Source: Neobacillus sp. YX16
Lineage (GTDB): Bacteria > Bacillota > Bacilli > Bacillales > Cytobacillaceae
NCBI RefSeq assembly: GCF_030123505.1
Contig: NZ_CP126115.1
Location: 2,370,001-2,434,000 of the forward strand
DNA length: 64,000 bases
Reading direction: 5' to 3'
Positions within the stretch are counted from its first letter, which is position 1; each line of letters starts with the position of its first letter. The notes below the pieces were generated by a model that was not told the origin of the DNA, did no database searches, and was given only the letters and a program-made list of their open reading frames with translations. This document shows positions 1 to 64,000 of the stretch, piece after piece. The translations under genes and the position numbers were made by a program.

Positions 1-736
1 ATCTTGATAAGACGTCAGTTCCTAGTACACAAATTAATAAAAGAATGTTTAAGGTAAAATAAGTTCCTGCAAATAGTACTGCCATCATTCCCGTCTTCAA
101 TATTTTTGTTTGTTTATTCATATAGGGGAAGATCATTGAGAATGTAATTAATTCCCCATAAGGAACGGTTACATTTAACGGTATTGCTTTAACAATTGGT
201 TTCCATCCATCTGCAAGGATTGGTTTTAGATTTTCGATATGGATTAGATCCGTTATGATATACATAATATTTATCATTAATAAAGTTAGACCAATCAATA
301 AAAAGCAAATACATGCTACTCTTGCAAATACTTCAAACCCGAAATTTACCGTGTAGATTAAGGTAAACATCATACAAATACCAACAACCGTGATTGAAGT
401 TTTGTAGTAAGCAGAATTAATTAGTATTTCTTCAATATCTCGCAAAACTCTTGATGCTATATAAATAAAATAAATAATATAAAAATAACTAATGATACTT
501 CCTAGGAACTTACCCCAAATTTTCCTTACATATTCTGTTAGGGGAAGAGTAGGAAATCTCTTATGAAGTTGATAGTATATCGTGAATAAAATTAATCCAG
601 TAAAAGGTGAGATAAGGGTTAGAATCCAAGCATCTTGTTTTGCTCCACTGCCAATATCTAAAAAAATGGTGGTCCCAAACAAAAAAAGGACGATTAAGCA
701 GAAAAGTTGATATCCATCAATTTTCACATTAGACAT
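1..736 (-). CDS. GerAB/GerKB-type spore germination permease (partial, cut by window edge)
   Basis: Reading the minus strand from the ATG at 736 gives an uninterrupted frame to the window edge: about 245 residues, with the C-terminus missing. It starts MSNVKIDGYQLFCLIV and is made of successive hydrophobic segments, as in the B subunit of GerA-family germinant receptors (APC-superfamily endospore permeases, usually about 360 aa). A GAGGT ribosome binding site lies 8 nt before the ATG. It follows the C subunit gene by about 20 nt, so it is the last gene of an A-C-B operon, the gene order of B. subtilis gerK. By family it sits in the spore inner membrane and helps bind the germinant; the ligand cannot be predicted from sequence. 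Identification is firm at family level. Confidence 0.88.
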   Translation of the reverse strand, partial: MSNVKIDGYQLFCLIVLFLFGTTIFLDIGSGAKQDAWILTLISPFTGLILFTIYYQLHKRFPTLPLTEYVRKIWGKFLGSIISYFYIIYFIYIASRVLRDIEEILINSAYYKTSITVVGICMMFTLIYTVNFGFEVFARVACICFLLIGLTLLMINIMYIITDLIHIENLKPILADGWKPIVKAIPLNVTVPYGELITFSMIFPYMNKQTKILKTGMMAVLFAGTYFTLNILLLICVLGTDVLSR

Positions 737-756
737 AGCTGTATACCTCTTTGCTA

Positions 757-1929
757 TTATTTAGGTTCATAGGGATTCGTTACAAGGCCAGAATCATTTA
801 TAGAAGCTTTTACGTTAACCTCCACTTTTGCCTTGCTGAAAATGGTGTTCCACTCTTTTTTGTGTTTTTTCCAATAACGAGGATTTTCTTTTGATAGTGT
901 GGATCCAAATCCAAACACATCAGTTCCTGAACCCTGTGAGATTTGAATGGTTCGCTGTACTTGTCTTATTATTTCTTTTTCTAAATCCTTTTCAATATCT
1001 GTTAACACTTTTTTGTCAGTTAGATCTTTAGTACAATTCATTTCAGATATTTCAGTGTTTATTGCTATGTTGACTTGTAAAGTGGGAATAGGCTTTAAAA
1101 GGGTTTTCATTGTCCCTTTACTTCTTTTGGTAATAAGTGTCATATTCTTTTCTTTACAGGGTAAAGGAAATGATGTAGTATCTATTTCTGATAAAATTAA
1201 ATTGGCGTTTCGAGCCATTTCTCCATCATACCAGCTTACCAATTTATCTTTTTTAAATATCGCTAAACCACTAACTTCAATAACAGATGGTTTTATATTA
1301 TTTATATTGTCGTTTTGGTTTTTGGATGTTAGTTTTTTATTTAGTTTAATCCCTGGTAATAGCAGGTCTTTTCCTTCACTTGAAAGAGTAGCAATGACTT
1401 CATGTAAGGGCGTAGTTTTTGAAATACCATAAATTTTTTGATTGTTTTCACTGGTACTTCCTACACTTTTTGTTGGATTTGATTCAAGTGGTTCAACTAC
1501 CCCCAGTACATTTTCTGCTGAAGTTCCTCGTGCAATAAAAACCGGAAAAGTAGATTTTGCTTGTTTTCCTCGTTCAAATGCGTCAAATACCAGACCTGTT
1601 CCTTTTCGTGCCAGCTCTTCACTAATGACGACCAGTGATAGGTGTGTAACGTCGTTATATCTCGGAATAATATTTGATGCTCTTCGATAGGCATCTACTA
1701 ATGTCACTGCTTCTGCCGTATAGTTAGAAACGGGTATCCCGGTAGAAACCCCTGTAGGAGATAATTGACTTGGGTTAATCACTTGGAAAGTAACCCGATA
1801 TCCATTATCAATATCCTGAGAGACATCTATTCCCATGGCAATGACAAGGCCTAATTGGTTTAACTCTCTATAATTGGAACAGCCAGGGATTAACATGAGG
1901 ATGAAAAGCAAAGCGACCAGTTTTCTCAT
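757..1929 (-). CDS. Ger(x)C family spore germination lipoprotein
   Basis: This 390-aa protein starts with a lipoprotein signal peptide: MRKLVALLFILML followed by the lipobox LIPGC, so Cys17 would be lipidated. The start of the mature part (NYRELNQLGLVIAMGID) is the hallmark of the C subunit of GerA-type germinant receptors. Length is normal for the family. It is predicted to be anchored on the outer face of the spore inner membrane next to the A and B subunits. It lies between the A gene (20 nt away) and the B gene (20 nt away), so one transcript is expected, probably made in the forespore. Nothing looks damaged. Confidence 0.93.
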   Translation of the reverse strand: MRKLVALLFILMLIPGCSNYRELNQLGLVIAMGIDVSQDIDNGYRVTFQVINPSQLSPTGVSTGIPVSNYTAEAVTLVDAYRRASNIIPRYNDVTHLSLVVISEELARKGTGLVFDAFERGKQAKSTFPVFIARGTSAENVLGVVEPLESNPTKSVGSTSENNQKIYGISKTTPLHEVIATLSSEGKDLLLPGIKLNKKLTSKNQNDNINNIKPSVIEVSGLAIFKKDKLVSWYDGEMARNANLILSEIDTTSFPLPCKEKNMTLITKRSKGTMKTLLKPIPTLQVNIAINTEISEMNCTKDLTDKKVLTDIEKDLEKEIIRQVQRTIQISQGSGTDVFGFGSTLSKENPRYWKKHKKEWNTIFSKAKVEVNVKASINDSGLVTNPYEPK

Positions 1930-1948
1930 TTGTAACTCCTACTTGAAT

Positions 1949-3430
1949 TCATTTGATTTTAGTTTCTTTTTTACTCTCTGTATCATTCATGTTTAAAGAA
2001 GTAATCGGAAAACGAATTAAGCTATCTTTTTGAGCGCCCATTCTGAATGGTGCAAAAGGAGCAACATAAGGTACACCGAAAGATCGTAAACTACAAAGAT
2101 GTACTAGAATACATAAGGTAAGTAATAAAATCCCATAAAATCCTATAAAAGCAGAACAAAAAATTAGCAGAAACCGCAAGCCTCTTGCAGTATTAACAAT
2201 ATTTGTATTCGGAAGTGTAAAGCTATTTATAGCTGACGTGGCTACAATGATAACAATGGCAGCAGAAACAAATCCCGCTTCCACTGCTGCCTGACCTAAA
2301 ATGAGTGCTCCAACAATGGAAACGGCTGGACCAATTGCTCTAGGCATCCGAACTCCAGCTTCTCTTAGAACTTCAAATGCAAGTTCCATCAGTAATAATT
2401 CAATGATTGCTGGAAAAGGAACCCTTTCTCTTTGTGCCATTAACGTGACCATTAATGTAGTAGGGATTAACCCTTGATGGTGCGTAATTAAAGCTAAATA
2501 TATGGCAGAGGCATACATATTCAATAGGAAAGAGCCAATTCGAATTAATCTCAAAAAAGAACTGAAAACATTATTTTCATAGTAATCCTCTGGAGATTGA
2601 AAAAACTGAATAAGAATTACCGGTAAAATTAAAACAAATGGAGTTCCTTGGATAATAATAGCAATTTTGCCTTCTAATAAATTCGCAGCAACTACGTCAG
2701 GTCTTTCAGAACTTTGCATAAGAGGAAAGAGTGTCTTTCTGTTGTCTCGTATTGCTTCTTCTATATAATTTGCTTCAAGGATGCTATCTATCTTAATCTT
2801 ATTTATCCTTGACATAGCTTCCATGACAATGTTGTGATCTGCAATTCCTTCAATGTACATTATCCCTACATCTGTTTTTGTTACACTTCCTACTTTTGTT
2901 GATTTAAGCCTTAATTTCGCATTTTGAATTCTAGATCGAACCAATGATATGTTTGTACTAAGATTCTCTGTAAAGCTATCCTTCGGACCTTTAATAACGG
3001 TTTGTGTAGTCGGTTCCGTAATCGATCGGGATTGAATTTTTTTAGTACCTAGAGTGATTGCTTTTGAAGAATCATCGATAAAAATAACTGTATTTCCTGC
3101 CAAAATGCTATCTAAAAGCTCCGACCAATCTAAGATAAACTGGATAGAGGGCACAGAAATAATTTGAACCATTTTATCAGCTATATCATTCACTGTTTTA
3201 AAAGAAGGGGTTTCTTTATGAAGTTGTATAATCGGGCTGATTACATTTTCATTTATGCTTTGTTCATCAACGATTCCTTCAATATGTAAAATTGCTACAT
3301 TTTTAGTGGCAACTCTAAGTCTTCTGATTGATAAATCATCGCTATTTCCGAGTTCAATTTCTAGTCTTTTAATGTTTTCCTCTACGTTCTCGCTAAGTGG
3401 AATTAGATGATAGTGATTCTGATCAGGCAT
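1949..3430 (-). CDS. GerA-type spore germination protein, A subunit
   Basis: The frame can be extended to a TTG at 3466, but the ATG at 3430 is preceded by AAAGGGG at good spacing, so I start there (MPDQNHYHLIPL, 493 aa). The first ~270 residues are hydrophilic. A run of membrane segments follows, with family-typical stretches such as PRAIGPAVSIVGALILGQAA and FTLPNTNIVNTARGLRF. This is the A subunit of a GerA-type germinant receptor. It opens an A-C-B operon with the lipoprotein and permease genes. The proline-rich end (VPYVAPFAPF) is also typical. The germinant is unknown. Expression in the forespore under SigG is expected from the family, but I found no convincing SigG -35/-10 pair upstream. 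Confidence 0.95.
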   Translation of the reverse strand: MPDQNHYHLIPLSENVEENIKRLEIELGNSDDLSIRRLRVATKNVAILHIEGIVDEQSINENVISPIIQLHKETPSFKTVNDIADKMVQIISVPSIQFILDWSELLDSILAGNTVIFIDDSSKAITLGTKKIQSRSITEPTTQTVIKGPKDSFTENLSTNISLVRSRIQNAKLRLKSTKVGSVTKTDVGIMYIEGIADHNIVMEAMSRINKIKIDSILEANYIEEAIRDNRKTLFPLMQSSERPDVVAANLLEGKIAIIIQGTPFVLILPVILIQFFQSPEDYYENNVFSSFLRLIRIGSFLLNMYASAIYLALITHHQGLIPTTLMVTLMAQRERVPFPAIIELLLMELAFEVLREAGVRMPRAIGPAVSIVGALILGQAAVEAGFVSAAIVIIVATSAINSFTLPNTNIVNTARGLRFLLIFCSAFIGFYGILLLTLCILVHLCSLRSFGVPYVAPFAPFRMGAQKDSLIRFPITSLNMNDTESKKETKIK

Positions 3431-3500
3431 GGTAAATTCCCCTTTCGAGAAAAATTTTCTAAACAATATTATTTTTTCCAGTAATACCTTTATTATGTTT

Positions 3501-3535
3501 AATAAATAAAAAAGACTTAACCCCGTGGTTAAGTC
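3501..3535 (-). terminator. Rho-independent terminator between the 232-aa gene and the ger operon
   Basis: A perfect 9-bp stem (GACTTAACC / GGTTAAGTC, 3514-3522 with 3527-3535) has a 4-nt loop and, on the minus strand, a T-rich tail at 3513-3501. It probably ends transcription of the minus-strand gene at 3712-4410 and separates it from the ger operon that starts about 70 nt further on. Confidence 0.8.
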
Positions 3536-3711
3536 CTTTTAATATATTTAAATTTGCTTCATTCTCCTTAAAGAAAGTTGGATATAGCGAGTTTATTCCT
3601 TTCCTTATTATTTTTTTATATCTATTCAATCGAGAAGGATTATCCATTTAATCCTAATGTTTCGATTTGTTACTAGTATGAAATTGTCTATACCTTTTTG
3701 GATAATCGCTT

Positions 3712-4410
3712 TTAGCCTCCCCTCATGATAAAAATGGGTTGGTTGTGATCACCTGGACCGATAAAGTCTAATGCGGCAGGAGAGAATACCATAACTTTTC
3801 TTTTAACGCCCTCCAAAAACATTCGGATTGGATCTATAACTTCAGTATCTTGAAAGACATGGCCTCCAAAGGATAACCTCTTTTTGGCCCTCCTTCCATA
3901 GACAATCATTTCTTTTTTCTTACTTGTTTTAACAATGGCACTTTCTTTCGACTCCTCATGAAGCTGTAAAGCTACTTCATCTGTTTGTAAAACTTCTTCT
4001 TCAATCGAAGCGACCATTCCAATTTCACGTTTATTTAAAACTAAGACGAATTCATATCCTGCTGCTGTTTTCTTTTGCACAACAGACACCTCATCTGTAA
4101 TCAACGTGACGAAATCTTCGGATTCCTTCGTGGGTGAGTCTGGAGAGATTTCTTTTTTCTTAATGACTCGAAAAAATGCTTTTGCTCCAATTTCTTCATC
4201 AGAGAAGTCAAACGGTTTTATACTCTCTGTACGTACAAGGTATAAATTATTAACCTTCTCTTTGCTGTTTAATTGGACACATAAAGCAACATCTTCGTTC
4301 ACCACCTTTCCATCATTGTTGGAGAGCATAGGGACATTCATTTTCATTCCTGGAAATTGAACGAAGATGTAGCTAAAGTTTTTCTTAGGCTGTACATCCA
4401 GAAGTCTCAT
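3712..4410 (-). CDS. Hypothetical protein (232 aa), not recognised
   Basis: I do not recognise this soluble, charged protein. It has no signal peptide or membrane segment. The first half looks beta-rich (NFSYIFVQFPGMKMNVPML). A middle part (about residues 95-170) is rich in E/K, and the tail reads FIGPGDHNQPIFIMRGG. The ATG at 4410 is preceded by GGAAAGG about 10 nt upstream. It is a single-gene unit on the minus strand, separated from the ger operon by a terminator. The upstream region (4411-4863) holds palindromes and faces a divergent 43-aa ORF. The clean start, codon use and long open frame make it a real gene. No function is inferred. Confidence 0.75.
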   Translation of the reverse strand: MRLLDVQPKKNFSYIFVQFPGMKMNVPMLSNNDGKVVNEDVALCVQLNSKEKVNNLYLVRTESIKPFDFSDEEIGAKAFFRVIKKKEISPDSPTKESEDFVTLITDEVSVVQKKTAAGYEFVLVLNKREIGMVASIEEEVLQTDEVALQLHEESKESAIVKTSKKKEMIVYGRRAKKRLSFGGHVFQDTEVIDPIRMFLEGVKRKVMVFSPAALDFIGPGDHNQPIFIMRGG

Positions 4411-4638
4411 AAACTCACAACCTTTCCGATTAGTTACAAGATTTTTACCTTGTAAATGTATAATTCAATACTCTTTCTTACTTTCCTGTTTGAGTATGAT
4501 GAGTTTCCATCGTCACTTTCTTATGAAATGCGATGGTTCCTCCCTATAAGTGAGGATTTATGAGTAATTCTACTAGCGAAAAACAAAGAATGGAAAGTAT
4601 TTGTCGTTATTCCCTATTACTTCATAAACATGTAATAC

Positions 4639-4671
4639 CAATTATGGTTAACTGATAATTAACCATAATTG
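4639..4671. repeat. Perfect 13-bp inverted repeat (operator or hairpin)
   Basis: CAATTATGGTTAA and TTAACCATAATTG pair perfectly around a 7-nt spacer (CTGATAA). It lies in the 450-nt gap between the divergent genes starting at 4410 and 4864. There is no T-tract, so an operator is more likely than a terminator. The GGTTAA half recalls the BirA half-site, but the spacing (7 nt) is unlike a BirA box. The regulator is unknown. Confidence 0.6.
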
Positions 4672-4744
4672 ACTTTTATCTATTTTACACAATTATTTGT
4701 TGAAGTTAGAATGTAATTAATAATACGAATTTGTGAGAAAATTC

Positions 4745-4765
4745 ATATATGTAATTTACATTTAT
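4745..4765. promoter_or_regulatory. Palindrome 1 upstream of the 43-aa ORF (ATGTAA-T-TTACAT core)
   Basis: ATATATGTAA and TTACATTTAT flank a single T. The same core with a single-base centre recurs 38 nt downstream at 4781-4805. Two similar palindromes ahead of one small gene suggest paired sites for a dimeric repressor. The regulator is not identified. Confidence 0.5.
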
Positions 4766-4780
4766 GTATAAAATGAGTTA

Positions 4781-4805
4781 TTATATATGTAAATTACATA
4801 TATAA
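4781..4805. promoter_or_regulatory. Palindrome 2 upstream of the 43-aa ORF (12-bp arms)
   Basis: TTATATATGTAA and TTACATATATAA are perfect 12-bp arms around a central A. The site ends about 47 nt before the ribosome binding site of the ORF at 4864, a position where a bound repressor could block transcription. It shares its ATGTAA-N-TTACAT core with 4745-4765. Confidence 0.55.
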
Positions 4806-4863
4806 GTAAAATTTAAATTAAGTGCTGAAAGTTTGTAATAATATTAAGAATGGAGGCATTTTT

Positions 4864-4995
4864 GTGAGAGAGCAAGAAGAAATTTTGATTTATAAAACTT
4901 CCAATATTCTTAGGAAAGATACAAGCATGATGAAGTTAAACGATATTATTGAGGAACTAGTACGAATTATTGAATCCAAAACCAAGGATAAATGA
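4864..4995 (+). CDS. Small hypothetical protein (43 aa)
   Basis: A GTG-started frame runs from 4864 to a TGA at 4993-4995. GGAGG at 4852-4856 sits 7 nt ahead of the GTG, an ideal ribosome binding site. The product starts MREQEEILIYKTSNILRK and ends KLNDIIEELVRIIESKTKDK, so it is charged and probably largely helical, without membrane segment or cysteines. Two related palindromes lie just upstream and a bidirectional terminator follows at 5041-5078, giving a complete small transcription unit. I do not recognise the family; a small regulator or anti-regulator is possible but unproven. Confidence 0.6.
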   Translation: MREQEEILIYKTSNILRKDTSMMKLNDIIEELVRIIESKTKDK

Positions 4996-5040
4996 AAGTT
5001 TGATTATTACAATGTAAAGAATTTATATTATTGAATAAAT

Positions 5041-5078
5041 AAAAAGAGCGATTCTCACATTCGAGAGTCGCTCTTTTT
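5041..5078. terminator. Bidirectional terminator between the 43-aa ORF and bioY
   Basis: AAAAAGAGCGA (5041-5051) pairs with TCGCTCTTTTT (5068-5078), with further pairing inside (TCTC/GAGA). A and T tracts on both sides let it serve the small plus-strand ORF and the minus-strand bioY, which end facing each other. Confidence 0.9.
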
Positions 5079-5080
5079 AT

Positions 5081-5650
5081 TTAACTGGCTACTTGATGAG
5101 ATGAAGGTAAAAGCTTTGCCGCTACAAGTCTGTTATAGACCGTAGTACCAATCCATGATGCTAAAAATGCTTTTATTAAACCAACTACAATAAATGGTAA
5201 AAATCCTGAAATAAATGCATCCGCCCATGTCATTTCGACCGCAATTTTTAGCCAAACGGTCCCAATGGACAGGGTAACAAGCATTCCGATCGTATTTGCG
5301 ATCAAACCTTTCATGACAGTGAAACTAGTTTTTTCTAATATAAAACCTGTTAAAAATGCTGCCGGGATAAATCCAACAATATAACCGCCAGTAGGACCAA
5401 CAATCACCCCGAACCCACCTGACATTTCACTAAAAACGGGAATGCCTATAGCGCCAATTAAGGCATATAAAATAACAGAAAAAGTGCCATATCTAGAGCC
5501 TAAAATTGTTGCTGCTAAACCAACTGCAAGTGTTTGTCCTGTAATTGGAACAAGTGGCAATGGGACTGTAACTTGGGCCAGAATTCCGATAATTGCTGCA
5601 AATAAAGCACTCAAAATCCACATTTTTAGTTGATCGTGTGACTTAAACAT
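5081..5650 (-). CDS. bioY: Biotin transporter BioY
   Basis: The product is a 189-190 aa hydrophobic protein with six likely membrane segments and the BioY signatures (PLPLVPITGQTLAVGLAATILG, GPTGGYIVGF). BioY is the substrate-binding S component of biotin ECF transporters and can import biotin with the shared EcfAA'T module. Two consecutive ATGs exist (5653 and 5650); the second sits better behind the G-rich ribosome binding site (AGGGGGG), so I chose it. A BirA-type operator lies just upstream at 5671-5700, consistent with repression when biotin is plentiful. No biotin synthesis genes are adjacent, so this is a stand-alone uptake gene. Confidence 0.96.
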   Translation of the reverse strand: MFKSHDQLKMWILSALFAAIIGILAQVTVPLPLVPITGQTLAVGLAATILGSRYGTFSVILYALIGAIGIPVFSEMSGGFGVIVGPTGGYIVGFIPAAFLTGFILEKTSFTVMKGLIANTIGMLVTLSIGTVWLKIAVEMTWADAFISGFLPFIVVGLIKAFLASWIGTTVYNRLVAAKLLPSSHQVAS

Positions 5651-5670
5651 CATATCCCCCCTAAATTTAA

Positions 5671-5700
5671 TGTTAACTAATTTTATGTATTGGTTAACAA
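5671..5700 (-). promoter_or_regulatory. BirA (biotin repressor) operator of bioY
   Basis: TGTTAAC (5671-5677) and GGTTAACA (5692-5699) form the inverted repeat typical of Gram-positive BirA boxes (TTGTTAACC, 14-15 nt spacer, GGTTAACAA). The site is 18-50 nt before the bioY start, where promoter elements would be. Biotinyl-AMP-bound BirA should repress bioY here. Confidence 0.85.
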
Positions 5701-5787
5701 TTAAAGTATAAAATTCTCATATTAATTTTGTCAATCTAATTTTTTTAGATTAAGAGAATTGAAAACCTTTGAAGACTACGAACTAAG

Positions 5788-5829
5788 TTAACTAATAGTT
5801 AATAAAGATTAATTATTATGTCGATTTAC
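5788..5829 (+). repeat. AT-rich repeat, copy A (related to 8645-8687)
   Basis: The first 33 nt differ from the copy at 8645 at only 3 positions, and similarity continues weakly for about 10 nt more (ending in TTTACA). Both copies contain TTAACTAAT, GTTAATAA and TTAATTATTATG. They lie in intergenic DNA on either side of etfBA. Origin and function are unknown. Confidence 0.6.
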
Positions 5830-6354
5830 ACGTAAAAAGTTACTCATTGGATCAACTCCTAGTCTTATTGTCTATTTTTTTACTACCAGTGTTGATACAA
5901 AATTTGTCCATAGTTATTAGTTTGAATATGCAATAGATATCAAGGGACCTAGAAGGAAGGTTGTATTGATTTGGCTCACGATGTGTAGAAGGCGCTTGAA
6001 AAGGACTAGCCATAAAGTTAAGTTCTTTTTCATATATATATATATATATTGGACTCTTTGTGCGATTTACCAGAATTCCCTAGAAACCTAAATTTTTTGG
6101 TTTTTAGTTTTTAGTGTAATAATTTAGTCGAAGTTATTAATACACGCCAGCTGAATAGAACGTGAGGAAGCACCTTGTGTTATATGGTGCTATGCAGAAG
6201 TTACTGATATAGGTGTACCACATTAATATGTTTTTTCCTTTTTCATTAATAAATTAAATTTAGATATATGCGTGTCGTCTCTGTTAGAATCGATTCGTAG
6301 TCAGTCCAGCAAATGATAAAACATAGATGAGCAATGGTTGGTCTTTGACCCCAT

Positions 6355-6392
6355 AACCGCACTGTGATTCCTTCACTCGTGCGGTTTTTTTC
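6355..6392 (+). terminator. Orphan terminator-like hairpin upstream of etfBA
   Basis: AACCGCAC (6355-6362) pairs with GTGCGGTT (6379-6386), followed by a run of T. A smaller hairpin (GGTC-TTT-GACC) lies just upstream, ending about 6351. No plus-strand gene precedes it, so it would end either a small RNA or an attenuated leader of etfBA, whose start codon is about 190 nt downstream. Confidence 0.65.
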
Positions 6393-6580
6393 TTATTTTG
6401 GCTTTTCGTTGGCAACATTTACATAGATATTTGTCAGAAAATTCGAATGTAAGGACATCCCTATTAATAAAGTAAATTAAACGGGCGTAAAAAGGCTATT
6501 TAGCCGGAATACAGCCTGCAAGTTTCAAATTGCTGTAAGTAAAGGAACCATGTGCTTTTTAATTAAAAGGGAGGGGTTAA

Positions 6581-7408
6581 ATGCTGCATATTGTAGCCTG
6601 TATCAAGCAAGTACCTGACACCAAAATTATCAAAATGAATCCAAAGACAAACACGATGGACCGCAGAACGGCGCCTGCTATATTGAATCCGTATGATGCT
6701 CATGCTGTTGAAGAGGCAGTGCGTTTAAAGAATCGGTATGGAGGAATCGTATCCGTTGTGACGATGGGACCGCCTCCAGCGGTCACTGCGATTAAAAAAT
6801 GTATTGAAATAGGCGCAGATGAGGGCTATTTGATCACGGACCGCCGGTTTGCGGGTGCAGATACATTAGCAACGAGCTATGCAGTTACAAAGGCGATCGA
6901 AAAAATTGCAAAAACGAAACCAGTTGATTTGATCATTTGCGGAAAAATGTCCATCGATGGAGATACCGGTCAAGTTGGACCCGGAATAGCAAGAAGGCTC
7001 GATATTCCACCACTGACTTCTGTGAACAAAGTAGTGGAAATCAATCAAAACGAGGGATATGCCATTGTCCATCGTAAGTTGGAGGACGGATACGAAGTCG
7101 TCCGATCGACAATGCCGTGTTTGTTTTCCGTTGAAAAAACAATCAATGAAGTGCCGTATTCTCCGCTTCCAAACATGATAAAAGCTGCCAGATATAACCC
7201 TCATATCTGGTCGGTTGATGACCTGGAAGAGGTAGATGTGAAGCAGCTTGGTTTGAAGGGGTCCCCAACGATTGTCTCCAAAGTTTGGGCTCCGCAAAAA
7301 CCGGCAGGGGGAACGTTCTTTGAAGGCAACCCAACTTCACAAGTAGAGCAATTGCTCTCTGTCCTGCTTCAAAAGAAAGAACTGTTTGAAACAAAGGAGG
7401 GAGTGTAA
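6581..7408 (+). CDS. etfB: Electron transfer flavoprotein, beta subunit (FixA/EtfB)
   Basis: This 275-aa protein carries the EtfB/FixA N-terminus (MLHIVACIKQVPDT), LNPYDAHAVEEAVRLK, the conserved GADTLATSYAV segment and CGKMSIDGDTGQVGPGIA. EtfB binds AMP or a second FAD and forms a heterodimer with EtfA that carries electrons between flavin dehydrogenases and a quinone or ferredoxin partner. GGGAGGGG precedes the ATG. The stop is immediately followed by the etfA start, so the pair is translationally coupled. Base composition looks more GC-rich than nearby genes. No acyl-CoA dehydrogenase, fixC or fixX is adjacent, so the electron donor is not shown. Confidence 0.94.
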   Translation: MLHIVACIKQVPDTKIIKMNPKTNTMDRRTAPAILNPYDAHAVEEAVRLKNRYGGIVSVVTMGPPPAVTAIKKCIEIGADEGYLITDRRFAGADTLATSYAVTKAIEKIAKTKPVDLIICGKMSIDGDTGQVGPGIARRLDIPPLTSVNKVVEINQNEGYAIVHRKLEDGYEVVRSTMPCLFSVEKTINEVPYSPLPNMIKAARYNPHIWSVDDLEEVDVKQLGLKGSPTIVSKVWAPQKPAGGTFFEGNPTSQVEQLLSVLLQKKELFETKEGV

Positions 7409-8431
7409 TTGGATTTCCAAGATTACAAAGGTGTTTGGGTATTCATTGAACAAAAGGATGGAGTGGTTGCTTCTGTATCCCTTGAACTCTTGGGTGCTGG
7501 AAGAAAGTTAGCAGACAAACGGGGAGTGGAATTGGCGGGTATTCTAATCGGGGAAAATGTTAAACATTTGACGAACACCGTTTTTGAATTTGGAGCAGAT
7601 ACAATGTATGTATATGATCAACCCATCTTTAAACATTACCGGACCGAAACCTACATGAAGGCACTGCTGGAGTGCGCTGATAAACATAAACCAGAAATTA
7701 TTCTCTTCGGGGCCACCTCAACGGGAAAAGATCTGGCAAGCGCGGTAGCCACCGATCTGCCGACAGGTTTGACGGCGGATACGACGGAGCTGGATGTTGA
7801 AGAGGAAACGGGATTACTATTGGCGAGCAGGCCGGCATTTGGCGGAAATATTATGGCGACCATATTATGTAAAAAATACCGGCCACAAATGGCGACAGTC
7901 CGCGCCAAAGTCATGAAAGCGCTGACCCCTCAATCTGGGAGAACAGGCAAGATGGTTGAAGAAACAATATCCCTAAAGGAAGAAGATATTCGGACAAAGG
8001 TCTTGGAAATTGTAAAGGAAACTGTAAAGAATGTAAGAATCGACGAAGCGGACATCATTGTTGCTGGCGGAAAAGGATTAGGGAGCTTCGAGGGATTTCA
8101 GTTAATACACCAATTGGCGGAAACTCTTGGAGGAGCTGTTGGTGCCAGCAGGGATGTGGTGGAAGCAGGTTGGATCGACCACGCTCATCAAGTAGGGCAA
8201 ACTGGTGTGACAGTAACGCCAAAAATATATTTTGCGATTGGAATTTCTGGTGCGATTCAACATATAGTGGGAATGAAAAATTCCGGGTTAATCATTGCCA
8301 TTAATAAGGACAAAGAAGCCCCCATTTTTCAGACCTGTCATTATGGGATTGTTGGCGATGCCTTTGAGATTGTTCCTATTTTAATTGAACAGTTTAAAAT
8401 GGCTTTAACAAGAGATAAGGTAAATAAATGA
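7409..8431 (+). CDS. etfA: Electron transfer flavoprotein, alpha subunit (FixB/EtfA)
   Basis: This 340-aa partner of EtfB starts with TTG directly after the etfB TAA and has AGGAGGG about 8 nt ahead. The C-terminal FAD-binding domain is clear: IIVAGGKGLGSFEGFQLIHQ, GAVGASRDVVEAGWI, QVGQTGVTVTPKIYFAIGISGAIQH and a final INKDKEAPIFQTCHYGIVGD. This is a normal, intact EtfA. A terminator at 8539-8577 closes the two-gene operon. A 22-codon open frame overlaps the etfA stop (ATG at 8428) but shows no resemblance to FixC. Confidence 0.95.
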   Translation: MDFQDYKGVWVFIEQKDGVVASVSLELLGAGRKLADKRGVELAGILIGENVKHLTNTVFEFGADTMYVYDQPIFKHYRTETYMKALLECADKHKPEIILFGATSTGKDLASAVATDLPTGLTADTTELDVEEETGLLLASRPAFGGNIMATILCKKYRPQMATVRAKVMKALTPQSGRTGKMVEETISLKEEDIRTKVLEIVKETVKNVRIDEADIIVAGGKGLGSFEGFQLIHQLAETLGGAVGASRDVVEAGWIDHAHQVGQTGVTVTPKIYFAIGISGAIQHIVGMKNSGLIIAINKDKEAPIFQTCHYGIVGDAFEIVPILIEQFKMALTRDKVNK

Positions 8432-8538
8432 ATAAAGGTTATGTTGCCGAGGCGAGAAACATAAAACAGAAATTCTCAAAAAGGTCGGAGTCCTAAGTTC
8501 CCACAATGAATTATTTGTTACTCTCGATAACTCTATAA

Positions 8539-8577
8539 TAAAGCCTCATGGTGAATTTTCACTCATGAGGCTTTTTT
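8539..8577 (+). terminator. etfBA terminator
   Basis: AAAGCCTCATG and CATGAGGCTTT form a long stem, with GTGAA/TTCAC pairing inside, followed by six T. It lies about 110 nt downstream of etfA. Confidence 0.92.
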
Positions 8578-8644
8578 CTATATATACCTATTTTTTTGTT
8601 TAGCCTGTTTCCGCTCGAAATAAAAAAAAATATAGCTTCTTATT

Positions 8645-8687
8645 TTAACTAATGGTTAATAATGGTTAATTATTATGAATTTTACAT
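8645..8687 (+). repeat. AT-rich repeat, copy B (related to 5788-5829)
   Basis: Thirty of the first 33 nt match copy A. This copy also contains an internal direct repeat, AATGGTTAAT twice in tandem (8651-8670). It lies between the etfBA terminator and the ABC exporter genes. Confidence 0.6.
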
Positions 8688-8793
8688 TAATGAATAGAAA
8701 AAATAAAATGAAATATATACAAACTAATCCTAATAAAATGAATTTTCGACTGGTAATTTTATTTATATACTATCATCTGGTGCCAGAATTATT

Positions 8794-8853
8794 ATGATTA
8801 CAAAAGGAGGAGTCAGGGTATTTAGATTCTTAGATACCTATTTTAAAGCATGA
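8794..8853 (+). CDS. Possible 19-aa leader peptide upstream of the ABC exporter
   Basis: The frame reads MITKGGVRVFRFLDTYFKA followed by TGA and lies about 90 nt before the first exporter gene. In B. subtilis the related bmrCD genes are controlled by translation of a leader ORF (bmrB), which makes a leader here plausible. Against it, there is no good ribosome binding site before this ATG (the strong GGAGGAG lies inside the frame), and I see no clear terminator/anti-terminator pair. Low confidence. Confidence 0.25.
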   Translation: MITKGGVRVFRFLDTYFKA

Positions 8854-8942
8854 TAATCCATGAAAGATGATGGGGAAATCCATTGTGATTGGTTGAAGGG
8901 TGCGTTATTCTAAGCATATTCCTTTATGAAGGAGGGGGTATG

Positions 8943-10754
8943 ATGAAAAAAAGACCTATCTTTAAGGAGCATTTTGTTCTACATTTTGTTCTACATAAAT
9001 GGAGTTATTTGCTTGGAACCATCCTTTTAACCTTCTCCCTTGTATTGCAATTATTTGTTCCCGTTTTATTAAAAAAGTTCACAGATGGGCTCCAAAATGA
9101 ATCTATTCATGTTTCGGATTTATGGGAGTTGTCTCTTTGGTTTATCATTGTCGGGATTGGAGCTTTTCTCTTTCGGTCGAGTGGCCGAATTTATATATTC
9201 AAGATGTCAAGAATCTTAGAGCGGGACTTACGGACTTTACTGTTTTCACATTGGGAGAGATTGCAGGCTGAATATTATCAAAACCAGCGAATTGGGAATT
9301 TGATGGCTCATGCCGTAAACGATGTCAATATTATGAGGCAGATTGTCATGCAGGGATATTTTCAGATGGTGGAAGCGGCTGTATTAATTTCGATCTCTGT
9401 ATTCATGATGGCTAGTACGATTCATCTCTTTTTAACGTTACTGGTCCTATTACCTTTACCAGGATTAACGTATATCGCCTATCGTTTCCGGTCCAAAATT
9501 CAAATGCATTCCCTAAACGTACAAGAAGCGATAGGAACACTGACAAGCCGAGTTCAAGAATTTTGTTCGGGAATCAGTGTCATTAAAACTTATATTCAAG
9601 AGCAAGAAGAATGTAAGAAGTTTACAAATGATAATCAGTCCAATGTCGAGTTCAACAAACAGTTAATTGTTTCAAATTCGCTTTTCACCTCATTAAGTCA
9701 AGGAATTGTCGGACTAAGTTATTTGATTTCTATTGTATTTGGTTCCATTTTAGTGATGAAAAGTGCCATTTCTCTTGGAGACTTTGTTGCTTTTAATACG
9801 TATTTATCTTTGTTGATCGCCCCCATTGAAAACATAGGGAAGGTCATTAATCTCCTGCAGCAGGGTAAAGCCGCAGATAACCGAATTCGCCATGTATTAT
9901 CTACGGAACCGGCTATTAAAGATGAAGAAGGGATTACCCCTATAATCTCACTTCAAGGTGAAATTAGAATTAAAAATTTATCTTTTAAATACCAAAGAAG
10001 TAAAAAGTACGCATTAAAGAATATTAACATTACCATCCCCAAAGGAACTAGTTTAGCCATTGTCGGGAAAGTAGGCAGCGGAAAATCAACCTTAGTCAAT
10101 TTACTCTTACGTTTATATAATCCTCCCAAAAATTCAATCTTTATTGATGAACAGGATATCCGTGATGTGCCATTAAAAACACTTCGTACATCGGTTGCAT
10201 ATGTCCCACAAGACAATTTTTTATTTTCCTCAACCATTAAAGAGAATATAGCCTTTGACCCAAATCCTTATCAGGATGATCAAGTCGTGCATGCTGCAAA
10301 GCAAGCTCACATTTATGATGATATTATGGATCTTCCTCATAATTTTGAGACCGAATTAGGAGAAAGAGGGCTTTCCTTATCAGGTGGACAACGGCAGCGT
10401 GTTAGTATTGCAAGAGCATTGATCAAACCTTCTCCAATCATTATTTTTGATGACAGCCTTTCAGCCGTTGATTCTAAGACGGAATCCATTATTTTAACCA
10501 CATTGCGATCCGAAATGAAAAGTCGAACCTCCATCATTATTAGTCATCGAATTTCTACGATACAAGAAGCGGATCAAATCATTGTGCTGGATCAAGGGGA
10601 ATTGGTGGAAAGTGGCACACATCAATGCCTTTTAAAGAAGAATGGAATTTATAAAAAAATGTTTGCCCAGCAAACAACGGATTTTTCATTTGCTCATTCA
10701 ACGTTTCCACCACTTAATGGAAGAAAGATCCTCATTAAGAAAAGGAGGGGGTAA
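8943..10754 (+). CDS. Heterodimeric ABC exporter, subunit with degenerate ATP site (MdlA/BmrC type)
   Basis: About 603 aa: an N-terminal six-helix membrane domain (roughly residues 20-310) and a C-terminal ATPase. Walker A is GKVGSGKST, the signature is LSGGQRQR and Walker B is IIIFDDSLSAVD. The catalytic glutamate after Walker B is Asp, the usual mark of the degenerate-site partner in heterodimeric multidrug exporters such as MdlA or BmrC (YheI). An upstream TTG would extend the frame to 8889, but GGAGGGGG at 8931-8938 fits the ATG at 8943. The second subunit follows within about 25 nt, so the two form one exporter. The substrate is unknown; drugs, peptides or lipids are all possible. Confidence 0.92.
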   Translation: MKKRPIFKEHFVLHFVLHKWSYLLGTILLTFSLVLQLFVPVLLKKFTDGLQNESIHVSDLWELSLWFIIVGIGAFLFRSSGRIYIFKMSRILERDLRTLLFSHWERLQAEYYQNQRIGNLMAHAVNDVNIMRQIVMQGYFQMVEAAVLISISVFMMASTIHLFLTLLVLLPLPGLTYIAYRFRSKIQMHSLNVQEAIGTLTSRVQEFCSGISVIKTYIQEQEECKKFTNDNQSNVEFNKQLIVSNSLFTSLSQGIVGLSYLISIVFGSILVMKSAISLGDFVAFNTYLSLLIAPIENIGKVINLLQQGKAADNRIRHVLSTEPAIKDEEGITPIISLQGEIRIKNLSFKYQRSKKYALKNINITIPKGTSLAIVGKVGSGKSTLVNLLLRLYNPPKNSIFIDEQDIRDVPLKTLRTSVAYVPQDNFLFSSTIKENIAFDPNPYQDDQVVHAAKQAHIYDDIMDLPHNFETELGERGLSLSGGQRQRVSIARALIKPSPIIIFDDSLSAVDSKTESIILTTLRSEMKSRTSIIISHRISTIQEADQIIVLDQGELVESGTHQCLLKKNGIYKKMFAQQTTDFSFAHSTFPPLNGRKILIKKRRG

Positions 10755-10777
10755 TCATACGAAAAATAAAAGAGGGA

Positions 10778-12544
10778 ATGCATCCCCCCATAGGCGACCG
10801 TCAATTATTAAAGGGAATGCTGACGTTTGCGAAGCCATATAGGAAGCTCATTTTATATGCGCTTTTGTTGACATTCTTTATTGTCATAGCCAGCTTAGCT
10901 CAGCCATTTATTATTAAGGTGGCCATTGACTCTTACATCAAGATGAACGATTACCAAGGGCTGATGTATTTAGGTATCATCTATTTCATATTGATTTTGG
11001 TTTCTTCTATTTGTACGTATTTTCAAAATAATATTCTTCAATATACAGGGCAGTATGTAATATATGATTTTCGTCAGGCAATTTTCAAGCATTTTTCCCT
11101 GATGCAAATGAGTTTTTTTAGAAAAAATCCAATTGGCAGGCTAGTGACAAGGATTACCCATGATGTGGAAGCCCTAAATCAGCTCTACTCACAAGTGATT
11201 GTGAACTTAGTAAAAGAAGTACTGATTCTCATTGGAATCATTATCCTTATGTTATATATGAGTGTAAACCTTACCCTGATCTGCTTTTTAGTGATACCAG
11301 TTATTGCAATTGTTACTTTTTATTTTAAAACGGTATTGCGCAAAACACAGAGAAATCTTCGGACGATTCTTTCGAAGCTTCTTTCCTACCTAGCTGAGAA
11401 TCTTTCTGGAATGAGTGTCATACAACTATTTGCCCGCGAAGGGAAACAGTTGGATCGGTTTAATCAATTAAATGAGGAGCATTATCGGGCTGGGATGCAT
11501 CAAACCGTAGTTAATTCTATCTTTAACCCTTCAATCGGTCTTTTCGGAAACATTTCGCTCGCGCTTTTAGTTTGGTATGGAGGGAGAAGTGTATTAGATA
11601 GTAGTATTACCTTTGGTACGGTGTATGCCTTTACACATTATGTCAGACAGTTTTTTGAACCGCTCAGAGGATTAGCAGACAGATTCAACCAAATACAAGC
11701 CGCTCTTGCATCAGCAGAACGAATATTTGAAACCTTAGAAACGAAACCAACGATATTAAATCCTGTTCACCCTATGAAACTTCCAGAAAAAGTTCAGGGC
11801 AACATCGTTTTTCAAAATGTTTGGTTTGCTTACCAACATGAAGAATGGGTATTAAAGGATGTCCATTTTAGAATCAATCAAGGAGAAACAGTAGGTGTTG
11901 TCGGTGCGACAGGTGCCGGCAAAAGTTCGATTATTCAACTCATCAACCGGTTTTATGATAATCAAAAGGGGACGATCAGTCTTGATGGAATAAATATTAA
12001 AGAGGTTCATTTAAACGACCTTAGGAAGCACATTGGAATTATTCAACAAGATGCCTTTGTCTTTTCAGGGACTGTCTTTGACAATATTCGCTTGAATCAT
12101 AAACATGTAAGTGATGAAGAAATCATAAAAGCGGCAAAGGCTGTAAATGTCGATTCTTTTTTTAGAATGCTGCCTCAAGGATATGAAACCATGCTGGGAG
12201 AGGAAGGAACCGTGTTGTCGGCGGGACAAAAGCAGCTGCTCTCCTTTTTAAGAGCCATGATTGCGGACAATGATGTACTTATCCTTGATGAAGCGACCGC
12301 CAATATTGATACAGAAACAGAACAAGCGGTTCAAGAAACCTTACGAGAAATGTCAAAGAACCGAACAACCATTATCATCGCGCATCGTCTTTCAACCATC
12401 CAGTATGCAGATAAAATCATTGTTTTAGATAAAGGGAGAATTGTAGAAATAGGGAATCATCAACAGCTTTTAAGAAACCAATCCATGTACTATCAATTAT
12501 GCATGAATCAGACCAAAGGCAAGCAGGTAAAGGTTAAAGTTTAA
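10778..12544 (+). CDS. Heterodimeric ABC exporter, catalytic subunit (MdlB/BmrD type)
   Basis: This 588-aa half transporter has an N-terminal membrane domain and an ATPase with Walker A GATGAGKSS, signature LSAGQKQ, Walker B VLILDEATANID (intact catalytic Glu) and switch His in IIIAHRLST. It is the MdlB/YheH-type partner of the preceding gene. The first ATG (10778) has a GAGGG only 1 nt away, too close to work. The good site, GGAGGGG at 10744-10750, points to codon ATA at 10757 in the same frame, which would add IRKIKEG before the ATG. The true start is therefore uncertain and may be non-canonical. A terminator follows at 12565. Confidence 0.9.
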   Translation: MHPPIGDRQLLKGMLTFAKPYRKLILYALLLTFFIVIASLAQPFIIKVAIDSYIKMNDYQGLMYLGIIYFILILVSSICTYFQNNILQYTGQYVIYDFRQAIFKHFSLMQMSFFRKNPIGRLVTRITHDVEALNQLYSQVIVNLVKEVLILIGIIILMLYMSVNLTLICFLVIPVIAIVTFYFKTVLRKTQRNLRTILSKLLSYLAENLSGMSVIQLFAREGKQLDRFNQLNEEHYRAGMHQTVVNSIFNPSIGLFGNISLALLVWYGGRSVLDSSITFGTVYAFTHYVRQFFEPLRGLADRFNQIQAALASAERIFETLETKPTILNPVHPMKLPEKVQGNIVFQNVWFAYQHEEWVLKDVHFRINQGETVGVVGATGAGKSSIIQLINRFYDNQKGTISLDGINIKEVHLNDLRKHIGIIQQDAFVFSGTVFDNIRLNHKHVSDEEIIKAAKAVNVDSFFRMLPQGYETMLGEEGTVLSAGQKQLLSFLRAMIADNDVLILDEATANIDTETEQAVQETLREMSKNRTTIIIAHRLSTIQYADKIIVLDKGRIVEIGNHQQLLRNQSMYYQLCMNQTKGKQVKVKV

Positions 12545-12564
12545 AATAGCTCTAATATATAAAT

Positions 12565-12600
12565 AGGATGGTTAATCTTAGGATTAAGCCATCCTTTGTT
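12565..12600 (+). terminator. ABC exporter operon terminator
   Basis: AGGATGG-TTAATC pairs with GATTAA-G-CCATCCT around a TTAG loop, with one bulged G, followed by a T-rich run. It lies between the convergent exporter operon and the AraC gene and may serve both. Confidence 0.8.
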
Positions 12601-13447
12601 ATTGTCCTGCCAATTTTTGTTCATCACTGAACTGAGTAGGGGAGACCCCCACTATTTTTTTGAAAATCCGACTGAAATACAGTTCATCCTCATACCCGAC
12701 ATTTTGACTCACTTCTTTGATTCTTATTTCAGAATGGGCAAGCAGTTCTTTTGCCCGATCAATTCGTAGATGGGTTAAATATTCAATCGGACTGTAACCA
12801 GTAAATTTTTTGAAGAGTCTAGAGTAGTGACTTTTACTTAAGCCTGCTATCTTTGCCAAATCTGTAACGTTTATTCCCTGATGATAATGATGACCTATGT
12901 AATTAATCGTTTCCTCTATCACTTGTCTTGTATCCTTTGAGATTGTTTGAACATGAAAGTCCTGTAATAAGGTTAGTAATAATTCTTGAAATAATATTTT
13001 TTGTTTAAATGCTATCGTTGAACCTCTTCGTTTAGATAAAGAGTGGATTTCATCTAATAAGATGACAACTCCTGAGCTGTTTTTAATTGTATATACTCCA
13101 TGTAAAGGAAAAGATATTTCCTGTGGAAGTTTGAAATGCCATTGCTCTTTTTTCTCAAAGGCCGCTGCATGAGTAAATCGTATAAAATAAAACTCAAGAG
13201 GATTAGAAGGGGAAGTTGTTTTGTCGCAGATCATACCAGGAGTAAAGACTATGAGTTTACCTGGCGAAAGGTCATTTTTTTTACCATTGATCACGACTTC
13301 TCCAGTTCCTTTTGTAATAAACCAAAGAGAATGATTGAGGGTTCTTTTTCCCTTTTTACTCCAATTTGGCGGACAGGCTTTATAACCTGATAATATTAAG
13401 GAAAATGTTAACTCATTTAGTTTAGATGAAAGACTGCCAAGATCCAT
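12599..13447 (-). CDS. AraC-family transcriptional regulator
   Basis: About 282 aa with an N-terminal cupin-like sensing domain (WFITKGTGEVVING, LSPGKLIVFTPG) and a C-terminal double helix-turn-helix. The first HTH is INVTDLAKIAGLSKSHYSRLFKK; the second is IRIKEVSQNVGYEDELYFSRIFKK, ending GVSPTQF. The frame can be extended by two codons to a TTG at 13453, but I prefer the ATG at 13447. It is a single gene, convergent with the ABC exporter and without an adjacent sugar operon, so its target cannot be read from context. The ligand is unknown; sugars are common for this architecture. Confidence 0.9.
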   Translation of the reverse strand: MDLGSLSSKLNELTFSLILSGYKACPPNWSKKGKRTLNHSLWFITKGTGEVVINGKKNDLSPGKLIVFTPGMICDKTTSPSNPLEFYFIRFTHAAAFEKKEQWHFKLPQEISFPLHGVYTIKNSSGVVILLDEIHSLSKRRGSTIAFKQKILFQELLLTLLQDFHVQTISKDTRQVIEETINYIGHHYHQGINVTDLAKIAGLSKSHYSRLFKKFTGYSPIEYLTHLRIDRAKELLAHSEIRIKEVSQNVGYEDELYFSRIFKKIVGVSPTQFSDEQKLAGQ

Positions 13448-13553
13448 ACACAAAGAACCTCATCCTTTACTGATAGATAGCTATTTTAAATTATTTATAC
13501 GCAATAACTACAAGAATAATGATAAAGGAACCTTGAAATAATAGATTTTGGAG

Positions 13554-13592
13554 CCTACTTTCGAATATCAAAAAAGGAAAGTAGGTTTTTTT
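13554..13592 (+). terminator. Orphan terminator-like hairpin 1
   Basis: CCTACTTTC pairs with GAAAGTAGG (13577-13585), followed by seven T. No plus-strand gene lies upstream; the nearest gene, the AraC regulator, runs the other way. It may end a small RNA or read-through transcription. Confidence 0.6.
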
Positions 13593-13638
13593 ACGGGTTC
13601 CGTTAACTATCGCAAACATTAAAAATGTAATACAAAAT

Positions 13639-13676
13639 GACCTTCAAATTGTATGGTAATTTGAAGGTCTATTTTT
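13639..13676 (+). terminator. Orphan terminator-like hairpin 2
   Basis: GACCTTCAAATT pairs perfectly with AATTTGAAGGTC (13658-13669) around a 7-nt loop, and a T-rich run follows. It is the second strong hairpin within 100 nt with no gene in front of it. Confidence 0.65.
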
Positions 13677-13867
13677 GTTGATATTAAGGGATTTCGATAA
13701 TTATTTTGGCGGAATTTGTATATTAAAATGTGGGGGTACAATAGCCAGTGTACCGCAGCAGAATACTCTTCATTTTTACTTTCAAATTGATAAACAGAAG
13801 GTGTTTTTTTATTTAGGGTTAGACTCTGTTATAACTGAATGTTGATTTCACTGTATGTGAAAAATAA

Positions 13868-14054
13868 ACGGAAAAATTCCGGTTAAATTGGGAAATACCC
13901 ATATTTCCTTAAAAATAAGGGGAGTTTTTCCGGTTATAGTATCCAAATCTTTGGATTTTGTCTTATATAGAGCAGTTAATCGGAATATCTCCGCTTATAT
14001 TTGCTTCTTAAGCTTCCTATATATACATTAGCAGGAAATTCTCCGCCTAATAAT
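13868..14054. repeat. Four spaced copies of a ~21-bp CGGA...TCCG element
   Basis: Related units start at about 13868, 13921, 13981 and 14032, roughly 50-60 nt apart. Each has the shape (C)GGA-A/T-rich-TCCG followed by GTTA, CTTA or CCTA and an AT run, so each is a small inverted repeat. The region between the AraC gene and the YlmA-like gene has no supported ORF. The spacing and shape suggest an intergenic repeat array; function is unknown. Confidence 0.55.
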
Positions 14055-14146
14055 ACTCATACCTTCACGAAATCGGCACGGAGAAGGCAGAAATGGTTTA
14101 CAAACTTTGTAATTCGTAATCCGAAGAATTAGGAATTAAAAACAGA

Positions 14147-14176
14147 AGTAGCAAGGGGATAAACCCTTGCTATTTC
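14147..14176. terminator. Hairpin downstream of the repeat array
   Basis: TAGCAAGGG (14149-14157) pairs with CCCTTGCTA (14164-14172) with a short loop; TTTCT follows on the plus strand. It lies about 170 nt past the 3' end of the minus-strand YlmA-like gene. It could be an orphan plus-strand terminator. Confidence 0.5.
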
Positions 14177-14350
14177 TAATATTTTTTAATCTCTCTAGCC
14201 TTACAAATTGCCCTATATTTTATAGTGCAAAAAGAATTACATTTTGGTTTGCAATTTCCTGTGCAAATTGACGTTTTTGCGATAGGAAACGGAACCCTTT
14301 AGGTTTTTTAATAGTTATTAATTAATCATTATAGTGTTTTATACTTTATA

Positions 14351-15142
14351 TCATTTTTCAACCATTTGAACTTTAGAAAGCAGAGGCCTACTGTTTTTCC
14401 AAATCACGCTAACTGGAAGCTCGAAAAATTGGGAAAGCCGTTCACTCGTGATTAACTCATTTGTGTCTCCTGAGGCAAAAACTTGTCCCTCTTTCAGTAG
14501 GAATGTTTTATTGAAGACTGGCAAGATTTCTTCTACATGATGGGTGACATAAATCATGGTGGGTGCATTGGGACTTTTCGCAATTTCTTCAATAGATTCT
14601 AACAATTTTTCCCGTGCAATAAAATCTAATCCATATGTAGGCTCGTCGAGAATTAGTAATGGAGGATCTGCCATTAGTGCACGAGCAATCAGCACTCGTT
14701 GTTTCTCCCCTTGGGAGAGTGTTTCGTAATTTCTATTTGCATAATCGATGCACCCAAGGTTTTTGAGTAATGTAATTGCCTTGTTTCTTATTTCATCTGT
14801 AGGTGTTTCGTAAAGTCCTATGGAAGCAAATGCACCACTTAATACAACTTCAAATGCATTATCACCCTGGTGGAATTTTTGTTGAAGGGATGAGGAAACA
14901 AAGCCAATTTGTTTCCGAAGTCGTTCCGCGAGATATGTCTTCCCAAATTCCATACCCAAAACACTAATTTTCCCCTTTGTCGGGAAGGTGTATGCATTCA
15001 GTAAATTTAAAATAGATGTTTTCCCAGCTCCGTTTAGTCCGAATAATATCCAGTTTTGTCCTTTTTCGATCTGCCAATTAACATCCTGTAAAATCCATTT
15101 TTCTCCCCGTCTCAAAAAGAGATTTTCTATTTGAATAACCAA
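14351..15142 (-). CDS. ylmA: ABC transporter ATP-binding protein, YlmA-like
   Basis: This 263-aa stand-alone ATPase has Walker A GLNGAGKTS, a Q-loop region GFVSSSLQQKFHQGD, signature LSQGEKQR, Walker B LLILDEP and switch His in MIYVTHH. It closely resembles what I recall of B. subtilis YlmA and the ModF-like branch (FEVVLSGAFASIGLYETPT). No permease is adjacent, so either the partner lies elsewhere or it works in a non-transport role. It is monocistronic, and the ATG at 15142 is preceded by a GGGGGA-type site. The substrate is unknown. Confidence 0.82.
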   Translation of the reverse strand: MVIQIENLFLRRGEKWILQDVNWQIEKGQNWILFGLNGAGKTSILNLLNAYTFPTKGKISVLGMEFGKTYLAERLRKQIGFVSSSLQQKFHQGDNAFEVVLSGAFASIGLYETPTDEIRNKAITLLKNLGCIDYANRNYETLSQGEKQRVLIARALMADPPLLILDEPTYGLDFIAREKLLESIEEIAKSPNAPTMIYVTHHVEEILPVFNKTFLLKEGQVFASGDTNELITSERLSQFFELPVSVIWKNSRPLLSKVQMVEK

Positions 15143-15324
15143 AGTTTATTCCCCCTATAAAATTCCTTTACCAGATTTCCCTTATAATCAAGTTGTGGTA
15201 GCAGTTATCTTAATAATAACATAATTCACCAATTCGCCTGTTAGTTGGACTCTCTGGCATAATAGGAATGGTATTAATTCTAGATTTTTTTGTTTAATTG
15301 ATTAGTCCCTAGTTACAAAAACAC

Positions 15325-15351
15325 AATGAGACCTGGATTCCAGGTCTCATT
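15325..15351 (-). terminator. cysteine dioxygenase operon terminator
   Basis: AATGAGACCTGG and CCAGGTCTCATT (12-bp perfect arms, 3-nt loop) overlap the stop codon of the minus-strand gene at 15347; a TTTTTG tract follows on the minus strand. Confidence 0.85.
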
Positions 15352-15913
15352 TGTTTAACTTCATATTTAGTTTGATCTCTTTTACCTTCTGATATTGTTC
15401 GTCAGGCCACCATGCGCCGCAATCGTCTGATACGATACATGCCGCACATTTTTGTAAGTCATAGACAATCATTCCGGTAATGGGTGGGGAATAGAGATGG
15501 AGAGTCACCATATCTGTATGGTTAGAGGCTTTCATTTTATGGACAGCCTTTTTGGGTGCATAAAAATATTGACCTTTATGATGGTACTGATAGAACAATT
15601 CTTTAGGTAAGCTATTTCCTTTAACTTCATAAACAGAATTAAGGGAAGTGCCGGAAATCACTTGTATCCAGCCGTGGGAATTGCCATGATCATGAGGGGC
15701 ACACTCCAACTGAGACCAATTCATGACAAGGAGCTCGACTTCATCATTTATATATAGAAGCTTTCGATTGTAAGGCTTTCCTTCAGATGGTTCTGGCAAT
15801 TGTGCAAGGTCCTCAAGTTTCATATCAATTTGTAACAAGGCATCCTTTAGGTCGGCTTTAGATGGACTTCTTAAGGAATCCAAAACACTCTTAATTTTAG
15901 CTGTCAAAGTCAT
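15347..15913 (-). CDS. Cysteine dioxygenase family protein
   Basis: This 188-aa cupin shows the cysteine dioxygenase metal motif APHDHGNSHGWIQVISG (two His of the iron site) and a later HKMKASN that supplies the third His. Enzymes of this family oxidise cysteine to cysteine sulfinate with O2 and Fe(II). The end carries an extra cysteine-bearing segment (CAACIVSDDCGAWWPDEQ) that I also associate with Bacillus homologues. AGGAGGAG precedes the ATG. It follows an EamA transporter gene by about 22 nt on the same strand, so export of a sulfur metabolite or amino acid together with cysteine oxidation is a reasonable guess. A related thiol dioxygenase specificity is not excluded. Confidence 0.85.
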   Translation of the reverse strand: MTLTAKIKSVLDSLRSPSKADLKDALLQIDMKLEDLAQLPEPSEGKPYNRKLLYINDEVELLVMNWSQLECAPHDHGNSHGWIQVISGTSLNSVYEVKGNSLPKELFYQYHHKGQYFYAPKKAVHKMKASNHTDMVTLHLYSPPITGMIVYDLQKCAACIVSDDCGAWWPDEQYQKVKEIKLNMKLNK

Positions 15914-15935
15914 AAAGCTTCTCCTCCTATATCCG

Positions 15936-16853
15936 TCATTTCTTTAAGAAGCGCAACAATATAGGTACAAGCTGACCATTAACGATAACCACTCCTATTA
16001 TAATTATGATTCCGCCTAGCACACTTATGAGTAAAACCTTCTCCTGTAAGAGTAAAACTGCAGCAACTAAAGTCGCGATAGGCTCCAAATATAAAAACAT
16101 TGAAACTTTTGAAGCCTCTAAAACCTCAAGTGCTCTTCCCCAATACCAATAAGCAATTCCAGATACAAAGACACCAAGAAACAACAAATGGGCCCACTCC
16201 GAATGGTCCAGCAAGGTTAGGTTTTCCCATCCTCTGTTTCGGATAATAAAAGGTGTAGTTAAAATCAAACCTAATAAACACATATAAAACGTTACAACAA
16301 GAGGAGGATAAGGAATTTTCAAACTTTTTAGGAGTACTGAATAAACTGCCCAATTCAACGTGCTGAGAATCATCAGCAGGAAGCCGATATTCATGGCGAA
16401 TTGAATGGATTGTCCACTTCGTGTCGAAGTAACAATAAGGACTCCAGTTACCGCAAGCACCATTCCAACAGCCTTTGTGATGTTCATCTTTTCATGCAAA
16501 AAAAGGAGCGAAAGAATAACTGTAAAGATGGGGGAGAACGAAATGAGCCATCCTGCAGCAGAAGCGTTGATCGTTAACAATGCTGTTGCCTGAAGGACCT
16601 GATGAACAAATACTCCAAGAATCCCTAAAACCATTAAATGAGGAACATATTTAATGGAGATATATAGCCGATGACGCTGCAATAATAAAAGCAACAAAAG
16701 AAATAAAGCTCCTATTCCAAATCGTATAACGAGTAGCGAAAAGGGGTCTAGCTTTACTAGCACAGCCTTGGTTGATACAAATGAAACTCCCCAAACACTA
16801 ATCGACATTAACGCATACAGCGAAGCGGTTAACCTAGGTCTATTAAAAGTCAT
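15936..16853 (-). CDS. EamA/DMT-family transporter
   Basis: This 305-aa protein has ten likely membrane segments arranged as two repeats (YALMSISVWGVSFVSTKA... and LNWAVYSVLLKS...). It is the standard drug/metabolite transporter EamA layout, with the repeat-end motif FLYLEPIATLVAAVLLLQEK. These are usually exporters of amino acids or other metabolites. It is the first gene of a two-gene minus-strand operon with the cysteine dioxygenase gene. The ATG at 16853 follows an AAAGGGAT site. No substrate can be read from the sequence. Confidence 0.9.
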   Translation of the reverse strand: MTFNRPRLTASLYALMSISVWGVSFVSTKAVLVKLDPFSLLVIRFGIGALFLLLLLLLQRHRLYISIKYVPHLMVLGILGVFVHQVLQATALLTINASAAGWLISFSPIFTVILSLLFLHEKMNITKAVGMVLAVTGVLIVTSTRSGQSIQFAMNIGFLLMILSTLNWAVYSVLLKSLKIPYPPLVVTFYMCLLGLILTTPFIIRNRGWENLTLLDHSEWAHLLFLGVFVSGIAYWYWGRALEVLEASKVSMFLYLEPIATLVAAVLLLQEKVLLISVLGGIIIIIGVVIVNGQLVPILLRFLKK

Positions 16854-17067
16854 GACTGAGCAATCCCTTTCGGTTAAAAGATAGTTATTTCATTTTATGC
16901 TTGTCCCAGTCCAACAATCAAAGTTATTTTTATTTAATTTGAATAAAAAGCTTTTGAGCATATGATATTTTTCTTTTTAGGGGAAAACTAACGGTGTGAG
17001 ATGTAATAATTTTATCCGAATCGGGAGATTGTATTATACAAAAGTGGAATAATCAGGAGGATAACGT

Positions 17068-17754
17068 ATGAGAAGAATTAATCCTGGCTCCGTCAATTCT
17101 TACATTAGATATGGGAACGTCAAAATACCAAAGAGCATACAAAGTGAGTGCCCAGAGTGTCGAAATACTATTGAATTTGTGATTAATGCTAACTTCCAAA
17201 GCAGTAAGAATGGATTGTTGACGGAGTCTAGTTGTCCTTCATGTAAAAAATCTACCGTTTTTATTATTATGACGAAGGATGGTCACGATGAAGGAGACCA
17301 CGCAGATACCTATATTTATGATGTCCAAGCGTCAAAACATCTTATTAATCATATAGAAAGTCTGCCAAATATACCTAAAGATCTTATCAGAGCATATCGG
17401 TCTGCGATTAATGTCCATCAAACACGAGAAAATTCAGCAACTGCTGTTATGTCTAAACGTGTAATTGAAAGTATTCTGAAACATTTTCTTAAAGAAAAAA
17501 GTAAAGGTCAACCTTTATCACAACAACTAGAAATCCTCCCAAATCATGTGGACTTAGCAAAGCCGATTCAATCGCTGTGCCAGTTGCTTGCCGCAGATGA
17601 ATCCTTAAATAAAATGCTTGAATTAGAAACTGAAATGGATTATGAGACAACCTCATTATTAGTTGATTTACTGGAAAATATAATTGAGTATCTCTTTGTT
17701 CTACCAGGTAAAATTGAAGTTACCCATTCCAAAATCGCAAAGAAATTTAATTAA
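17068..17754 (+). CDS. Zinc-ribbon protein with DUF4145-like helical domain
   Basis: The 228-aa product has two CxxC pairs near the N-terminus (CPEC at about 29-32 and CPSC at about 56-59) forming a probable zinc ribbon. A helical domain follows (about 105-215): SATAVMSKRVIESILKHFL and LVDLLENIIEYLFVLPGKIE. This layout recalls DUF4145 proteins, which often occur with restriction or defence genes, but none are adjacent here. CAGGAGGAT lies at a good distance before the ATG. It is followed by a weak terminator and appears monocistronic. The domain assignment is by eye and moderately sure; the function is unknown. Confidence 0.75.
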   Translation: MRRINPGSVNSYIRYGNVKIPKSIQSECPECRNTIEFVINANFQSSKNGLLTESSCPSCKKSTVFIIMTKDGHDEGDHADTYIYDVQASKHLINHIESLPNIPKDLIRAYRSAINVHQTRENSATAVMSKRVIESILKHFLKEKSKGQPLSQQLEILPNHVDLAKPIQSLCQLLAADESLNKMLELETEMDYETTSLLVDLLENIIEYLFVLPGKIEVTHSKIAKKFN

Positions 17755-17759
17755 TCAAT

Positions 17760-17786
17760 AAACCCCTTAGTATTTAAGGGGTATTT
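17760..17786 (+). terminator. Short terminator-like hairpin
   Basis: ACCCCTTA pairs with TAAGGGGT around a 5-nt loop just past the stop at 17754; the T tract is weak. Confidence 0.55.
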
Positions 17787-17886
17787 CAGTGTTGCAAACA
17801 ATTATTGGAATTTGGGTGTCATGATTTCTTCCGTATACATACAATTTTCATAGAGATATTTGGAGGATGACGGAGGAGATGGAAAA

Positions 17887-18237
17887 ATGAAATTCGAAAT
17901 GCAAAAAGCGATAATCCTAGCGGAAAATATTAAAAGTTTTATTAAATTTGTTCAAAGTCAAAAAAGTAAAAACAATTTTAGAATAGATACAAATAAACTG
18001 TATCAAATAAAACTTATTATTGAAGAATATAAATTTCAAATAGTTGCAGAGGAACTTATAAGAATAAACCAGTTTGATTGGGATGAAAAGTACACGCATT
18101 ACTTATTGGACCAATTTCATAGAGGAATAAACATCATTGAAGAATACGTGAAAAATAACTACAGTGAATTATTTATATTAACCGCAAGATTATATACATT
18201 AAAAAACCTTAGCACAACATTTTCTAAAATGGCATAA
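17887..18237 (+). CDS. Hypothetical helical protein (116 aa)
   Basis: I do not recognise this protein. The frame extends to a TTG at 17860, but GGAGGAG at 17872-17878 fits the ATG at 17887 (MKFEMQKAIILAENIKSF). The product is mostly charged helix without membrane segments or cysteines, ending TLKNLSTTFSKMA. A short upstream frame with its own GGAGG (ATG at 17867, MTEEMEK) overlaps the start as ATGA and could couple translation. AT-rich codon use resembles an accessory gene. No operon partner. Confidence 0.6.
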   Translation: MKFEMQKAIILAENIKSFIKFVQSQKSKNNFRIDTNKLYQIKLIIEEYKFQIVAEELIRINQFDWDEKYTHYLLDQFHRGINIIEEYVKNNYSELFILTARLYTLKNLSTTFSKMA

Positions 18238-18421
18238 GAAAATCTTTACCAAATTGGCGCAGATAAGTGAGTCTTTTCTATTTTGTAAATATAAAGTACG
18301 GAGCGTATATTTTGATAAATTAATGTGATTAGGAGAAAATAATAATCGGATAAAAAATGATTTGAGAATAGTTTTAATGTCTTGAAGCTATTCATTCAAG
18401 TTAAAAAAGGCGGTTTTATAT

Positions 18422-18889
18422 ATGTTTAAAAACTTATTTAAAAACAAAAAGATTGAAAGTGAAACCACGATTTTGCAGCCATTAGAAGGGGAAATTGTTC
18501 CTCTAGATGTTGTTCCAGATCCAGTGTTTTCTCAAAAAATGATTGGTGATGGTTTTGCAATAAATCCAACAAACGGGAGTGTTGTTTCTCCTGTTGATGG
18601 AGAAGTAATCAGTGTATTTCCAACAAAACATGCGGTCAGCATAAAGTCTAATGGTGGCAGGGAAATCTTAATTCATGTGGGACTTGAAACAGTCGGCCTA
18701 AATGGTGAAGGTTTTACAGCGTTTGTAAGTGATGGTCAAAATGTCCAAAAGGGTCAAAAGCTGCTTGAAGCTGACTTCCAATCCATTAAAGACAAAGTAC
18801 CTTCAATTATTACACCAGTGATATTTACCAACTTGGCTGAAAACGAAAGAGTGGTCATTGAAGAACAAGGAATAAGAATTACTAAGTAA
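18422..18889 (+). CDS. PTS system glucose-type EIIA component, stand-alone
   Basis: The 155-aa protein is a complete EIIA(Glc)/Crr-type domain: GEIVPLDVVPDPVFSQKMIGDG, SPVDGEV, then His70 and His85 (EILIHVGLETVGLNGEGF). His85 is the expected phosphorylation site and His70 its partner, 15 residues apart as in E. coli Crr (75/90). It takes phosphate from HPr and passes it to an EIIB domain. No EIIB or EIIC is adjacent, so it probably serves EIIBC permeases encoded elsewhere that lack their own IIA. It lies just upstream of the rhamnose region, but rhamnose is not a usual PTS sugar, so a link is not implied. Confidence 0.93.
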   Translation: MFKNLFKNKKIESETTILQPLEGEIVPLDVVPDPVFSQKMIGDGFAINPTNGSVVSPVDGEVISVFPTKHAVSIKSNGGREILIHVGLETVGLNGEGFTAFVSDGQNVQKGQKLLEADFQSIKDKVPSIITPVIFTNLAENERVVIEEQGIRITK

Positions 18890-18918
18890 CAAAAAGAGTG
18901 TGATTCCTAAAATACCGG

Positions 18919-18960
18919 AGGGACGGTTCTCCTGGCTTTTTTGCCAGGAGAACCGTCCCT
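18919..18960. repeat. 18-bp perfect inverted repeat / terminator (GGGACGGTTCTCC type)
   Basis: AGGGACGGTTCTCCTGGC pairs perfectly with its complement at 18943-18960 around a six-T loop. It lies 30 nt after the EIIA stop and can work as a terminator, though the T tail is short. The GGGACGGTTCT core is a sequence I associate with REP-like repeats dispersed in Bacillus genomes, so it may be one copy of a mobile family. Confidence 0.7.
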
Positions 18961-19022
18961 TTGGTTTTGTAATCAAAAATAACCAAATAAAAAACAAATA
19001 TAAACAAATATTAATTTATATA

Positions 19023-19051
19023 TTCAAAAGTAAACAAAAGTGTATTATAAT
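19023..19051 (+). promoter_or_regulatory. rhaEW promoter with AAACAAA repeats
   Basis: TTCAAA (19023-19028), a 17-nt spacer and a perfect TATAAT (19046-19051) form a likely SigA promoter 42 nt before the start. The spacer and flanks hold several AAACAAA motifs (from about 18995 to 19080). The same motif clusters before rhaR and rhaD, which marks it as the probable RhaR operator. Confidence 0.65.
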
Positions 19052-19092
19052 AAGTTACAGAAGTTAACAAACATACAAACGGGGGATTTCGG

Positions 19093-21162
19093 ATGGTAAA
19101 AAATTATTGGGATAGTGAAAAGGCAGCACAAGTATCTAAAGGGGTAGAAGAATTAGTGTATCGTTCCAATTTGATTGGATCAGATCGTGCCGTATGTAAC
19201 TGGGGTGGCGGCAACACTTCTATGAAAACAACGGAAAAAGATTTCCGCGGACGTGATATAGAGGTTATGTGGGTAAAAGGAAGCGGTTCTGATTTAGCAA
19301 CAATGAAGGCGCATAACTTTACAGGCTTAAGCTTAGAGGATATTCGCCCATTATTTGAACGTGATGAAATGACAGATGAAGATATGGTTGCATACCTTTC
19401 ACATTGTATGATTGACAGCAAGCACCCAAGAGCTTCCATCGAAACGTTATTGCATGCATTCTTACCATTTAAACATGTTGACCATACACATCCAGATTCA
19501 ATTATTAGCCTTTGCTGTGCCGATAATGGTAAAGAGCTAGCAGAAGCGATTTTTGGAAATCGTTTTGTTTGGGTACCATATGTACGCCCTGGGTTCACCC
19601 TTTCCAAAATGATCGCTGAAGGCGTAAGAAACAATCCAAATGCAGAATTAGTATTAATGGAGAAGCATGGGCTTGTAACTTGGGGGGAAACCTCAGAAGA
19701 GTCTTATGCAAAAACAATTGAAATCATCAATGAAGCAGAACAATTTATAAATGACCGAGTAAATGAGGAAACTGTATTTGGCGGTCAAAAATTCGTATCT
19801 CTATCTGACGAAGAAGCAACTAGCATTCTAGCAAAAGTAATGCCAATCATTCGCGGTGCTGTAAGTGAAGAAAAGAAAATGCTGTTAACGTACGACCGTG
19901 GTGAAGATGTTCTTCAATTTGTTAACAGCTATCAGGCACCTGAGCTATCGCAAATTGGAGCAGCATGCCCAGACCACTTAGTTCATACAAAAATGGTTCC
20001 ACTATATATCAATTGGGATCCACAAACGAAAGATGTTGAGGCATTAATTGCTATTGTAAAAGAAGGTATTGCGAGCTTCAAAGAAGGATACAAAGCTTAC
20101 TTTGACCGTAACAAAAATGAAGGCGACAAAATGTTTGAACCAGCTCCACGTGTTATTTTAATTCCTGGAGTAGGTATGGTGAATTCAGGTAAGGATGTAA
20201 ATAATTCAAGAGTAAGTGGTGCTTTATACCACCGTGCAATTGCAGTTATGAAAGGTTCTACAACTCTAGGAAGCTTTGTTTCTTTAAGTGAAAACGAATC
20301 TTACAATGTAGAATACTGGCCATTAGAATTATATAAATTAACTCTTGCACCAGCTGAAGCTGAATTTTCTAGAAAAGTAGCATTCATCACTGGTGGTGCA
20401 GGCGGTATTGGTAGTGCAACAGCTCGCCGTATCGTATCTGAAGGCGCACATGTTGTGTTGGCAGATTTAAATCTTGAAGGCGCAGAAAAAGTAGCAGCAG
20501 AAATTAACGAGCAATACGGTGCTAATCGTGCACTTGCTGTTAAGATGGATGTTACAAGCGAAGAGCAAGTACAAGCCGCTTTCGATCAAACAGCTCGTAC
20601 CTTTGGCGGTGTAGACATTATCGTTAACAATGCAGGTCTTGCTACATCTAGTCCATTTGATGAGACTTCTCTTAAAGAGTGGAACTTAAACATGAATGTG
20701 TTAGGAACAGGTTATTTCTTAGTAGCCCGCGAAGCATTCAAGCAAATGAAAGGCCAAGGCATCGGCGGTAACATGGTATTTATCGGTTCGAAAAACTCTG
20801 TTTACGCTGGAAAAAATGCAGCAGCTTACAGCTCTGTGAAAGCAATGGAAACACACTTAGCAAGGTGTATTGCAGCAGAAGGCGGAGAATTCGGAATTCG
20901 TGTAAACTCTGTTCTTCCAGATGCGGTTCTTCAAGGTTCTGCCATATGGGGATCAAACTGGCGTGAAGAACGTGCGGCAGCATACGGAATCCACCCAGAT
21001 CAATTAGAAGAACACTACCGTAAGCGTACGACACTACTAGTTAATATCTACCCATCAGATATTGCTGAATCCATTGCATTCTTTGCTTCTTCAAAATCTG
21101 AAAAAACAACAGGTTGTATGTTAACCGTTGACGGCGGAGTACCAGCCGCTTTTACTAGATAA
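19093..21162 (+). CDS. rhaEW: Bifunctional rhamnulose-1-phosphate aldolase / lactaldehyde dehydrogenase
   Basis: This 689-aa fusion matches B. subtilis RhaEW (YuxG). Residues about 20-400 form a class II aldolase/adducin domain with zinc-binding histidines in FKHVDHTHPDSIIS and EKHGLVTWG. Residues about 430-689 are a short-chain dehydrogenase with AFITGGAGGIGSATA (NAD-binding), NNAGLA and the catalytic YSSVKAME. It splits rhamnulose-1-phosphate into DHAP and lactaldehyde and oxidises the lactaldehyde to lactate. It has its own promoter and terminator (21307). The rest of the rhamnose genes lie 6 kb downstream, past a polysaccharide lyase gene. A second aldolase, rhaD, is present at 31510. Confidence 0.95.
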   Translation: MVKNYWDSEKAAQVSKGVEELVYRSNLIGSDRAVCNWGGGNTSMKTTEKDFRGRDIEVMWVKGSGSDLATMKAHNFTGLSLEDIRPLFERDEMTDEDMVAYLSHCMIDSKHPRASIETLLHAFLPFKHVDHTHPDSIISLCCADNGKELAEAIFGNRFVWVPYVRPGFTLSKMIAEGVRNNPNAELVLMEKHGLVTWGETSEESYAKTIEIINEAEQFINDRVNEETVFGGQKFVSLSDEEATSILAKVMPIIRGAVSEEKKMLLTYDRGEDVLQFVNSYQAPELSQIGAACPDHLVHTKMVPLYINWDPQTKDVEALIAIVKEGIASFKEGYKAYFDRNKNEGDKMFEPAPRVILIPGVGMVNSGKDVNNSRVSGALYHRAIAVMKGSTTLGSFVSLSENESYNVEYWPLELYKLTLAPAEAEFSRKVAFITGGAGGIGSATARRIVSEGAHVVLADLNLEGAEKVAAEINEQYGANRALAVKMDVTSEEQVQAAFDQTARTFGGVDIIVNNAGLATSSPFDETSLKEWNLNMNVLGTGYFLVAREAFKQMKGQGIGGNMVFIGSKNSVYAGKNAAAYSSVKAMETHLARCIAAEGGEFGIRVNSVLPDAVLQGSAIWGSNWREERAAAYGIHPDQLEEHYRKRTTLLVNIYPSDIAESIAFFASSKSEKTTGCMLTVDGGVPAAFTR

Positions 21163-21166
21163 AATA

Positions 21167-21289
21167 ATGCAAAATATAAGCGTTGTTCATTTGGTGGAGA
21201 TATTAAATAGGTCCATTGAGTTAAACCTACAAAAAGAATTTATTGATTTAATAGTTAGTGAAATTAACAATAAACGAAATACTCTTTAA
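21167..21289 (+). CDS. Sda-like small protein (40 aa), possible sporulation checkpoint paralogue
   Basis: A complete frame starts with ATG 5 nt after the rhaEW stop and ends TAA at 21287-21289. From residue 9 it reads LVEILNRSIELNLQKEFIDL followed by IVSEINNKRN. That lines up with the helical hairpin of B. subtilis Sda (pattern L..E......E.NL...FI.LI..EI..R). Sda inhibits the sporulation kinases KinA/KinB. The copy is slightly shorter than usual (about 46-52 aa). There is no convincing ribosome binding site, so it may be translated by coupling to rhaEW, or be a relic. The rhaEW terminator follows at 21307, which places it in the same transcript. Confidence 0.5.
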   Translation: MQNISVVHLVEILNRSIELNLQKEFIDLIVSEINNKRNTL

Positions 21290-21306
21290 AGTACTAATCC
21301 AAAATC

Positions 21307-21339
21307 AAGACTCTCTATCAATAGGTAGAGAGTCTTTTC
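21307..21339 (+). terminator. rhaEW transcript terminator
   Basis: AAGACTCTCTA pairs with TAGAGAGTCTT around an 8-nt loop, followed by TTCT. Confidence 0.85.
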
Positions 21340-21473
21340 TATCCTACTTTTGTTCTTCAAATACTTAATAAGTAGTAGGTAAAAATACACATTTTTTGCC
21401 AAGCACTGATTTTTAAACATTAATAACTGATATCTATCTAACTAAAAGGTAGTAAATGGAGCTATTATACAAT

Positions 21474-21487
21474 TGGAAACGCTACCA
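21474..21487 (+). promoter_or_regulatory. cre-like site upstream of the rhamnogalacturonan esterase-lyase
   Basis: TGGAAACGCTACCA agrees with 12 of 14 positions of the CcpA consensus TGWAANCGNTNWCA and sits 87 nt before the start codon. Catabolite repression of a secreted pectin-degrading enzyme is expected. Confidence 0.65.
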
Positions 21488-21573
21488 AAGTAGTGGAAAG
21501 GGGATGATTTTGGAGGAGTAAATTAATGGAGTAATCAGATAATGAAATAAGAGTTAGTGGGGGAGGAAGTTTT

Positions 21574-24500
21574 TTGAGGATGAAAAGAAAAAAACAGAGC
21601 AAGTTATTTGCAGTTGTTCTAAGTCTATTGCTAATTTTAACCTCTTTACCTGCAGTGCCAATTGAAGCGGCAGCTGAAGAACCATTGCTATCCAAAAAGT
21701 TTGATTTTGGTACACCATCAAGTTCCGTTCAAGAAGGCTATATTAAAGTTTCTTCAGACACAGCTTATTCGGCAGAAGCAGGCTACGGTTTTGCTGATAT
21801 CTCCAAGGTAACCTCAACAGATCGTACAACATCAGACCCTTTGAAATCAGATTTTGTTTCTACAACCGGGACTTCCTTTAACGTGGATCTGCCAAATGGC
21901 GATTATTCGATTACTGTCATTGCAGGAGATGAAACAGACAGTACCGATGTAGGTGTAAAGGCAGAAAATATTCAGAAAGTTCAAAATGCCGCAGTTGCAA
22001 AAGGTAATTATATCGAACGTACATTTGAGATTTCACTAGTTGATGGTCAATTAAATTTCGAATTTACAGGCACTAATCCAAAAGTTAATGGAATGACCAT
22101 TGAGAAACTTCCAGAAAGAGCGGCGGGTGAACTTCCAACTGTGTATATTGCAGGGGACTCAACAGTTCAAACCTATGATGATTATTGGAGACCTGAAGCC
22201 GGATGGGGTCAAATGATTCCGCGCTTCTTCAGCTCAGATGTATCCTTTAAAAACCACGCCATTGGCGGAAGAAGTACAAAGTCATTTATTAATGAAGGTC
22301 GTCTAGATAACATTTTAAGAGAAATCAAACCAAACGATTTTTTCCTAATTCAATTCGGTCACAATGATGCAACTATCAGTATTCCAGAAAGATATGCATC
22401 GGTACCAGATTATCAAAATTATCTAAAAACCTATATCAATGGCGCACGCCAGCGTGGTGCAACTCCTATCCTTGTAACTCCTGTTGGCAGACGTGATTTT
22501 AACGTCTCGACAGGAAAGTTTAATGTCAGCTTTCCAGAATATGTTCAGGGTATGAAGGAAGTAGCAGCAGAAATGGATGTCGACGTCGTCGATTTAAGTG
22601 CACGCAGTGTTGCCTATTACGATACCATTGGCCCTGAAGGAAGTCTTTCTGTATTTTTACATACAGATCCAGGCGTTTATACTGCTTTCCCAAATGGTTC
22701 CCAGGATAATACACACTTCCAAGAATACGGTGCCATTCAGCTTGCACGTTTAGTGTCAGATGAAATTAAAAATCTGAATATTCCACTTTCTCAGTTTGTT
22801 ACAGGTATAGAACCTCCTGCAAATGTTCCTGCTAAACCAACGAATGTTGCAGTAAGCAGCATTAGTAATGCGGGTGCACTTGTAACCTGGACTAAGGTAG
22901 AAGGGGCAGATATTTACAAGATTTACAGAAAACTTTCAACTGACAGCGATTATAAATTGGTAGGTACCTCAACCATTCCTCAACTGAATACTACAGGAAT
23001 GGAAGAAGGGAAGACCTATGATGTTTATGTAATTGCAGTTAATGGAAAAGGTGAATCTGAATTATCAGCTGTAAAACAATTTACAACGAAAAAAGCAACA
23101 TTAAAGTTTGACTTCGGCTTAGCAGGTAATCCAATTGCTGAGGGTTATACGGGAGTCAATCTTTCAACCGTATATACACCTGATAGAGGATATGGAATCG
23201 TAGATCCTCAAGGTATGATTGGCCGTGACCGTGGTACGGGTGGAGATCTTCTTCGCGACTGGTTAGGTTATTTTAACGTGGGTTGGAAATTTAATGTGGA
23301 TTTACCTAATGGTCTTTATGCAGTAAAAGTCTATGTTGGTGATTTCTTAGGAAGTGCCAGAACTACTTTGGCTGTCGAAGGTCAGGATTATGGTTCAATT
23401 TCTGCACCTAACAAGAACTATACAACCAAGATTGTTTCTCAAGTTTCAGTCAAGGATGGTCAGATGAATTTTAGTTTCGGAGGTACCACAGGTATTGTAA
23501 ATGGTGTTGAAATAACTCCAATATTGATTGCTCCTTCTGAACTGAAATTGGATGAAAAGTCATTAGATGCTGAAAATCCATTTGTAACTTTTTCATGGAA
23601 GGTAGTAGACGATGCGGCAAAGTATAATGTTTATCGAAAAGTTGCAGGGACAAGTGAATTTACCTTAGTTGGCAGCTCTACTACAACAACTTATACTGAT
23701 AACACCGTGGATGTTGGAATGGAATATCAATATGTTGCTACCACAATAGATAATGCCAATGTGGAAACAGATCCATCACTGCCTCTTAAAGTGGTAATGA
23801 TTGATCCGTCGCAGCCAGTTCCTGCTGTACCAGGAAATTTAAAGGTTGAAGAAGTAAATAAGAAGGACCTTACGTTTAGTTGGGAGCAAGTAGAAGGAGC
23901 AATAACGTATAATGTGTACCGTTCTAAAAAGGAGAATGGGACATACGATTATATCGGTAAAACAAAAACTACTTCTTACAAAGATGAAAGTGTATTAACT
24001 ACCATTGCTTATTTTTATAAGGTAGCTGCTGTGAATGCTGGTGGAATTTCTGAGCAATCTGAAATATTAAAAACTCCAGCAGTAACAAAACTTAAACGTC
24101 AAATGGAAGATCTTGATCGTGCACCTGTTGCGATGAAAACAGAAGAAGGTGTTTTTGTCAGCTGGAGAATGCTCGGAACCGATCCTGAGAGTATTAGCTT
24201 TAACGTCTATCGTGATGGTGAAAAGATCAATTCTGAAGCCATTGTGGCGAGTACAAACTATGTTGACAAAGATGGAAAAGCTGAATCAACGTATGAAGTG
24301 CGTGCGGTAATTGACGGAAAAGAAAGAAAGTCAAAGGATACCACGAATGTATTGAATCAAAATTATTTTGATATTCCGCTTCAAAAACCAGTGGATGGTA
24401 TAACCCCACTTGGCGATCCATATTCATACCGTGCAAATGATGCGAGTGTCGGTGATTTAGACGGTGATGGAAAGTATGAACTAGTATTAAAATGGGATCC

Positions 24501-26646
24501 AACCAATTCCAAAGATAACTCACAAGCCGGCTATACAGGAAATGTATATGTAGATGCTTATGAAATGGATGGAACCTTAAAATGGCGTATTGATTTAGGC
24601 AAGAATATCCGTACAGGAGCTCACTATTCTCCATTCCTTGTTTATGATTTTGATGGAGATGGTAAAGCTGAAATTGTTTTCAAAACGGCAGATGGAACGA
24701 TTGACGGTCTGGGAACTGTTATCGGCCGAGCTGATGCTGACCACCGTAATAGTTCAGGTTACGTTCTTCAAGGTGCAGAGTACTTGACTGTTTTTGAGGG
24801 AGAGACCGGAAAAGCACTTGATACTACAGATTATGAACCAGTTCGCGGTGACGTGGGTGCATGGGGTGACACATACGGAAACCGTGTGGATCGTTTCCTT
24901 GCGGCTGTAGCTTATTTAAATGGCGAGACTCCTAGCATTATCATGGCACGTGGATATTATACGAGATCAGTGCTTGCCGCATATAATTTTAAAAATGGTA
25001 AATTGACAAAACAGTGGGTCTTTGATTCAAACGATGAAGGTCAAAGAGATTATGCTGGTCAAGGATACCATAATTTAAGTGTGGCAGACGTCGATAACGA
25101 CAGCAAAGATGAAATTGTTTACGGTCAAGCTGTAATCGATGATGACGGCAAAGGCTTATATACAACCGGTTTAGGTCATGGGGATGCTCAACATGTGAGT
25201 GATCTTGATCCAACTAGACCAGGTCTTGAGGTATTTGCTGTACAAGAGCATAAAGACGGTCCATATGGATATGACATGCGCGATGCGGAAACGGGTGAAA
25301 TCCTATGGGGTGTGAAAACAGGACAGGATACGGGCCGCGGAGTGTCTGCTGATGTTGACCCAAGGTATGAGGGAACAGAAGCATGGGCAATCTCAGGTGC
25401 TTGGAACAGTAAGGAAGGCGGAATCCATACAGCAAAAGGTGAAAAAATTTCCGACAACATTCCTTCCAGTAACTTTGCTATTTGGTGGGACGGAGACCTA
25501 TCCCGCGAACTAGTTGACCATAAGTGGGATGAGGCCACAGCGACAGGTGTAGGAACGATTGACAAATGGGATTATGAAAATAGTAAGCTAGTAAATATTC
25601 TGACTGCTGATGGAACACAATCTAATAACGGAACAAAAGGAAATCCTGTCCTACAAGCTGATATGTTTGGTGACTGGAGAGAAGAAATCATTTGGAGAAC
25701 AGATGACAGCAGTGCACTTAGGGTGTACATGACAACAGAGGAGACTGACAATAGAATTTACACTTTAATGCATGACCCTCAGTATCGATTATCGATTGCA
25801 TGGCAAAACGTCGGATATAACCAGCCGCCGCATACTAGCTTCTTCCTTGGAACAGGCATGTCAAAGCCTCCTGTACCAAGTATTGATGTAGTAGAAATAC
25901 CGGATGTGAATGCGCCAGAAACGGAATATGAGGTAATAGGGGCAGAAAATGAAGGCTGGTATAATAGTCCAGTAACAGTAAATTTAACTGGATATGACTA
26001 TCAATCTGGTATTAAAACAACCTATTATTCATTAAATGGTTCAGCCGACCAAGAAGGCAGTACAGTTACCATTACAGAAGATGGTAAACATGTTCTTGAA
26101 TATTGGAGTGTCGACCAGAGTGGTAACATCGAACCAAAGAAAACAATTCAGATTAACATTGATAAAACTGCTCCAGAAATCACCTTCTCGGTTGAGGACG
26201 GAACCTTATTCCAAGTGGATCAATTTGTTACTATTACTTGTCAGGCAGAAGATGCTTTATCGGGAGTTGCATCCTCAACTTGTGAGGATGTTTCGTTACC
26301 AGCTTATGAGCTTGGGTTAGGAAACCATACCTTCAAGGCAGATGTAGTAGACAAGGCTGGAAATAGCTCGACCAAATCCGTTACGATTAACGTTGATGTT
26401 GATTTTGATAGTCTTGGAAAACTTACACAGTTGTTCCTAACTGAATCAGAGGGCAATAGCAACATCTTGAACGCTTTAATTGCTAAACTGGAAGCAGCAA
26501 AAGCTTCAGAGGAACAAGGTAACAAAGGTGCAAGAGATGGACAGCTAAATGCCTATATCAACCAAGTGAAAGCAAAAGCGAATACAGACTTCACAGAAAA
26601 ACAAGCGCAAATGCTAATCAAATTTGCTGAAGTTTTGAAAAAGTAA
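21574..26646 (+). CDS. Secreted rhamnogalacturonan acetylesterase (CE12-like) / rhamnogalacturonan lyase (PL11-like) fusion
   Basis: This is a 1690-aa exported multidomain protein. In order: signal peptide (about 1-37); malectin/CBM-like domain (40-180) starting FDFG; and an SGNH esterase (188-400). The esterase carries GDSTVQ (Ser196), GGRSTKSF, FGHND and DNTHF, as in YesT/RhgT. Then come an FnIII domain (410-505), a second FDFG domain (510-650), two FnIII domains (655-840) and a PL11 lyase like YesW/YesX (about 840-1430), with metal-binding loops DLDGDGKYE and DFDGDGKAE. Ig-like repeats and a helical tail end the protein. It should deacetylate and then cleave rhamnogalacturonan I. I start at TTG 21574, 7 nt after GGGAGG; an ATG two codons later is the alternative. 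A cre site precedes the gene. Confidence 0.92.
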   Translation: MRMKRKKQSKLFAVVLSLLLILTSLPAVPIEAAAEEPLLSKKFDFGTPSSSVQEGYIKVSSDTAYSAEAGYGFADISKVTSTDRTTSDPLKSDFVSTTGTSFNVDLPNGDYSITVIAGDETDSTDVGVKAENIQKVQNAAVAKGNYIERTFEISLVDGQLNFEFTGTNPKVNGMTIEKLPERAAGELPTVYIAGDSTVQTYDDYWRPEAGWGQMIPRFFSSDVSFKNHAIGGRSTKSFINEGRLDNILREIKPNDFFLIQFGHNDATISIPERYASVPDYQNYLKTYINGARQRGATPILVTPVGRRDFNVSTGKFNVSFPEYVQGMKEVAAEMDVDVVDLSARSVAYYDTIGPEGSLSVFLHTDPGVYTAFPNGSQDNTHFQEYGAIQLARLVSDEIKNLNIPLSQFVTGIEPPANVPAKPTNVAVSSISNAGALVTWTKVEGADIYKIYRKLSTDSDYKLVGTSTIPQLNTTGMEEGKTYDVYVIAVNGKGESELSAVKQFTTKKATLKFDFGLAGNPIAEGYTGVNLSTVYTPDRGYGIVDPQGMIGRDRGTGGDLLRDWLGYFNVGWKFNVDLPNGLYAVKVYVGDFLGSARTTLAVEGQDYGSISAPNKNYTTKIVSQVSVKDGQMNFSFGGTTGIVNGVEITPILIAPSELKLDEKSLDAENPFVTFSWKVVDDAAKYNVYRKVAGTSEFTLVGSSTTTTYTDNTVDVGMEYQYVATTIDNANVETDPSLPLKVVMIDPSQPVPAVPGNLKVEEVNKKDLTFSWEQVEGAITYNVYRSKKENGTYDYIGKTKTTSYKDESVLTTIAYFYKVAAVNAGGISEQSEILKTPAVTKLKRQMEDLDRAPVAMKTEEGVFVSWRMLGTDPESISFNVYRDGEKINSEAIVASTNYVDKDGKAESTYEVRAVIDGKERKSKDTTNVLNQNYFDIPLQKPVDGITPLGDPYSYRANDASVGDLDGDGKYELVLKWDPTNSKDNSQAGYTGNVYVDAYEMDGTLKWRIDLGKNIRTGAHYSPFLVYDFDGDGKAEIVFKTADGTIDGLGTVIGRADADHRNSSGYVLQGAEYLTVFEGETGKALDTTDYEPVRGDVGAWGDTYGNRVDRFLAAVAYLNGETPSIIMARGYYTRSVLAAYNFKNGKLTKQWVFDSNDEGQRDYAGQGYHNLSVADVDNDSKDEIVYGQAVIDDDGKGLYTTGLGHGDAQHVSDLDPTRPGLEVFAVQEHKDGPYGYDMRDAETGEILWGVKTGQDTGRGVSADVDPRYEGTEAWAISGAWNSKEGGIHTAKGEKISDNIPSSNFAIWWDGDLSRELVDHKWDEATATGVGTIDKWDYENSKLVNILTADGTQSNNGTKGNPVLQADMFGDWREEIIWRTDDSSALRVYMTTEETDNRIYTLMHDPQYRLSIAWQNVGYNQPPHTSFFLGTGMSKPPVPSIDVVEIPDVNAPETEYEVIGAENEGWYNSPVTVNLTGYDYQSGIKTTYYSLNGSADQEGSTVTITEDGKHVLEYWSVDQSGNIEPKKTIQINIDKTAPEITFSVEDGTLFQVDQFVTITCQAEDALSGVASSTCEDVSLPAYELGLGNHTFKADVVDKAGNSSTKSVTINVDVDFDSLGKLTQLFLTESEGNSNILNALIAKLEAAKASEEQGNKGARDGQLNAYINQVKAKANTDFTEKQAQMLIKFAEVLKK

Positions 26647-26650
26647 AAGT

Positions 26651-26690
26651 AAACATGGCCCAAAGTGTATTATCCTTTGGGCCATGTTTT
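26651..26690 (+). terminator. Esterase-lyase gene terminator
   Basis: AAACATGGCCCAAAG pairs perfectly with CTTTGGGCCATGTTT (26675-26689), followed by T. It lies 5 nt past the stop. Confidence 0.93.
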
Positions 26691-26804
26691 ATGACTACTG
26701 TTTTTTGAAGCAGCTACCAGTGGTATTATAAGTTTTTTTATACTAAAATTATATTTAACTATCATTTGAAAGCGTCTATCCGTCATGGAAGGGAGTAACA
26801 ACAA

Positions 26805-27413
26805 TTGAAGCAAAACATCAAAGCAATCCTTGCTCCCATGAGCACAAAAGAAAGATTTGCATATATCTGGGACTATTACAAGTTTCATATCATTGGGAGC
26901 ATTACTGCAATCATCCTATTAATCCTACTAATAAGTAGTATCGATGAGAAAAAAGAGGCGTACCTCAATATTACAATTTTAGGTAATGGGGTTAATCCAG
27001 AAGGTATTGCTCAATTACAAGGACATTTAACAAACGAGCTAGTAAAAGACAAAGCAGATGAAGAAGTTTTTATAGAAACTTTATCCTATGATAAATCAAG
27101 CCCAGACGCGGCTTCCCGAGCAGGTGTACAAAAAATGGTCGCACAGATTACTACTGGATCTATTGATTTGCTGATTGTTGATAAAGAACTTTTTGAGGAA
27201 ATCTCATCACAGCAAAATTCACTGTTAGCGATAAATGATCTTAAGGGAACCGGTAAACGATTACCTTCTAATGAAGAAGTTTATGGAATTAGCACCTCGG
27301 ACATTAATCTTTTGGCTCCGTTAAAGTTGGATGAAAATAAGGTATTATGCATCCCTAGTAATACAAAAAAATTGGAGCAAATAAATGAGTTATTTTCACT
27401 CATTTCTGAATAA
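26805..27413 (+). CDS. Hypothetical membrane-anchored protein (202 aa)
   Basis: I do not recognise a named family. After a short cytoplasmic N-terminus (MSTKERFAYIWDYYKFH) there is one strong membrane helix (about 30-48: IIGSITAIILLILLISS). A soluble extracellular part of about 150 residues follows, containing DLLIVDKELFEEI, which resembles a solute-binding-like or accessory domain. The start is TTG at 26805 with GGGAG about 9 nt ahead. A weak cre-like half-site is at 26767-26780. It lies between terminators (26651 and 27421), so it is a single-gene unit within the rhamnose region. Confidence 0.65.
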   Translation: MKQNIKAILAPMSTKERFAYIWDYYKFHIIGSITAIILLILLISSIDEKKEAYLNITILGNGVNPEGIAQLQGHLTNELVKDKADEEVFIETLSYDKSSPDAASRAGVQKMVAQITTGSIDLLIVDKELFEEISSQQNSLLAINDLKGTGKRLPSNEEVYGISTSDINLLAPLKLDENKVLCIPSNTKKLEQINELFSLISE

Positions 27414-27420
27414 ATGTAGT

Positions 27421-27459
27421 AGGAGATCATTTCAATTCGAAAGATCTCCTATTTTTTTT
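27421..27459 (+). terminator. Terminator after the 202-aa membrane protein gene
   Basis: AGGAGATC (27421-27428) pairs with GATCTCCT (27443-27450), followed by a run of eight T. Confidence 0.92.
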
Positions 27460-27533
27460 GTGCAAATAAGGACAATAAATTAGTCGAATCACGATATGGC
27501 AAAATCCTATTTTTCTTGTAAGATAGAGATATC

Positions 27534-27547
27534 AGTAAGCGTTTCCA
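27534..27547 (+). promoter_or_regulatory. cre-like site upstream of rhaB
   Basis: AGTAAGCGTTTCCA matches 12 of 14 positions of the CcpA consensus and lies 17 nt before the rhaB start. That fits a roadblock or promoter-overlap mode of catabolite repression. Confidence 0.6.
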
Positions 27548-27564
27548 ACGGAAAGGTGATGTTA

Positions 27565-28983
27565 ATGCCAAAATACAGTATAGCCGTCGACATCGGGGCA
27601 TCAAGTGGAAGACTTATATTAGGATATCTTGAAGATAGTTTATTAAAATTAGATGAAATTCATCGCTTTGAAAACAAAATCGTGAAAAAAGGGGATTCCT
27701 TTTGCTGGGAAAGCGATATTCTTTTTCAAGAAATTAAAAATGGACTAAAAAAATGCAAAGAAATGGGCATTAAGCCAGATAGTATTGGAATAGATACATG
27801 GGCTGTTGATTTTCTTTTATTAGATGACAACAACCAGCCATTAACAGAGGCCGTTTCATATCGTGACCCACGTACAGATGGGTTGATGGAAGAAGTCTTT
27901 GAGCTTTTCTCAAAGGAAAGAATCTATCTCGAAACAGGTATTCAATTCCAAAAGTTTAATACTATCTATCAACTTTATTCTATTAAAAAGAATAATCCTG
28001 AAATACTGGAAAAAGCGAAATCATTTTTAATGATTCCCGATTACTTCAATTATTTACTTACAGGAAAGAAAGCAAATGAATATACAAATGCGTCTTCTAC
28101 CCAACTGATAAATGCATTTACGAAAAAATGGGATCATCAGTTATTAGATGTCCTTGGGATTAATAGAGAGATGTTCCAGGAAATTAAAACTCCTAAAACA
28201 ATTCTAGGGACACTGTCAGAAGAACTAGTTTCAGAGCTTGGGTTTGACCTACAAGTTATTCTTCCAGCAACACATGATACAGGTTCAGCAGTCATAGCCG
28301 TTCCGGAAGAGGATGAATCGATTTATATCAGTTCTGGTACCTGGTCATTAATTGGCGTTGAAAACTATTTCCCAATCTGTGTTACTAAGGCATTGGATTA
28401 TAACTTTACAAATGAAGGCGGCATCGATTATCAATACCGCTTCTTAAAAAATATCATGGGACTTTGGATGTTTCAAGAAGTAAAGCGAAACTACAATGAT
28501 GAATATTCCTTTGCAAAATTAGTAGAATTAGCGGGAGAGGCGAAGGAGTTTCCATCGAAGGTAAACGTAAACGATGACAGATTCTTAAAACCCGAAAACA
28601 TGGTTGAAGCAATCATGAATTATTGTGTAGAAACAGAGCAGCCAATCCCAAGCACTCCTGGGGAAGTAGCAAAATGTGTATTTGAAAGTTTAGCAGAAAG
28701 CTACCAGGAGGCAGTGACGGAAATAGAAGAAATCTTTGAAAAGCAGTTTGAGAAAATAAATGTCATCGGCGGCGGCTGTCAAAATGAAATGCTGAACCAG
28801 CTGATTGCCGATGTAACAAAAAAAGAGGTATATGCTGGACCAGTTGAGGCAACGGCAATTGGTAACATCGCAGCCCAATTAATGGCACTGGGAGAAATCA
28901 GTGATATTAAAGAAGCACGGTGTATTGTTAGAAAGTCATTTGAAGTAAAAAAATATGTACCAGCGCAGCACGTTAAAGGCTAA
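27565..28983 (+). CDS. rhaB: L-rhamnulokinase RhaB
   Basis: The open frame extends to 27496, but AAAGGTG at 27552-27558 and the conserved N-terminus [20 protein letters not shown] place the start at ATG 27565 (472 aa). FGGY-family features are clear: the phosphate-1 motif [21 protein letters not shown], the [11 protein letters not shown] segment, [11 protein letters not shown] and the adenosine motif [15 protein letters not shown]. It phosphorylates L-rhamnulose to rhamnulose-1-phosphate. A cre-like site lies directly upstream. rhaA follows with a 19-nt gap. Confidence 0.95.
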
Positions 28984-29002
28984 ATACGAAAGGAAGATAA
29001 AA

Positions 29003-30256
29003 ATGTCCATAAAAGAAAACTATGAACTTGCGAAACAAGCCTATGCAAAATGGGGAGTAGATGTTGATGAGGTTGTAGAAAAATTGAAAAACGTACCTAT
29101 TTCTATACATTGCTGGCAAGGCGATGATATTGGTGGATTTGAAGTAAACAAAAGCGAATTATCTGGCGGCATTGATGTAACCGGAAACTATCCAGGTAAG
29201 GCAACAACGCCTGAGGAATTAAGAAGTGACTTAGACAAGGCACTATCGTTAATCCCGGGAAAACATAGAGTCAATTTACATGCAATTTATGCAGAAACAA
29301 ATGGTGAGGTTGTTGAAAGAGACAAGCTTGAACCAAAGCATTTTGAGAATTGGTTAAACTGGGCAAAAGAAAAGGGACTTGGCTTGGATTATAACCCAAC
29401 ATTATTCTCGCATCCAAAAGCAGCTGATGGTTTAACATTATCTCATCCGAAGGAAGAGATCCGTGAATTCTGGATTAATCACTGTATTGGCAGCCGTAAA
29501 ATCGGTGAGTATTTCGGGAAAGAACTAGGTACACCTGCATTAACGAACATTTGGATTCCAGATGGCTATAAGGATATCCCAAGTGACAGACTAACTCCTA
29601 GGAAAAGATTAAAAGATTCATTAGATAAGATTTTTGCAGTCGAAACAGATGAAAACTACAACCTAGATGCTGTGGAAAGTAAGGTATTTGGAATTGGTTC
29701 TGAATCGTATGTAGTTGGTTCACTCGAATTTTATCTAAACTATGCCATGAAAAATAATAAATTATGTTTACTAGATACTGGGCACTATCACCCAACTGAA
29801 ACGGTATCGAATAAGATATCCTCTATGCTATTGTTTAGCGAGAAGCTTGCGTTGCATGTTTCAAGACCAGTTCGCTGGGATAGCGACCATGTCGTTATTC
29901 TTGATGATGAATTAAAAGAAATCGCACTTGAAATCGTTCGTAATGATGCCTTAGACCGCGTTATCATCGGACTTGATTTCTTTGATGCAAGTATTAACCG
30001 TGTTGCGGCTTGGACTATTGGTACACGCAATATGATTAAAGCGTTGCTATATGCGATGTTAGTACCAAATGAATATTTAAAGCAGCTTCAAGAAGAAGGC
30101 AACTTTACAGAAAGACTAGCATTAATGGAAGAATTTAAAACCTATCCATTCGGTGCAGTTTGGGATTATTACTGTGAAAAAATGGGTGTTCCAGTGAGAG
30201 AATCATGGTTAGAAGAAGTAAAGGTTTATGAGAATGAGGTTTTATCTAAGCGATAA
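29003..30256 (+). CDS. rhaA: L-rhamnose isomerase RhaA
   Basis: The start is ATG 29003 ([20 protein letters not shown]) behind AAAGGAAG; an earlier ATG at 28955 lies inside rhaB. The 417-aa length is normal. Conserved sequence includes [49 protein letters not shown] and [11 protein letters not shown], which hold the metal-binding residues. It converts L-rhamnose to L-rhamnulose and forms an operon with rhaB, closed by a terminator at 30264. A rhamnose mutarotase (rhaM), present in the B. subtilis operon, is not found here. Confidence 0.97.
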
Positions 30257-30263
30257 GTAAAAA

Positions 30264-30309
30264 AAGACTCAATAAGGGATAATAGGCCCGTGTTGGGTCT
30301 TCTTTTTTT
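30264..30309 (+). terminator. rhaBA terminator
   Basis: AAGACTCAA (30264-30272) pairs with TTGGGTCTT (30293-30301) with one mismatch, followed by CTTTTTTT. Confidence 0.75.
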
Positions 30310-30323
30310 GAAAATGTGTTTGT

Positions 30324-30351
30324 TTAACAAAAAATATGGTATATATATTAT
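30324..30351 (+). promoter_or_regulatory. Likely rhaR promoter
   Basis: TTAACA (30324-30329), a 16-nt spacer and TATTAT (30346-30351) resemble a SigA promoter. Downstream, TATAAACAAAGG and further AAACAAA-like motifs recur, matching those before rhaEW and rhaD. RhaR may therefore control its own gene. Confidence 0.5.
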
Positions 30352-30426
30352 ATAAACAAAGGTAAAATAAATATAAAACAACAAAAAACAAAGTATTAAG
30401 GTGTTCGTTCGGAAGGGGATTAGTAA

Positions 30427-31188
30427 ATGCTTGTTGCAGAAAGGCATAAAAAAATTGTTGAACTAGTCAATGAAAAGTTGAGTATACGTGTTACTGAGCT
30501 AAGCAAAATATTTTCTGTTACGGAGGAAACAATTCGTCGTGATCTTGAAAAGCTTGAAAAAGAGAACCTATTGATGCGCAGCCATGGCGGTGCGCTTAGT
30601 ATTGATAAGGATCAAGGAGAAACTTCTTATTTGGAAAGAGAAATTACCAATGCTGCTGAGAAGAAAGTAATTGCAGTAGAAGCTGTACGATCCATTGAGG
30701 TTGGCGATCAAATTGTGTTAGATGCAAGTACAACTGCTTGGTATGTAGCAAAGGAATTAGAGGACATCCCGTTAACTGTCCTTACTAACTCCATTAAAGT
30801 AGCAATTGAGTTAAGCAAAAAAGAACAAATTAAAGTGATTTCTACAGGTGGTATTTTATTGGCACAATCACTTTCCTATGTCGGTCCGCTTGCTGAACGA
30901 TCGCTGGGAATGTATCACGTTAATAAGGCGTTTATATCTTGTAAAGGCGTCCACCTAGAAAAGGGGCTAAGTGATTTTAATGAGTCACAAGCACTTTTGA
31001 AGAAACAAATGATAGATATTGCAGATGAAACCATACTAATGGTTGATTCAAGTAAATTTGGAACACGGGCTTTTTCACAAATTGCTCCTGTATCAAAGAT
31101 TCACTCGATTATCACCGATTCGAATATAGATGAGCAAACTAAAAAACAGTTAGAAGAAAAAAACATAAATGTAACGATAGCAAATTAA
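30427..31188 (+). CDS. rhaR: DeoR-family rhamnose regulator RhaR
   Basis: The 253-aa protein has a DeoR N-terminal HTH (RVTELSKIFSVTEETIRRDLEKLEKENLLMRSHGGAL) and the C-terminal sugar-phosphate sensor domain (IVLDASTTAWYVAKEL, LTNSIKVAIELS, TGGILL, FISCKGVH). By position between rhaA and rhaD it corresponds to B. subtilis RhaR (YulB). It probably represses the rhamnose genes until a phosphorylated intermediate, likely rhamnulose-1-phosphate, is bound. GGAAGGGGAT precedes the ATG. AAACAAA-type repeats upstream of rhaEW, rhaR and rhaD are the probable operators. Confidence 0.9.
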   Translation: MLVAERHKKIVELVNEKLSIRVTELSKIFSVTEETIRRDLEKLEKENLLMRSHGGALSIDKDQGETSYLEREITNAAEKKVIAVEAVRSIEVGDQIVLDASTTAWYVAKELEDIPLTVLTNSIKVAIELSKKEQIKVISTGGILLAQSLSYVGPLAERSLGMYHVNKAFISCKGVHLEKGLSDFNESQALLKKQMIDIADETILMVDSSKFGTRAFSQIAPVSKIHSIITDSNIDEQTKKQLEEKNINVTIAN

Positions 31189-31233
31189 ATTAAAAATTGC
31201 CAACTCAATAAAAACTTTATAGAGAAATAGATT

Positions 31234-31269
31234 ATAAGCAGACCGTAATGGTCTGCTTATATTTGTTTA
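31234..31269 (+). terminator. rhaR terminator
   Basis: ATAAGCAGACC pairs with GGTCTGCTTAT around a 5-nt loop, followed by ATTTGTTT. Confidence 0.85.
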
Positions 31270-31402
31270 AACGAAGAAGAGCATCTATCAAATTGTGACA
31301 AAATTCTTGATAAAACAAAAATAAACGGGTGTAATTGTGAAGAATATGTTAATTAATCAAAATTAAACAAAATTATTTATATGTCTTTTTGTTTATTTAT
31401 GT

Positions 31403-31431
31403 TTGTTTTGGGGGTATATTTACATTGTAAT
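31403..31431 (+). promoter_or_regulatory. Possible rhaD promoter within AAACAAA/TTTGTTT repeats
   Basis: TTGTTT (31403-31408), a 17-nt spacer and TGTAAT (31426-31431) could serve as promoter 78 nt before rhaD. The surrounding 31350-31475 is packed with AAACAAA and TTTGTTT motifs in both orientations, the same words seen before rhaEW and rhaR. Confidence 0.5.
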
Positions 31432-31509
31432 GAATAAAACAAAACTAATTAATATAAAAAACAAACTTTTGCAGAAATAAATAATTCCAATAAAAGGAGA
31501 GAAATCAAG

Positions 31510-32358
31510 ATGAGTATGACAATGATTAAAGATGCAATCTATACAGCCCCATTTTTACAAGAAATGTTAGAAACTACTTCGAATTTATATCGATTAGGCT
31601 GGGATGAACGTAATGGGGGGAATATCAGTTATTTATTACATGAATATGAAGTTCTTCCATATTTAAATGTTGATAATGTGAAAAGAACACTACCGATGAA
31701 CTTTGATGCATCAGCACTGGCTGGTAGATATTTCATCGTAACGGGTTCAGGGAAATATTTTAAGAATGTAACGAGAGATCCAGCGAATAACTTAGGTCTC
31801 ATTCGCATTACAGCGGACGGTAAAAGTTATGAAATCCTTTGGGGATTTGAAGATGGCGGAGTTGCAACAAGTGAATTACCAACACATCTTATGAACCATA
31901 TGAAGCGTTTAGCAGTTGATAAAAACCATCGGGTTATTATGCATAGTCACGCAACCAATCTTATTGCAATGTCCTATACACATAGCTTGAAGGAAGAAGA
32001 TTTTACAAAAACCTTATGGGAAATGTGCACTGAATGTCTGGTTGTTTTCCCTGAAGGTGTAGGAATCATTCCATGGATTGTTCCAGGCACAAATGCCATT
32101 GGTGAAGCAACCGCAGAAAAAATGGAAGATGTCCGCCTTGTACTTTGGCCGCACCATGGAATATTCGGTGCTGGTACCACATTAGATGAAACCTTTGGTC
32201 TAATTGAAACAGCAGAAAAAGCCGCTGAAGTCTATACGATTGTTTGTGCCCAAGGCGGAAAAAAACAAACGATTACCGATGCACAGTTGCAAGAGCTTGC
32301 GGATGCATTTGGTGTTGTTCCACGAAAAGGGATTTTATATATGTTTAAGGATAGTTAA
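31510..32358 (+). CDS. rhaD: Rhamnulose-1-phosphate aldolase RhaD
   Basis: This 282-aa class II aldolase has the canonical RhaD segments GWDERNGGNISYLL, YFIVTGSGKYFKNV, HRVIMHSHATNLIAMSYT (two zinc His), PGTNAIGEATAEKM and LVLWPHHGIFGAG (third zinc His). It cleaves rhamnulose-1-phosphate to DHAP and L-lactaldehyde. AAAGGAGAG lies before the ATG. It has its own promoter region and terminator. The presence of both RhaD and the aldolase half of RhaEW means this locus encodes two aldolases for the same step. Confidence 0.95.
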   Translation: MSMTMIKDAIYTAPFLQEMLETTSNLYRLGWDERNGGNISYLLHEYEVLPYLNVDNVKRTLPMNFDASALAGRYFIVTGSGKYFKNVTRDPANNLGLIRITADGKSYEILWGFEDGGVATSELPTHLMNHMKRLAVDKNHRVIMHSHATNLIAMSYTHSLKEEDFTKTLWEMCTECLVVFPEGVGIIPWIVPGTNAIGEATAEKMEDVRLVLWPHHGIFGAGTTLDETFGLIETAEKAAEVYTIVCAQGGKKQTITDAQLQELADAFGVVPRKGILYMFKDS

Positions 32359-32372
32359 CAAGAAATAATCTA

Positions 32373-32407
32373 AGGTGTGCTCCTAAAATGGAGCAAACCT
32401 TTTTGTT
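32373..32407 (+). terminator. rhaD terminator
   Basis: AGGTGTGCTCC pairs with GGAGCAAACCT (one mismatch) around a 6-nt loop, followed by TTTTG. Confidence 0.85.
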
Positions 32408-32476
32408 CTAATGGATAAAAGGAAATGGTATTATACTACTTATAATAATGAATTGGAAAACAGGAAAAGGTGAACC

Positions 32477-33436
32477 ATGAATCAAGAACTACTAAACGAG
32501 CTTTTACAGATTACTGATGAAGAGAAGAGTATTCTTGAACAGCAAGCGAAAGTAAGTAAAGAACTATATACGAGTAAGACAAATTTTATTATTGAAAGTG
32601 AAAAATTTTTAAGTAAAGAAAAGATGATTATGGTTCGCCAGCACACTCGATTTGTAGATTTCCCCCTACATAAACATGATTATATTGAAGTAAATTATGT
32701 TTATAACGGGAAATTGGAGCAGACAGTCGGCGGGAAACCGATCATTTTAAAAAAAGGGGAGCTGCTTCTATTAAATCAGCATATAGAACATGAGATTAAA
32801 GCTTGTGCCAAAGAAGACATTGTCATTAATTTTATTATTCGCCTAGCTTTTTTTGATTTTATTTTTTCTTATTTAAGCTCAGGTAATATTGTCAGTGATT
32901 TCTTATTGAGCAGCCTTTACAATAATACACAGAATGGGCAATTTCTTTATTTTAAAGTTTCGGAAGTGGAAGGCATACAGGATTTAATTAGAAAAATGAT
33001 TCATGAAATTATGTATCCCACCACTTTCTCAGAGTCTGCTATCAAGCTTTACATGGGGCTAGTTATGATAGAGCTTATCAAGAATTCTGATCGAGTGGAA
33101 CGAAAAGAAGAAGCCTCCATCACACACTATATGGTAGTGGAGTCACTTAAATATATAGAGGAACACTATAAAGAAGCATCTTTATACGAATTGGCTGAGC
33201 AATTAAACCAATCCCATTATGGTCTCAGCAAAACGATAAAAAAGGCGACTTCCCGTACATTTAAAGACCTTCTTCAGGAAAGAAGGCTGGGAAAAGCAAA
33301 AGAATTGTTAGAAGGAACCGATTTGCCAATTGCTTCGATTGTTGAACAGGTTGGTTATGATAACATCAGTTATTTTTATCGAATTTTTAAAGGGAAATTT
33401 GGGCAGACACCAAAGGAATTCAGAGCCAACAAATGA
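32477..33436 (+). CDS. AraC-family regulator next to the rhamnose genes
   Basis: The 319-aa protein has a cupin sensor (FPLHKHDYIEVNYVYNGKLE, LKKGELLLLNQHIEHEI) and a C-terminal AraC-type double HTH (ASLYELAEQLNQSHYGLSKTIKK; LPIASIVEQVGYDNISYFYRIFKGKFGQTPKEFR). AGGAAAAGGTG precedes the ATG. Its place directly after rhaD suggests control of rhamnose or rhamnogalacturonan genes in addition to RhaR, but no operator is evident. brnQ starts 47 nt later, so they may share a transcript. Confidence 0.88.
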   Translation: MNQELLNELLQITDEEKSILEQQAKVSKELYTSKTNFIIESEKFLSKEKMIMVRQHTRFVDFPLHKHDYIEVNYVYNGKLEQTVGGKPIILKKGELLLLNQHIEHEIKACAKEDIVINFIIRLAFFDFIFSYLSSGNIVSDFLLSSLYNNTQNGQFLYFKVSEVEGIQDLIRKMIHEIMYPTTFSESAIKLYMGLVMIELIKNSDRVERKEEASITHYMVVESLKYIEEHYKEASLYELAEQLNQSHYGLSKTIKKATSRTFKDLLQERRLGKAKELLEGTDLPIASIVEQVGYDNISYFYRIFKGKFGQTPKEFRANK

Positions 33437-33482
33437 TATAATTTTAAAATGTTGTTTTTTATTACACCTAAGGAGATACATC

Positions 33483-34769
33483 ATGAATTTTTCTGCTAAG
33501 CAAGTAGTCTTTATTAGTTTTATGTTATTTTCTATGTTTTTCGGCGCAGGGAACCTTATTTTCCCACCTTTTCTCGGTCAATCAGCTGGGGATCAAATTT
33601 GGCTGGCCTTAGCTGGTTTTATTGTTTCAGCAGTAGGACTGCCGATATTAGGAGTGATTGCAGTTGCAAAGGTAGGAAGCTTGAACGAGCTGAACCTTAG
33701 AGTTCACCCTTTATTTGCATTGATATTTCCATTTTTGATTTATATTGCAATCGGCCCAGGACTGGCGATTCCTCGTGCAGGAAGCCTTGCTTTTGAAATG
33801 GGGGCCGCACCGTTCTTACCGGAGAATTTGGTTGAAGGTCCGATCTCTTTATTACTCTATACCATCATCTTTTTTGGATTAGCCGCCTGGTTGAGTATGT
33901 ATCCTTCAAAACTGATTAGTCTTTTTGGGAAACTGTTGACACCAATCCTTTTAACCTTGATAGCCATTATTTTTGTAAAGAGTTTAATGGATCCAATTGG
34001 TTCGTTTGAATCACCAGTTGGGAATTATCAGGAGAATCCTTTATTCCAAGGAATATTAGAGGGGTATTTAACCATGGATGCCTTGGCCGCCCTCGCATTT
34101 GGTATTGTCATTGCTAACACATTGACTGCACAAGGTGTACTTGACTCCAAAAAGAAATCTCGCTATATGATGTACGCAGGTTTAGGTGCGGGCTTGTTAT
34201 TAACGGTGATTTACCTTATTCTGGGATATCTAGGCGCTGCGAGTTCTTCTTTAGGACAAGCTGAAAATGGAGCAATCATTTTGTCCAACATCATGTCCTA
34301 CCTGTTCGGAAGAAGCGGAACATTGTTATTAGGTATCGTTTTTACACTGGCATGTTTTTGTGTGTCGATTGGTTTAATTACATCATGCAGCCAATTCTTC
34401 TCCAATGCCATTCCAAAAGTCGCATATAAAGTATGGGTTGTTATCTTAGCTGTTCTTAGTACTGCAATAGCAAATTTAGGTTTAACACAAATCCTGCAAA
34501 TATCTGTACCCATTCTTGGCATGATCTACCCAATTGCCATTGTACTAATTTTCTTAGGTCTACTGGATGATATTATTAAAAGAAATCTATATATTTACAG
34601 ATCTGTAATTGGCTTTGTTACTCTTTTTAGTGTTTTAGACACCATTAACAAAGTATTTTTAGATAGTAAATGGAGTGAGGCATTTGAAATTCTTCCTTAT
34701 TATATTGAAGGGCTGGGGTGGCTCATCCCTGCACTATTAGGGTTAATTGTTGGATATATTTTAGGTTGA
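33483..34769 (+). CDS. brnQ: Branched-chain amino acid carrier (BrnQ/BraB family)
   Basis: The frame is open from 33330, but AAGGAGAT and the family N-terminus (MNFSAKQVVFISFMLFSMFFGAGNLIFPP) fix the start at ATG 33483 (428 aa). It has about twelve membrane segments and the LIVCS-family landmarks (GPGLAIPRAG, MDALAALAFGIVIAN). It is a Na+- or H+-driven importer of leucine, isoleucine and valine. It follows the AraC gene by 46 nt, which looks like operon spacing, although the roles are unrelated. A strong bidirectional terminator follows. Confidence 0.95.
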   Translation: MNFSAKQVVFISFMLFSMFFGAGNLIFPPFLGQSAGDQIWLALAGFIVSAVGLPILGVIAVAKVGSLNELNLRVHPLFALIFPFLIYIAIGPGLAIPRAGSLAFEMGAAPFLPENLVEGPISLLLYTIIFFGLAAWLSMYPSKLISLFGKLLTPILLTLIAIIFVKSLMDPIGSFESPVGNYQENPLFQGILEGYLTMDALAALAFGIVIANTLTAQGVLDSKKKSRYMMYAGLGAGLLLTVIYLILGYLGAASSSLGQAENGAIILSNIMSYLFGRSGTLLLGIVFTLACFCVSIGLITSCSQFFSNAIPKVAYKVWVVILAVLSTAIANLGLTQILQISVPILGMIYPIAIVLIFLGLLDDIIKRNLYIYRSVIGFVTLFSVLDTINKVFLDSKWSEAFEILPYYIEGLGWLIPALLGLIVGYILG

Positions 34770-34822
34770 TTAAGAGGTTCATCTCCAATAATGAAAACAA
34801 ATCTGTAGTAAATAATATGGAA

Positions 34823-34866
34823 AAAAACGAGAAACCATCAATACTGCGTTTCTCGTTTTTTTTTAG
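34823..34866. terminator. Bidirectional terminator between brnQ and the subtilase pseudogene
   Basis: AAAAACGAGAAAC and GTTTCTCGTTTTT (34848-34860) form a 13-bp stem with A and T tracts on both strands, between two convergent genes. Confidence 0.93.
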
Positions 34867-34873
34867 AATGAAA

Positions 34874-37800
34874 TTATTGGATATTTAATTCTTTTAAAAT
34901 ATCATCTATTCTTTTACCTTTGTAAATCTCTTTTGCTGTAGGAGCTTTTTGGACATCAGGGTTTTGTTTTAAATAGTGTTGTCTTACAAATTGCATATCT
35001 TTTGCATCTACGAAACCATCGAAATTGATGTCTGCTTCACGCTTGTCCTTACCCCAATATGTTTTGATATAGTCTGCATCCATAATATCAATTACATTAT
35101 CGTTATTTACGTCTCCACCCATTACTGAGGCATAGAAAATATATGTCATTCGACCTGCAGATTCACCATTATACATATCATGTAAGTTACTAACCGTTAC
35201 ATGACGATCAAAATGACCTGGTATTTTAACGGTAATATCATATTGTTGATCTGTTGCAGGAAGATTTTTTAAGAAGTAACGTGCACTGTAGTTGAAATCT
35301 CCATTATACGTTTTCCCGTCCTCACCGACAGCTTCGATTGTCATACCAGCTTTAGAGAAATCCTTATTATAATCTAACCAAATGCCGTATTCACCTAAGA
35401 AGCCATCCGCAAGTATGCCCCCTTCAAGCTGAGATACTGTTGGAATGATATTCACACCCTGGCCAAAACCATGAATAGATACAGGAGCTTGGTTTAATGA
35501 AAATGCTTTCGCGCTTGTTACATTAATGTTTTGAATCCATTTGGTATAGCTGTTCGGATTTTCTTTTACTTTTAATGTTACGTCAATTAATGGCATTGAT
35601 GTTTGAATCGGCTGGACAGTCTCACCTGTCAACATCGTACTCAAAGTAATTCTATTTTGACTGCCTGCTGCCGTAATCTCTCCTTTTGTAAGGTCAGCTT
35701 GTAAATTGTGTGCTTCGGCATAGGCTGTAAATTCTTTGTTTAGTTCTGTATTTGTAACTTCATAGGTGCTAGATGGAAAGGCTAATGTGAACTCCCCGCC
35801 AGTTAAGTCTTTAATATGATGCGCACTCAGTGTTACCGTCAAAGTATCTCCATACTTTGCATTATTTTTGTTAGAAAAAAGCTTCATGTATGGAATACCT
35901 TGTTTGACAAATGTGTAAGTGAAATCCGGATGGTCCTGCATACCATTGAGTGCGTTATCGAAGGTTTGAAGTGTTGCCTTCGTGAAATCTTTGCCGTTAG
36001 GCAGAACAGTATTAAAGTTAAAATTACCATCTTTGTCAACCGAGATAGGAGTGAATGATTCATTTAACAGGTAAACATTATTTGAAGATTGATCGATAGT
36101 AAATCCATTCTCCTTCATGGTGTTAACATGCTTGTCAAAGATTTTTCCTTTAATCGTCATGCCTTCTTCGTTTACTTCATATACGCCACCTGGAGTTTGC
36201 ATTGTTATTTCTGGCAGCGTATTTTCAATGAAAAACATATCCGACTTTTTGAATACTTTGCCATCTTTATTAGTTGCTATAATCTCTACTTCATACTTTC
36301 CAGGTGCAGCCAGTTTCTTTGCATATGCAACAGGGTTATCCGCGTTACCTGTAAAAGGAACATACAATCCATTAAATCCAAACTCGGTCTCGTAAATCAA
36401 TTCTTCAGGGAAAAAGCCTTGATAAGCATCGATAAGTCCAAGAGCTTCTCCTGTGTCTGCATCCTTTAATACAACATCTACTGTTTCCATCGAACTGCTT
36501 AGTGAAAATAAAATTGGGGTAAATCCATAGGCCGAATTGTTTAAGTCACGTCTTGTTGTGAAGGAAGTAAAGTATGCATCAACCTCGTTTATGCCTTCTT
36601 TGATATGTTTAAATCCAAAAGGCACCTGGTAAACTTCCTCGTTATTTTCTTTATTGGTAAAATAAATGTATCCTTCATAATTTCCAAGCTCTGCAGAAGT
36701 TGGTATTTTAATAGATGGTTTTATATCCAACTTTGTTGGCCTTTACATTGATGGAATCAGGTATCTCTAAAGTAACATTATTCTTTTCGGCATCCTTTGC
36801 ACCTAGCACTTTTTGATTAAACTCTACCTTAACATTAAAAGTTTTGTCACTGCTGGTGGTATTCGTTAATGTGAGATTACGTGTGTCTTTCTTGGTTTGT
36901 TTTTTTACAACCTGCGCTCCAAAGCTTAAAGCTCCTGTTACGTCAGGAATAGAAACTTCCTCTTCGCCCTTCATGCTAGCAGTATCATCCATAACTTTTA
37001 TATTTATTTCGGCATGTGCAGCCTCATAAACGTCAATTCTTCCTGCTCCAGTTTCAAACACACTGTAATCTTGCACTAGCTTATCAGCTGTATTCATTAG
37101 AGCCACTTTTACATCCTCTGGCTGATAATCTGGGTGTGCTTGTAAAAGAAGTGCAGCTGCTCCTGCGGCATGCGGTGCAGCCATCGAAGTACCAGAGGCT
37201 CTTTGATAAGCAAATTGATAATTATTCTGATGTTCTTCTCCATTCATATATGCTGGAACACTTGAATACACGGCAACCCCAGGGGCCGTAATTTCAGGTT
37301 TAATATCATAATTTCTGTAAGAAGGTCCCCGAGAGCTAAAAGCAGCCATTTTATCTCCGCTAGTTTTATTCTCACTTAGTGTATTTATCGTAAAAGTAGT
37401 GTTGCCTTCTTTCACTTTATCTTGAACCTGCAGCCCTTGTTCATTGGTAAGGGCGAAAGCAGGAATGAATTCAAAACCTTCACCTAGATAATGAGGAATA
37501 TGTCCTTCATTTGGGTCATTATTATATAATAAAACCGCAGTGGCACCATGTTTTTTTGCGTTCATAACCTTTTCATTTAAACTAAATATCCCACGTTCAA
37601 CAAGGACTATTTTCCCGTTTACATCTTTGCCATCGTAATGGTAATCATAGCCTAATCCGACGTCAATGATGGAAAGTGCTTGATTTTTCAATGCATTTAA
37701 ATCATCATTGTAGCTTTTTGCAAGCAACCGCAAATCGGTTAAGGAAAGATTATCTACTGCAGCACTTGCAGTCGGCACTGAAATTGAATAATCACTTGCA

Positions 37801-38990
37801 CCTACAGTTAACGCTAATGCTGAAGTTCCAGGTGATCCGAGTGAATATAAATCGCTTCCAGAATTTCCAGCTGCGACTACTGCAACTGTACCTGCTAGAG
37901 CAGCGTTGTTGATAGCAATAGAAGTTGGGTCTAGTGGATCATTATGATTGCTGCCTAATGAAAGGTTAATAACATCCATCCCATCAACTACGGCTCTATC
38001 AATACCCGCTAATATATTACTATATGAACCTGAACCATATGGACCTAACACTTTATATCCATATAGTTCTACACCTGGAGCAACTCCTGTGACAGCAATG
38101 TCAGCACTGTTCTTTCCTTGTCCAGCAATCGTTCCAGAAACATGAGTCCCATGAGACGTATAATATGTCGATCCGCCCAATGGACTTATTTCAGGCTCTC
38201 CAGATTGTTTCCATTCATCATACGTTGTTTCCATAGGATCTGCGTCGTTATTGACAAAGTCAAATCCACCCTTATAGGCATCTTTTAAATCAGGGTGTGT
38301 ATAATCTATGCCTGTATCAATAACACCCACCTTTACGCCTTTTCCCGTAATTCCTTCAATGTGAAGTTTTGTGGCACCGATATGTGCAATACTGTCTAGT
38401 GCAGGGGAAGCACTTTTTGTTTGAGTTTCGTCAATCTCAGACACCGGTGGCTCGACTGATACTTGTTTATCTTCCCATATTGCTTTTACTCCATCCATCG
38501 AGAGGAGTGTATGTACATCCTTAGCAGGTACCGTCATGGCAACACCGTTAAAGGCATGACGAAATTCATTTTTGATCTCTAAGTTAGGAGCAGCTTTTTT
38601 GGCTTGTCCTATTTTTGCTTTGAAGTTTTGATGTGATTCCTCTACTTTTTTTCTAGCCTCGTTAAGAACAAGTGTTTTTCCAATATCCGCATGCTTTTTC
38701 ACAGCTGCTTCAGCGGGATCCTGTGCGAATTGAACAATGATATTTACAGGTTTGTCACTGAAAATTTCTAGAGTAGGGGAGAGGTATTTATTAGGAACTC
38801 CCATTTCTTGATTATTATGAATTCGGTCTCTGTCTTGCTTGGATAAATGTTGAAGATATTGTTCGGCGTTAGTGATTTTGCTTGGATTGGCAGTATCTGC
38901 AAATGCTTGAGAAGTACCCGAAACTAGCAAACTAGACGCTAAAAAACAAGTAGATACAACTTTGAATGGAATTGAAGCTTTCTTTTTCAA
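34874..38990 (-). pseudogene. Secreted Vpr-like subtilase with dockerin-like C-terminus, split by a one-base frameshift
   Basis: Two overlapping minus-strand frames (38990-36708, 760 aa; 36730-34874, 618 aa) read as one S8 protease of about 1370 aa. Part one starts at TTG 38990 behind AAAGGGTG. It has a signal peptide, an I9 propeptide (about 80-180) and catalytic Asp225 (GVIDTGIDY), His283 (GTHVSG) and Ser602 (GTSMAAPH), with a PA-like insert. Near 36728 the frame breaks: ANKV would continue as DIKPSIKIPTSAELGNYEGY if one G were removed. Part two contains Ig-like domains, a cohesin-like segment (ITLSTMLTGE) and a dockerin-like pair (GDVNNDNVIDIMDADYI, ADINFDGFVDAKDMQFV). If the shift is real, a shortened but still catalytic protease could be made; sequencing error is the alternative. 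Confidence 0.82.
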
Positions 38991-39286
38991 GTTTTGTTAC
39001 ACCCTTTCTAATTTTTTGAATATTGTGGATTTTACTCTTTCATTATAGATTGGTGTTACGAAGCATCCTATGGGGGTATTTATGAGTGACTTTTATCTCG
39101 ATTGATATAATAAAATAAGTAAAAATTACCTTATCCATATATTTTTAGTACGTATTACCCACTTCGTAACCCCAATAGCTTTTTGACCAAAAGGTTAGTA
39201 AGATTATAGTTGTGTTAATATTTTGAAATATTAATAAATTTTAAGATTAATAGAAAACAATCGAAAAATAGAGAGGAAGCGTGTCA

Positions 39287-42200
39287 ATGAAAAAAAGAAG
39301 AGGGTTTCCGTTCAAAGTATTAGCAACTTCCACATTAGCGACGATGCTACTAACGTCAACAGGATTTGCGGAAGGAATACGTACTAATCCAGTTCCAGCT
39401 CCAAGTGTAGAGGAAATTGTGAAACAAGGGCAGAAAATATTCTTGGATGAACAAAAGCAAGCTGCAGAAGCGGTAGCAGATCAGTTTGGGTATAAGGATT
39501 TAAAGAAAAAAGGTCTGGCAAAACCGTATCAGCCAAATGAAAAGGTGCGTCTAATTGTTGAAGTAGAGAAGCCTGATACTGTGGGGGAATCTAAACAAAA
39601 CAAGAAAGCAAAGTTTAAACAAAAGCAAGATCATGTGATTGCTCAAATTTCTAAGACTAAATCTGCAGCGAAAGTAAAGAATCGTTTCTATGAAAGTTTT
39701 AATGGATTTAGTATAGAAACTGAGTTTAGTAATCTAAAGGAAATTCAAGCGACTCCTGGTGTGACAAATGTACATATTGCTAGGACGTTCCAACCATCAA
39801 TGGGAGCAAGCAAAGAATTAGTACAAGCCCAAAAGGTATGGGAGGAATATGGTTACGAAGGGGAAGGATTGCTTGTTGCCATTGTTGATTCTGGAATTGA
39901 CTACAGTCACCAAGATATGAAACTTACAGAAAAAGGAAAAGAGAAACAAAAGTTGTCCCAAGAGGGAATAGAAGGAAAATTGGCTGAAACCGAGGTAAGT
40001 GAAGTATGGTACAACGACAAGGTTCCGACAGGATATGACTGGGCCGATAAAGATACGGATGTCATTCCTCGCGGGCAAAACGGGTCATCACATGGTATGC
40101 ATGTTGCAGGGACAGTAGGGGCAAACGGGGATGAGGAAAATGACGGTGTACAAGGTGTTGCTCCAGGTGTGCAGTTATTAGCGGAAAAAGTATTTTCTGA
40201 TAATGGCGGAGGTGCATTTGAAGATGACATTATTGCGGGTATAGAGCATGCGGTCACTATGGGAGCAGATGTCATTAACATGAGCTTAGGCTCTGATGCG
40301 GGATATGTTGGAGAGGAAAACGATCCGATTCAAAAATCGATTCGCGAAGCAACCGAACAAGGGACTCTTGTAGTAGTAGCGGGCGGAAACTCCTCTTTCA
40401 GCACCAAAAACAATCTTTTACTGTCTGCAGCGAAACCTTATGCAGAAAACCCGGATATTGGGACAGTAGGCGAACCAAGCGTAAGTCCATATGCCTTGTC
40501 AGTAGCTTCTTATGAAAATACGAATATTCATATGAATACATTAGCAGAGGAAAATGGTTTGCAGCTCCCATACCAAGACCAAACTCAATATGATTTCAAG
40601 CTCTCAAGAGTACTGGAAATGGGCAAGAGCTATGAATTGGTATATGTTGGGGAAGGGAAAACTGCAGATTTCGTTGGAAAAGATGTGACTGGTAAAATTG
40701 TAGTAGCCAAACCGAAGCAGCCATATGCTACTTACACATATGTACAAAATGAAGCGAAAAAGAAAGGCGCAAAAGCAGTTATCCTTGTGCCGCCTAGTGA
40801 ATTGGCTGACTATCCATATGTATATCTTAGTTCCTTCTTTATTCCTGCCGCAACGACAAGCAAAGAGGCAGGAGATGCGTTAATTAACAAGCTTACAAGT
40901 GGACAAAGTGTAAATATGCAAATGTCAAAAGGAATTTATATAGAAAATCCTGATAAAAATACGATTTCCGATTTCTCATCCTATGGTGCACCACATACAT
41001 TAGATTTTAAACCAGAGATTTCTGCACCTGGAGGCAACATTTATTCAACGGTTACGGGTAATGAATATGAGATAATGAGCGGAACATCAATGGCAACACC
41101 GCATGTGGCTGGAGGTTCAGCCTTATTGCTGCAAGCTTTATATGAAAAAGGCTTATCTCATTCTAAGGAAACAGCATTAAAAGCAAAAATCGCATTAATG
41201 AATACATCACAATTAATACAAGACCCACGCACTAATAATGAGGTACCGTACTCACCACGTGTACAAGGATCTGGATTAATGAAAATTCAAAATGCCATTA
41301 AAACTCCTGTCCTTGTTACGAGTGAAAAAACGCCATTAGAGCAAGCCGGAGCAGTTGCATTAAAAGAAATTACAAGCAACAATGCACACTTCAAGTTAAA
41401 TGTAGAAGCTCTGCAAAACGTAGATGTAAAAGACCTAGAATATAGTGTTTACGTTGATGTATTAACGGATAATACAGAAACAAAAGAATTTGACCTAGAC
41501 AATGATGGAACATTGGATTCTAAAGAATATTTAACGTTAACTAGCAAGCGGGTACAGGGTGCTTCCGTTTTGGTCAACGGGGAAAAAGTAACGCATACAG
41601 AAGGAAAGACATTAAAGATTAAACCGGGGCAGGAGAAGAACTTAGATATCCAAATTTCATTACCAGCCAACTTAAAGCAAGGCACGTTTGTTGAAGGCTA
41701 TGTACGTCTTGTGCCAACTGGAAAAAACAGTGATTCGGCAGTTCCGATAACCGTTCCTTACATGGGCTTCTATGGTAAATGGGATCAAGCTCAGAACCTA
41801 GATCCAGCTGCATGGGATAAAGATGCTTTCTTAGGATATACGGTGCTTTGGAATGATGAGCCATTCTCAGAAGGGACATTCCCATTAGGTTATGATCCTA
41901 GAAAGGGAACATTCAATACGGACCGTATCGTGATATCTCCAAACACGATTTATCCAGGAGTATTCCCAACATTCACCACACTCCGCAATTTAGAGAAAAC
42001 AGAAATGTACGTGGAAGATCAAAATGGACAACTAGTTCAATATCTGGGTGACTTTAGTGAATACACTGGGAAGCCATGGAAGTTCCGTAAGAATGTTATG
42101 GCCTATGGGGACTATATGAATGGTGGATATTTATGGGATGTAAAAGACAAAAATGGACAAGTAGTCAAAGATGGCAGCTACAACTATGTTATTAAAACAA

Positions 42201-42814
42201 CACTAGATTACAAGAATGCGAAGCCACAAGAAGTGAAGCTTCCAGTTAAAGTAGATTCTGTGGCTCCGGTAGTATCCGATATCCAAGTACAGCCAAAAGA
42301 CGGCAAATATGAAATTTCCTTCAAAGCGGTGGATAACGATAATGGCAGTGGTTTTTACGGTGCAATCATTTGGTATAATGGTAAGTATATGCCGCTAGAG
42401 CAGGGACAAACGTCAGTACTTGTAAAAGAGGAACCGAAGAGTGTTGTAGTGTTAGGTTCAGATGTCGCGCTTAACCATGGATATACCGTTTGGGGAGATC
42501 CTTCGTATATTAATGATGAAATGCTTGTCAGTTGGTTCAGCGTATATCCATATAATAATGTAAATGAAAGTACCCCTGCGGGAATTAATGCTTTCGCCAA
42601 TAATCGGGTCAATTGGACGATCAATATTAGAGATGAAAGTGGTAAGGTCGTTGACTCGATTGTGGTGGAAAATGAGCATGAAATTCACTTACAGTGGAAA
42701 CCGGAGGCAGACCTTCCTAATGGTAGGTATACAGTATCAGCAGAAGTGGAAAACAAACAAGGCTTTAAAGTTACGACTAGTCCGCAATCTGTAACGGTCT
42801 TACAGCAACAATAA
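39287..42814 (+). CDS. Secreted S8 (subtilisin-like) serine protease
   Basis: About 1175 aa from ATG 39287 (a GTG two codons earlier is also possible; GAGAGGAAG is upstream). It has a signal peptide with MLLTSTGFAEG, a propeptide (about 85-170) and the catalytic triad: Asp about 203 (AIVDSGIDY), His in SSHGMHVAGT and Ser in SGTSMATPHVAGG. A PA-like insert (TGKIVVAKPKQPY...) lies between His and Ser. Long Fn3/Ig-like domains follow. It resembles lactocepin/Vpr-type large extracellular proteases. It is divergent from the frameshifted paralogue, sharing a 290-nt upstream region, so the pair probably arose by duplication. No LPXTG anchor or dockerin is present, so release into the medium is likely. 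Confidence 0.93.
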   Translation: MKKRRGFPFKVLATSTLATMLLTSTGFAEGIRTNPVPAPSVEEIVKQGQKIFLDEQKQAAEAVADQFGYKDLKKKGLAKPYQPNEKVRLIVEVEKPDTVGESKQNKKAKFKQKQDHVIAQISKTKSAAKVKNRFYESFNGFSIETEFSNLKEIQATPGVTNVHIARTFQPSMGASKELVQAQKVWEEYGYEGEGLLVAIVDSGIDYSHQDMKLTEKGKEKQKLSQEGIEGKLAETEVSEVWYNDKVPTGYDWADKDTDVIPRGQNGSSHGMHVAGTVGANGDEENDGVQGVAPGVQLLAEKVFSDNGGGAFEDDIIAGIEHAVTMGADVINMSLGSDAGYVGEENDPIQKSIREATEQGTLVVVAGGNSSFSTKNNLLLSAAKPYAENPDIGTVGEPSVSPYALSVASYENTNIHMNTLAEENGLQLPYQDQTQYDFKLSRVLEMGKSYELVYVGEGKTADFVGKDVTGKIVVAKPKQPYATYTYVQNEAKKKGAKAVILVPPSELADYPYVYLSSFFIPAATTSKEAGDALINKLTSGQSVNMQMSKGIYIENPDKNTISDFSSYGAPHTLDFKPEISAPGGNIYSTVTGNEYEIMSGTSMATPHVAGGSALLLQALYEKGLSHSKETALKAKIALMNTSQLIQDPRTNNEVPYSPRVQGSGLMKIQNAIKTPVLVTSEKTPLEQAGAVALKEITSNNAHFKLNVEALQNVDVKDLEYSVYVDVLTDNTETKEFDLDNDGTLDSKEYLTLTSKRVQGASVLVNGEKVTHTEGKTLKIKPGQEKNLDIQISLPANLKQGTFVEGYVRLVPTGKNSDSAVPITVPYMGFYGKWDQAQNLDPAAWDKDAFLGYTVLWNDEPFSEGTFPLGYDPRKGTFNTDRIVISPNTIYPGVFPTFTTLRNLEKTEMYVEDQNGQLVQYLGDFSEYTGKPWKFRKNVMAYGDYMNGGYLWDVKDKNGQVVKDGSYNYVIKTTLDYKNAKPQEVKLPVKVDSVAPVVSDIQVQPKDGKYEISFKAVDNDNGSGFYGAIIWYNGKYMPLEQGQTSVLVKEEPKSVVVLGSDVALNHGYTVWGDPSYINDEMLVSWFSVYPYNNVNESTPAGINAFANNRVNWTINIRDESGKVVDSIVVENEHEIHLQWKPEADLPNGRYTVSAEVENKQGFKVTTSPQSVTVLQQQ

Positions 42815-42820
42815 AATCAT

Positions 42821-42862
42821 ACGAAAAAGGTCGGTTCGACATAAGAGAACCGGCTTTTTTCG
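42821..42862. terminator. Subtilase gene terminator
   Basis: ACGAAAAAGGTCGGTTC pairs with GAACCGGCTTTTTTCGT (42846-42862) with two mismatches, 7 nt past the stop. Confidence 0.9.
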
Positions 42863-42978
42863 TATTCATTAAATAAGCGAATATAAAAATGTTTTCGTTA
42901 AAAACCTTAAATGGTATTATTTAGTAACCAGTATCAATATTGATAGTAATATATCTAATTGAAAAGGGGGGTGTAGTA

Positions 42979-44280
42979 GTGTCACATAAACAAGATCGTT
43001 CAGGTGCTAGTGTTAAATTACAGAAATACATTGACTCACCCGAAATGCAGCGAGCTCTATATCGTCATACGTTAGTTATCGTTGTTCTTTCACAAATTTT
43101 TGGCGGTGCAGGACTTGCTGCAGGTATAACAGTTGGAGCACTTTTAGCTCAAGACATGTTGGGAACGGATAGTATTTCAGGAGTTCCAACAGCGTTATTT
43201 ACCCTTGGTTCTGCAGGGGCAGCGCTTCTTGTAGGGCGGTTATCTCAACGATATGGCCGCAGGTCTGGATTAGCTGCTGGTTTTCTTGCTGGAGGAATTG
43301 GAGCAATCGGGGTAGTCATTGCAGCGATAACCAATAATATTTTCCTGTTATTTATCTCACTATTAATCTATGGTTCCGGTGGTGCCACAAACTTACAAGC
43401 CCGCTATGCAGGAACAGACCTGGCTAGTCCCAAGCAGAGAGCGACAGCTATTAGTATTGCAATGGTATCAACAACATTTGGCGCAGTTGCGGGTCCTAAC
43501 TTGGTTGATGTTATGGGACGATTTGCAATAAAATTAGGTGTTCCAGCATTATCCGGACCATTCATTTTAGCAGCAGCTACTTATATTATAGCTGGTTTGG
43601 TGCTACTCATTTTACTGCGTCCAGACCCGCTCATTGTTGCAAAAGCAATTGCGGATGAGACGAGAAAGAACAAGAACGTTCATTTAGAAAGTAATACAAA
43701 TACACAGGAGTTTAACAAAAGAGGAATCGTGGCTGCAGCTACATTAATGGTGTTAACCCAATTGGTTATGGTCGCAATCATGACCATGACACCTGTACAT
43801 ATGGGGAAGCACGGTCATGGTTTAAGTGAGGTTGGTATGATAATTGGATTCCATGTAGGTGCTATGTATCTTCCATCACTCCTAACAGGAGTCCTCGTGG
43901 ATAAGATTGGACGCCTATACATGGCAATCGCAGCGGGTGTCACCTTACTTGCAGCAGGCCTACTTGCTGCCATGGCACCGGGTGAATCAATAACCTTACT
44001 TACTTTGGCACTCATATTGCTTGGTTTAGGCTGGAACTTCGGATTAATAAGTGGTACCGCTATTCTAGTAGATTCAACGAATCCGGCCAATCGTGCAAAG
44101 ACGCAAGGAACTGTTGATGTGATGGTTGCTTTATCCGGTGCAACGGGAGGCGTACTATCTGGGTTGGTTTTTGCGAATACCAGTTATGCGACACTATCAA
44201 TCGCAGGAGGAATCCTTTCGCTCCTCCTAATACCTGTGTTAATTTGGTCGAGTACTAAAAGGGTAAAAGTTCAGGCGTGA
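42979..44280 (+). CDS. MFS transporter
   Basis: The frame opens at 42940, but AAGGGGGGTG at 42964-42973 fits the GTG at 42979 (MSHKQDRSGASVKLQ), giving 433 aa. It has twelve likely membrane segments. MFS motif A is seen as GRLSQRYGRRSGL after helix 2, and a repeat-like VDKIGRLYM lies in the second half. A long cytoplasmic linker (KAIADETRKNKNVHLESNTN) divides the halves. It resembles drug or small-molecule exporters; the substrate is unknown. It stands alone between terminators. Confidence 0.88.
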   Translation: MSHKQDRSGASVKLQKYIDSPEMQRALYRHTLVIVVLSQIFGGAGLAAGITVGALLAQDMLGTDSISGVPTALFTLGSAGAALLVGRLSQRYGRRSGLAAGFLAGGIGAIGVVIAAITNNIFLLFISLLIYGSGGATNLQARYAGTDLASPKQRATAISIAMVSTTFGAVAGPNLVDVMGRFAIKLGVPALSGPFILAAATYIIAGLVLLILLRPDPLIVAKAIADETRKNKNVHLESNTNTQEFNKRGIVAAATLMVLTQLVMVAIMTMTPVHMGKHGHGLSEVGMIIGFHVGAMYLPSLLTGVLVDKIGRLYMAIAAGVTLLAAGLLAAMAPGESITLLTLALILLGLGWNFGLISGTAILVDSTNPANRAKTQGTVDVMVALSGATGGVLSGLVFANTSYATLSIAGGILSLLLIPVLIWSSTKRVKVQA

Positions 44281-44433
44281 ATCCACTTAGATAATGCCTT
44301 AATTATGTAATTTAATGTGAGACCTTTTGGTAAGGTGGGACGTCCACTGTTATAAAAAACTATTACATCAAATAGAACGTACCCGATAAGTGAAACATAG
44401 ACTATTGTATCAATAAGGTAAGGATGTCATATC

Positions 44434-44679
44434 ATGAGAAGGATAAGACAAGTACAACCAATGATTGGTCAAGCATGGACTGGCAGACATGTGGTCTTAC
44501 TGCATTGTACGACAAATAATCAATTTATTCATTTATATAAAAGCTACCACGCACCAATCGAGCCTCCTCGCGATAATTGTGCAGAAACTTTATCGCAATT
44601 ACTAAGTATCGGCTATCGCATTCATGCTATTACTGCCATTTCATCCAATCAAATTCAATACTTTTTGGTCCTTGAATAA
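44434..44679 (+). CDS. Small hypothetical protein (81 aa)
   Basis: I do not recognise it. The product begins MRRIRQVQPMIGQAWTGRHV and is compact and mixed alpha/beta. It contains HVVLLHCTTNNQFIHLY and ends YRIHAITAISSNQIQYFLVLE. No membrane segment. GTAAGGATG lies upstream at slightly long spacing. A terminator follows at 44701, so it is a single-gene unit. Codon use and the clean boundaries favour a real gene. Confidence 0.6.
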   Translation: MRRIRQVQPMIGQAWTGRHVVLLHCTTNNQFIHLYKSYHAPIEPPRDNCAETLSQLLSIGYRIHAITAISSNQIQYFLVLE

Positions 44680-44700
44680 AGTTAATTTATTCAACCTGAC

Positions 44701-44738
44701 AAACAGCCGCTTTAGTCCTTAAAGGCGGCTGTTTTCTA
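44701..44738 (+). terminator. Terminator after the 81-aa gene
   Basis: AACAGCCGCTTTA pairs with TAAAGGCGGCTGTT with one bulge, followed by TTCT. Confidence 0.88.
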
Positions 44739-44935
44739 ATTTTCTTCAGATTACTAACCAAATTTAGTGAAACTATCTAATTAGAGCTATTTGACTAGAG
44801 TAAAAAGGATAGTCTTTTTTATCCATTCACATTAATCCTTTACTTATTTATTATTATTTATATTACATACCGAGTTCGCCTGATTATGTAAGTTTCAACA
44901 TCCGAGAACTTATTATGAGGGAAAGGTGGAAAATT

Positions 44936-45718
44936 GTGAACACAGATCAAGCTTATGAATTGTTAACTGATGCAGGAGTAAAAGAAGATATCAGTATTCA
45001 AATAGTTAGAAGATGGCTGCGTGAAAGAAAAATAAAATACGTGGGCACTGTTCCTCAGAATTCTGGATATATACTTGATGATAAAGACCAAGCATTGAAC
45101 ATGTTAAAGGATGCGGGAGTTTCCGATCGTATTGGTATTCAAATTGTCCGACGATGGCTTAGGGAAGGTAAGATTCAAAACGTGGGGAATGGGAGGAGTG
45201 AATATTTTCCAAATGAAAATCTTTCAAAGGTGTATTTAAATAACGATACAGATCAGGAAAAGATTATAGGTCAATTAAATGTAAAAATTAATACACAGGA
45301 TGAGATTATAAAAGGGATGGAACAACTACATAAGACATCTATCGATACTTTAATTCAGCAAAGAACCAATTTAAATAAAGAAATTGTCAACCTAGAGTAT
45401 GAGAATGGTGACCTACAAAAGGAAACGAAGAAGTTACTAAAAGAGAATATTGAATTAAGAAATCAATTGTTAAAATTAACGGAAGAACTTTCTAAAGGAA
45501 AGAAAAAAGAAAGTGATAAGGTCCCTGTAACACTTTCTCCTAAAATGAATGACTACCGTCAAAAATTAGGACTCTCAAAAACGGCCAGTAATAAAGACGT
45601 TTTTGCAGGATATAAAAAATTATTAAAAGTTACACATCCTGATCATGGCGGCAACGCAACAGCCTTCCATTATATTAAAACAGACTATGATTATTTTAGA
45701 AATAGTATCAAAGAATAA
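44936..45718 (+). CDS. Tandem helix-turn-helix / coiled-coil / J-domain protein
   Basis: The frame opens at ATG 44915, but GGGAAAGGTGG is placed for the GTG at 44936 (MNTDQAYELLTDAGVKED, 260 aa). Residues about 3-35 and 50-85 are two copies of one HTH-like unit: each has DAGV, then IQIVRRWLRE and KI. Residues about 105-190 form a long coiled coil (NLNKEIVNLEYENGDLQKE). The C-terminal 65 residues are a J-domain-like fold (YRQKLGLSKTASNKDVFAGY, then VTHPDHGGNATAF) with the HPD triad that stimulates Hsp70 ATPase. A DNA-binding adaptor that recruits DnaK is a natural reading, unproven. It is a single-gene unit. Confidence 0.75.
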   Translation: MNTDQAYELLTDAGVKEDISIQIVRRWLRERKIKYVGTVPQNSGYILDDKDQALNMLKDAGVSDRIGIQIVRRWLREGKIQNVGNGRSEYFPNENLSKVYLNNDTDQEKIIGQLNVKINTQDEIIKGMEQLHKTSIDTLIQQRTNLNKEIVNLEYENGDLQKETKKLLKENIELRNQLLKLTEELSKGKKKESDKVPVTLSPKMNDYRQKLGLSKTASNKDVFAGYKKLLKVTHPDHGGNATAFHYIKTDYDYFRNSIKE

Positions 45719-45755
45719 TTGATTCTTCTGTCTAAATACACACTTAACCGTTCTT

Positions 45756-45786
45756 GTGCCTAACAATAAAGTTAGGCACCTTTTTA
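45756..45786. terminator. Bidirectional terminator between the J-domain gene and the Crp/Fnr genes
   Basis: GTGCCTAAC pairs perfectly with GTTAGGCAC around a 6-nt loop; TTTTTATT follows on the plus strand. It overlaps the end of the convergent Crp/Fnr gene. Confidence 0.85.
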
Positions 45787-46446
45787 TTCCTTATTGGTCA
45801 ACATTAATAAATCCAAGTTTTCAATGTGAATACCACCAGATTCTCGTAGATCTTTTAAACGATTAATATCCAGGATTTCAATCGTCCTATTTGATAAGTC
45901 GATGATTTTTTGAGTCTTCCACTTATTAAGTATTTTATTAACTGTAATTCTTGAGGTACCTATGTAACGGGCAAATGATGTTTGATCAATGGAGAAACTG
46001 CCATTTTCATTTATTAGTTTTAATAGATAATGCGCCATTTGTTGTTCAACCGGGGAGTTTAAAAAGGCTATTATCTCTGCAAGTATTCTAAATTTATAGA
46101 TTAGTGAATTGGTAAATAGACATGCTGCTTCAGGATGATTTTCACAAACTTTTTCTAACGCTTCATCAGAAAAATGATAGACAACAGATGAACAGGTAGC
46201 TAAAGCAGAGGTTAGATAAGCTTCCTTTCTTGAGCCGTGCTCTCCGAATAACATTCCTTCTGGAACATAATTAACGGTGCGTTCCACACCTTCTTTTGAA
46301 AGGAGGGTGATTTTTATTCCACCTTCAGATAAGAAGAAAAATCCTTTTCCTTCACATCCCTGACGGTAAACTACTGAATTTTCCTCAAACACAAGTTTAT
46401 TCCCATATTTTAAATAAGGACTCCAAGCGTTTCGAAGATTTTTCAT
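45784..46446 (-). CDS. Crp/Fnr-family regulator 2
   Basis: The 220-aa protein has a cyclic-nucleotide-binding-like N-terminal beta-barrel (FEENSVVYRQGCEGKGFFFL, GMLFGEHGS) and a C-terminal winged HTH (SIDQTSFARYIGTSRITVNKILNKWKTQKII). Its ATG overlaps the stop of the upstream Crp/Fnr gene by 4 nt, so both are co-translated and may form a heterodimer. No cysteine cluster for an Fe-S centre of Fnr type is evident. The pair diverges from the tryptophan/anthranilate catabolic cluster, which it most likely controls in response to a pathway metabolite. Confidence 0.9.
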   Translation of the reverse strand: MKNLRNAWSPYLKYGNKLVFEENSVVYRQGCEGKGFFFLSEGGIKITLLSKEGVERTVNYVPEGMLFGEHGSRKEAYLTSALATCSSVVYHFSDEALEKVCENHPEAACLFTNSLIYKFRILAEIIAFLNSPVEQQMAHYLLKLINENGSFSIDQTSFARYIGTSRITVNKILNKWKTQKIIDLSNRTIEILDINRLKDLRESGGIHIENLDLLMLTNKE

Positions 46447-47093
46447 GAAATCACCCTGCCTTGAATCTTTTTTAATTCATCGGGATTTATTATGATGATC
46501 TTTTTACCATGAACCTCAATGATGTCATCTTCCTTCCATTGCTTTAGAATCTTATAAATGGTAATTCTCGTTAAACCCGTGCATTTTGTTAGGTCTTGCT
46601 GTGATAGAGGAACTTCATAATTCTTAAATTCATAACAGATATTCAAAAGAATCACGGACAACTGTTGCTCTGGAATAAGTGTGTCCAAGTAAATTTTATC
46701 GGCTAGTATATGCATTTTATGGATGACCGTTTTTATAACCATGTGAAGGATTGAAGGTTGATAGGTTATTAGTTTTTGAAAATGATCACAATCGAAATAA
46801 TATAGTACTGAGTCATTTACAGCTGTAGCCGTTGTAAAATGTGGCTTCCGGTCCATAGCTTGAATCCCTAATAATTGCCCAGGAATAGCGATGTTTAGTA
46901 GGCGCTCTTTCCCATTTGTCGTTTTACTCGTCACTTTAACTAATCCCTTTTGGATATAATAAAATCCTTCTCCCATTGTCCCTTGTTGGTAAATACATTT
47001 TTTTTCCTTGAAAAATTGTCTAGTCCCAAATTGCAAACATGTTTCCCAATCAATATCACTGTCAAAAAGGATTGCCACTCTATCATCTCCCAA
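46443..47093 (-). CDS. Crp/Fnr-family regulator 1
   Basis: The 216-aa protein shows a Crp-like sensor domain (CIYQQGTMGEGFYYIQKGLVKV, GQLLGIQAMD), a dimerisation helix and an HTH (PLSQQDLTKCTGLTRITIYKILKQWKEDDII). It is the first gene of a two-gene operon with its paralogue. The 345-nt region shared with the divergent AAHS transporter gene holds a cre site and a palindrome with Crp geometry. The effector is unknown; kynurenine, anthranilate or 3-hydroxyanthranilate are plausible by context. Confidence 0.9.
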   Translation of the reverse strand: MGDDRVAILFDSDIDWETCLQFGTRQFFKEKKCIYQQGTMGEGFYYIQKGLVKVTSKTTNGKERLLNIAIPGQLLGIQAMDRKPHFTTATAVNDSVLYYFDCDHFQKLITYQPSILHMVIKTVIHKMHILADKIYLDTLIPEQQLSVILLNICYEFKNYEVPLSQQDLTKCTGLTRITIYKILKQWKEDDIIEVHGKKIIIINPDELKKIQGRVIS

Positions 47094-47139
47094 GTGAAAT
47101 TCAAGTGTTATGTATATTACGAGCTAATTTGCATTTTTT

Positions 47140-47153
47140 TGTTAACGCTTACA
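47140..47153. promoter_or_regulatory. cre site (CcpA) in the divergent control region
   Basis: TGTTAACGCTTACA matches 13 of 14 positions of TGWAANCGNTNWCA. It lies 47 nt from the start of the Crp/Fnr operon and 286 nt before the AAHS transporter gene. Carbon catabolite repression of the regulators, and possibly of the cluster, is expected. Confidence 0.75.
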
Positions 47154-47179
47154 TTTTACTGTAGATTAATAGATATGTA

Positions 47180-47199
47180 TTGTTAAATTCACATAACAA
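47180..47199. promoter_or_regulatory. Inverted repeat TTGTTA-N8-TAACAA
   Basis: Six-bp arms separated by 8 nt. The half-site resembles that of the 47222 palindrome, but the spacing is 2 nt longer than the Crp standard, so it may be a weaker or different site. Confidence 0.4.
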
Positions 47200-47221
47200 A
47201 TGGATGAAAAAAGTTTATTAA

Positions 47222-47237
47222 TGTTAACCACTTAACA
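47222..47237. promoter_or_regulatory. Crp/Fnr-geometry palindrome upstream of the AAHS transporter
   Basis: TGTTAACCACTTAACA has 5-N6-5 geometry like Crp sites (TGTGA-N6-TCACA). It lies between the tandem Crp/Fnr genes and the catabolic cluster, and a related 16-mer (12 of 16 matches) occurs at 48887 before the monooxygenase. It is a likely operator for one or both regulators. Confidence 0.55.
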
Positions 47238-47438
47238 ATAGTGTAAAAGATTAAAAAGATAAAATCAATATAGGTGAATTATTTTCAAAATAATCAGCCA
47301 ATTCATGGGACTTCCACTTAAATAGATATGAAGGAAGACAATCATGAAACCATTGAAAAAAGGGGGGAACCTTAAGAATATTCATCCAAGAATAAACACC
47401 AATGCCTATTGGAACAAATTCTAAAAGGAGATGGTTGG

Positions 47439-48794
47439 ATGAACAGGGAAGTACAATCTGTGGTTACGGAAGATTTAACAAAACAGAATGTCGGATTAAA
47501 TACTACTAAACTTTCTATTAAAAGTATGCCAAAAGCAACGTTTGTTGTTGTTATACTTTGCTGGTTTGCGATGCTGGCAGATGGATATGATTTAGGAATC
47601 TATGGTGCTGTATTACCATCATTAATGGAATATAAAGATTGGAGTATGACTCCAGCCCAAGCAGGTGCAATAGGAAGCTATGCATTAATGGGAATGCTGA
47701 TTGGTGCCATCTGTGTTGGAACTGTTACGGATATGATTGGCCGTAAATTGACCTTAATTTTTTGCGTTACCGTATTTTCGATTTCAATGTGTCTCGTCGC
47801 ACTTTCGACGTCACCGGAAATGTTTGGGATCTTTCGCTTTATTGGCGGTCTTGGACTTGGTGGAGTAATTCCTACAGCATCTGCTTTAACAATCGAGTAT
47901 TCTCCTGTCCGGCATCGATCAAAAATGTACGCCATTATGTATACTGGTTATCCAATTGGGGGAGTCCTTGGCGCTCTATTTTCCATGTTTCTTTTAGAGG
48001 ATTATGGATGGAGATTAATGTTTTGGATAGGTGTTATTCCACTTTTAGTTATTCCTTTTATTATTAAATTTCTTCCTGAGTCGATTAGCTTTCTAGTTGC
48101 TAAGAAAAGGTTTGATAAAGCTGAAAGTATAGCCCGAAAATTTCAACTTCCTAATGATTTTATCCAAAGTAATATGACGGATGAAACCAAAGGAACTACG
48201 AATAAATTCGCGGCTATTGCAAGTCTATTCTCACGAGAAAATATCAGGGCAACCATGTTTTTTTGGGTTACTTTCTTTCTAGGTCTGCTTATGATTTATG
48301 GTTTAAGTACATGGCTGCCAAAAATGATGCGTGAGGCAGGATATCCGCTCGGACCTAGTTTAGGATTTTTACTGATGTTAAACCTATCCGCAGCGATCGG
48401 TGCTCTAGTAGCAGGTACGGCGGCAGACCGATGGGGCTCTAGAAAAATTATCAGTCTTTCTTATTTCTTAGCAGGAGCTTCAATTGCACTTTTAAGCATA
48501 AAATCATCGATGTTCGTTGTGTATGGACTAGTGGGGGTAGCAGGTTTTGGAACTATTGGGACTACACTTATTCTAAATGCCTACATTTCTAAATATTTTG
48601 AAGCAGACAACCGAGCCACTGCTCTGGGATGGGCCCTGGGATTTGGACGGATTGGGGCTATATCAGGTCCAATTTTAATTGGTTTCTTTATGAGCTCAAA
48701 TTTTGACTTCTCGCTTAATTTTTATCTCTTTGCCGTTGCAGGAGTCTTAGCTTCCATTACAATCTTGTTTATCCCTAAAAAAGGAAATATATAA
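47439..48794 (+). CDS. AAHS-family aromatic acid transporter (probable anthranilate/kynurenine importer)
   Basis: The ATG at 47439 follows AAAGGAGATGG (451 aa). The DGYDLGIYGAVLPSLM motif in the first membrane helix is the mark of aromatic acid:H+ symporters such as PcaK and BenK. GTVTDMIGRKLT is MFS motif A. About twelve membrane segments. Placed at the head of the anthranilate/tryptophan cluster, it most likely imports anthranilate, kynurenine or a related aromatic acid. It is separated from the monooxygenase gene by a terminator at 48806. Confidence 0.9.
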   Translation: MNREVQSVVTEDLTKQNVGLNTTKLSIKSMPKATFVVVILCWFAMLADGYDLGIYGAVLPSLMEYKDWSMTPAQAGAIGSYALMGMLIGAICVGTVTDMIGRKLTLIFCVTVFSISMCLVALSTSPEMFGIFRFIGGLGLGGVIPTASALTIEYSPVRHRSKMYAIMYTGYPIGGVLGALFSMFLLEDYGWRLMFWIGVIPLLVIPFIIKFLPESISFLVAKKRFDKAESIARKFQLPNDFIQSNMTDETKGTTNKFAAIASLFSRENIRATMFFWVTFFLGLLMIYGLSTWLPKMMREAGYPLGPSLGFLLMLNLSAAIGALVAGTAADRWGSRKIISLSYFLAGASIALLSIKSSMFVVYGLVGVAGFGTIGTTLILNAYISKYFEADNRATALGWALGFGRIGAISGPILIGFFMSSNFDFSLNFYLFAVAGVLASITILFIPKKGNI

Positions 48795-48805
48795 AGTGTA
48801 AAGTT

Positions 48806-48852
48806 AAAAGCCGCTCTCTTCCATTCAAAAGAAGGGTACGGCTTTTATTTTT
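48806..48852 (+). terminator. Terminator after the AAHS transporter gene
   Basis: AAAAGCCG (48806-48813) pairs with CGGCTTTT (48839-48846), with CTTC/GAAG pairing inside, followed by ATTTTT. Confidence 0.85.
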
Positions 48853-48886
48853 CTAAAAAAGTATAATCTGACTTTTTTGAAAAAAG

Positions 48887-48902
48887 TGTTAACCAGACTA
48901 CA
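48887..48902 (+). promoter_or_regulatory. Crp/Fnr-like site upstream of the monooxygenase operon
   Basis: TGTTAACCAGACTACA shares its first nine bases and 12 of 16 overall with the palindrome at 47222-47237. It is 56 nt before the monooxygenase start. Confidence 0.4.
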
Positions 48903-48957
48903 ATGCCTTCGAAAATTCAGTTTTATAATAACACTATGAAGGATGAGGAGGATGTAT

Positions 48958-50436
48958 ATGGGAATTCGTACAGGAGCACAGTATATCGAGGCATTAAAAT
49001 CACGTAATCCAGAAGTTTGGTTATCAGGGAAAAGAGTAACAAATATCTTTGAAGAACCTGTTTTTCATCAACCAATTCTTGAAATGGCGAAGTTGTATGA
49101 TTTACAGCATGATCCAGCGTATCAGGGAGAGGTCACTCATATTTGTGAAGAAACCGGTGAAAGAATTTCAAATGCATTCATCGTACCAAAAAGCTATCAG
49201 GATCTAGAAGCTCGAAGAAAAACGTTCGAGGTGTTTGCTAAGGCAACGTTTGGTTTAATGGGAAGAACTCCTGATTTTCTAAATGTAGTGGTAACTTCTA
49301 TGGCTAGTAATTCCGAGTTCTTGGACAAATACAATCCTGAATGGGGAAAAAACATTCGAGCTTATTATAAGCATGTTCGCGACAATGACCTATTTTTAAC
49401 ACACGCTATTATTAATCCACAAAATGACCGCAGTAAATCATCACATGAACAACAGGATATGTTTACCCATTTAGGTGCTGTTAAAGAAACTCCAGATGGC
49501 TTGGTTGTAAGAGGCGCAAAGATGCTGGCAACCCTCGCACCTATTACCGACGAAGTAATTGTTTATTCATTCCCTGGATTTAAACCTGGAGATGAACGTT
49601 ATGCCCTTGCTTTTGCACTTCCACTTGATACGCCAGGGCTTCGTATTTTATGCCGTGAAGCTATGCAGGATGGAAAACGTTCTGTTTATGACCACCCATT
49701 AGCATCAAGATTCGAGGAAATGGACGCGGTCTTAGTATTTAATGATGTTTTAGTACCGTGGGATCGTGTTTTCCTTTATAACAATGTCGAGGCAGCAAAT
49801 TTACTGTATCCGAAAACAGGAATTGGTATCCAACCCGCACATCAATCTGGAGTTAGAGGTTTAATAAAGCTGCAATTTGCTACCGAAGTGGCTTGTAAAT
49901 TAGCAGACTCCATTGGTGTTGATTGTTATCTAAATGTTCAAAACGATTTAGGCGAATTAATCCAATCAGTAGAATCTATAAGGGCTTTGCTCCGAATCGC
50001 TGAGTATGAATATGAAGTTACAGAGACTGGTGAAGCAATGCCAGCCTATGCACCTCTTGAAACAATTCGAGGATTGCTGCCGAAAATGTATCCACGTGCC
50101 ATTGAAGTAATGCAAATCATCGGTGCTGGAGGGCTATTAATGTCACCAACGGATGCCGATTTTGAAAATCCAGATCTACGAGAAGATTTAGATCGATATT
50201 ACGTGGGAAGAGAAGGAGTAAATGCAGAAGAGCGTGTTCATCTCTTTAAGTTGGCATGGGATTTATGCGGTGAGGCATTTGGGCAAAGGATCCTTCAATA
50301 CGAACGTTATTACACAGGAGATCCAATTCGTAAGAGAGCCATTTTCTATAACAACCACAAAAGAAATAATTCATTTAAGCTGGTTGAAGAAGCGTTGGAG
50401 ATTTTTGACCGAAAAAAAGAGGTTCCTAGCTTATAA
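48958..50436 (+). CDS. FADH2-dependent anthranilate 3-monooxygenase (HpaB-like oxygenase)
   Basis: The 492-aa protein belongs to the HpaB/HpaH flavin monooxygenase family ([72 protein letters not shown]). Most such proteins are annotated 4-hydroxyphenylacetate 3-monooxygenase. Here the next two genes encode an FAD-synthetase domain and a flavin reductase, and 3-hydroxyanthranilate dioxygenase follows. That matches the anthranilate 3-monooxygenase system known from Geobacillus thermodenitrificans (EC 1.14.14.8). I therefore infer anthranilate to 3-hydroxyanthranilate. The ATG at 48958 follows GAGGAGG by 6 nt. Confidence 0.88.
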
Positions 50437-50468
50437 AACATTAAACTATTTCGAGGAGGTGTGATTGG

Positions 50469-50993
50469 GTGCAAACGTTAAAAGATGGTGCTCTAACACT
50501 TAAAGGTTCTGTTATTGCTATTGGTGCATTTGATGGGGTACACAAAGGACACCAAGCTGTCATTAGGCAGGCTGTGGAAAAGAGTCTTTTTCATCAGGTT
50601 CCAAGCGTCGTATATACGTTCGACCCGCCTCCTCGACATTTTTTTAAAGGTGCCCAAATCTTGACACCCATTCAAGAAAAGGTAAGTAGGATCTATAAAT
50701 TAGGTGTAGATTATGTGATTGTTGCTAGTTTTGATGAATGGTATGCAACGCGCCCTCCTGAAGATTTTATCAGTGAATTATCAAAACTTAACCCGATAGA
50801 AGTGTCTATTGGTTCGGATTTTCGTTTTGGAAAAAGTAGAAAAGGTGATGTAGAACTATTAAAAAAATACTTTCAGATCAATGTGACATTACCTGTTTAT
50901 TGTAATGGCGGAGAACTTATTTCATCAACGAGAATTCGCCAGTTAATTTCAGAGGGAGATTATCAACAGTCCTACGCCTTATTAGGGTGGTAA
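50469..50993 (+). CDS. FAD synthetase (RibF N-terminal domain only) serving the monooxygenase
   Basis: The 174-aa product is the FMN adenylyltransferase domain of RibF/RibC: IAIGAFDGVHKGHQAVI (nucleotidyl-transferase HxGH), YTFDPPPRHFF, IGSDFRFGKSRKG and ISSTRIRQLI. The riboflavin kinase domain of normal RibF (about 310 aa) is absent, so it should make FAD from FMN only. It starts with GTG 9 nt after GGAGG. Placed between the oxygenase and the flavin reductase, it probably ensures FAD supply for the FADH2-dependent oxygenase. Confidence 0.9.
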   Translation: MQTLKDGALTLKGSVIAIGAFDGVHKGHQAVIRQAVEKSLFHQVPSVVYTFDPPPRHFFKGAQILTPIQEKVSRIYKLGVDYVIVASFDEWYATRPPEDFISELSKLNPIEVSIGSDFRFGKSRKGDVELLKKYFQINVTLPVYCNGGELISSTRIRQLISEGDYQQSYALLGW

Positions 50994-51038
50994 TAGAACT
51001 GAGGGTTACTTATTAGAAACAAAAGGGGTAATAAAACT

Positions 51039-51599
51039 ATGAAACTACTAGGAATTTCAGGCACCATTATTGGAGAAAAGACGAGTATTGTTGTCCAAAA
51101 GGTCCTTGAAGGAGTAAAGAAACACCATCCAAATGTGGAAATTGAATTGTTGGATTTAAGAGAATATGATGTCCAGTTTTGTGATGGTCGAAACCCTGCG
51201 ACCTACACGGGTGATACAAAAAAAGTTCTTGATATCATTCAATCTGCTGATTTTTATATTATCGGAACACCAATTTTTCAAGGCTCATTATCAGGACCAC
51301 TTAAGAATTTATTTGATTTAATCAATCCAAAGGATATTCGTAATAAAGTAATGGGATTTGTCGCTACCGGCGGTACTTTCCAGCACTACCTGGTGATTGA
51401 AAACCAATTGAAACCAATTGCAGGATTTTTCCGGGCATTCGTAGCTCCAGGCTATGTGTACGTTAATAACGATCATTTCAATAAAGATAATGAAATCATC
51501 GATCAGGAAGTATTAAACCGAATTACAGACTTAGCAAAAGAAGTAGTATTCATGCAAGAAGCATTAAAATCATTCGAAGAAAAATTAACAACGGTCTGA
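51039..51599 (+). CDS. NAD(P)H-dependent flavin reductase (FMN_red family)
   Basis: The 186-aa flavodoxin-like protein begins MKLLGISGTIIGEKTSIVVQ (phosphate-binding loop) and has FYIIGTPIFQGSLSGPLKNLFD, typical of NADPH-dependent FMN reductases such as SsuE. In this operon it should supply reduced FAD to the HpaB-like oxygenase. An AAAGGGGTA site lies before the ATG. A 265-nt tandem repeat region follows immediately. Confidence 0.88.
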   Translation: MKLLGISGTIIGEKTSIVVQKVLEGVKKHHPNVEIELLDLREYDVQFCDGRNPATYTGDTKKVLDIIQSADFYIIGTPIFQGSLSGPLKNLFDLINPKDIRNKVMGFVATGGTFQHYLVIENQLKPIAGFFRAFVAPGYVYVNNDHFNKDNEIIDQEVLNRITDLAKEVVFMQEALKSFEEKLTTV

Positions 51600-51864
51600 A
51601 ACGGTACTAATGAAGGGACCATGAAACCCAAAAACAAGACTTATTAGATGAAATGGGTCCCATAAAGGGTCCATGAAGCCCAAAAACTAGAATTATTAGA
51701 TGAAATGGGTGTCATGAAGGGTTCATGAAGCCCAAAAACTGGACTTATTAGATGAAATGGGTCTCATGAAGGGTTCATGAAGCCCAAAAACTAGATTCTT
51801 AAGATAAAACGGTACTCATGAACGGTTCGTGAGCCCAGAAACTAAATTGAAAAAAGAAACGGAT
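51600..51864 (+). repeat. Five tandem 52-bp repeats in mid-cluster
   Basis: About five imperfect copies with a constant 52-nt period. The shared word TTATTAGATGAAATGGGT begins at 51641 and recurs at 51693 and 51745, with a diverged copy near 51797. Each unit also carries TTCATGAAGCCCAAAAAC, and TGGG/CCCA stretches can pair within a unit. The period is not a multiple of three and stops occur in all frames, so it is not coding. It separates the monooxygenase module from the dioxygenase genes. Confidence 0.9.
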
Positions 51865-51914
51865 CGCATTAGATATAAGTGGGGTCAATAAAATTCGAGA
51901 GGGGACAGTTACTC

Positions 51915-52454
51915 ATGACAAATTCATTAAAACCAATAAACCTATGGGGATTTATCGAAGAAAATAAGGAACAATTAAAGCCGCCGGTTAATAATAAAGT
52001 CATTTGGAAGGATTCGGAGCTAATGTTTATGATCCTTGGCGGACCAAACAAACGACGTGATTTTCACGTTGATCCATCGGAAGAGATTTTTTATCAATTA
52101 AAAGGTAATTGTTACGTTGAAATTATTAACGCAGAGGGTAAAAGAGAAGTGATTACAGTGAAAGAAGGAGAAGTATTCCATCTGCCTCCAAATGTACCTC
52201 ATTCTCCGCATCGAGTGGCTGATACAATTGGAATTGTGATTGAACGTGACAGAGCAACAGGTGAATTAGAGGATTTTGTTTGGTTCTGTGATGAATGTGA
52301 CCATGAGATGCATCGAGTTTCGGTCCAATTAACGAATATTGAAGTACAGGTAAAAGAGGCAATCAATGGTTTTAACAGTAATGTAGAGCTTCGTACTTGT
52401 AAGAATTGTGGTTATGTAATGCCGGAAGAAGCGAGTGAATGGAAATGCGAGTAG
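51915..52454 (+). CDS. nbaC: 3-hydroxyanthranilate 3,4-dioxygenase
   Basis: The frame opens at 51879, but the ATG at 51915 (MTNSLKPINLWGFIEENK, 179 aa) follows AGGGGA and matches the family start. The cupin iron site is in DFHVDPSEEIFYQLKG (His, Glu) and a later His in LPPNVPHSPHR. The end carries two Cys pairs (CDEC, CKNC) of the rubredoxin-like second metal site found in bacterial enzymes. It opens 3-hydroxyanthranilate to 2-amino-3-carboxymuconate 6-semialdehyde. Its end overlaps the next gene by 16 nt. Confidence 0.95.
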   Translation: MTNSLKPINLWGFIEENKEQLKPPVNNKVIWKDSELMFMILGGPNKRRDFHVDPSEEIFYQLKGNCYVEIINAEGKREVITVKEGEVFHLPPNVPHSPHRVADTIGIVIERDRATGELEDFVWFCDECDHEMHRVSVQLTNIEVQVKEAINGFNSNVELRTCKNCGYVMPEEASEWKCE

Positions 52455-53449
52455 ATTTTCATACACATATCATTCCAGAAAATTTCCCGGACTTTGCGGC
52501 AAAGTACCAAAATGATAAATGGCCAATCCTTCAGCCAACCTGTTCGTGTGGTGCTAATATTATGGTTGCAGGCAAGGTATTTCGTGAAGTGACAGACCAG
52601 GTTTGGAGTCCGGAGAAGCGGATTAGTGATATGGAAAAGGAAAATGTAGATATACAGGTTCTTTCGCCCATCCCAGTTACATTTTCTTACTGGGCACCAA
52701 TTGAAGAAGCTGTAATCATGGCTAGATTACAGAATGATTTTATCGCAGAAACAGTTGCACAATATCCAACGAAGTTTATTGGTCTTGGGACTGTCCCGCT
52801 GCAAAATGTTGAATTTGCCATTCGTGAACTAGATCGTTGTGTTCATGAACTGGGTTTAAAGGGGATTGAAATTGGCACGAACATTAATGGGAAAAATTTA
52901 GATGATGAATCGTTAACAGACTTCTTTGCCATGTGTGAGAAGTGGAATGTTCCGATATTCGTTCATCCATGGGAAACACTTGGCAGTGATCGGTTCACCA
53001 AACATAACCTAATGTACACTGTCGGGATGCCAAGTGAAACTGCATTAGCGGCCGCAAGTTTAATCCTAGGTGGTGTTCTTGAAAAGTTTCCTGGATTAAA
53101 AATCTGTTTTTCTCATGGCGGCGGCTCACTGCCTTATATTCTTCCCCGCCTTGATCATGGGTGGAATGTCTGGCCGCACCTTCAGCTGACAGAGCAGCCT
53201 CCAAGTTTTTATGCCAAGAAATTTTTCTATGATTCTATCGTAAATAATCCAGTGAATATTAAATTCCTAGTTGAAAAATTTGGTGCAGAACAAGTCATCA
53301 TGGGATCTGACTATCCATTCCTACTCAGAGAAACGCCTCCTGGGAAGATTATTGATGATACTCTATCCCTTACTGCTGATCAAAAAAGAGCAATGTTAGG
53401 TGAAAATGCACTAAGATTCTTAAATATTCCGGTTAATCAACTAATTTAG
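52439..53449 (+). CDS. nbaD: 2-amino-3-carboxymuconate-6-semialdehyde decarboxylase (ACMSD)
   Basis: The 336-aa amidohydrolase-family protein has the metal ligands in DFHTHIIPE (HxH), FVHPWETLG, CFSHGGG and MGSDYPF (Asp). ACMSD decarboxylates the dioxygenase product to 2-aminomuconate 6-semialdehyde and so diverts it from quinolinate formation. It overlaps the dioxygenase gene by 16 nt; a second ATG at 52445 (MRVDFHTH) is an equally possible start. Length is normal. Confidence 0.95.
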   Translation: MEMRVDFHTHIIPENFPDFAAKYQNDKWPILQPTCSCGANIMVAGKVFREVTDQVWSPEKRISDMEKENVDIQVLSPIPVTFSYWAPIEEAVIMARLQNDFIAETVAQYPTKFIGLGTVPLQNVEFAIRELDRCVHELGLKGIEIGTNINGKNLDDESLTDFFAMCEKWNVPIFVHPWETLGSDRFTKHNLMYTVGMPSETALAAASLILGGVLEKFPGLKICFSHGGGSLPYILPRLDHGWNVWPHLQLTEQPPSFYAKKFFYDSIVNNPVNIKFLVEKFGAEQVIMGSDYPFLLRETPPGKIIDDTLSLTADQKRAMLGENALRFLNIPVNQLI

Positions 53450-53468
53450 TAGGAAAAGAGATGAGTAG

Positions 53469-53945
53469 ATGGTAGAAAAAGTGATGACGCCAGAAGAAAG
53501 ATTACAGCAAATGGGCTTGGAACTTCCGCCCCTCCGCCCCGCATCTGGTAATTATGTAAGCTGTGTTCGGACAGGGAATCTAATTTTTACATCAGGTCAA
53601 GGTACAGATGAATACCGTGGGAAACTTGGTGAAGATGTATCGATAGAAGTAGGCTATCAAGCAGCAAGACAATGTATGCTTAATCTATTGGCAGTAGTCA
53701 AGAAAGAACTCGGCGACCTTAGCAAAGTGAAACGAATTGTCAAAATCCTTGGTATGGTCAACAGCTCGCCTGATTTTAAAGACCAACCTAAAGTAATGAA
53801 TGGATCCTCCGATTTGTTGGTGGAAGTGTTTGGTGAAAAGGGAAGGCATGCGAGATCAGCTGTTGGGATGTCACAGCTGCCACACAATAACGCTGTCGAG
53901 GTTGAGATGATTGTAGAAGTTGAGGATGGTGGTATCGGTGAGTAA
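53469..53945 (+). CDS. nbaF: RidA-family 2-aminomuconate deaminase
   Basis: This 158-aa YjgF/RidA-like protein contains GNYVSCVRTGNLIFTSGQG and VKRIVKILGMVNSSPDF. RidA-like proteins of this longer type act as 2-aminomuconate deaminase in the 2-nitrobenzoate / tryptophan meta pathways, giving 4-oxalocrotonate. Position between ACMSD and the semialdehyde dehydrogenase supports this. A general enamine deaminase role is the alternative. The end overlaps the start of the dehydrogenase gene. Confidence 0.85.
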   Translation: MVEKVMTPEERLQQMGLELPPLRPASGNYVSCVRTGNLIFTSGQGTDEYRGKLGEDVSIEVGYQAARQCMLNLLAVVKKELGDLSKVKRIVKILGMVNSSPDFKDQPKVMNGSSDLLVEVFGEKGRHARSAVGMSQLPHNNAVEVEMIVEVEDGGIGE

Positions 53946-55404
53946 AGTCCTAGAAAAAGAACTTCAAATTAACGATGCAAAGTTGTTTATTAATGGAGAA
54001 TATGTAAGCGCTATTTCTGGGGGAACATTTGACACGATTAATCCAGCAACGAATCAAAAGTTAGCTGAGGTCGCTAGTGCATGTGAACAAGATGTAGAAA
54101 GAGCGATACAAGTGGCAAAGCGTACCTATGATAGTGGTATTTGGAATAAAATGCAAGTAGAAGAAAGAGCAAAGATCCTGTGCCGAATGGCGGATCTTGT
54201 CTTGGAACGAGTCGAGGAGTTAGCGCTAATTGAAACATTAGATGTTGGGAAGCCCATTAGAGAAAGCAGAGATTTTGATATACCGCGCGCAGCATCAAAC
54301 TTAAGATTCTTTGCTGAAATGGCAAAATACATTAATCACGAGCATTACGAACAATCCAAGCATATGAGCTATACTAAATACGCTCCAGCAGGTGTCACAA
54401 GCTTAATCATTCCGTGGAATTTACCATTCATGCAAATGACTTGGAAAGTTTCCGCTGCGTTAGCTGCTGGTAATACCGTGGTAGTTAAGCCAGCTTCATA
54501 TACGCCACTTAGTGCGGTCATGTTAGGTGAAATTGCCAACGAAGCAGGACTACCGCCAGGCGTGTTGAATATACTAACAGGTCCGGGTGGAACAGTAGGA
54601 ACGGCAATGACCACTCATCCATACGTTCGCAGGATTTCCTTTGTCGGGGAGAGCTCAACTGGTAAAACAGTTATGAGAAATGCAGCATCCCAGTTAATTC
54701 CTGTATCATTAGAATTAGGCGGAAAATCAGCCAATATCGTGTTTGAAGATGCTGACTTAGATGAAGCAGTAGCAGGTTCGATTGAAGCGATTTTTAGAAA
54801 TCAAGGGGAAATCTGTTTAGCCGGTTCTAGATTATTAGTGCAAGAATCGGTTTATGATAAATTCCTCGAAAAATTTGTTAAAGCTGCAAAGAACATCAAA
54901 GTGGGCGATCCGCTAGATGAAACCACGGATATGGGTGCGCTAATTTCCAAAGGTCATCTAGAAACGGTTGATAACTATGTACAAATTGGAATTTCTGAAG
55001 GTGCGAAACTTGCTGTAGGCGGTAAGCGTGTGGCAGGATTGACAGAAGGAAACTTTTACGAACCAACCGTGCTCTATGATGTGAATAACAAAATGAGAGT
55101 CGCACAGGAAGAAATTTTTGGACCGGTATTAGTTGTCATTCCATTTAAAACGGAAGAGGAAGCTATTCAAATCGCCAACGATTCGATTTATGGATTGGCT
55201 GGTGTAGTCTGGTCGAATGATTTAAGGCGTGCACATCGTGTAGCATCTCAAATCGATTCAGGCTTATTCTGGATCAATTGCTGGTATTATCGTGATTTAA
55301 GAACGCCTTTTGGTGGTTCAAAGGCTAGCGGTATTGGCCGAGAAGGTGGACGTCATAGTTTTGAATTTTACACAGAGGCCAAAACGATTACAATGAAATT
55401 ATAA
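53926..55404 (+). CDS. nbaE: 2-aminomuconate 6-semialdehyde dehydrogenase (ALDH family)
   Basis: About 492 aa. Aldehyde dehydrogenase motifs are complete: PWNLPFMQMTWKVSAALAAGNTVV, SFVGESSTGK, LELGGKSANIVFEDADL (Glu) and FRNQGEICLAGSRLLV (Cys). The start overlaps the deaminase gene; ATG 53926 is used, but TTG 53920 or GTGs just downstream are possible. It oxidises 2-aminomuconate semialdehyde to 2-aminomuconate with NAD. The closely related 2-hydroxymuconate semialdehyde dehydrogenase activity is the alternative; the cluster favours the amino form. Confidence 0.92.
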   Translation: MVVSVSKVLEKELQINDAKLFINGEYVSAISGGTFDTINPATNQKLAEVASACEQDVERAIQVAKRTYDSGIWNKMQVEERAKILCRMADLVLERVEELALIETLDVGKPIRESRDFDIPRAASNLRFFAEMAKYINHEHYEQSKHMSYTKYAPAGVTSLIIPWNLPFMQMTWKVSAALAAGNTVVVKPASYTPLSAVMLGEIANEAGLPPGVLNILTGPGGTVGTAMTTHPYVRRISFVGESSTGKTVMRNAASQLIPVSLELGGKSANIVFEDADLDEAVAGSIEAIFRNQGEICLAGSRLLVQESVYDKFLEKFVKAAKNIKVGDPLDETTDMGALISKGHLETVDNYVQIGISEGAKLAVGGKRVAGLTEGNFYEPTVLYDVNNKMRVAQEEIFGPVLVVIPFKTEEEAIQIANDSIYGLAGVVWSNDLRRAHRVASQIDSGLFWINCWYYRDLRTPFGGSKASGIGREGGRHSFEFYTEAKTITMKL

Positions 55405-55417
55405 GATTGAAAGTGAA

Positions 55418-55443
55418 AGGTGGCTGAATGGCCACTTTTTATC
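55418..55443 (+). terminator. Weak intra-cluster hairpin
   Basis: GTGGC pairs with GCCAC, extended by AAAG/TTTT, followed by a T run, in the 71-nt gap between the dehydrogenase and the hydratase. It may attenuate downstream expression. Confidence 0.5.
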
Positions 55444-55475
55444 TATTATTATAGAAAAGGAAGGTGTAGGAAGAA

Positions 55476-56255
55476 ATGGAAGTATTAGTCGAAGAAATTG
55501 CGAATGAATTAATCGATGCAGAAAGTCATCAATATTCGGTCGCCCCTCTGACGGAGCGCTATTCCGAGTTGACTGTAAGCGATGCCTACCAAATCCAACT
55601 CGAAGTAATCGGTAAAAAGCTAAAAGAAGGGCATGAAGTGATTGGGAAAAAGGTTGGGCTTACAAGTAAAGCAATGCAGCAAATGCTTGGCGTCGATGAG
55701 CCTGATTACGGCCACCTGTTAGATTATATGAAAATAGCCGATGAAGCAACGGTAAAAATAGCTGATTTTATCAGTCCGAAGGTTGAAGCGGAAATTGGTT
55801 TTATTCTGGAAAAAGACTTAGTTGGACCCAATGTAAATTATCTAGATGTGTTAATGGCTACCAAATATGTAGTACCAACCATCGAGATTATTGACAGCCG
55901 TATTTCTGATTGGAAAATCAAATTGGTTGATACGGTCGCAGATAATGGCTCGTCAGCGAGAGTAGTAGTTGGAAAAAAGCTGAGCACCATTGAAGGCTTG
56001 GATTTGCGAGCTCAAGGAATGGTCATTTATAAAAATAATGAGCTTGTGGCCACAGGATCTGGAACTGCCGCTCTAGGACATCCAGCGCAAGCAGTCGCAT
56101 GGTTAGCCAATAAATTGCATGAATTTGGCATTACTCTTAAAGCAGGTGAGTTAATTCTTCCCGGAGCACTTTCTGGAGCCATTGCAGTAAAAGAAGGCGA
56201 CACGATTTTCTCGGATTTTGGCCCATTAGGTACTGTATCTGTCACATTTAAGTAA
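55476..56255 (+). CDS. nbaH: 2-oxopent-4-enoate (2-hydroxypenta-2,4-dienoate) hydratase
   Basis: The 259-aa fumarylacetoacetase-superfamily protein reads GKKVGLTSKAMQQMLGVDEPDYG, IDSRISDWKIKLVDTVADN and GSGTAALGHPAQAVAWLANKL, closest to MhpD/XylJ-type hydratases. It hydrates 2-oxopent-4-enoate to 4-hydroxy-2-oxovalerate. It is paralogous to the next gene, the decarboxylase; the two classes are distinguished by their family-specific segments. AAGGAAGG precedes the ATG. The following aldolase and acetaldehyde dehydrogenase are not in the window. Confidence 0.86.
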   Translation: MEVLVEEIANELIDAESHQYSVAPLTERYSELTVSDAYQIQLEVIGKKLKEGHEVIGKKVGLTSKAMQQMLGVDEPDYGHLLDYMKIADEATVKIADFISPKVEAEIGFILEKDLVGPNVNYLDVLMATKYVVPTIEIIDSRISDWKIKLVDTVADNGSSARVVVGKKLSTIEGLDLRAQGMVIYKNNELVATGSGTAALGHPAQAVAWLANKLHEFGITLKAGELILPGALSGAIAVKEGDTIFSDFGPLGTVSVTFK

Positions 56256-56300
56256 GAGAGTTTTTTCTCGAATAAAAATATTAAAAGTGGAGGTTCCATT

Positions 56301-57089
56301 ATGACACTGCTGCAAGGAACAGAACAAGAAATCGTAGACTACCTATTAGCTGCAGAAAAGGAAAAGCGGGAAGTCGAAAAGATTACCACTAGTTACCCAA
56401 CTCTAACATTTGGGCAAGCCTATGAAATTCAACAAAAATTAATCAAGCAAAAAGAACATGAGGGTCTTCGCCGAATTGGAGTGAAACTCGGTTTAACAAG
56501 TAAGGCAAAACAGGAGATGATGGGTGTCCATGAAGCAATTTACGGCTATTTAATGGATGATATGCTGGCACCTGAATGGGAACCACTCCAATTTAGCAGT
56601 TTCATTCATCCCAAGGCAGAACCGGAAATTGCTTTCTTGATTAATGAAGATATCCAAGGAACTAGCGTTACAGCCGATGATATTTTAAAGGTGACGAAAT
56701 ATGTAGCACCAGCGATCGAGATTATTGATAGTCGTTATTTAGATTTCAAGTTTACACTCGTAGACGTCGTTGCTGATAACTGTTCTTCCTCAAAATTTAT
56801 TGTAGGCAACAAATGGGTATCGCCGGATGCTTTAAACCTGAAAGAAATTGGTGTATATATGTCAAAGAATTCAGAGGTTGCAACAACTGGGAACAGTGCT
56901 GCTGTTTTAGGAGATCCGGCTGCTGCGGTTGCGTGGGCTGTAAACAAGCTTGGAGAAACTGGGCAGGGATTAAAGAAAGGCGATATCGTTCTTAGTGGCG
57001 CTATAACGGAAGCAATTAGCTTTCAACCAGGTGATACGATTTTGGCACAATTTGCGGACCTAGGGAGTGTTTCTTTTTCTAGCAAATAA
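56301..57089 (+). CDS. nbaG: 4-oxalocrotonate decarboxylase
   Basis: The 262-aa protein reads RIGVKLGLTSKAKQEMMGVH, HPKAEPEIAFLI, APAIEIIDSRYLDFKFTLVDVVADN and VLSGAITEAI, closest to DmpH/XylI-type decarboxylases. It converts 2-oxo-hex-3-enedioate to 2-oxopent-4-enoate and in related pathways forms a complex with the hydratase, encoded just before it. AGTGGAGG precedes the ATG by 9 nt. Confidence 0.86.
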   Translation: MTLLQGTEQEIVDYLLAAEKEKREVEKITTSYPTLTFGQAYEIQQKLIKQKEHEGLRRIGVKLGLTSKAKQEMMGVHEAIYGYLMDDMLAPEWEPLQFSSFIHPKAEPEIAFLINEDIQGTSVTADDILKVTKYVAPAIEIIDSRYLDFKFTLVDVVADNCSSSKFIVGNKWVSPDALNLKEIGVYMSKNSEVATTGNSAAVLGDPAAAVAWAVNKLGETGQGLKKGDIVLSGAITEAISFQPGDTILAQFADLGSVSFSSK

Positions 57090-57144
57090 TCAAACTGCTA
57101 CATAATTTATTTCAGTAGGTATGGAAGATTGGAGGGTATATATT

Positions 57145-58413
57145 TTGTTATCTTTAGAGAATGCACAACAACTGGACATAGAAGACAGCCTTAATAGATT
57201 TAGGGAAGAATTTTACTTGAAGCCGAATTCCATTTATATGGACGGGAATTCATTGGGGCTGCTTTCGAAAAGAGCAGAACGGACGCTCTTAGAGTCCTTA
57301 AATGATTGGAAAGAGCATGGAATTGACGGTTGGACAAATGGGAAACACCCTTGGTTTTTTTTATCGGAAAAACTAGGAGAGATGATCGCTCCGTTAGTAG
57401 GTGCTGCAGCTAATGAAGTGATTGTAACTGGGTCCACAACAGTCAACTTGCATCAGCTAGTTGCTACTTTTTATAAGCCTGAAGGGACACGGACTAAAAT
57501 CTTGGCTGATGAACTAACATTTCCATCAGATATTTATGCACTTCAAAGTCAGCTTCGTATTCATGGATTTGATCCCGATACACATCTAATTCGTGTGAAA
57601 AGTCGGGATGGGCGCTTTTTAGAGGAAGAAGATATTATCGGAGCGATGACAGATGAAATTGCGCTTATCATTTTGCCAACAGTACTCTATCGAAGCGGCC
57701 AAATCTTGGATATGAAGCGCCTGACAGCTGAAGCGAACAAAAGAGGGATATTAATCGGTTTTGATGGATGCCATTCTATCGGAGCCATTCCACATTCGTT
57801 TAGTGAATGGGGCGTGGACTTTGCGTATTGGTGCAACTATAAACACTTAAATGGTGGTCCGGGAAGTGTTGGAGGTTTATATGTGAATTCTAAACATTTT
57901 GGCACTGCCCCTGGTCTTGCTGGCTGGTTTGGTTCGAAAAAAGAGAAACAATTCGACATGGAGCATTCTTTAACTCCAGCTGATTCAGCAGGAGCCTATC
58001 AAATCGGGACACCACATGTGTTGAGTCTTGCACCCTTACTTGGAGCTTTGGAGATTTTTGCAGAAGCAGGAATTGAAAATATCAGGGAAAAGTCATTGAA
58101 AATAAATCGGTTCTTGATGGATTTGTTGGACCAAGAGTTATCCGGTATGGGATTCAACATAGGTAACCCTCAAGACGCTGTGCGCCGTGGAGGTCATGTG
58201 AGCCTAGAGCATAAAGAAGCAGCACGGATTTGCAAGGCATTAAAAGAAAATGGTATTATTCCTGATTTCCGAGCACCTAATATTATTCGTCTAGCTCCAG
58301 TGGCTCTTTACACCTCATATTGTGAGGTATGGGAAGTAGTACAAATTCTAAAGAAAATTATGGAAGAGAGACAATATGAAAAATTCGCAAATGAACGAGA
58401 GGTCGTAGCATAA
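57145..58413 (+). CDS. kynU: Kynureninase
   Basis: GGAGGG at 57131-57136 fits the TTG at 57145 ([16 protein letters not shown], 422 aa); an ATG at 57121 would lie upstream of that site. Family segments are [56 protein letters not shown] and the PLP lysine in [19 protein letters not shown]. It cleaves kynurenine to anthranilate and alanine. With no kynurenine 3-monooxygenase here, kynurenine itself is the expected substrate, and the anthranilate feeds the HpaB-like oxygenase. Confidence 0.96.
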
Positions 58414-58438
58414 AATTACGAATAGTAGGAGGAACTAT

Positions 58439-59869
58439 ATGGGGAACAAAATTACTCATTTAAATAAAGGGAATGAATCCGGAAGTGGATTGAAGCGTGA
58501 ATTAAAAACCAAGCAGTTAACAATGATTGCAATGGGATGTGCAATTGGTACGGGGTTATTCCTTGGAAGCGGCCTTGCCATTAGTACTGCTGGACCGGGA
58601 GTAATACTTAGTTATGCAATTGGCGCATTTATTGTATTACTATTAATGGGGTGCTTATCCGAAATGACGGTGGCTCACCCCACGTCAGGGTCCTTTGGAA
58701 CCATTTCAGAAAAGTATGTCAGCCCGCTGGCTGGTTTTCTTGTCCGCTATTCCTATTGGATAGCAAACGTTCTTGCGGTTGGGGTAGAAGTAAGTGCCAT
58801 TGCTGTCTATATGAAGTACTGGTTCCCTGATGTTCCCGGATTCGTCTGGATTTTGTTGTTTGCAGGTGTATTAATTTATGTAAATGCAACAAGCGTAAAT
58901 ACCTTTGCTACCTTCGAGTATTGGTTCTCCATGATCAAAATTAGTGCAATAGTTGGTTTCATTCTTTTAGGATCTTATGTTTTATTTGGCAATTCAGCTC
59001 AGCCGAATATGGGACCTGAGAATATTGTGAATGCCGGAGGTTTCTTACCGTTTGGATGGTGGGGGATGTGGGTGGCTATCTTTATTTCATTATTTAGCTT
59101 TTTAGGAACAGAAATGATAGCGGTTACAGCTGGAGAAGCAAAGGATCCTGACGTAGCCGTGCCAAAAGCTCTGAAAGCGACGGTATTCAGGTTATCAACA
59201 TTCTATATTATTACTATTGGCATTATGCTAATGATTGTTCCTTGGAAATCAGCAGGTGTGGAAGAAAGTCCTTTTGTAAAGGTAATGGAGCTATTAAACA
59301 TCCCTGGTGCTTCCGGGATTATGAATTTTATTATTTTAACTGCTGCTTTATCTGCTATGAACAGTCAACTTTATGCTTCTACCCGAATGATGTTTTCTTT
59401 GTCACAAGGAAATGATGCTCCTGCCTTTTTACGTACATTAAGTAAAAAAGGAGTTCCGATAAAGGCTCTTGGAGTTTCTACTTTAGGGATTTTCCTTGCA
59501 GCTGCAGTAAATGCATTATTACCAGGCTCCTCCTATGCGTTTATGATGGGGATTTCAATGTTCGGTGCTATTTTTACATGGTTTATGGTGTTTGTATCCC
59601 ATTTATTTTTTAGAAGAAAGTGGGAGAAGTCAAATGGCCGTAAATTGCCTGTAAAAATGATTGGCTTTCCTTATTTAACGATCGCAGGAGCAGTACTACT
59701 CTTGAGTTTAATGATAACAACATGGTTTACAGATTTTAAGATTATGCTTCAATTTGGAATTCCGTGGTTACTGTTTTTAACGGCTGCCTATTTCTTTTTT
59801 AAAAAAGGATCCAACACTCAAAAACCAGGAAATGATACGAATGATATTTTAAATGAGAATATAAATTAA
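58439..59869 (+). CDS. APC-family amino acid permease (probable tryptophan uptake)
   Basis: The 476-aa protein has about twelve membrane segments and the amino acid permease N-terminal motif ([26 protein letters not shown]). It also has [21 protein letters not shown] and [15 protein letters not shown], as in GabP/AnsP-type carriers. AGGAGGA precedes the ATG by 7 nt. It lies between kynU and kynA, so tryptophan or kynurenine is the likely substrate, by context only. Confidence 0.88.
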
Positions 59870-59909
59870 CTTTACATTAGTACAACATAAGAACAGGGGA
59901 GAATTTTAC

Positions 59910-60758
59910 ATGAATACACCAGAAAAAAACATAAGCACCGGTTTGGAAAAAACGATTCAAACAGATTTCCAAAAAGAAATGTCGTATGGAGATTACCTGC
60001 ATCTTGATAAGATTTTAGATAGTCAGCACCGGTTATCTGATCACCATGATGAAATGTTATTTATCATTATCCATCAAGCAAGTGAACTATGGATGAAATT
60101 AATTATTCATGAATTATCAGAAGCGATTAATTATATTCGCCAGAATGATTTAGAACCATCCTTTAAAATTCTGTCGCGTGTTTCAAGAATACAGCAGCAA
60201 TTGATTCAATCATGGAGTGTTCTTTCTACTTTAACCCCATCAGAGTACCTAGAGTTTAGGGATAAGCTCGGCCAATCTTCCGGCTTCCAGTCCTATCAGA
60301 ACCGGATGATTGAATTTGCATTAGGAAACAAAAATGCTCATACTCTAGCAGTCTATCAGCATCAAACAGAGCTGTATGTAAAAATGCAGGAGGCACTTCA
60401 TAAACCAAGTATTTATGATGCAGCCATCCAAGCGCTTGTTGCTCGTGGAATTCCTGTTGATGAAGAGGTCTTAAATCGCGATTTGTCCAAAAACTATGAA
60501 CCTAATGAAAGTGTTGAAGAAGCATGGCTGACAGTTTACCGTAATGTCGATCAATATTGGGATTTATACGAGCTGGCAGAGAAGTTAGTAGATATTGGGA
60601 ATCAACAGCAATTATGGCGGTTCAATCACATGAGTACGGTAGAAAGAATCATTGGGCATAAGCAGGGTACAGGAGGATCATCTGGAGTGACCTATTTAAA
60701 AAGAGTTCTAGACCAGCACTTCTTCCCTGAACTTTGGAGTTTACGAACGAAGCTATAG
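59910..60758 (+). CDS. kynA: Tryptophan 2,3-dioxygenase
   Basis: The 282-aa haem enzyme has [44 protein letters not shown], the His of [10 protein letters not shown] being in the active site. The haem-binding His is in [26 protein letters not shown], which also holds the substrate loop. It oxidises L-tryptophan to N-formylkynurenine. GGGGAG precedes the ATG. It is the last gene of the cluster and is followed by a terminator; kynB (kynurenine formamidase), often next to kynA, is missing. Confidence 0.97.
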
Positions 60759-60762
60759 AAAT

Positions 60763-60798
60763 AAATCCACCATTTCTTTATGAATGGTGGATTTTTTA
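60763..60798 (+). terminator. Catabolic cluster terminator after kynA
   Basis: AAATCCACCATT (60763-60774) pairs perfectly with AATGGTGGATTT (60783-60794), followed by T. Confidence 0.93.
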
Positions 60799-60875
60799 TA
60801 TTGGTCTTTATAACATAATTTAGTTTAATTTGGAAATTATAAGAAAATCTAGGCAGGAGGTGACAGAAGAACGAT

Positions 60876-61151
60876 GTGGAAAAAATCTCGACAAAACCAG
60901 GGTGGGATTTTTGGAGAAACAAATTCTTACTACGACCTTTTAAATGAGGACGTTATGTATTAATTTATCCGATCGGTATCATCGTTTTGATTATTTCTGT
61001 CATTATCGCTCCAAGTTATATTGAGCACATTTATGAAGGGGTGAAATTAGTTCCATATATTTTACATATTCCTATGCAAATCGTCATTCCCACGATCGTA
61101 TTAATCATTGCTTTAGTAAAACAAAAAGGAAATCAGCAAACGCGGATATGA
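60876..61151 (+). pseudogene. Small membrane-protein gene interrupted by an in-frame TGA
   Basis: From GTG 60876 the frame reads MEKISTKPGWDFWRNKFLLRPFK, then TGA at 60945-60947. It continues GRYVLIYPIGIIVLIISVII with further hydrophobic sequence, ending KQKGNQQTRI at 61151. A TGG-to-TGA change would explain the stop (PFKWGRYVL would be natural). The intact product would be about 91 aa with two membrane helices. GGAGG at 60856-60860 is rather far from the start (15 nt). The family is not recognised. A real internal start after the stop is not excluded. Confidence 0.5.
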
Positions 61152-61367
61152 CGTTTGCTGATTTTTTACATATTGGTTTGACTTTGAAACAATAAGCGGG
61201 AGGAAAAAAATAAACAAAAGGAAAAATTCTTCCCATGTAAACTTTTGCATGATTTTTATGAAACCGTGTACGGTTTCTTTTATGCTAAGGCCTTGGAGCA
61301 ATTCTATTAAGACAGTAAGGGCTGTTACGGTCGTAAATAAAAGAAGGAAAATGAGAAGTTGTTTCAT
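61113..61367 (-). CDS. Small hypothetical membrane protein (84 aa)
   Basis: The ATG at 61367 follows AAAGGGTG at good spacing. Two membrane helices are evident (MKQLLIFLLLFTTVTALTVL and FFLLFIFFLPLIV), separated by a charged loop (KETVHGFIKIMQKFTWEEF). The end overlaps the terminator at 61134 and the end of the convergent broken gene. The family is not recognised. Confidence 0.6.
   Translation of the reverse strand: MKQLLIFLLLFTTVTALTVLIELLQGLSIKETVHGFIKIMQKFTWEEFFLLFIFFLPLIVSKSNQYVKNQQTSYPRLLISFLFY
61134..61167. terminator. Terminator overlapping two convergent small genes
   Basis: CAGCAAACG (61134-61142) pairs with CGTTTGCTG (61152-61160), followed by ATTTTTT on the plus strand. Confidence 0.85.
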
Positions 61368-61459
61368 TAAATCACCCTTTCATTTTTCTCTTATTATTTG
61401 TTACCATTGGTAACCTATCCATATTTCAAATTAACAAGTAATCAATAAATTACAATAGC

Positions 61460-61485
61460 AAAAAGCACTGTTCAGTGCTTTTATT
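61460..61485. terminator. Orphan palindromic hairpin
   Basis: AAAAGCACT pairs with AGTGCTTTT around GTTC, with a short T run on the plus strand. No gene lies immediately upstream on either strand. Confidence 0.5.
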
Positions 61486-61579
61486 CAATTTCTGCCTGAA
61501 CATGCTTCTAATAAATGTATGACAATTGGTATAATTCATATATCCTTACTAATATTGATTTGCGAAATGAGGTAAAACT

Positions 61580-62539
61580 ATGAGACCAAAAGTCATCGTT
61601 TATAAAAAAGTAGATGAAAAGGTATTAAAATTTATTGAAAACACGTGTGAAGTTACATATTTTGAGAAACTTGATTCGCAAAATTATCCACTGTTTCTTA
61701 AAGAATTGAAGGATGTACAAGGAATATTAGGTTCAGGAGTAAAGGTAGATAAAGAATTATTAGATCAAGCTCCACTTTTGAAAATAGTGTGCAATACTTC
61801 AGTTGGTTACGACAATCTGGATTTGACGGCTTTGGCAGACAGAGGAATTCTGGCAACGAATACACCAGATGTATTGAATGATACTGTAGCGGATACCATA
61901 ATGGGATTAATACTTTCCACAGCTAGGAGAATGCCAGAACTAGATCATTGGGTAAAAACTGGTCAGTGGAAATCTGGCCTCGAAGAGAAATGGTTCGGTG
62001 TGGACGTCCATCATAAAGTTTTAGGGATTATCGGTATGGGGGGGATTGGTTCAGTTCTTGCGAAGAGGGCACATTTTGGATTTGATATGGAGATTCTATA
62101 TCATAATCGTTCCCGAAACGAAGAAGCTGAACAAAAGTTTGGTGCTACATATTGTTCGCTGAAAGAATTGTTAAAGAAGTCTGATTTTGTATGTTTAATG
62201 ACACCACTGACTCCTCAGACTGAAAAGTTAATGGGAACAAAAGAATTCAATCTCATGAAAAAGTCTTCAATCTTTATTAACGCTTCTAGAGGGAAAACCG
62301 TGGATGAAGAAGCATTGATTCATGCACTTCAAATTGGTCAAATACTGGGTGCTGGACTTGATGTATTTGTAGAGGAACCTGTAAATTTGGACAACCCGCT
62401 CCTGTCCATGAAAAATGTTGTTACATTGCCGCATATCGGCTCTGCAACATATGAAACTAGATTCAAAATGGCCATGTTAGCCGCAACAAACCTAGTCGTA
62501 GGGTTAAAGGGGGACACTCCTCCAACTTTAATTAAATGA
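61580..62539 (+). CDS. D-isomer-specific 2-hydroxyacid dehydrogenase
   Basis: The 319-aa protein has the Rossmann motif LGIIGMGGIGSVLAKRA, and catalytic Arg, Glu and His in NASRGKTVDEEALI, VEEPVNLDNPL and LPHIGSATYET. It resembles glyoxylate/hydroxypyruvate or 2-ketogluconate reductases. Its start follows a GAGGT site. It is a single-gene unit with a shared terminator. The physiological substrate cannot be told from the sequence, and no link to the kyn cluster is evident. Confidence 0.9.
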   Translation: MRPKVIVYKKVDEKVLKFIENTCEVTYFEKLDSQNYPLFLKELKDVQGILGSGVKVDKELLDQAPLLKIVCNTSVGYDNLDLTALADRGILATNTPDVLNDTVADTIMGLILSTARRMPELDHWVKTGQWKSGLEEKWFGVDVHHKVLGIIGMGGIGSVLAKRAHFGFDMEILYHNRSRNEEAEQKFGATYCSLKELLKKSDFVCLMTPLTPQTEKLMGTKEFNLMKKSSIFINASRGKTVDEEALIHALQIGQILGAGLDVFVEEPVNLDNPLLSMKNVVTLPHIGSATYETRFKMAMLAATNLVVGLKGDTPPTLIK

Positions 62540-62548
62540 AAGTAACAA

Positions 62549-62583
62549 AAAATACCTTGCCTATTTCATGGCGAGGTATTTTT
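62549..62583. terminator. Bidirectional terminator
   Basis: AAAATACCTTGCC pairs with GGCGAGGTATTTT with one mismatch between the convergent dehydrogenase and hydrolase genes; T runs lie on both sides. Confidence 0.88.
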
Positions 62584-63352
62584 AAACTTCTAAATTTCGG
62601 ACATTGCTTGCATGTTTTCCTATAAATAAGGAGCATTTTTCCGCTATGAACTCCTTTTCAAAATCCATGGATGCAACATGATACGAATTTGTTAATGGAA
62701 TCAATTCCTTTTCATCCGATTGGATGGTAGCCATTAGATATTTGCCGTTTTCAGGCGGGACGACGTGGTCCTCTTCGGATTGAAAAGCCAATACTGGACA
62801 TGAAATGGTTGGAAGTTTATCACGTGTCTCGTCCATTAAAGAAAATAACTGATGAATGGAACGTACGGGTGCCTTTGGATAGGTAATTTCAATAACGCTT
62901 TTATCCTTTATATCAGGTTCTCCTTCATTGATATATCGGGGAATATGTCTATTATTGTACCTTTCCATTGGAGGAATTGATTTTATTGCAGCATTGATCA
63001 GCATAATTCCTTTAATGTTTCTGTGTTTATTTGTCAGATTTAGTGTTAATGTACCACCCATTGATTGACCAATCACAAAGATTTCTTGACAATGTTTTTG
63101 TAAAAAATAATATCCATCTTCTATACTTTGAATCCAATCTTGGTAGCTGCACTTTTCCATATCCTCATAATGTGTTCCATGTCCTCTCAATCTAACTCCG
63201 TAAACTGAGTATCCTTTAGATGCAAGGTATTCTCCCAGAAACCTTACGCTCTGTGGGGTTCCAACAAATCCGTGGCATATTAAAATTCCAATTTGATCTC
63301 CTTTAAAGAAAAAAGATTCAGCACCTGGTAATACTGGGTATTGTTCAACCAT
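62582..63352 (-). CDS. Alpha/beta hydrolase, carboxylesterase-like (Est30/YvaK type)
   Basis: The 256-aa protein has an oxyanion loop (ILICHGFVGTPQSV), nucleophile Ser in VIGQSMGGTL, Asp in FQSEEDHVVPP and His in LTNSYHVASMD. This composition and length match the thermostable Est30 / YvaK carboxylesterases and bacterial monoacylglycerol lipases. GGAGAG precedes the ATG. It is monocistronic. A role as substitute kynurenine formamidase (kynB is missing upstream) is conceivable, since some formamidases are alpha/beta hydrolases, but the sequence gives no specific support. Confidence 0.87.
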   Translation of the reverse strand: MVEQYPVLPGAESFFFKGDQIGILICHGFVGTPQSVRFLGEYLASKGYSVYGVRLRGHGTHYEDMEKCSYQDWIQSIEDGYYFLQKHCQEIFVIGQSMGGTLTLNLTNKHRNIKGIMLINAAIKSIPPMERYNNRHIPRYINEGEPDIKDKSVIEITYPKAPVRSIHQLFSLMDETRDKLPTISCPVLAFQSEEDHVVPPENGKYLMATIQSDEKELIPLTNSYHVASMDFEKEFIAEKCSLFIGKHASNVRNLEV

Positions 63353-63579
63353 TCAAACTCTCCTTTCTTTTTTCTCTCTTTATGTAAAAGTAAAAAAATA
63401 TAGGATTATAATTTATGAAGTTTCATTATATTCACAATATACCTATAAATCCGATGTGTCAAGTAGGGATTACGTTTTAAATCGAAATTTATAGAGGCCC
63501 TAGAATGCTTATCCCTCCTAAAGCAAACAATAATTCTAGGAATATGTCACAAGTGATTCTTACCTTGGAGGTAGTTTGA

Positions 63580-64000
63580 ATGAGTCGACTAGACAGGCTC
63601 AAAATGGGGAAAGTGGAAACAAAACATTTCCAACAGTTTAATGAGTTATTACGATATGTGTTTCAAGTAACCAAAAAGGATTTACAAATGGTTGGGTGGG
63701 AGGAACGTGAAATAGCCTTAGCTAAAAAGCCAGTTTTGGATCAGGCGGATGTTTTAGGCTGGTTTGATGGTGAAAAACTGGTGTCACAACTAGCTGTTTA
63801 CCCTTTTCAAGTAAACATTTTTGGAAAATCATTTGAAATGGGAGGGCTGACAGGCGTCGGCACCTATCCAGAATACGCCAATATGGGACTTATGTATAAG
63901 TTGATGAGTCAGGCACTTGCGGATATGCGGGAAAGAAAACAATCGATATCTTATTTGTTTCCCTATTCGATTCCCTATTATCGCCGTAGAGGATGGGAGA
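63580..64000 (+). CDS. GNAT-family N-acetyltransferase, Eis-like (partial, cut by window edge)
   Basis: An ATG-started frame follows TTGGAGGT and runs open to the window end (140 codons seen; Eis proteins are about 400 aa). It reads MSRLDRLKMGKVETKHFQQF, then LAKKPVLDQADVLGWFDGEK, LAVYPFQVNIFGKSFEMGGL and TGVGTYPEYANMGLMYKLMS (the acetyl-CoA-binding turn), then SYLFPYSIPYYRRRGWE. This order is typical of the Eis/multi-acetylating GNAT branch. Substrate unknown. Confidence 0.85.
   Translation, partial: MSRLDRLKMGKVETKHFQQFNELLRYVFQVTKKDLQMVGWEEREIALAKKPVLDQADVLGWFDGEKLVSQLAVYPFQVNIFGKSFEMGGLTGVGTYPEYANMGLMYKLMSQALADMRERKQSISYLFPYSIPYYRRRGWE

What the first reader, a model, noticed from the sequence alone, without database searches (positions are those of the whole stretch)
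45784..60758. Tryptophan-to-anthranilate meta-cleavage cluster under paired Crp/Fnr regulators and CcpA
The cluster encodes tryptophan dioxygenase, kynureninase, a three-gene anthranilate 3-hydroxylase, HAAO, ACMSD, semialdehyde dehydrogenase, deaminase, decarboxylase, hydratase and two transporters. Known from the families: the hydroxylase module matches the Geobacillus thermodenitrificans anthranilate 3-monooxygenase (EC 1.14.14.8), so no kynurenine 3-monooxygenase is needed. The tandem Crp/Fnr regulators linked to this route, with palindromes of Crp geometry in front of the transporter and the oxygenase, look new to me. The enzymes are described; the control circuit is the less explored part.
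Basis: partly seen in the sequence, partly recalled or inferred. Interest (0 to 1): 0.72.

Follow-up and report, generated by a model that had tools for sequence, protein, structure and literature searches.

The report
Paired regulators of anthranilate breakdown
Next to a largely known set of genes for breaking down tryptophan by way of anthranilate, this soil bacterium carries two sister gene-switch proteins that nearly always occur together in related bacteria, appear to share one DNA landing code, and may be an undescribed control system for pathways that lead to anthranilate.

Summary
The cluster (47409-60758) encodes the listed enzymes, and two Crp/Fnr genes (45784-47093) lie divergently beside it. 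The enzymology is known (Geobacillus 3-hydroxyanthranilate route); the control part is new as far as my limited searches go.

The regulators, here A (46443-47093) and B (45784-46446), form two sister clades. At E <= 1e-20, 21 of 397 genomes of the order have both types and none has only one; all 21 are among the 63 with the hydroxylase. Upstream of the oxygenase lies YGTTAA-N5-YWACA, then 21 bp, then TATAAT: a dyad at about -41.5, the class II Crp/Fnr position. It occurs at 16 of 16 hydroxylase copies in genomes with a close A/B pair, 0 of 43 without a pair, 0 of 5 with only distant pairs. Distant pairs sit beside other clusters predicted to yield anthranilate (isatin hydrolase, phenylglyoxylate-dehydrogenase-like, 4-quinolone dioxygenase); several carry the same code.

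Most likely A and B together activate anthranilate-funnel operons in response to an ortho-aminobenzoyl compound. A conserved cre box adds predicted CcpA control. Ligand, binding and heterodimerisation are untested. New variant of a known kind.

The parts
45784..46446 (-). Regulator B: Crp/Fnr family (cNMP-type pocket + HTH_Crp_2)
   Evidence: Pfam HTH_Crp_2 6e-14, cNMP_binding 3e-11; B clade SH-aLRT 96; AF2 model pLDDT 88.9, CRP-like fold
46443..47093 (-). Regulator A: Crp/Fnr family; stop overlaps the B start (ATGA)
   Evidence: Pfam cNMP_binding 1.5e-16, HTH_Crp_2 6e-12; A clade SH-aLRT 89; AF2 pLDDT 84.8, CRP-like fold
47139..47154 (.). cre box TTGTTAACGCTTACAT (predicted CcpA site)
   Evidence: 0 mismatches; 0 mismatches in 10 of 12 and 1 in 2 of 12 Neobacillus-group loci
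47180..47199 (.). TTGTTA-N8-TAACAA palindrome; spacing not Crp-like
   Evidence: intact in 6 of 12 Neobacillus-group loci only
47222..47237 (+). A/B-type dyad TGTTAACCACTTAACA before the transporter; possible -10 TAAAAT at 47260-47265 (22 bp)
   Evidence: intact in 10 of 12 loci
47409..48794 (+). MFS aromatic-acid/H+ symporter-like transporter (the start may be further downstream)
   Evidence: TIGR00895 328.6 bits, below its cut-off of 418.6
48887..48902 (+). A/B-type dyad TGTTAACCAGACTACA before the oxygenase
48924..48929 (+). -10 element TATAAT, 21 bp after the dyad (class II geometry)
48943..50436 (+). HpaB-type oxygenase, predicted anthranilate 3-monooxygenase
   Evidence: TIGR02309 463 bits, cut-off 480; context
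50469..50993 (+). FAD-synthetase-like protein (nucleotidyltransferase half of RibF)
   Evidence: PF06574 3e-40
51039..51599 (+). NAD(P)H-dependent FMN reductase
   Evidence: PF03358 2e-29; MsuE-type TIGR03566 107.6 bits, below its cut-off
51879..52454 (+). 3-hydroxyanthranilate 3,4-dioxygenase
   Evidence: NF009763 and TIGR03037 over cut-off
52439..53449 (+). 2-amino-3-carboxymuconate 6-semialdehyde decarboxylase
   Evidence: PDB 2wm1, E 9e-91; no NCBIfam match
53469..53945 (+). Rid-family protein, predicted 2-aminomuconate deaminase
   Evidence: PF14588 6e-25; Rid relatives of other or unknown function in PDB; the role is from context
53920..55404 (+). aldehyde dehydrogenase, predicted 2-aminomuconate semialdehyde dehydrogenase (the true start is probably further downstream)
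   Evidence: PF00171 1e-179; closest named models HpaE and 2-hydroxymuconic semialdehyde dehydrogenase, below cut-off
55476..56255 (+). 2-oxopent-4-enoate hydratase
   Evidence: TIGR03220 302 bits, below cut-off
56301..57089 (+). 2-oxo-3-hexenedioate decarboxylase
   Evidence: TIGR03218 276 bits, below cut-off
57121..58413 (+). kynureninase
   Evidence: TIGR01814 over cut-off
58439..59869 (+). amino-acid permease
   Evidence: several amino-acid permease models, all below cut-off
59910..60758 (+). tryptophan 2,3-dioxygenase
   Evidence: TIGR03036 over cut-off; only PF03301 match in the genome

Best explanation
The cluster takes tryptophan (tryptophan dioxygenase, an unlinked formamidase, kynureninase) and imported anthranilate to 3-hydroxyanthranilate, and by meta-cleavage to 2-oxopentenoate. 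An unlinked aldolase and acetaldehyde dehydrogenase then give pyruvate and acetyl-CoA. The divergent pair A and B are predicted non-cAMP, non-Fe-S Crp/Fnr proteins. They are predicted to bind an ortho-aminobenzoyl ligand, for this pair most likely anthranilate, to recognise TGTTAA-N4/5-TTAACA-type dyads, and to activate the oxygenase promoter from -41.5 (class II), and the transporter promoter in the same way. A cre box between the pair and the transporter would let CcpA repress when better carbon is present. Supported by comparative sequence evidence: genes, pairing, site, its spacing and its co-occurrence with the pair. Inferred: that A/B bind the site, activation, ligand, CcpA action.
For: Pairing: at E <= 1e-20, 21 of 397 genomes of the order hold A- and B-type proteins and none only one type; A and B are separate clades, together apart from 9 other Crp/Fnr proteins (quick tree).

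Linkage: all 21 lie among the 63 hydroxylase genomes, hypergeometric 6e-19. Of 24 order-sample pairs, 16 sit by the hydroxylase cluster (the window's own one), 3 by phenylglyoxylate-dehydrogenase-like genes and 4 by isatin-hydrolase/TPP-enzyme genes (one of these split over two contigs); 1 is unclear.

Site: 16 of 16 hydroxylase copies with a close pair, 0 of 43 with no pair, 0 of 5 with only distant pairs. The -10 sits at 21 bp for 15 of 23 dyads in loci L132-L151, shuffle mean 0 over 5 shuffles.

Prediction test: four loci with the site but no regulators in the held DNA (L003, L016, L018, L025). All four genomes have an adjacent A/B pair (A 52-93%, B 55-96%). Two of the four are weak tests: see against.

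Code: both recognition helices keep the arginine aligned with CRP R180 (A 60/60, B 61/61), and have Ile or Val for E181 (A 60/60, B 55/61) and Lys for R185 (A 59/60, B 56/61). That fits a half-site TGTTA in place of TGTGA (CRP contacts recalled).

Ligand class: distant pairs lie beside isatin hydrolase and a Hod/AqdC-type quinolone dioxygenase.
Against: No experiment. Gene, site and pair are mostly inherited as one block, so the counts are not independent events. In the prediction test, L003 and its pair contig both end inside the transporter gene (a fragmented MAG, probably one locus) and in the L025 genome the pair lies on the same contig just outside the fetched stretch; only L016 and L018, both Brevibacillus panacihumi, are truly unlinked, and that species also carries a distant pair, in G006 on the oxygenase's own contig. 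The 0-of-43 set holds genomes that also lie in the discovery set. L011 has only a degenerate oxygenase-proximal dyad. Of the distant-pair loci, L115, L118 and L126 gave no composite site and L120 and L124 only weak ones. The spacing histogram has smaller peaks besides 21 bp (18, 20, 22 bp in the discovery set; 24 and 32 bp in L114-L129). 42 of 63 hydroxylase genomes in the sample manage without the pair. One lone relative (G081) breaks the pairing. The isatin and quinolone assignments rest on one representative protein each. The ligand is guilt by association.
Confidence: 0.72

Rival explanations
1. A and B act as two separate homodimers with different ligands or signs (for example one activates with anthranilate, the other senses an upstream metabolite or redox state), competing for the same dyads.
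For: Recognition helices differ at one position (A Tyr180 60/60; B mostly Asn170, 42/61) and the putative ligand pockets differ (A Q78, D81; B E69, G71, Y77). The transporter dyad in the window is symmetric. B keeps Cys101 in 57 of 61, a possible redox handle.
Against: Near-obligate pairing in several gene orientations (30 tandem A-B, 17 convergent, 6 tandem B-A, 3 divergent of 56 close pairs) is more than two independent regulators would need.
Confidence: 0.4
2. The dyad belongs to another factor (another Crp/Fnr or an unrelated regulator), and A/B are passengers of the gene block.
For: Site and pair usually lie within a few kb of each other, so linkage could explain co-occurrence. The clear case of an unlinked close pair is one species, Brevibacillus panacihumi (G006, G007), which also has a distant pair.
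Against: That unlinked case itself. Hydroxylase copies without a close pair lack the site (0 of 43 and 0 of 5). Similar dyads at 21-22 bp precede genes beside several distant pairs at other pathways. The recognition helices fit the half-site.
Confidence: 0.12
3. Each pair senses the first substrate of its own cluster (kynurenine or tryptophan here, isatinate or quinolones elsewhere) and anthranilate is not the ligand.
For: Two genomes (G154, G425) carry both a hydroxylase pair and a phenylglyoxylate-dehydrogenase-type pair, which would be redundant if both sensed anthranilate.
Against: In the hydroxylase-pair loci of the order sample other than L132 and the window, no kynureninase or tryptophan dioxygenase lies in the fetched 14-18 kb, so kynurenine is a less likely signal there; copies elsewhere in those genomes were not searched for.
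Confidence: 0.3
4. Ordinary known cluster under ordinary CRP/FNR control.
For: The fold is CRP-like.
Against: The position aligned with CRP R82 is Thr or Ser in 59 of 60 A rows and Thr in 55 of 61 B rows, no Fnr-type cysteine set is conserved, the half-site is TGTTA, and the pair forms its own clade apart from 5 other Crp/Fnr proteins of the same genome.
Confidence: 0.05

Closest known systems
Anthranilate degradation cluster of Geobacillus thermodenitrificans NG80-2 (Liu et al. 2010, seen only through the review PMC4539516, passages)
   Same: Anthranilate hydroxylase with FAD-supplying and reductase genes in one cluster, then meta-cleavage by way of 3-hydroxyanthranilate.
   Different: Here kynureninase, tryptophan dioxygenase, two transporters and an A/B pair are attached.
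CprK of Desulfitobacterium (PMC2610375, start of abstract in the listing and one passage)
   Same: Crp/Fnr-type activator of a catabolic (halorespiration) operon that binds an aromatic ligand and an inverted repeat.
   Different: CprK senses o-chlorophenols and its predicted box is TTAAT-N4-ATTAA; here the half-site is TGTTA, the genes come as an A/B pair, and sequence similarity is weak (3e-6 for A alone; 1.6e-11 and 3e-14 by profile).
E. coli CRP
   Same: Fold, spacing of half-sites (N6) and predicted class II position -41.5.
   Different: Residues aligned with R82 (cAMP) and with E181 and R185 (TGTGA) are replaced (CRP roles recalled).
Fnr1-Fnr3 of Herbaspirillum seropedicae (PMC5934665, abstract and passages)
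   Same: Precedent for heterodimers of Crp/Fnr paralogues inferred from asymmetric half-sites and two-hybrid data.
   Different: Oxygen control by Fe-S Fnr proteins; not described in these passages as a dedicated adjacent pair tied to one class of pathway.
aqdRABC alkylquinolone degradation cluster (PMC5332414, passages)
   Same: Quinolone ring cleavage presumed to end in anthranilic acid; L118, L121 and L124 hold a Hod/AqdC-type dioxygenase, an FAD monooxygenase and an esterase-like hydrolase.
   Different: Controlled there by a putative TetR-family regulator; here an A/B pair is adjacent. The AqdA there is a type-B carboxylesterase, the hydrolase here resembles other esterases.

Membership tests
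Crp/Fnr superfamily | cNMP-type beta-roll, long dimer helix and HTH_Crp_2 | tested here: met
   Pfam matches to both domains in A and B; AF2 models and PDB folds
CRP (cAMP-dependent) | cAMP phosphate-binding Arg (R82, recalled) | tested here: not met
   A: T 43 and S 16 of 60; B: T 55 of 61 at the aligned position
CRP (cAMP-dependent) | E181 and R185 for TGTGA (recalled) | tested here: not met
   E181 position I or V in A 60/60 and in B 55/61; R185 position K in A 59/60 and B 56/61 (B R 2/61)
Fnr (4Fe-4S) | N-terminal Cys cluster plus a central Cys (recalled) | tested here: not met
   only A C153 (39/60) and C171 (43/60) and B C101 (57/61) are Cys in over half of the rows
CprK-like aromatic sensor | binds an aromatic effector in the beta-roll | not testable with these tools
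   needs ligand binding or a co-crystal; distant sequence kinship only
Class II Crp/Fnr-activated promoter | dyad centred near -41.5 | tested here: met
   21 bp between dyad and -10 in 16 of 16 copies and the highest peak at 21 bp in three sets; the start site is inferred from the -10, not mapped
Anthranilate 3-monooxygenase module (EC 1.14.14.8) | HpaB-type oxygenase with FAD-synthetase-like and reductase genes beside HAAO | tested here: met
Anthranilate 3-monooxygenase module (EC 1.14.14.8) | orthology to the characterised Geobacillus oxygenase | tested here: inconclusive
CcpA regulon | conserved cre box | tested here: met
   0 mismatches in 10 of 12 loci; cre consensus recalled; binding not tested

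The most novel reading that the evidence does not exclude
A and B are obligate partners of a heterodimeric Crp/Fnr activator, a two-gene version of a classically homodimeric regulator, that senses ortho-aminobenzoyl compounds. It has been copied as a unit to control at least three routes that converge on anthranilate (tryptophan/kynurenine, isatin, alkylquinolone), with one promoter code. The fixed asymmetry of the oxygenase site (YGTTAA upstream, mostly TGTAR on the other strand downstream) would mark the orientation of the heterodimer.
Probability: 0.35. Interest if true: 0.78.

Novelty: new variant of a known kind. Interest (0 to 1): 0.62.

Why it matters
Crp/Fnr proteins that sense aromatic compounds are few in my knowledge, and no paper linking Crp/Fnr regulators to anthranilate catabolism came up in my two searches of the held library. 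A conserved pair with a readable promoter code would name the control system in many genomes, let anthranilate-yielding clusters be found by their promoters (including candidate quinolone-signal degraders), and give a clean test of why a homodimeric regulator would be kept as a two-gene pair. It also offers a candidate anthranilate sensor.

Tried and rejected
The N8 palindrome at 47180-47199 was dropped as a regulator site: wrong spacing, and intact in 6 of 12 loci. The bare dyad TGTTA-N6-TWACA is not informative genome-wide: 63 matches (both strands, palindromic ones counted twice) against 62 for the reversed control; only the composite with the -10 is specific. Aldolase/acetaldehyde dehydrogenase and formamidase regions (L152, L158, L159) were scanned for the dyad: none was perfect. 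A CRP- or Fnr-type signal was rejected on residues. The singleton relative in G081 (C1:1471818) had no recognised pathway gene besides TRAP-type transporter genes and a ghrB-like gene, and no partner, in L160. The order-sample pair in G400 at L122 has only a flavin reductase and TRAP genes nearby. In the G006 and G009 stretches that hold the close pair (L116, L131) no key pathway gene lay within 6 kb. This genome has no isatin hydrolase candidate: its only PF04199 match is the formamidase. A kynurenine 3-monooxygenase elsewhere in the genome was not searched for.

Paper searches that gave no paper. One search gave one Streptomyces genome paper, judged from its listing only. One search used the narrow phrase 'crp fnr family', which may miss the spelling with a slash.

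Rows dropped or capped: one search kept the best 80 of 279 relatives; one search ignored hits under 40% query coverage; many genomes had only the first 7 candidates scored; one search merged A or B proteins with identical last 150 residues; L157 gave no row for the tree; the tree is the quick one with warnings about long branches, the careful search was not finished; L035's genome is not held. The mirror-tree r of 0.954 (56 pairs; permutation maximum 0.33 on 55) is inflated by species kinship and is not used as proof. In one search the scan required GTTAA in the upstream half, so only the downstream half is informative there; L011 and L014 were not in that scan. On rechecking I lowered the best explanation from 0.75 to 0.72 and raised the passenger rival from 0.10 to 0.12, because the prediction test has only one clearly unlinked species.


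Full report
What is there. The window lies in a 6.23-Mb genome whose nearest relatives at this locus are Neobacillus and unclassified Bacillus records. HAAO, kynureninase and tryptophan dioxygenase exceed curated cut-offs; ACMSD is supported by PDB relatives (E 9e-91). The oxygenase is HpaB-type (463 bits against a cut-off of 480). The FAD-synthetase-like gene, the reductase and HAAO next to it match the published description of the Geobacillus anthranilate pathway as told in a review (PMC4539516, passages). Steps missing from the cluster are elsewhere: a kynurenine formamidase over its cut-off at about 1144081 (L152:4082-4711), and two pairs of acetaldehyde dehydrogenase plus 4-hydroxy-2-oxovalerate aldolase at 501261-503169 and 2897321-2899218. 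So the route from tryptophan to central metabolism can be drawn from this genome. This part is known biology; whether this oxygenase is the ortholog of the characterised one was not tested.

The regulators. A (46443-47093) and B (45784-46446) overlap by ATGA and are transcribed away from the cluster. Of the 80 loci fetched by the oxygenase (best 80 of 279), 21, and the window itself, hold A and B both at 50% identity or more near the oxygenase: Neobacillus and Bacillus records, Brevibacillus, Ammoniphilus, Aneurinibacillus and one record named Anoxybacillus. In 397 genomes of the order, searched at E <= 1e-20, 21 hold both A-type and B-type proteins and no genome holds only one type (read from the member lists, since each query also finds the other type). 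They form 24 A-B pairs, one of them split over two contigs (G400), plus one unpaired relative in G081. All 21 genomes are among the 63 with the hydroxylase at E <= 1e-150 (hypergeometric 6e-19). A quick tree of 60 A, 61 B and 9 other Crp/Fnr proteins (5 from this genome) puts A and B in one clade each (SH-aLRT 89 and 96) and together apart from the others (99), with long-branch warnings. Of 60 A proteins in fetched loci, 56 have a B within 1.5 kb, in four gene orientations; the other four have one at 1.5 to 12 kb.

The site. Upstream of the oxygenase a dyad, 21 bp and TATAAT recur. Discovery set: 60 oxygenase upstream regions. 27 score at most 2 mismatches to TGTTA-N6-TWACA plus TATAAT: all 22 with linked A and B (in L010 and L011 the best-scoring match was a more upstream dyad, and the oxygenase-proximal dyad of L011 is degenerate), L003, L016, L018 and L025 without regulators in the held flank, and L014 (weaker; distant pair). 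The other 33 do not. For the four without regulators I predicted a pair elsewhere; all four genomes have one, adjacent: G001 93/96%, G006 and G007 52/61%, G009 53/55% for A/B. The weight of this test is limited. In G009 the pair lies on the same contig just outside the fetched stretch. In the MAG G001 both contigs end inside the transporter gene, so they are probably one locus. Only G006 and G007, both Brevibacillus panacihumi, are unlinked, and they also carry a distant pair, in G006 on the oxygenase's contig (contig lengths). No genome of the 33 site-less loci that could be searched (all but L035's) has a pair with both members at 50% or more.

Second sample: all 64 oxygenase copies of the 63 order-sample genomes. 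YGTTAA-N5-YWACA plus TATAAT at 20-22 bp with at most 1 mismatch in total: 16 of 16 where A/B is close, 0 of 43 where there is no pair, 0 of 5 where only distant pairs exist. Spacing histogram: of dyads YGTTAA-N5-YWACA, a -10 with at most 1 mismatch lies at 21 bp for 15 of 23 (L132-L151), 8 of 28 (L114-L129) and 24 of 70 (discovery loci); means of 5 shuffles at 21 bp are 0, 0 and 0.2. Lesser peaks are at 18, 20 and 22 bp (9, 6 and 7, discovery) and at 24 and 32 bp (5 and 4, L114-L129). With the -10 ending at -7, 21 bp centres the dyad at -41.5, the class II position of Crp/Fnr activators (recalled). In the whole genome the composite occurs once.

Protein code. Against CRP, both recognition helices keep R180 (60/60, 61/61) and have Ile or Val for E181 (A 60/60, B 55/61) and Lys for R185 (A 59/60, B 56/61). 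CRP uses E181 and R185 for the fourth base of TGTGA (recalled); here that base is T, so the lost contacts fit the found half-site. R82 of CRP is Thr or Ser in 59 of 60 A rows and Thr in 55 of 61 B rows, so cAMP is unlikely, and no Fnr cysteine set is conserved. AF2 models (pLDDT 84.8 and 88.9) match CRP-type folds.

Other pairs. Pairs at 36-51% identity lie by other clusters: (i) an isatin hydrolase (PDB 5nnb, E 6e-79) with a TPP enzyme and an aldehyde dehydrogenase; (ii) phenylglyoxylate-dehydrogenase-like subunits with a thioesterase; (iii) a Hod/AqdC-type 2,4-dioxygenase (PDB 3ibt and 6ra2) with an FAD monooxygenase, an esterase-like hydrolase and a YddG-like exporter. Isatin and isatic acid occur on indole-to-anthranilate routes (PMC6221969, passages). 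AqdC-type cleavage of the quinolone signal gives N-octanoylanthranilate, presumably hydrolysed to anthranilic acid (PMC5332414, passages). A dyad with 21-22 bp spacing and at most one mismatch in all precedes the TPP enzyme (L117, L127), isatin hydrolase (L119), aldehyde dehydrogenase (L123, L125, L128, L150), TRAP transporter (L141, L144) or phenylglyoxylate-dehydrogenase-like and thioesterase genes (L151). L149 has such sites with two mismatches; L115, L118 and L126 gave none, L120 and L124 only weak ones, L121 one with two mismatches and no gene assigned behind it. The linked routes converge on anthranilate; that is why I name an ortho-aminobenzoyl ligand. The substrates of (i)-(iii) are inferred from one representative protein per family.

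CcpA. A cre box at 47139-47154 is perfect in 10 of 12 Neobacillus-group loci and has one mismatch in two.

Asymmetry. At the oxygenase promoters listed the downstream half-site reads TGTA on the other strand, while the transporter-side dyads of the Neobacillus group are symmetric TGTTAA/TGTTAA. Asymmetric half-sites were part of the argument for Fnr1-Fnr3 heterodimers in Herbaspirillum (PMC5934665, passages). Here it is a hint only, since promoter constraints could do the same.

Known or new. The enzymes are known. Two full-text searches of the held library pairing Crp/Fnr terms with anthranilate found no relevant paper (the first with a narrow phrase); subscription journals are mostly missing, so this is no proof of novelty. 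I file the control part as a new variant of the Crp/Fnr kind.

Noticed in passing
window 51610-51844: A 52-bp tandem repeat, 4.5 copies, 87% matches, between the reductase and HAAO genes; function unknown.
   Followed up: no
window 44915-45718: Small protein with a weak DnaJ-like C-terminal match (E 8e-4) and two similar N-terminal segments, found beside the pair in several Neobacillus-group loci.
   Followed up: no
L118, L121, L124 (Sporosarcina and Alteribacillus genomes): Candidate alkylquinolone-degradation clusters with their own A/B pair: Hod/AqdC-type dioxygenase, FAD monooxygenase, esterase-like hydrolase, YddG-like exporter.
   Followed up: partly
L141, L144, L151, L114: Phenylglyoxylate-dehydrogenase-like subunits plus a thioesterase beside an A/B pair, in L114 also an isatin hydrolase: a possible CoA-dependent isatinate-to-anthranilate route.
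   Followed up: partly
L024 and L058: The record named Anoxybacillus sediminis PCH 117 is nearly identical here to Brevibacillus thermoruber in the oxygenase promoter, A and B; the organism name may be wrong.
   Followed up: no
G081:C1:1471818-1472387 (L160): A lone relative about equally close to A and B with no partner found: an exception to the pairing.
   Followed up: partly
loci without a close A/B pair, e.g. L054 and L067 (cluster c27): An IclR-type PcaR-like regulator gene lies by the hydroxylase in some loci; 42 of 63 hydroxylase genomes in the order sample lack A/B and must be regulated otherwise.
   Followed up: no
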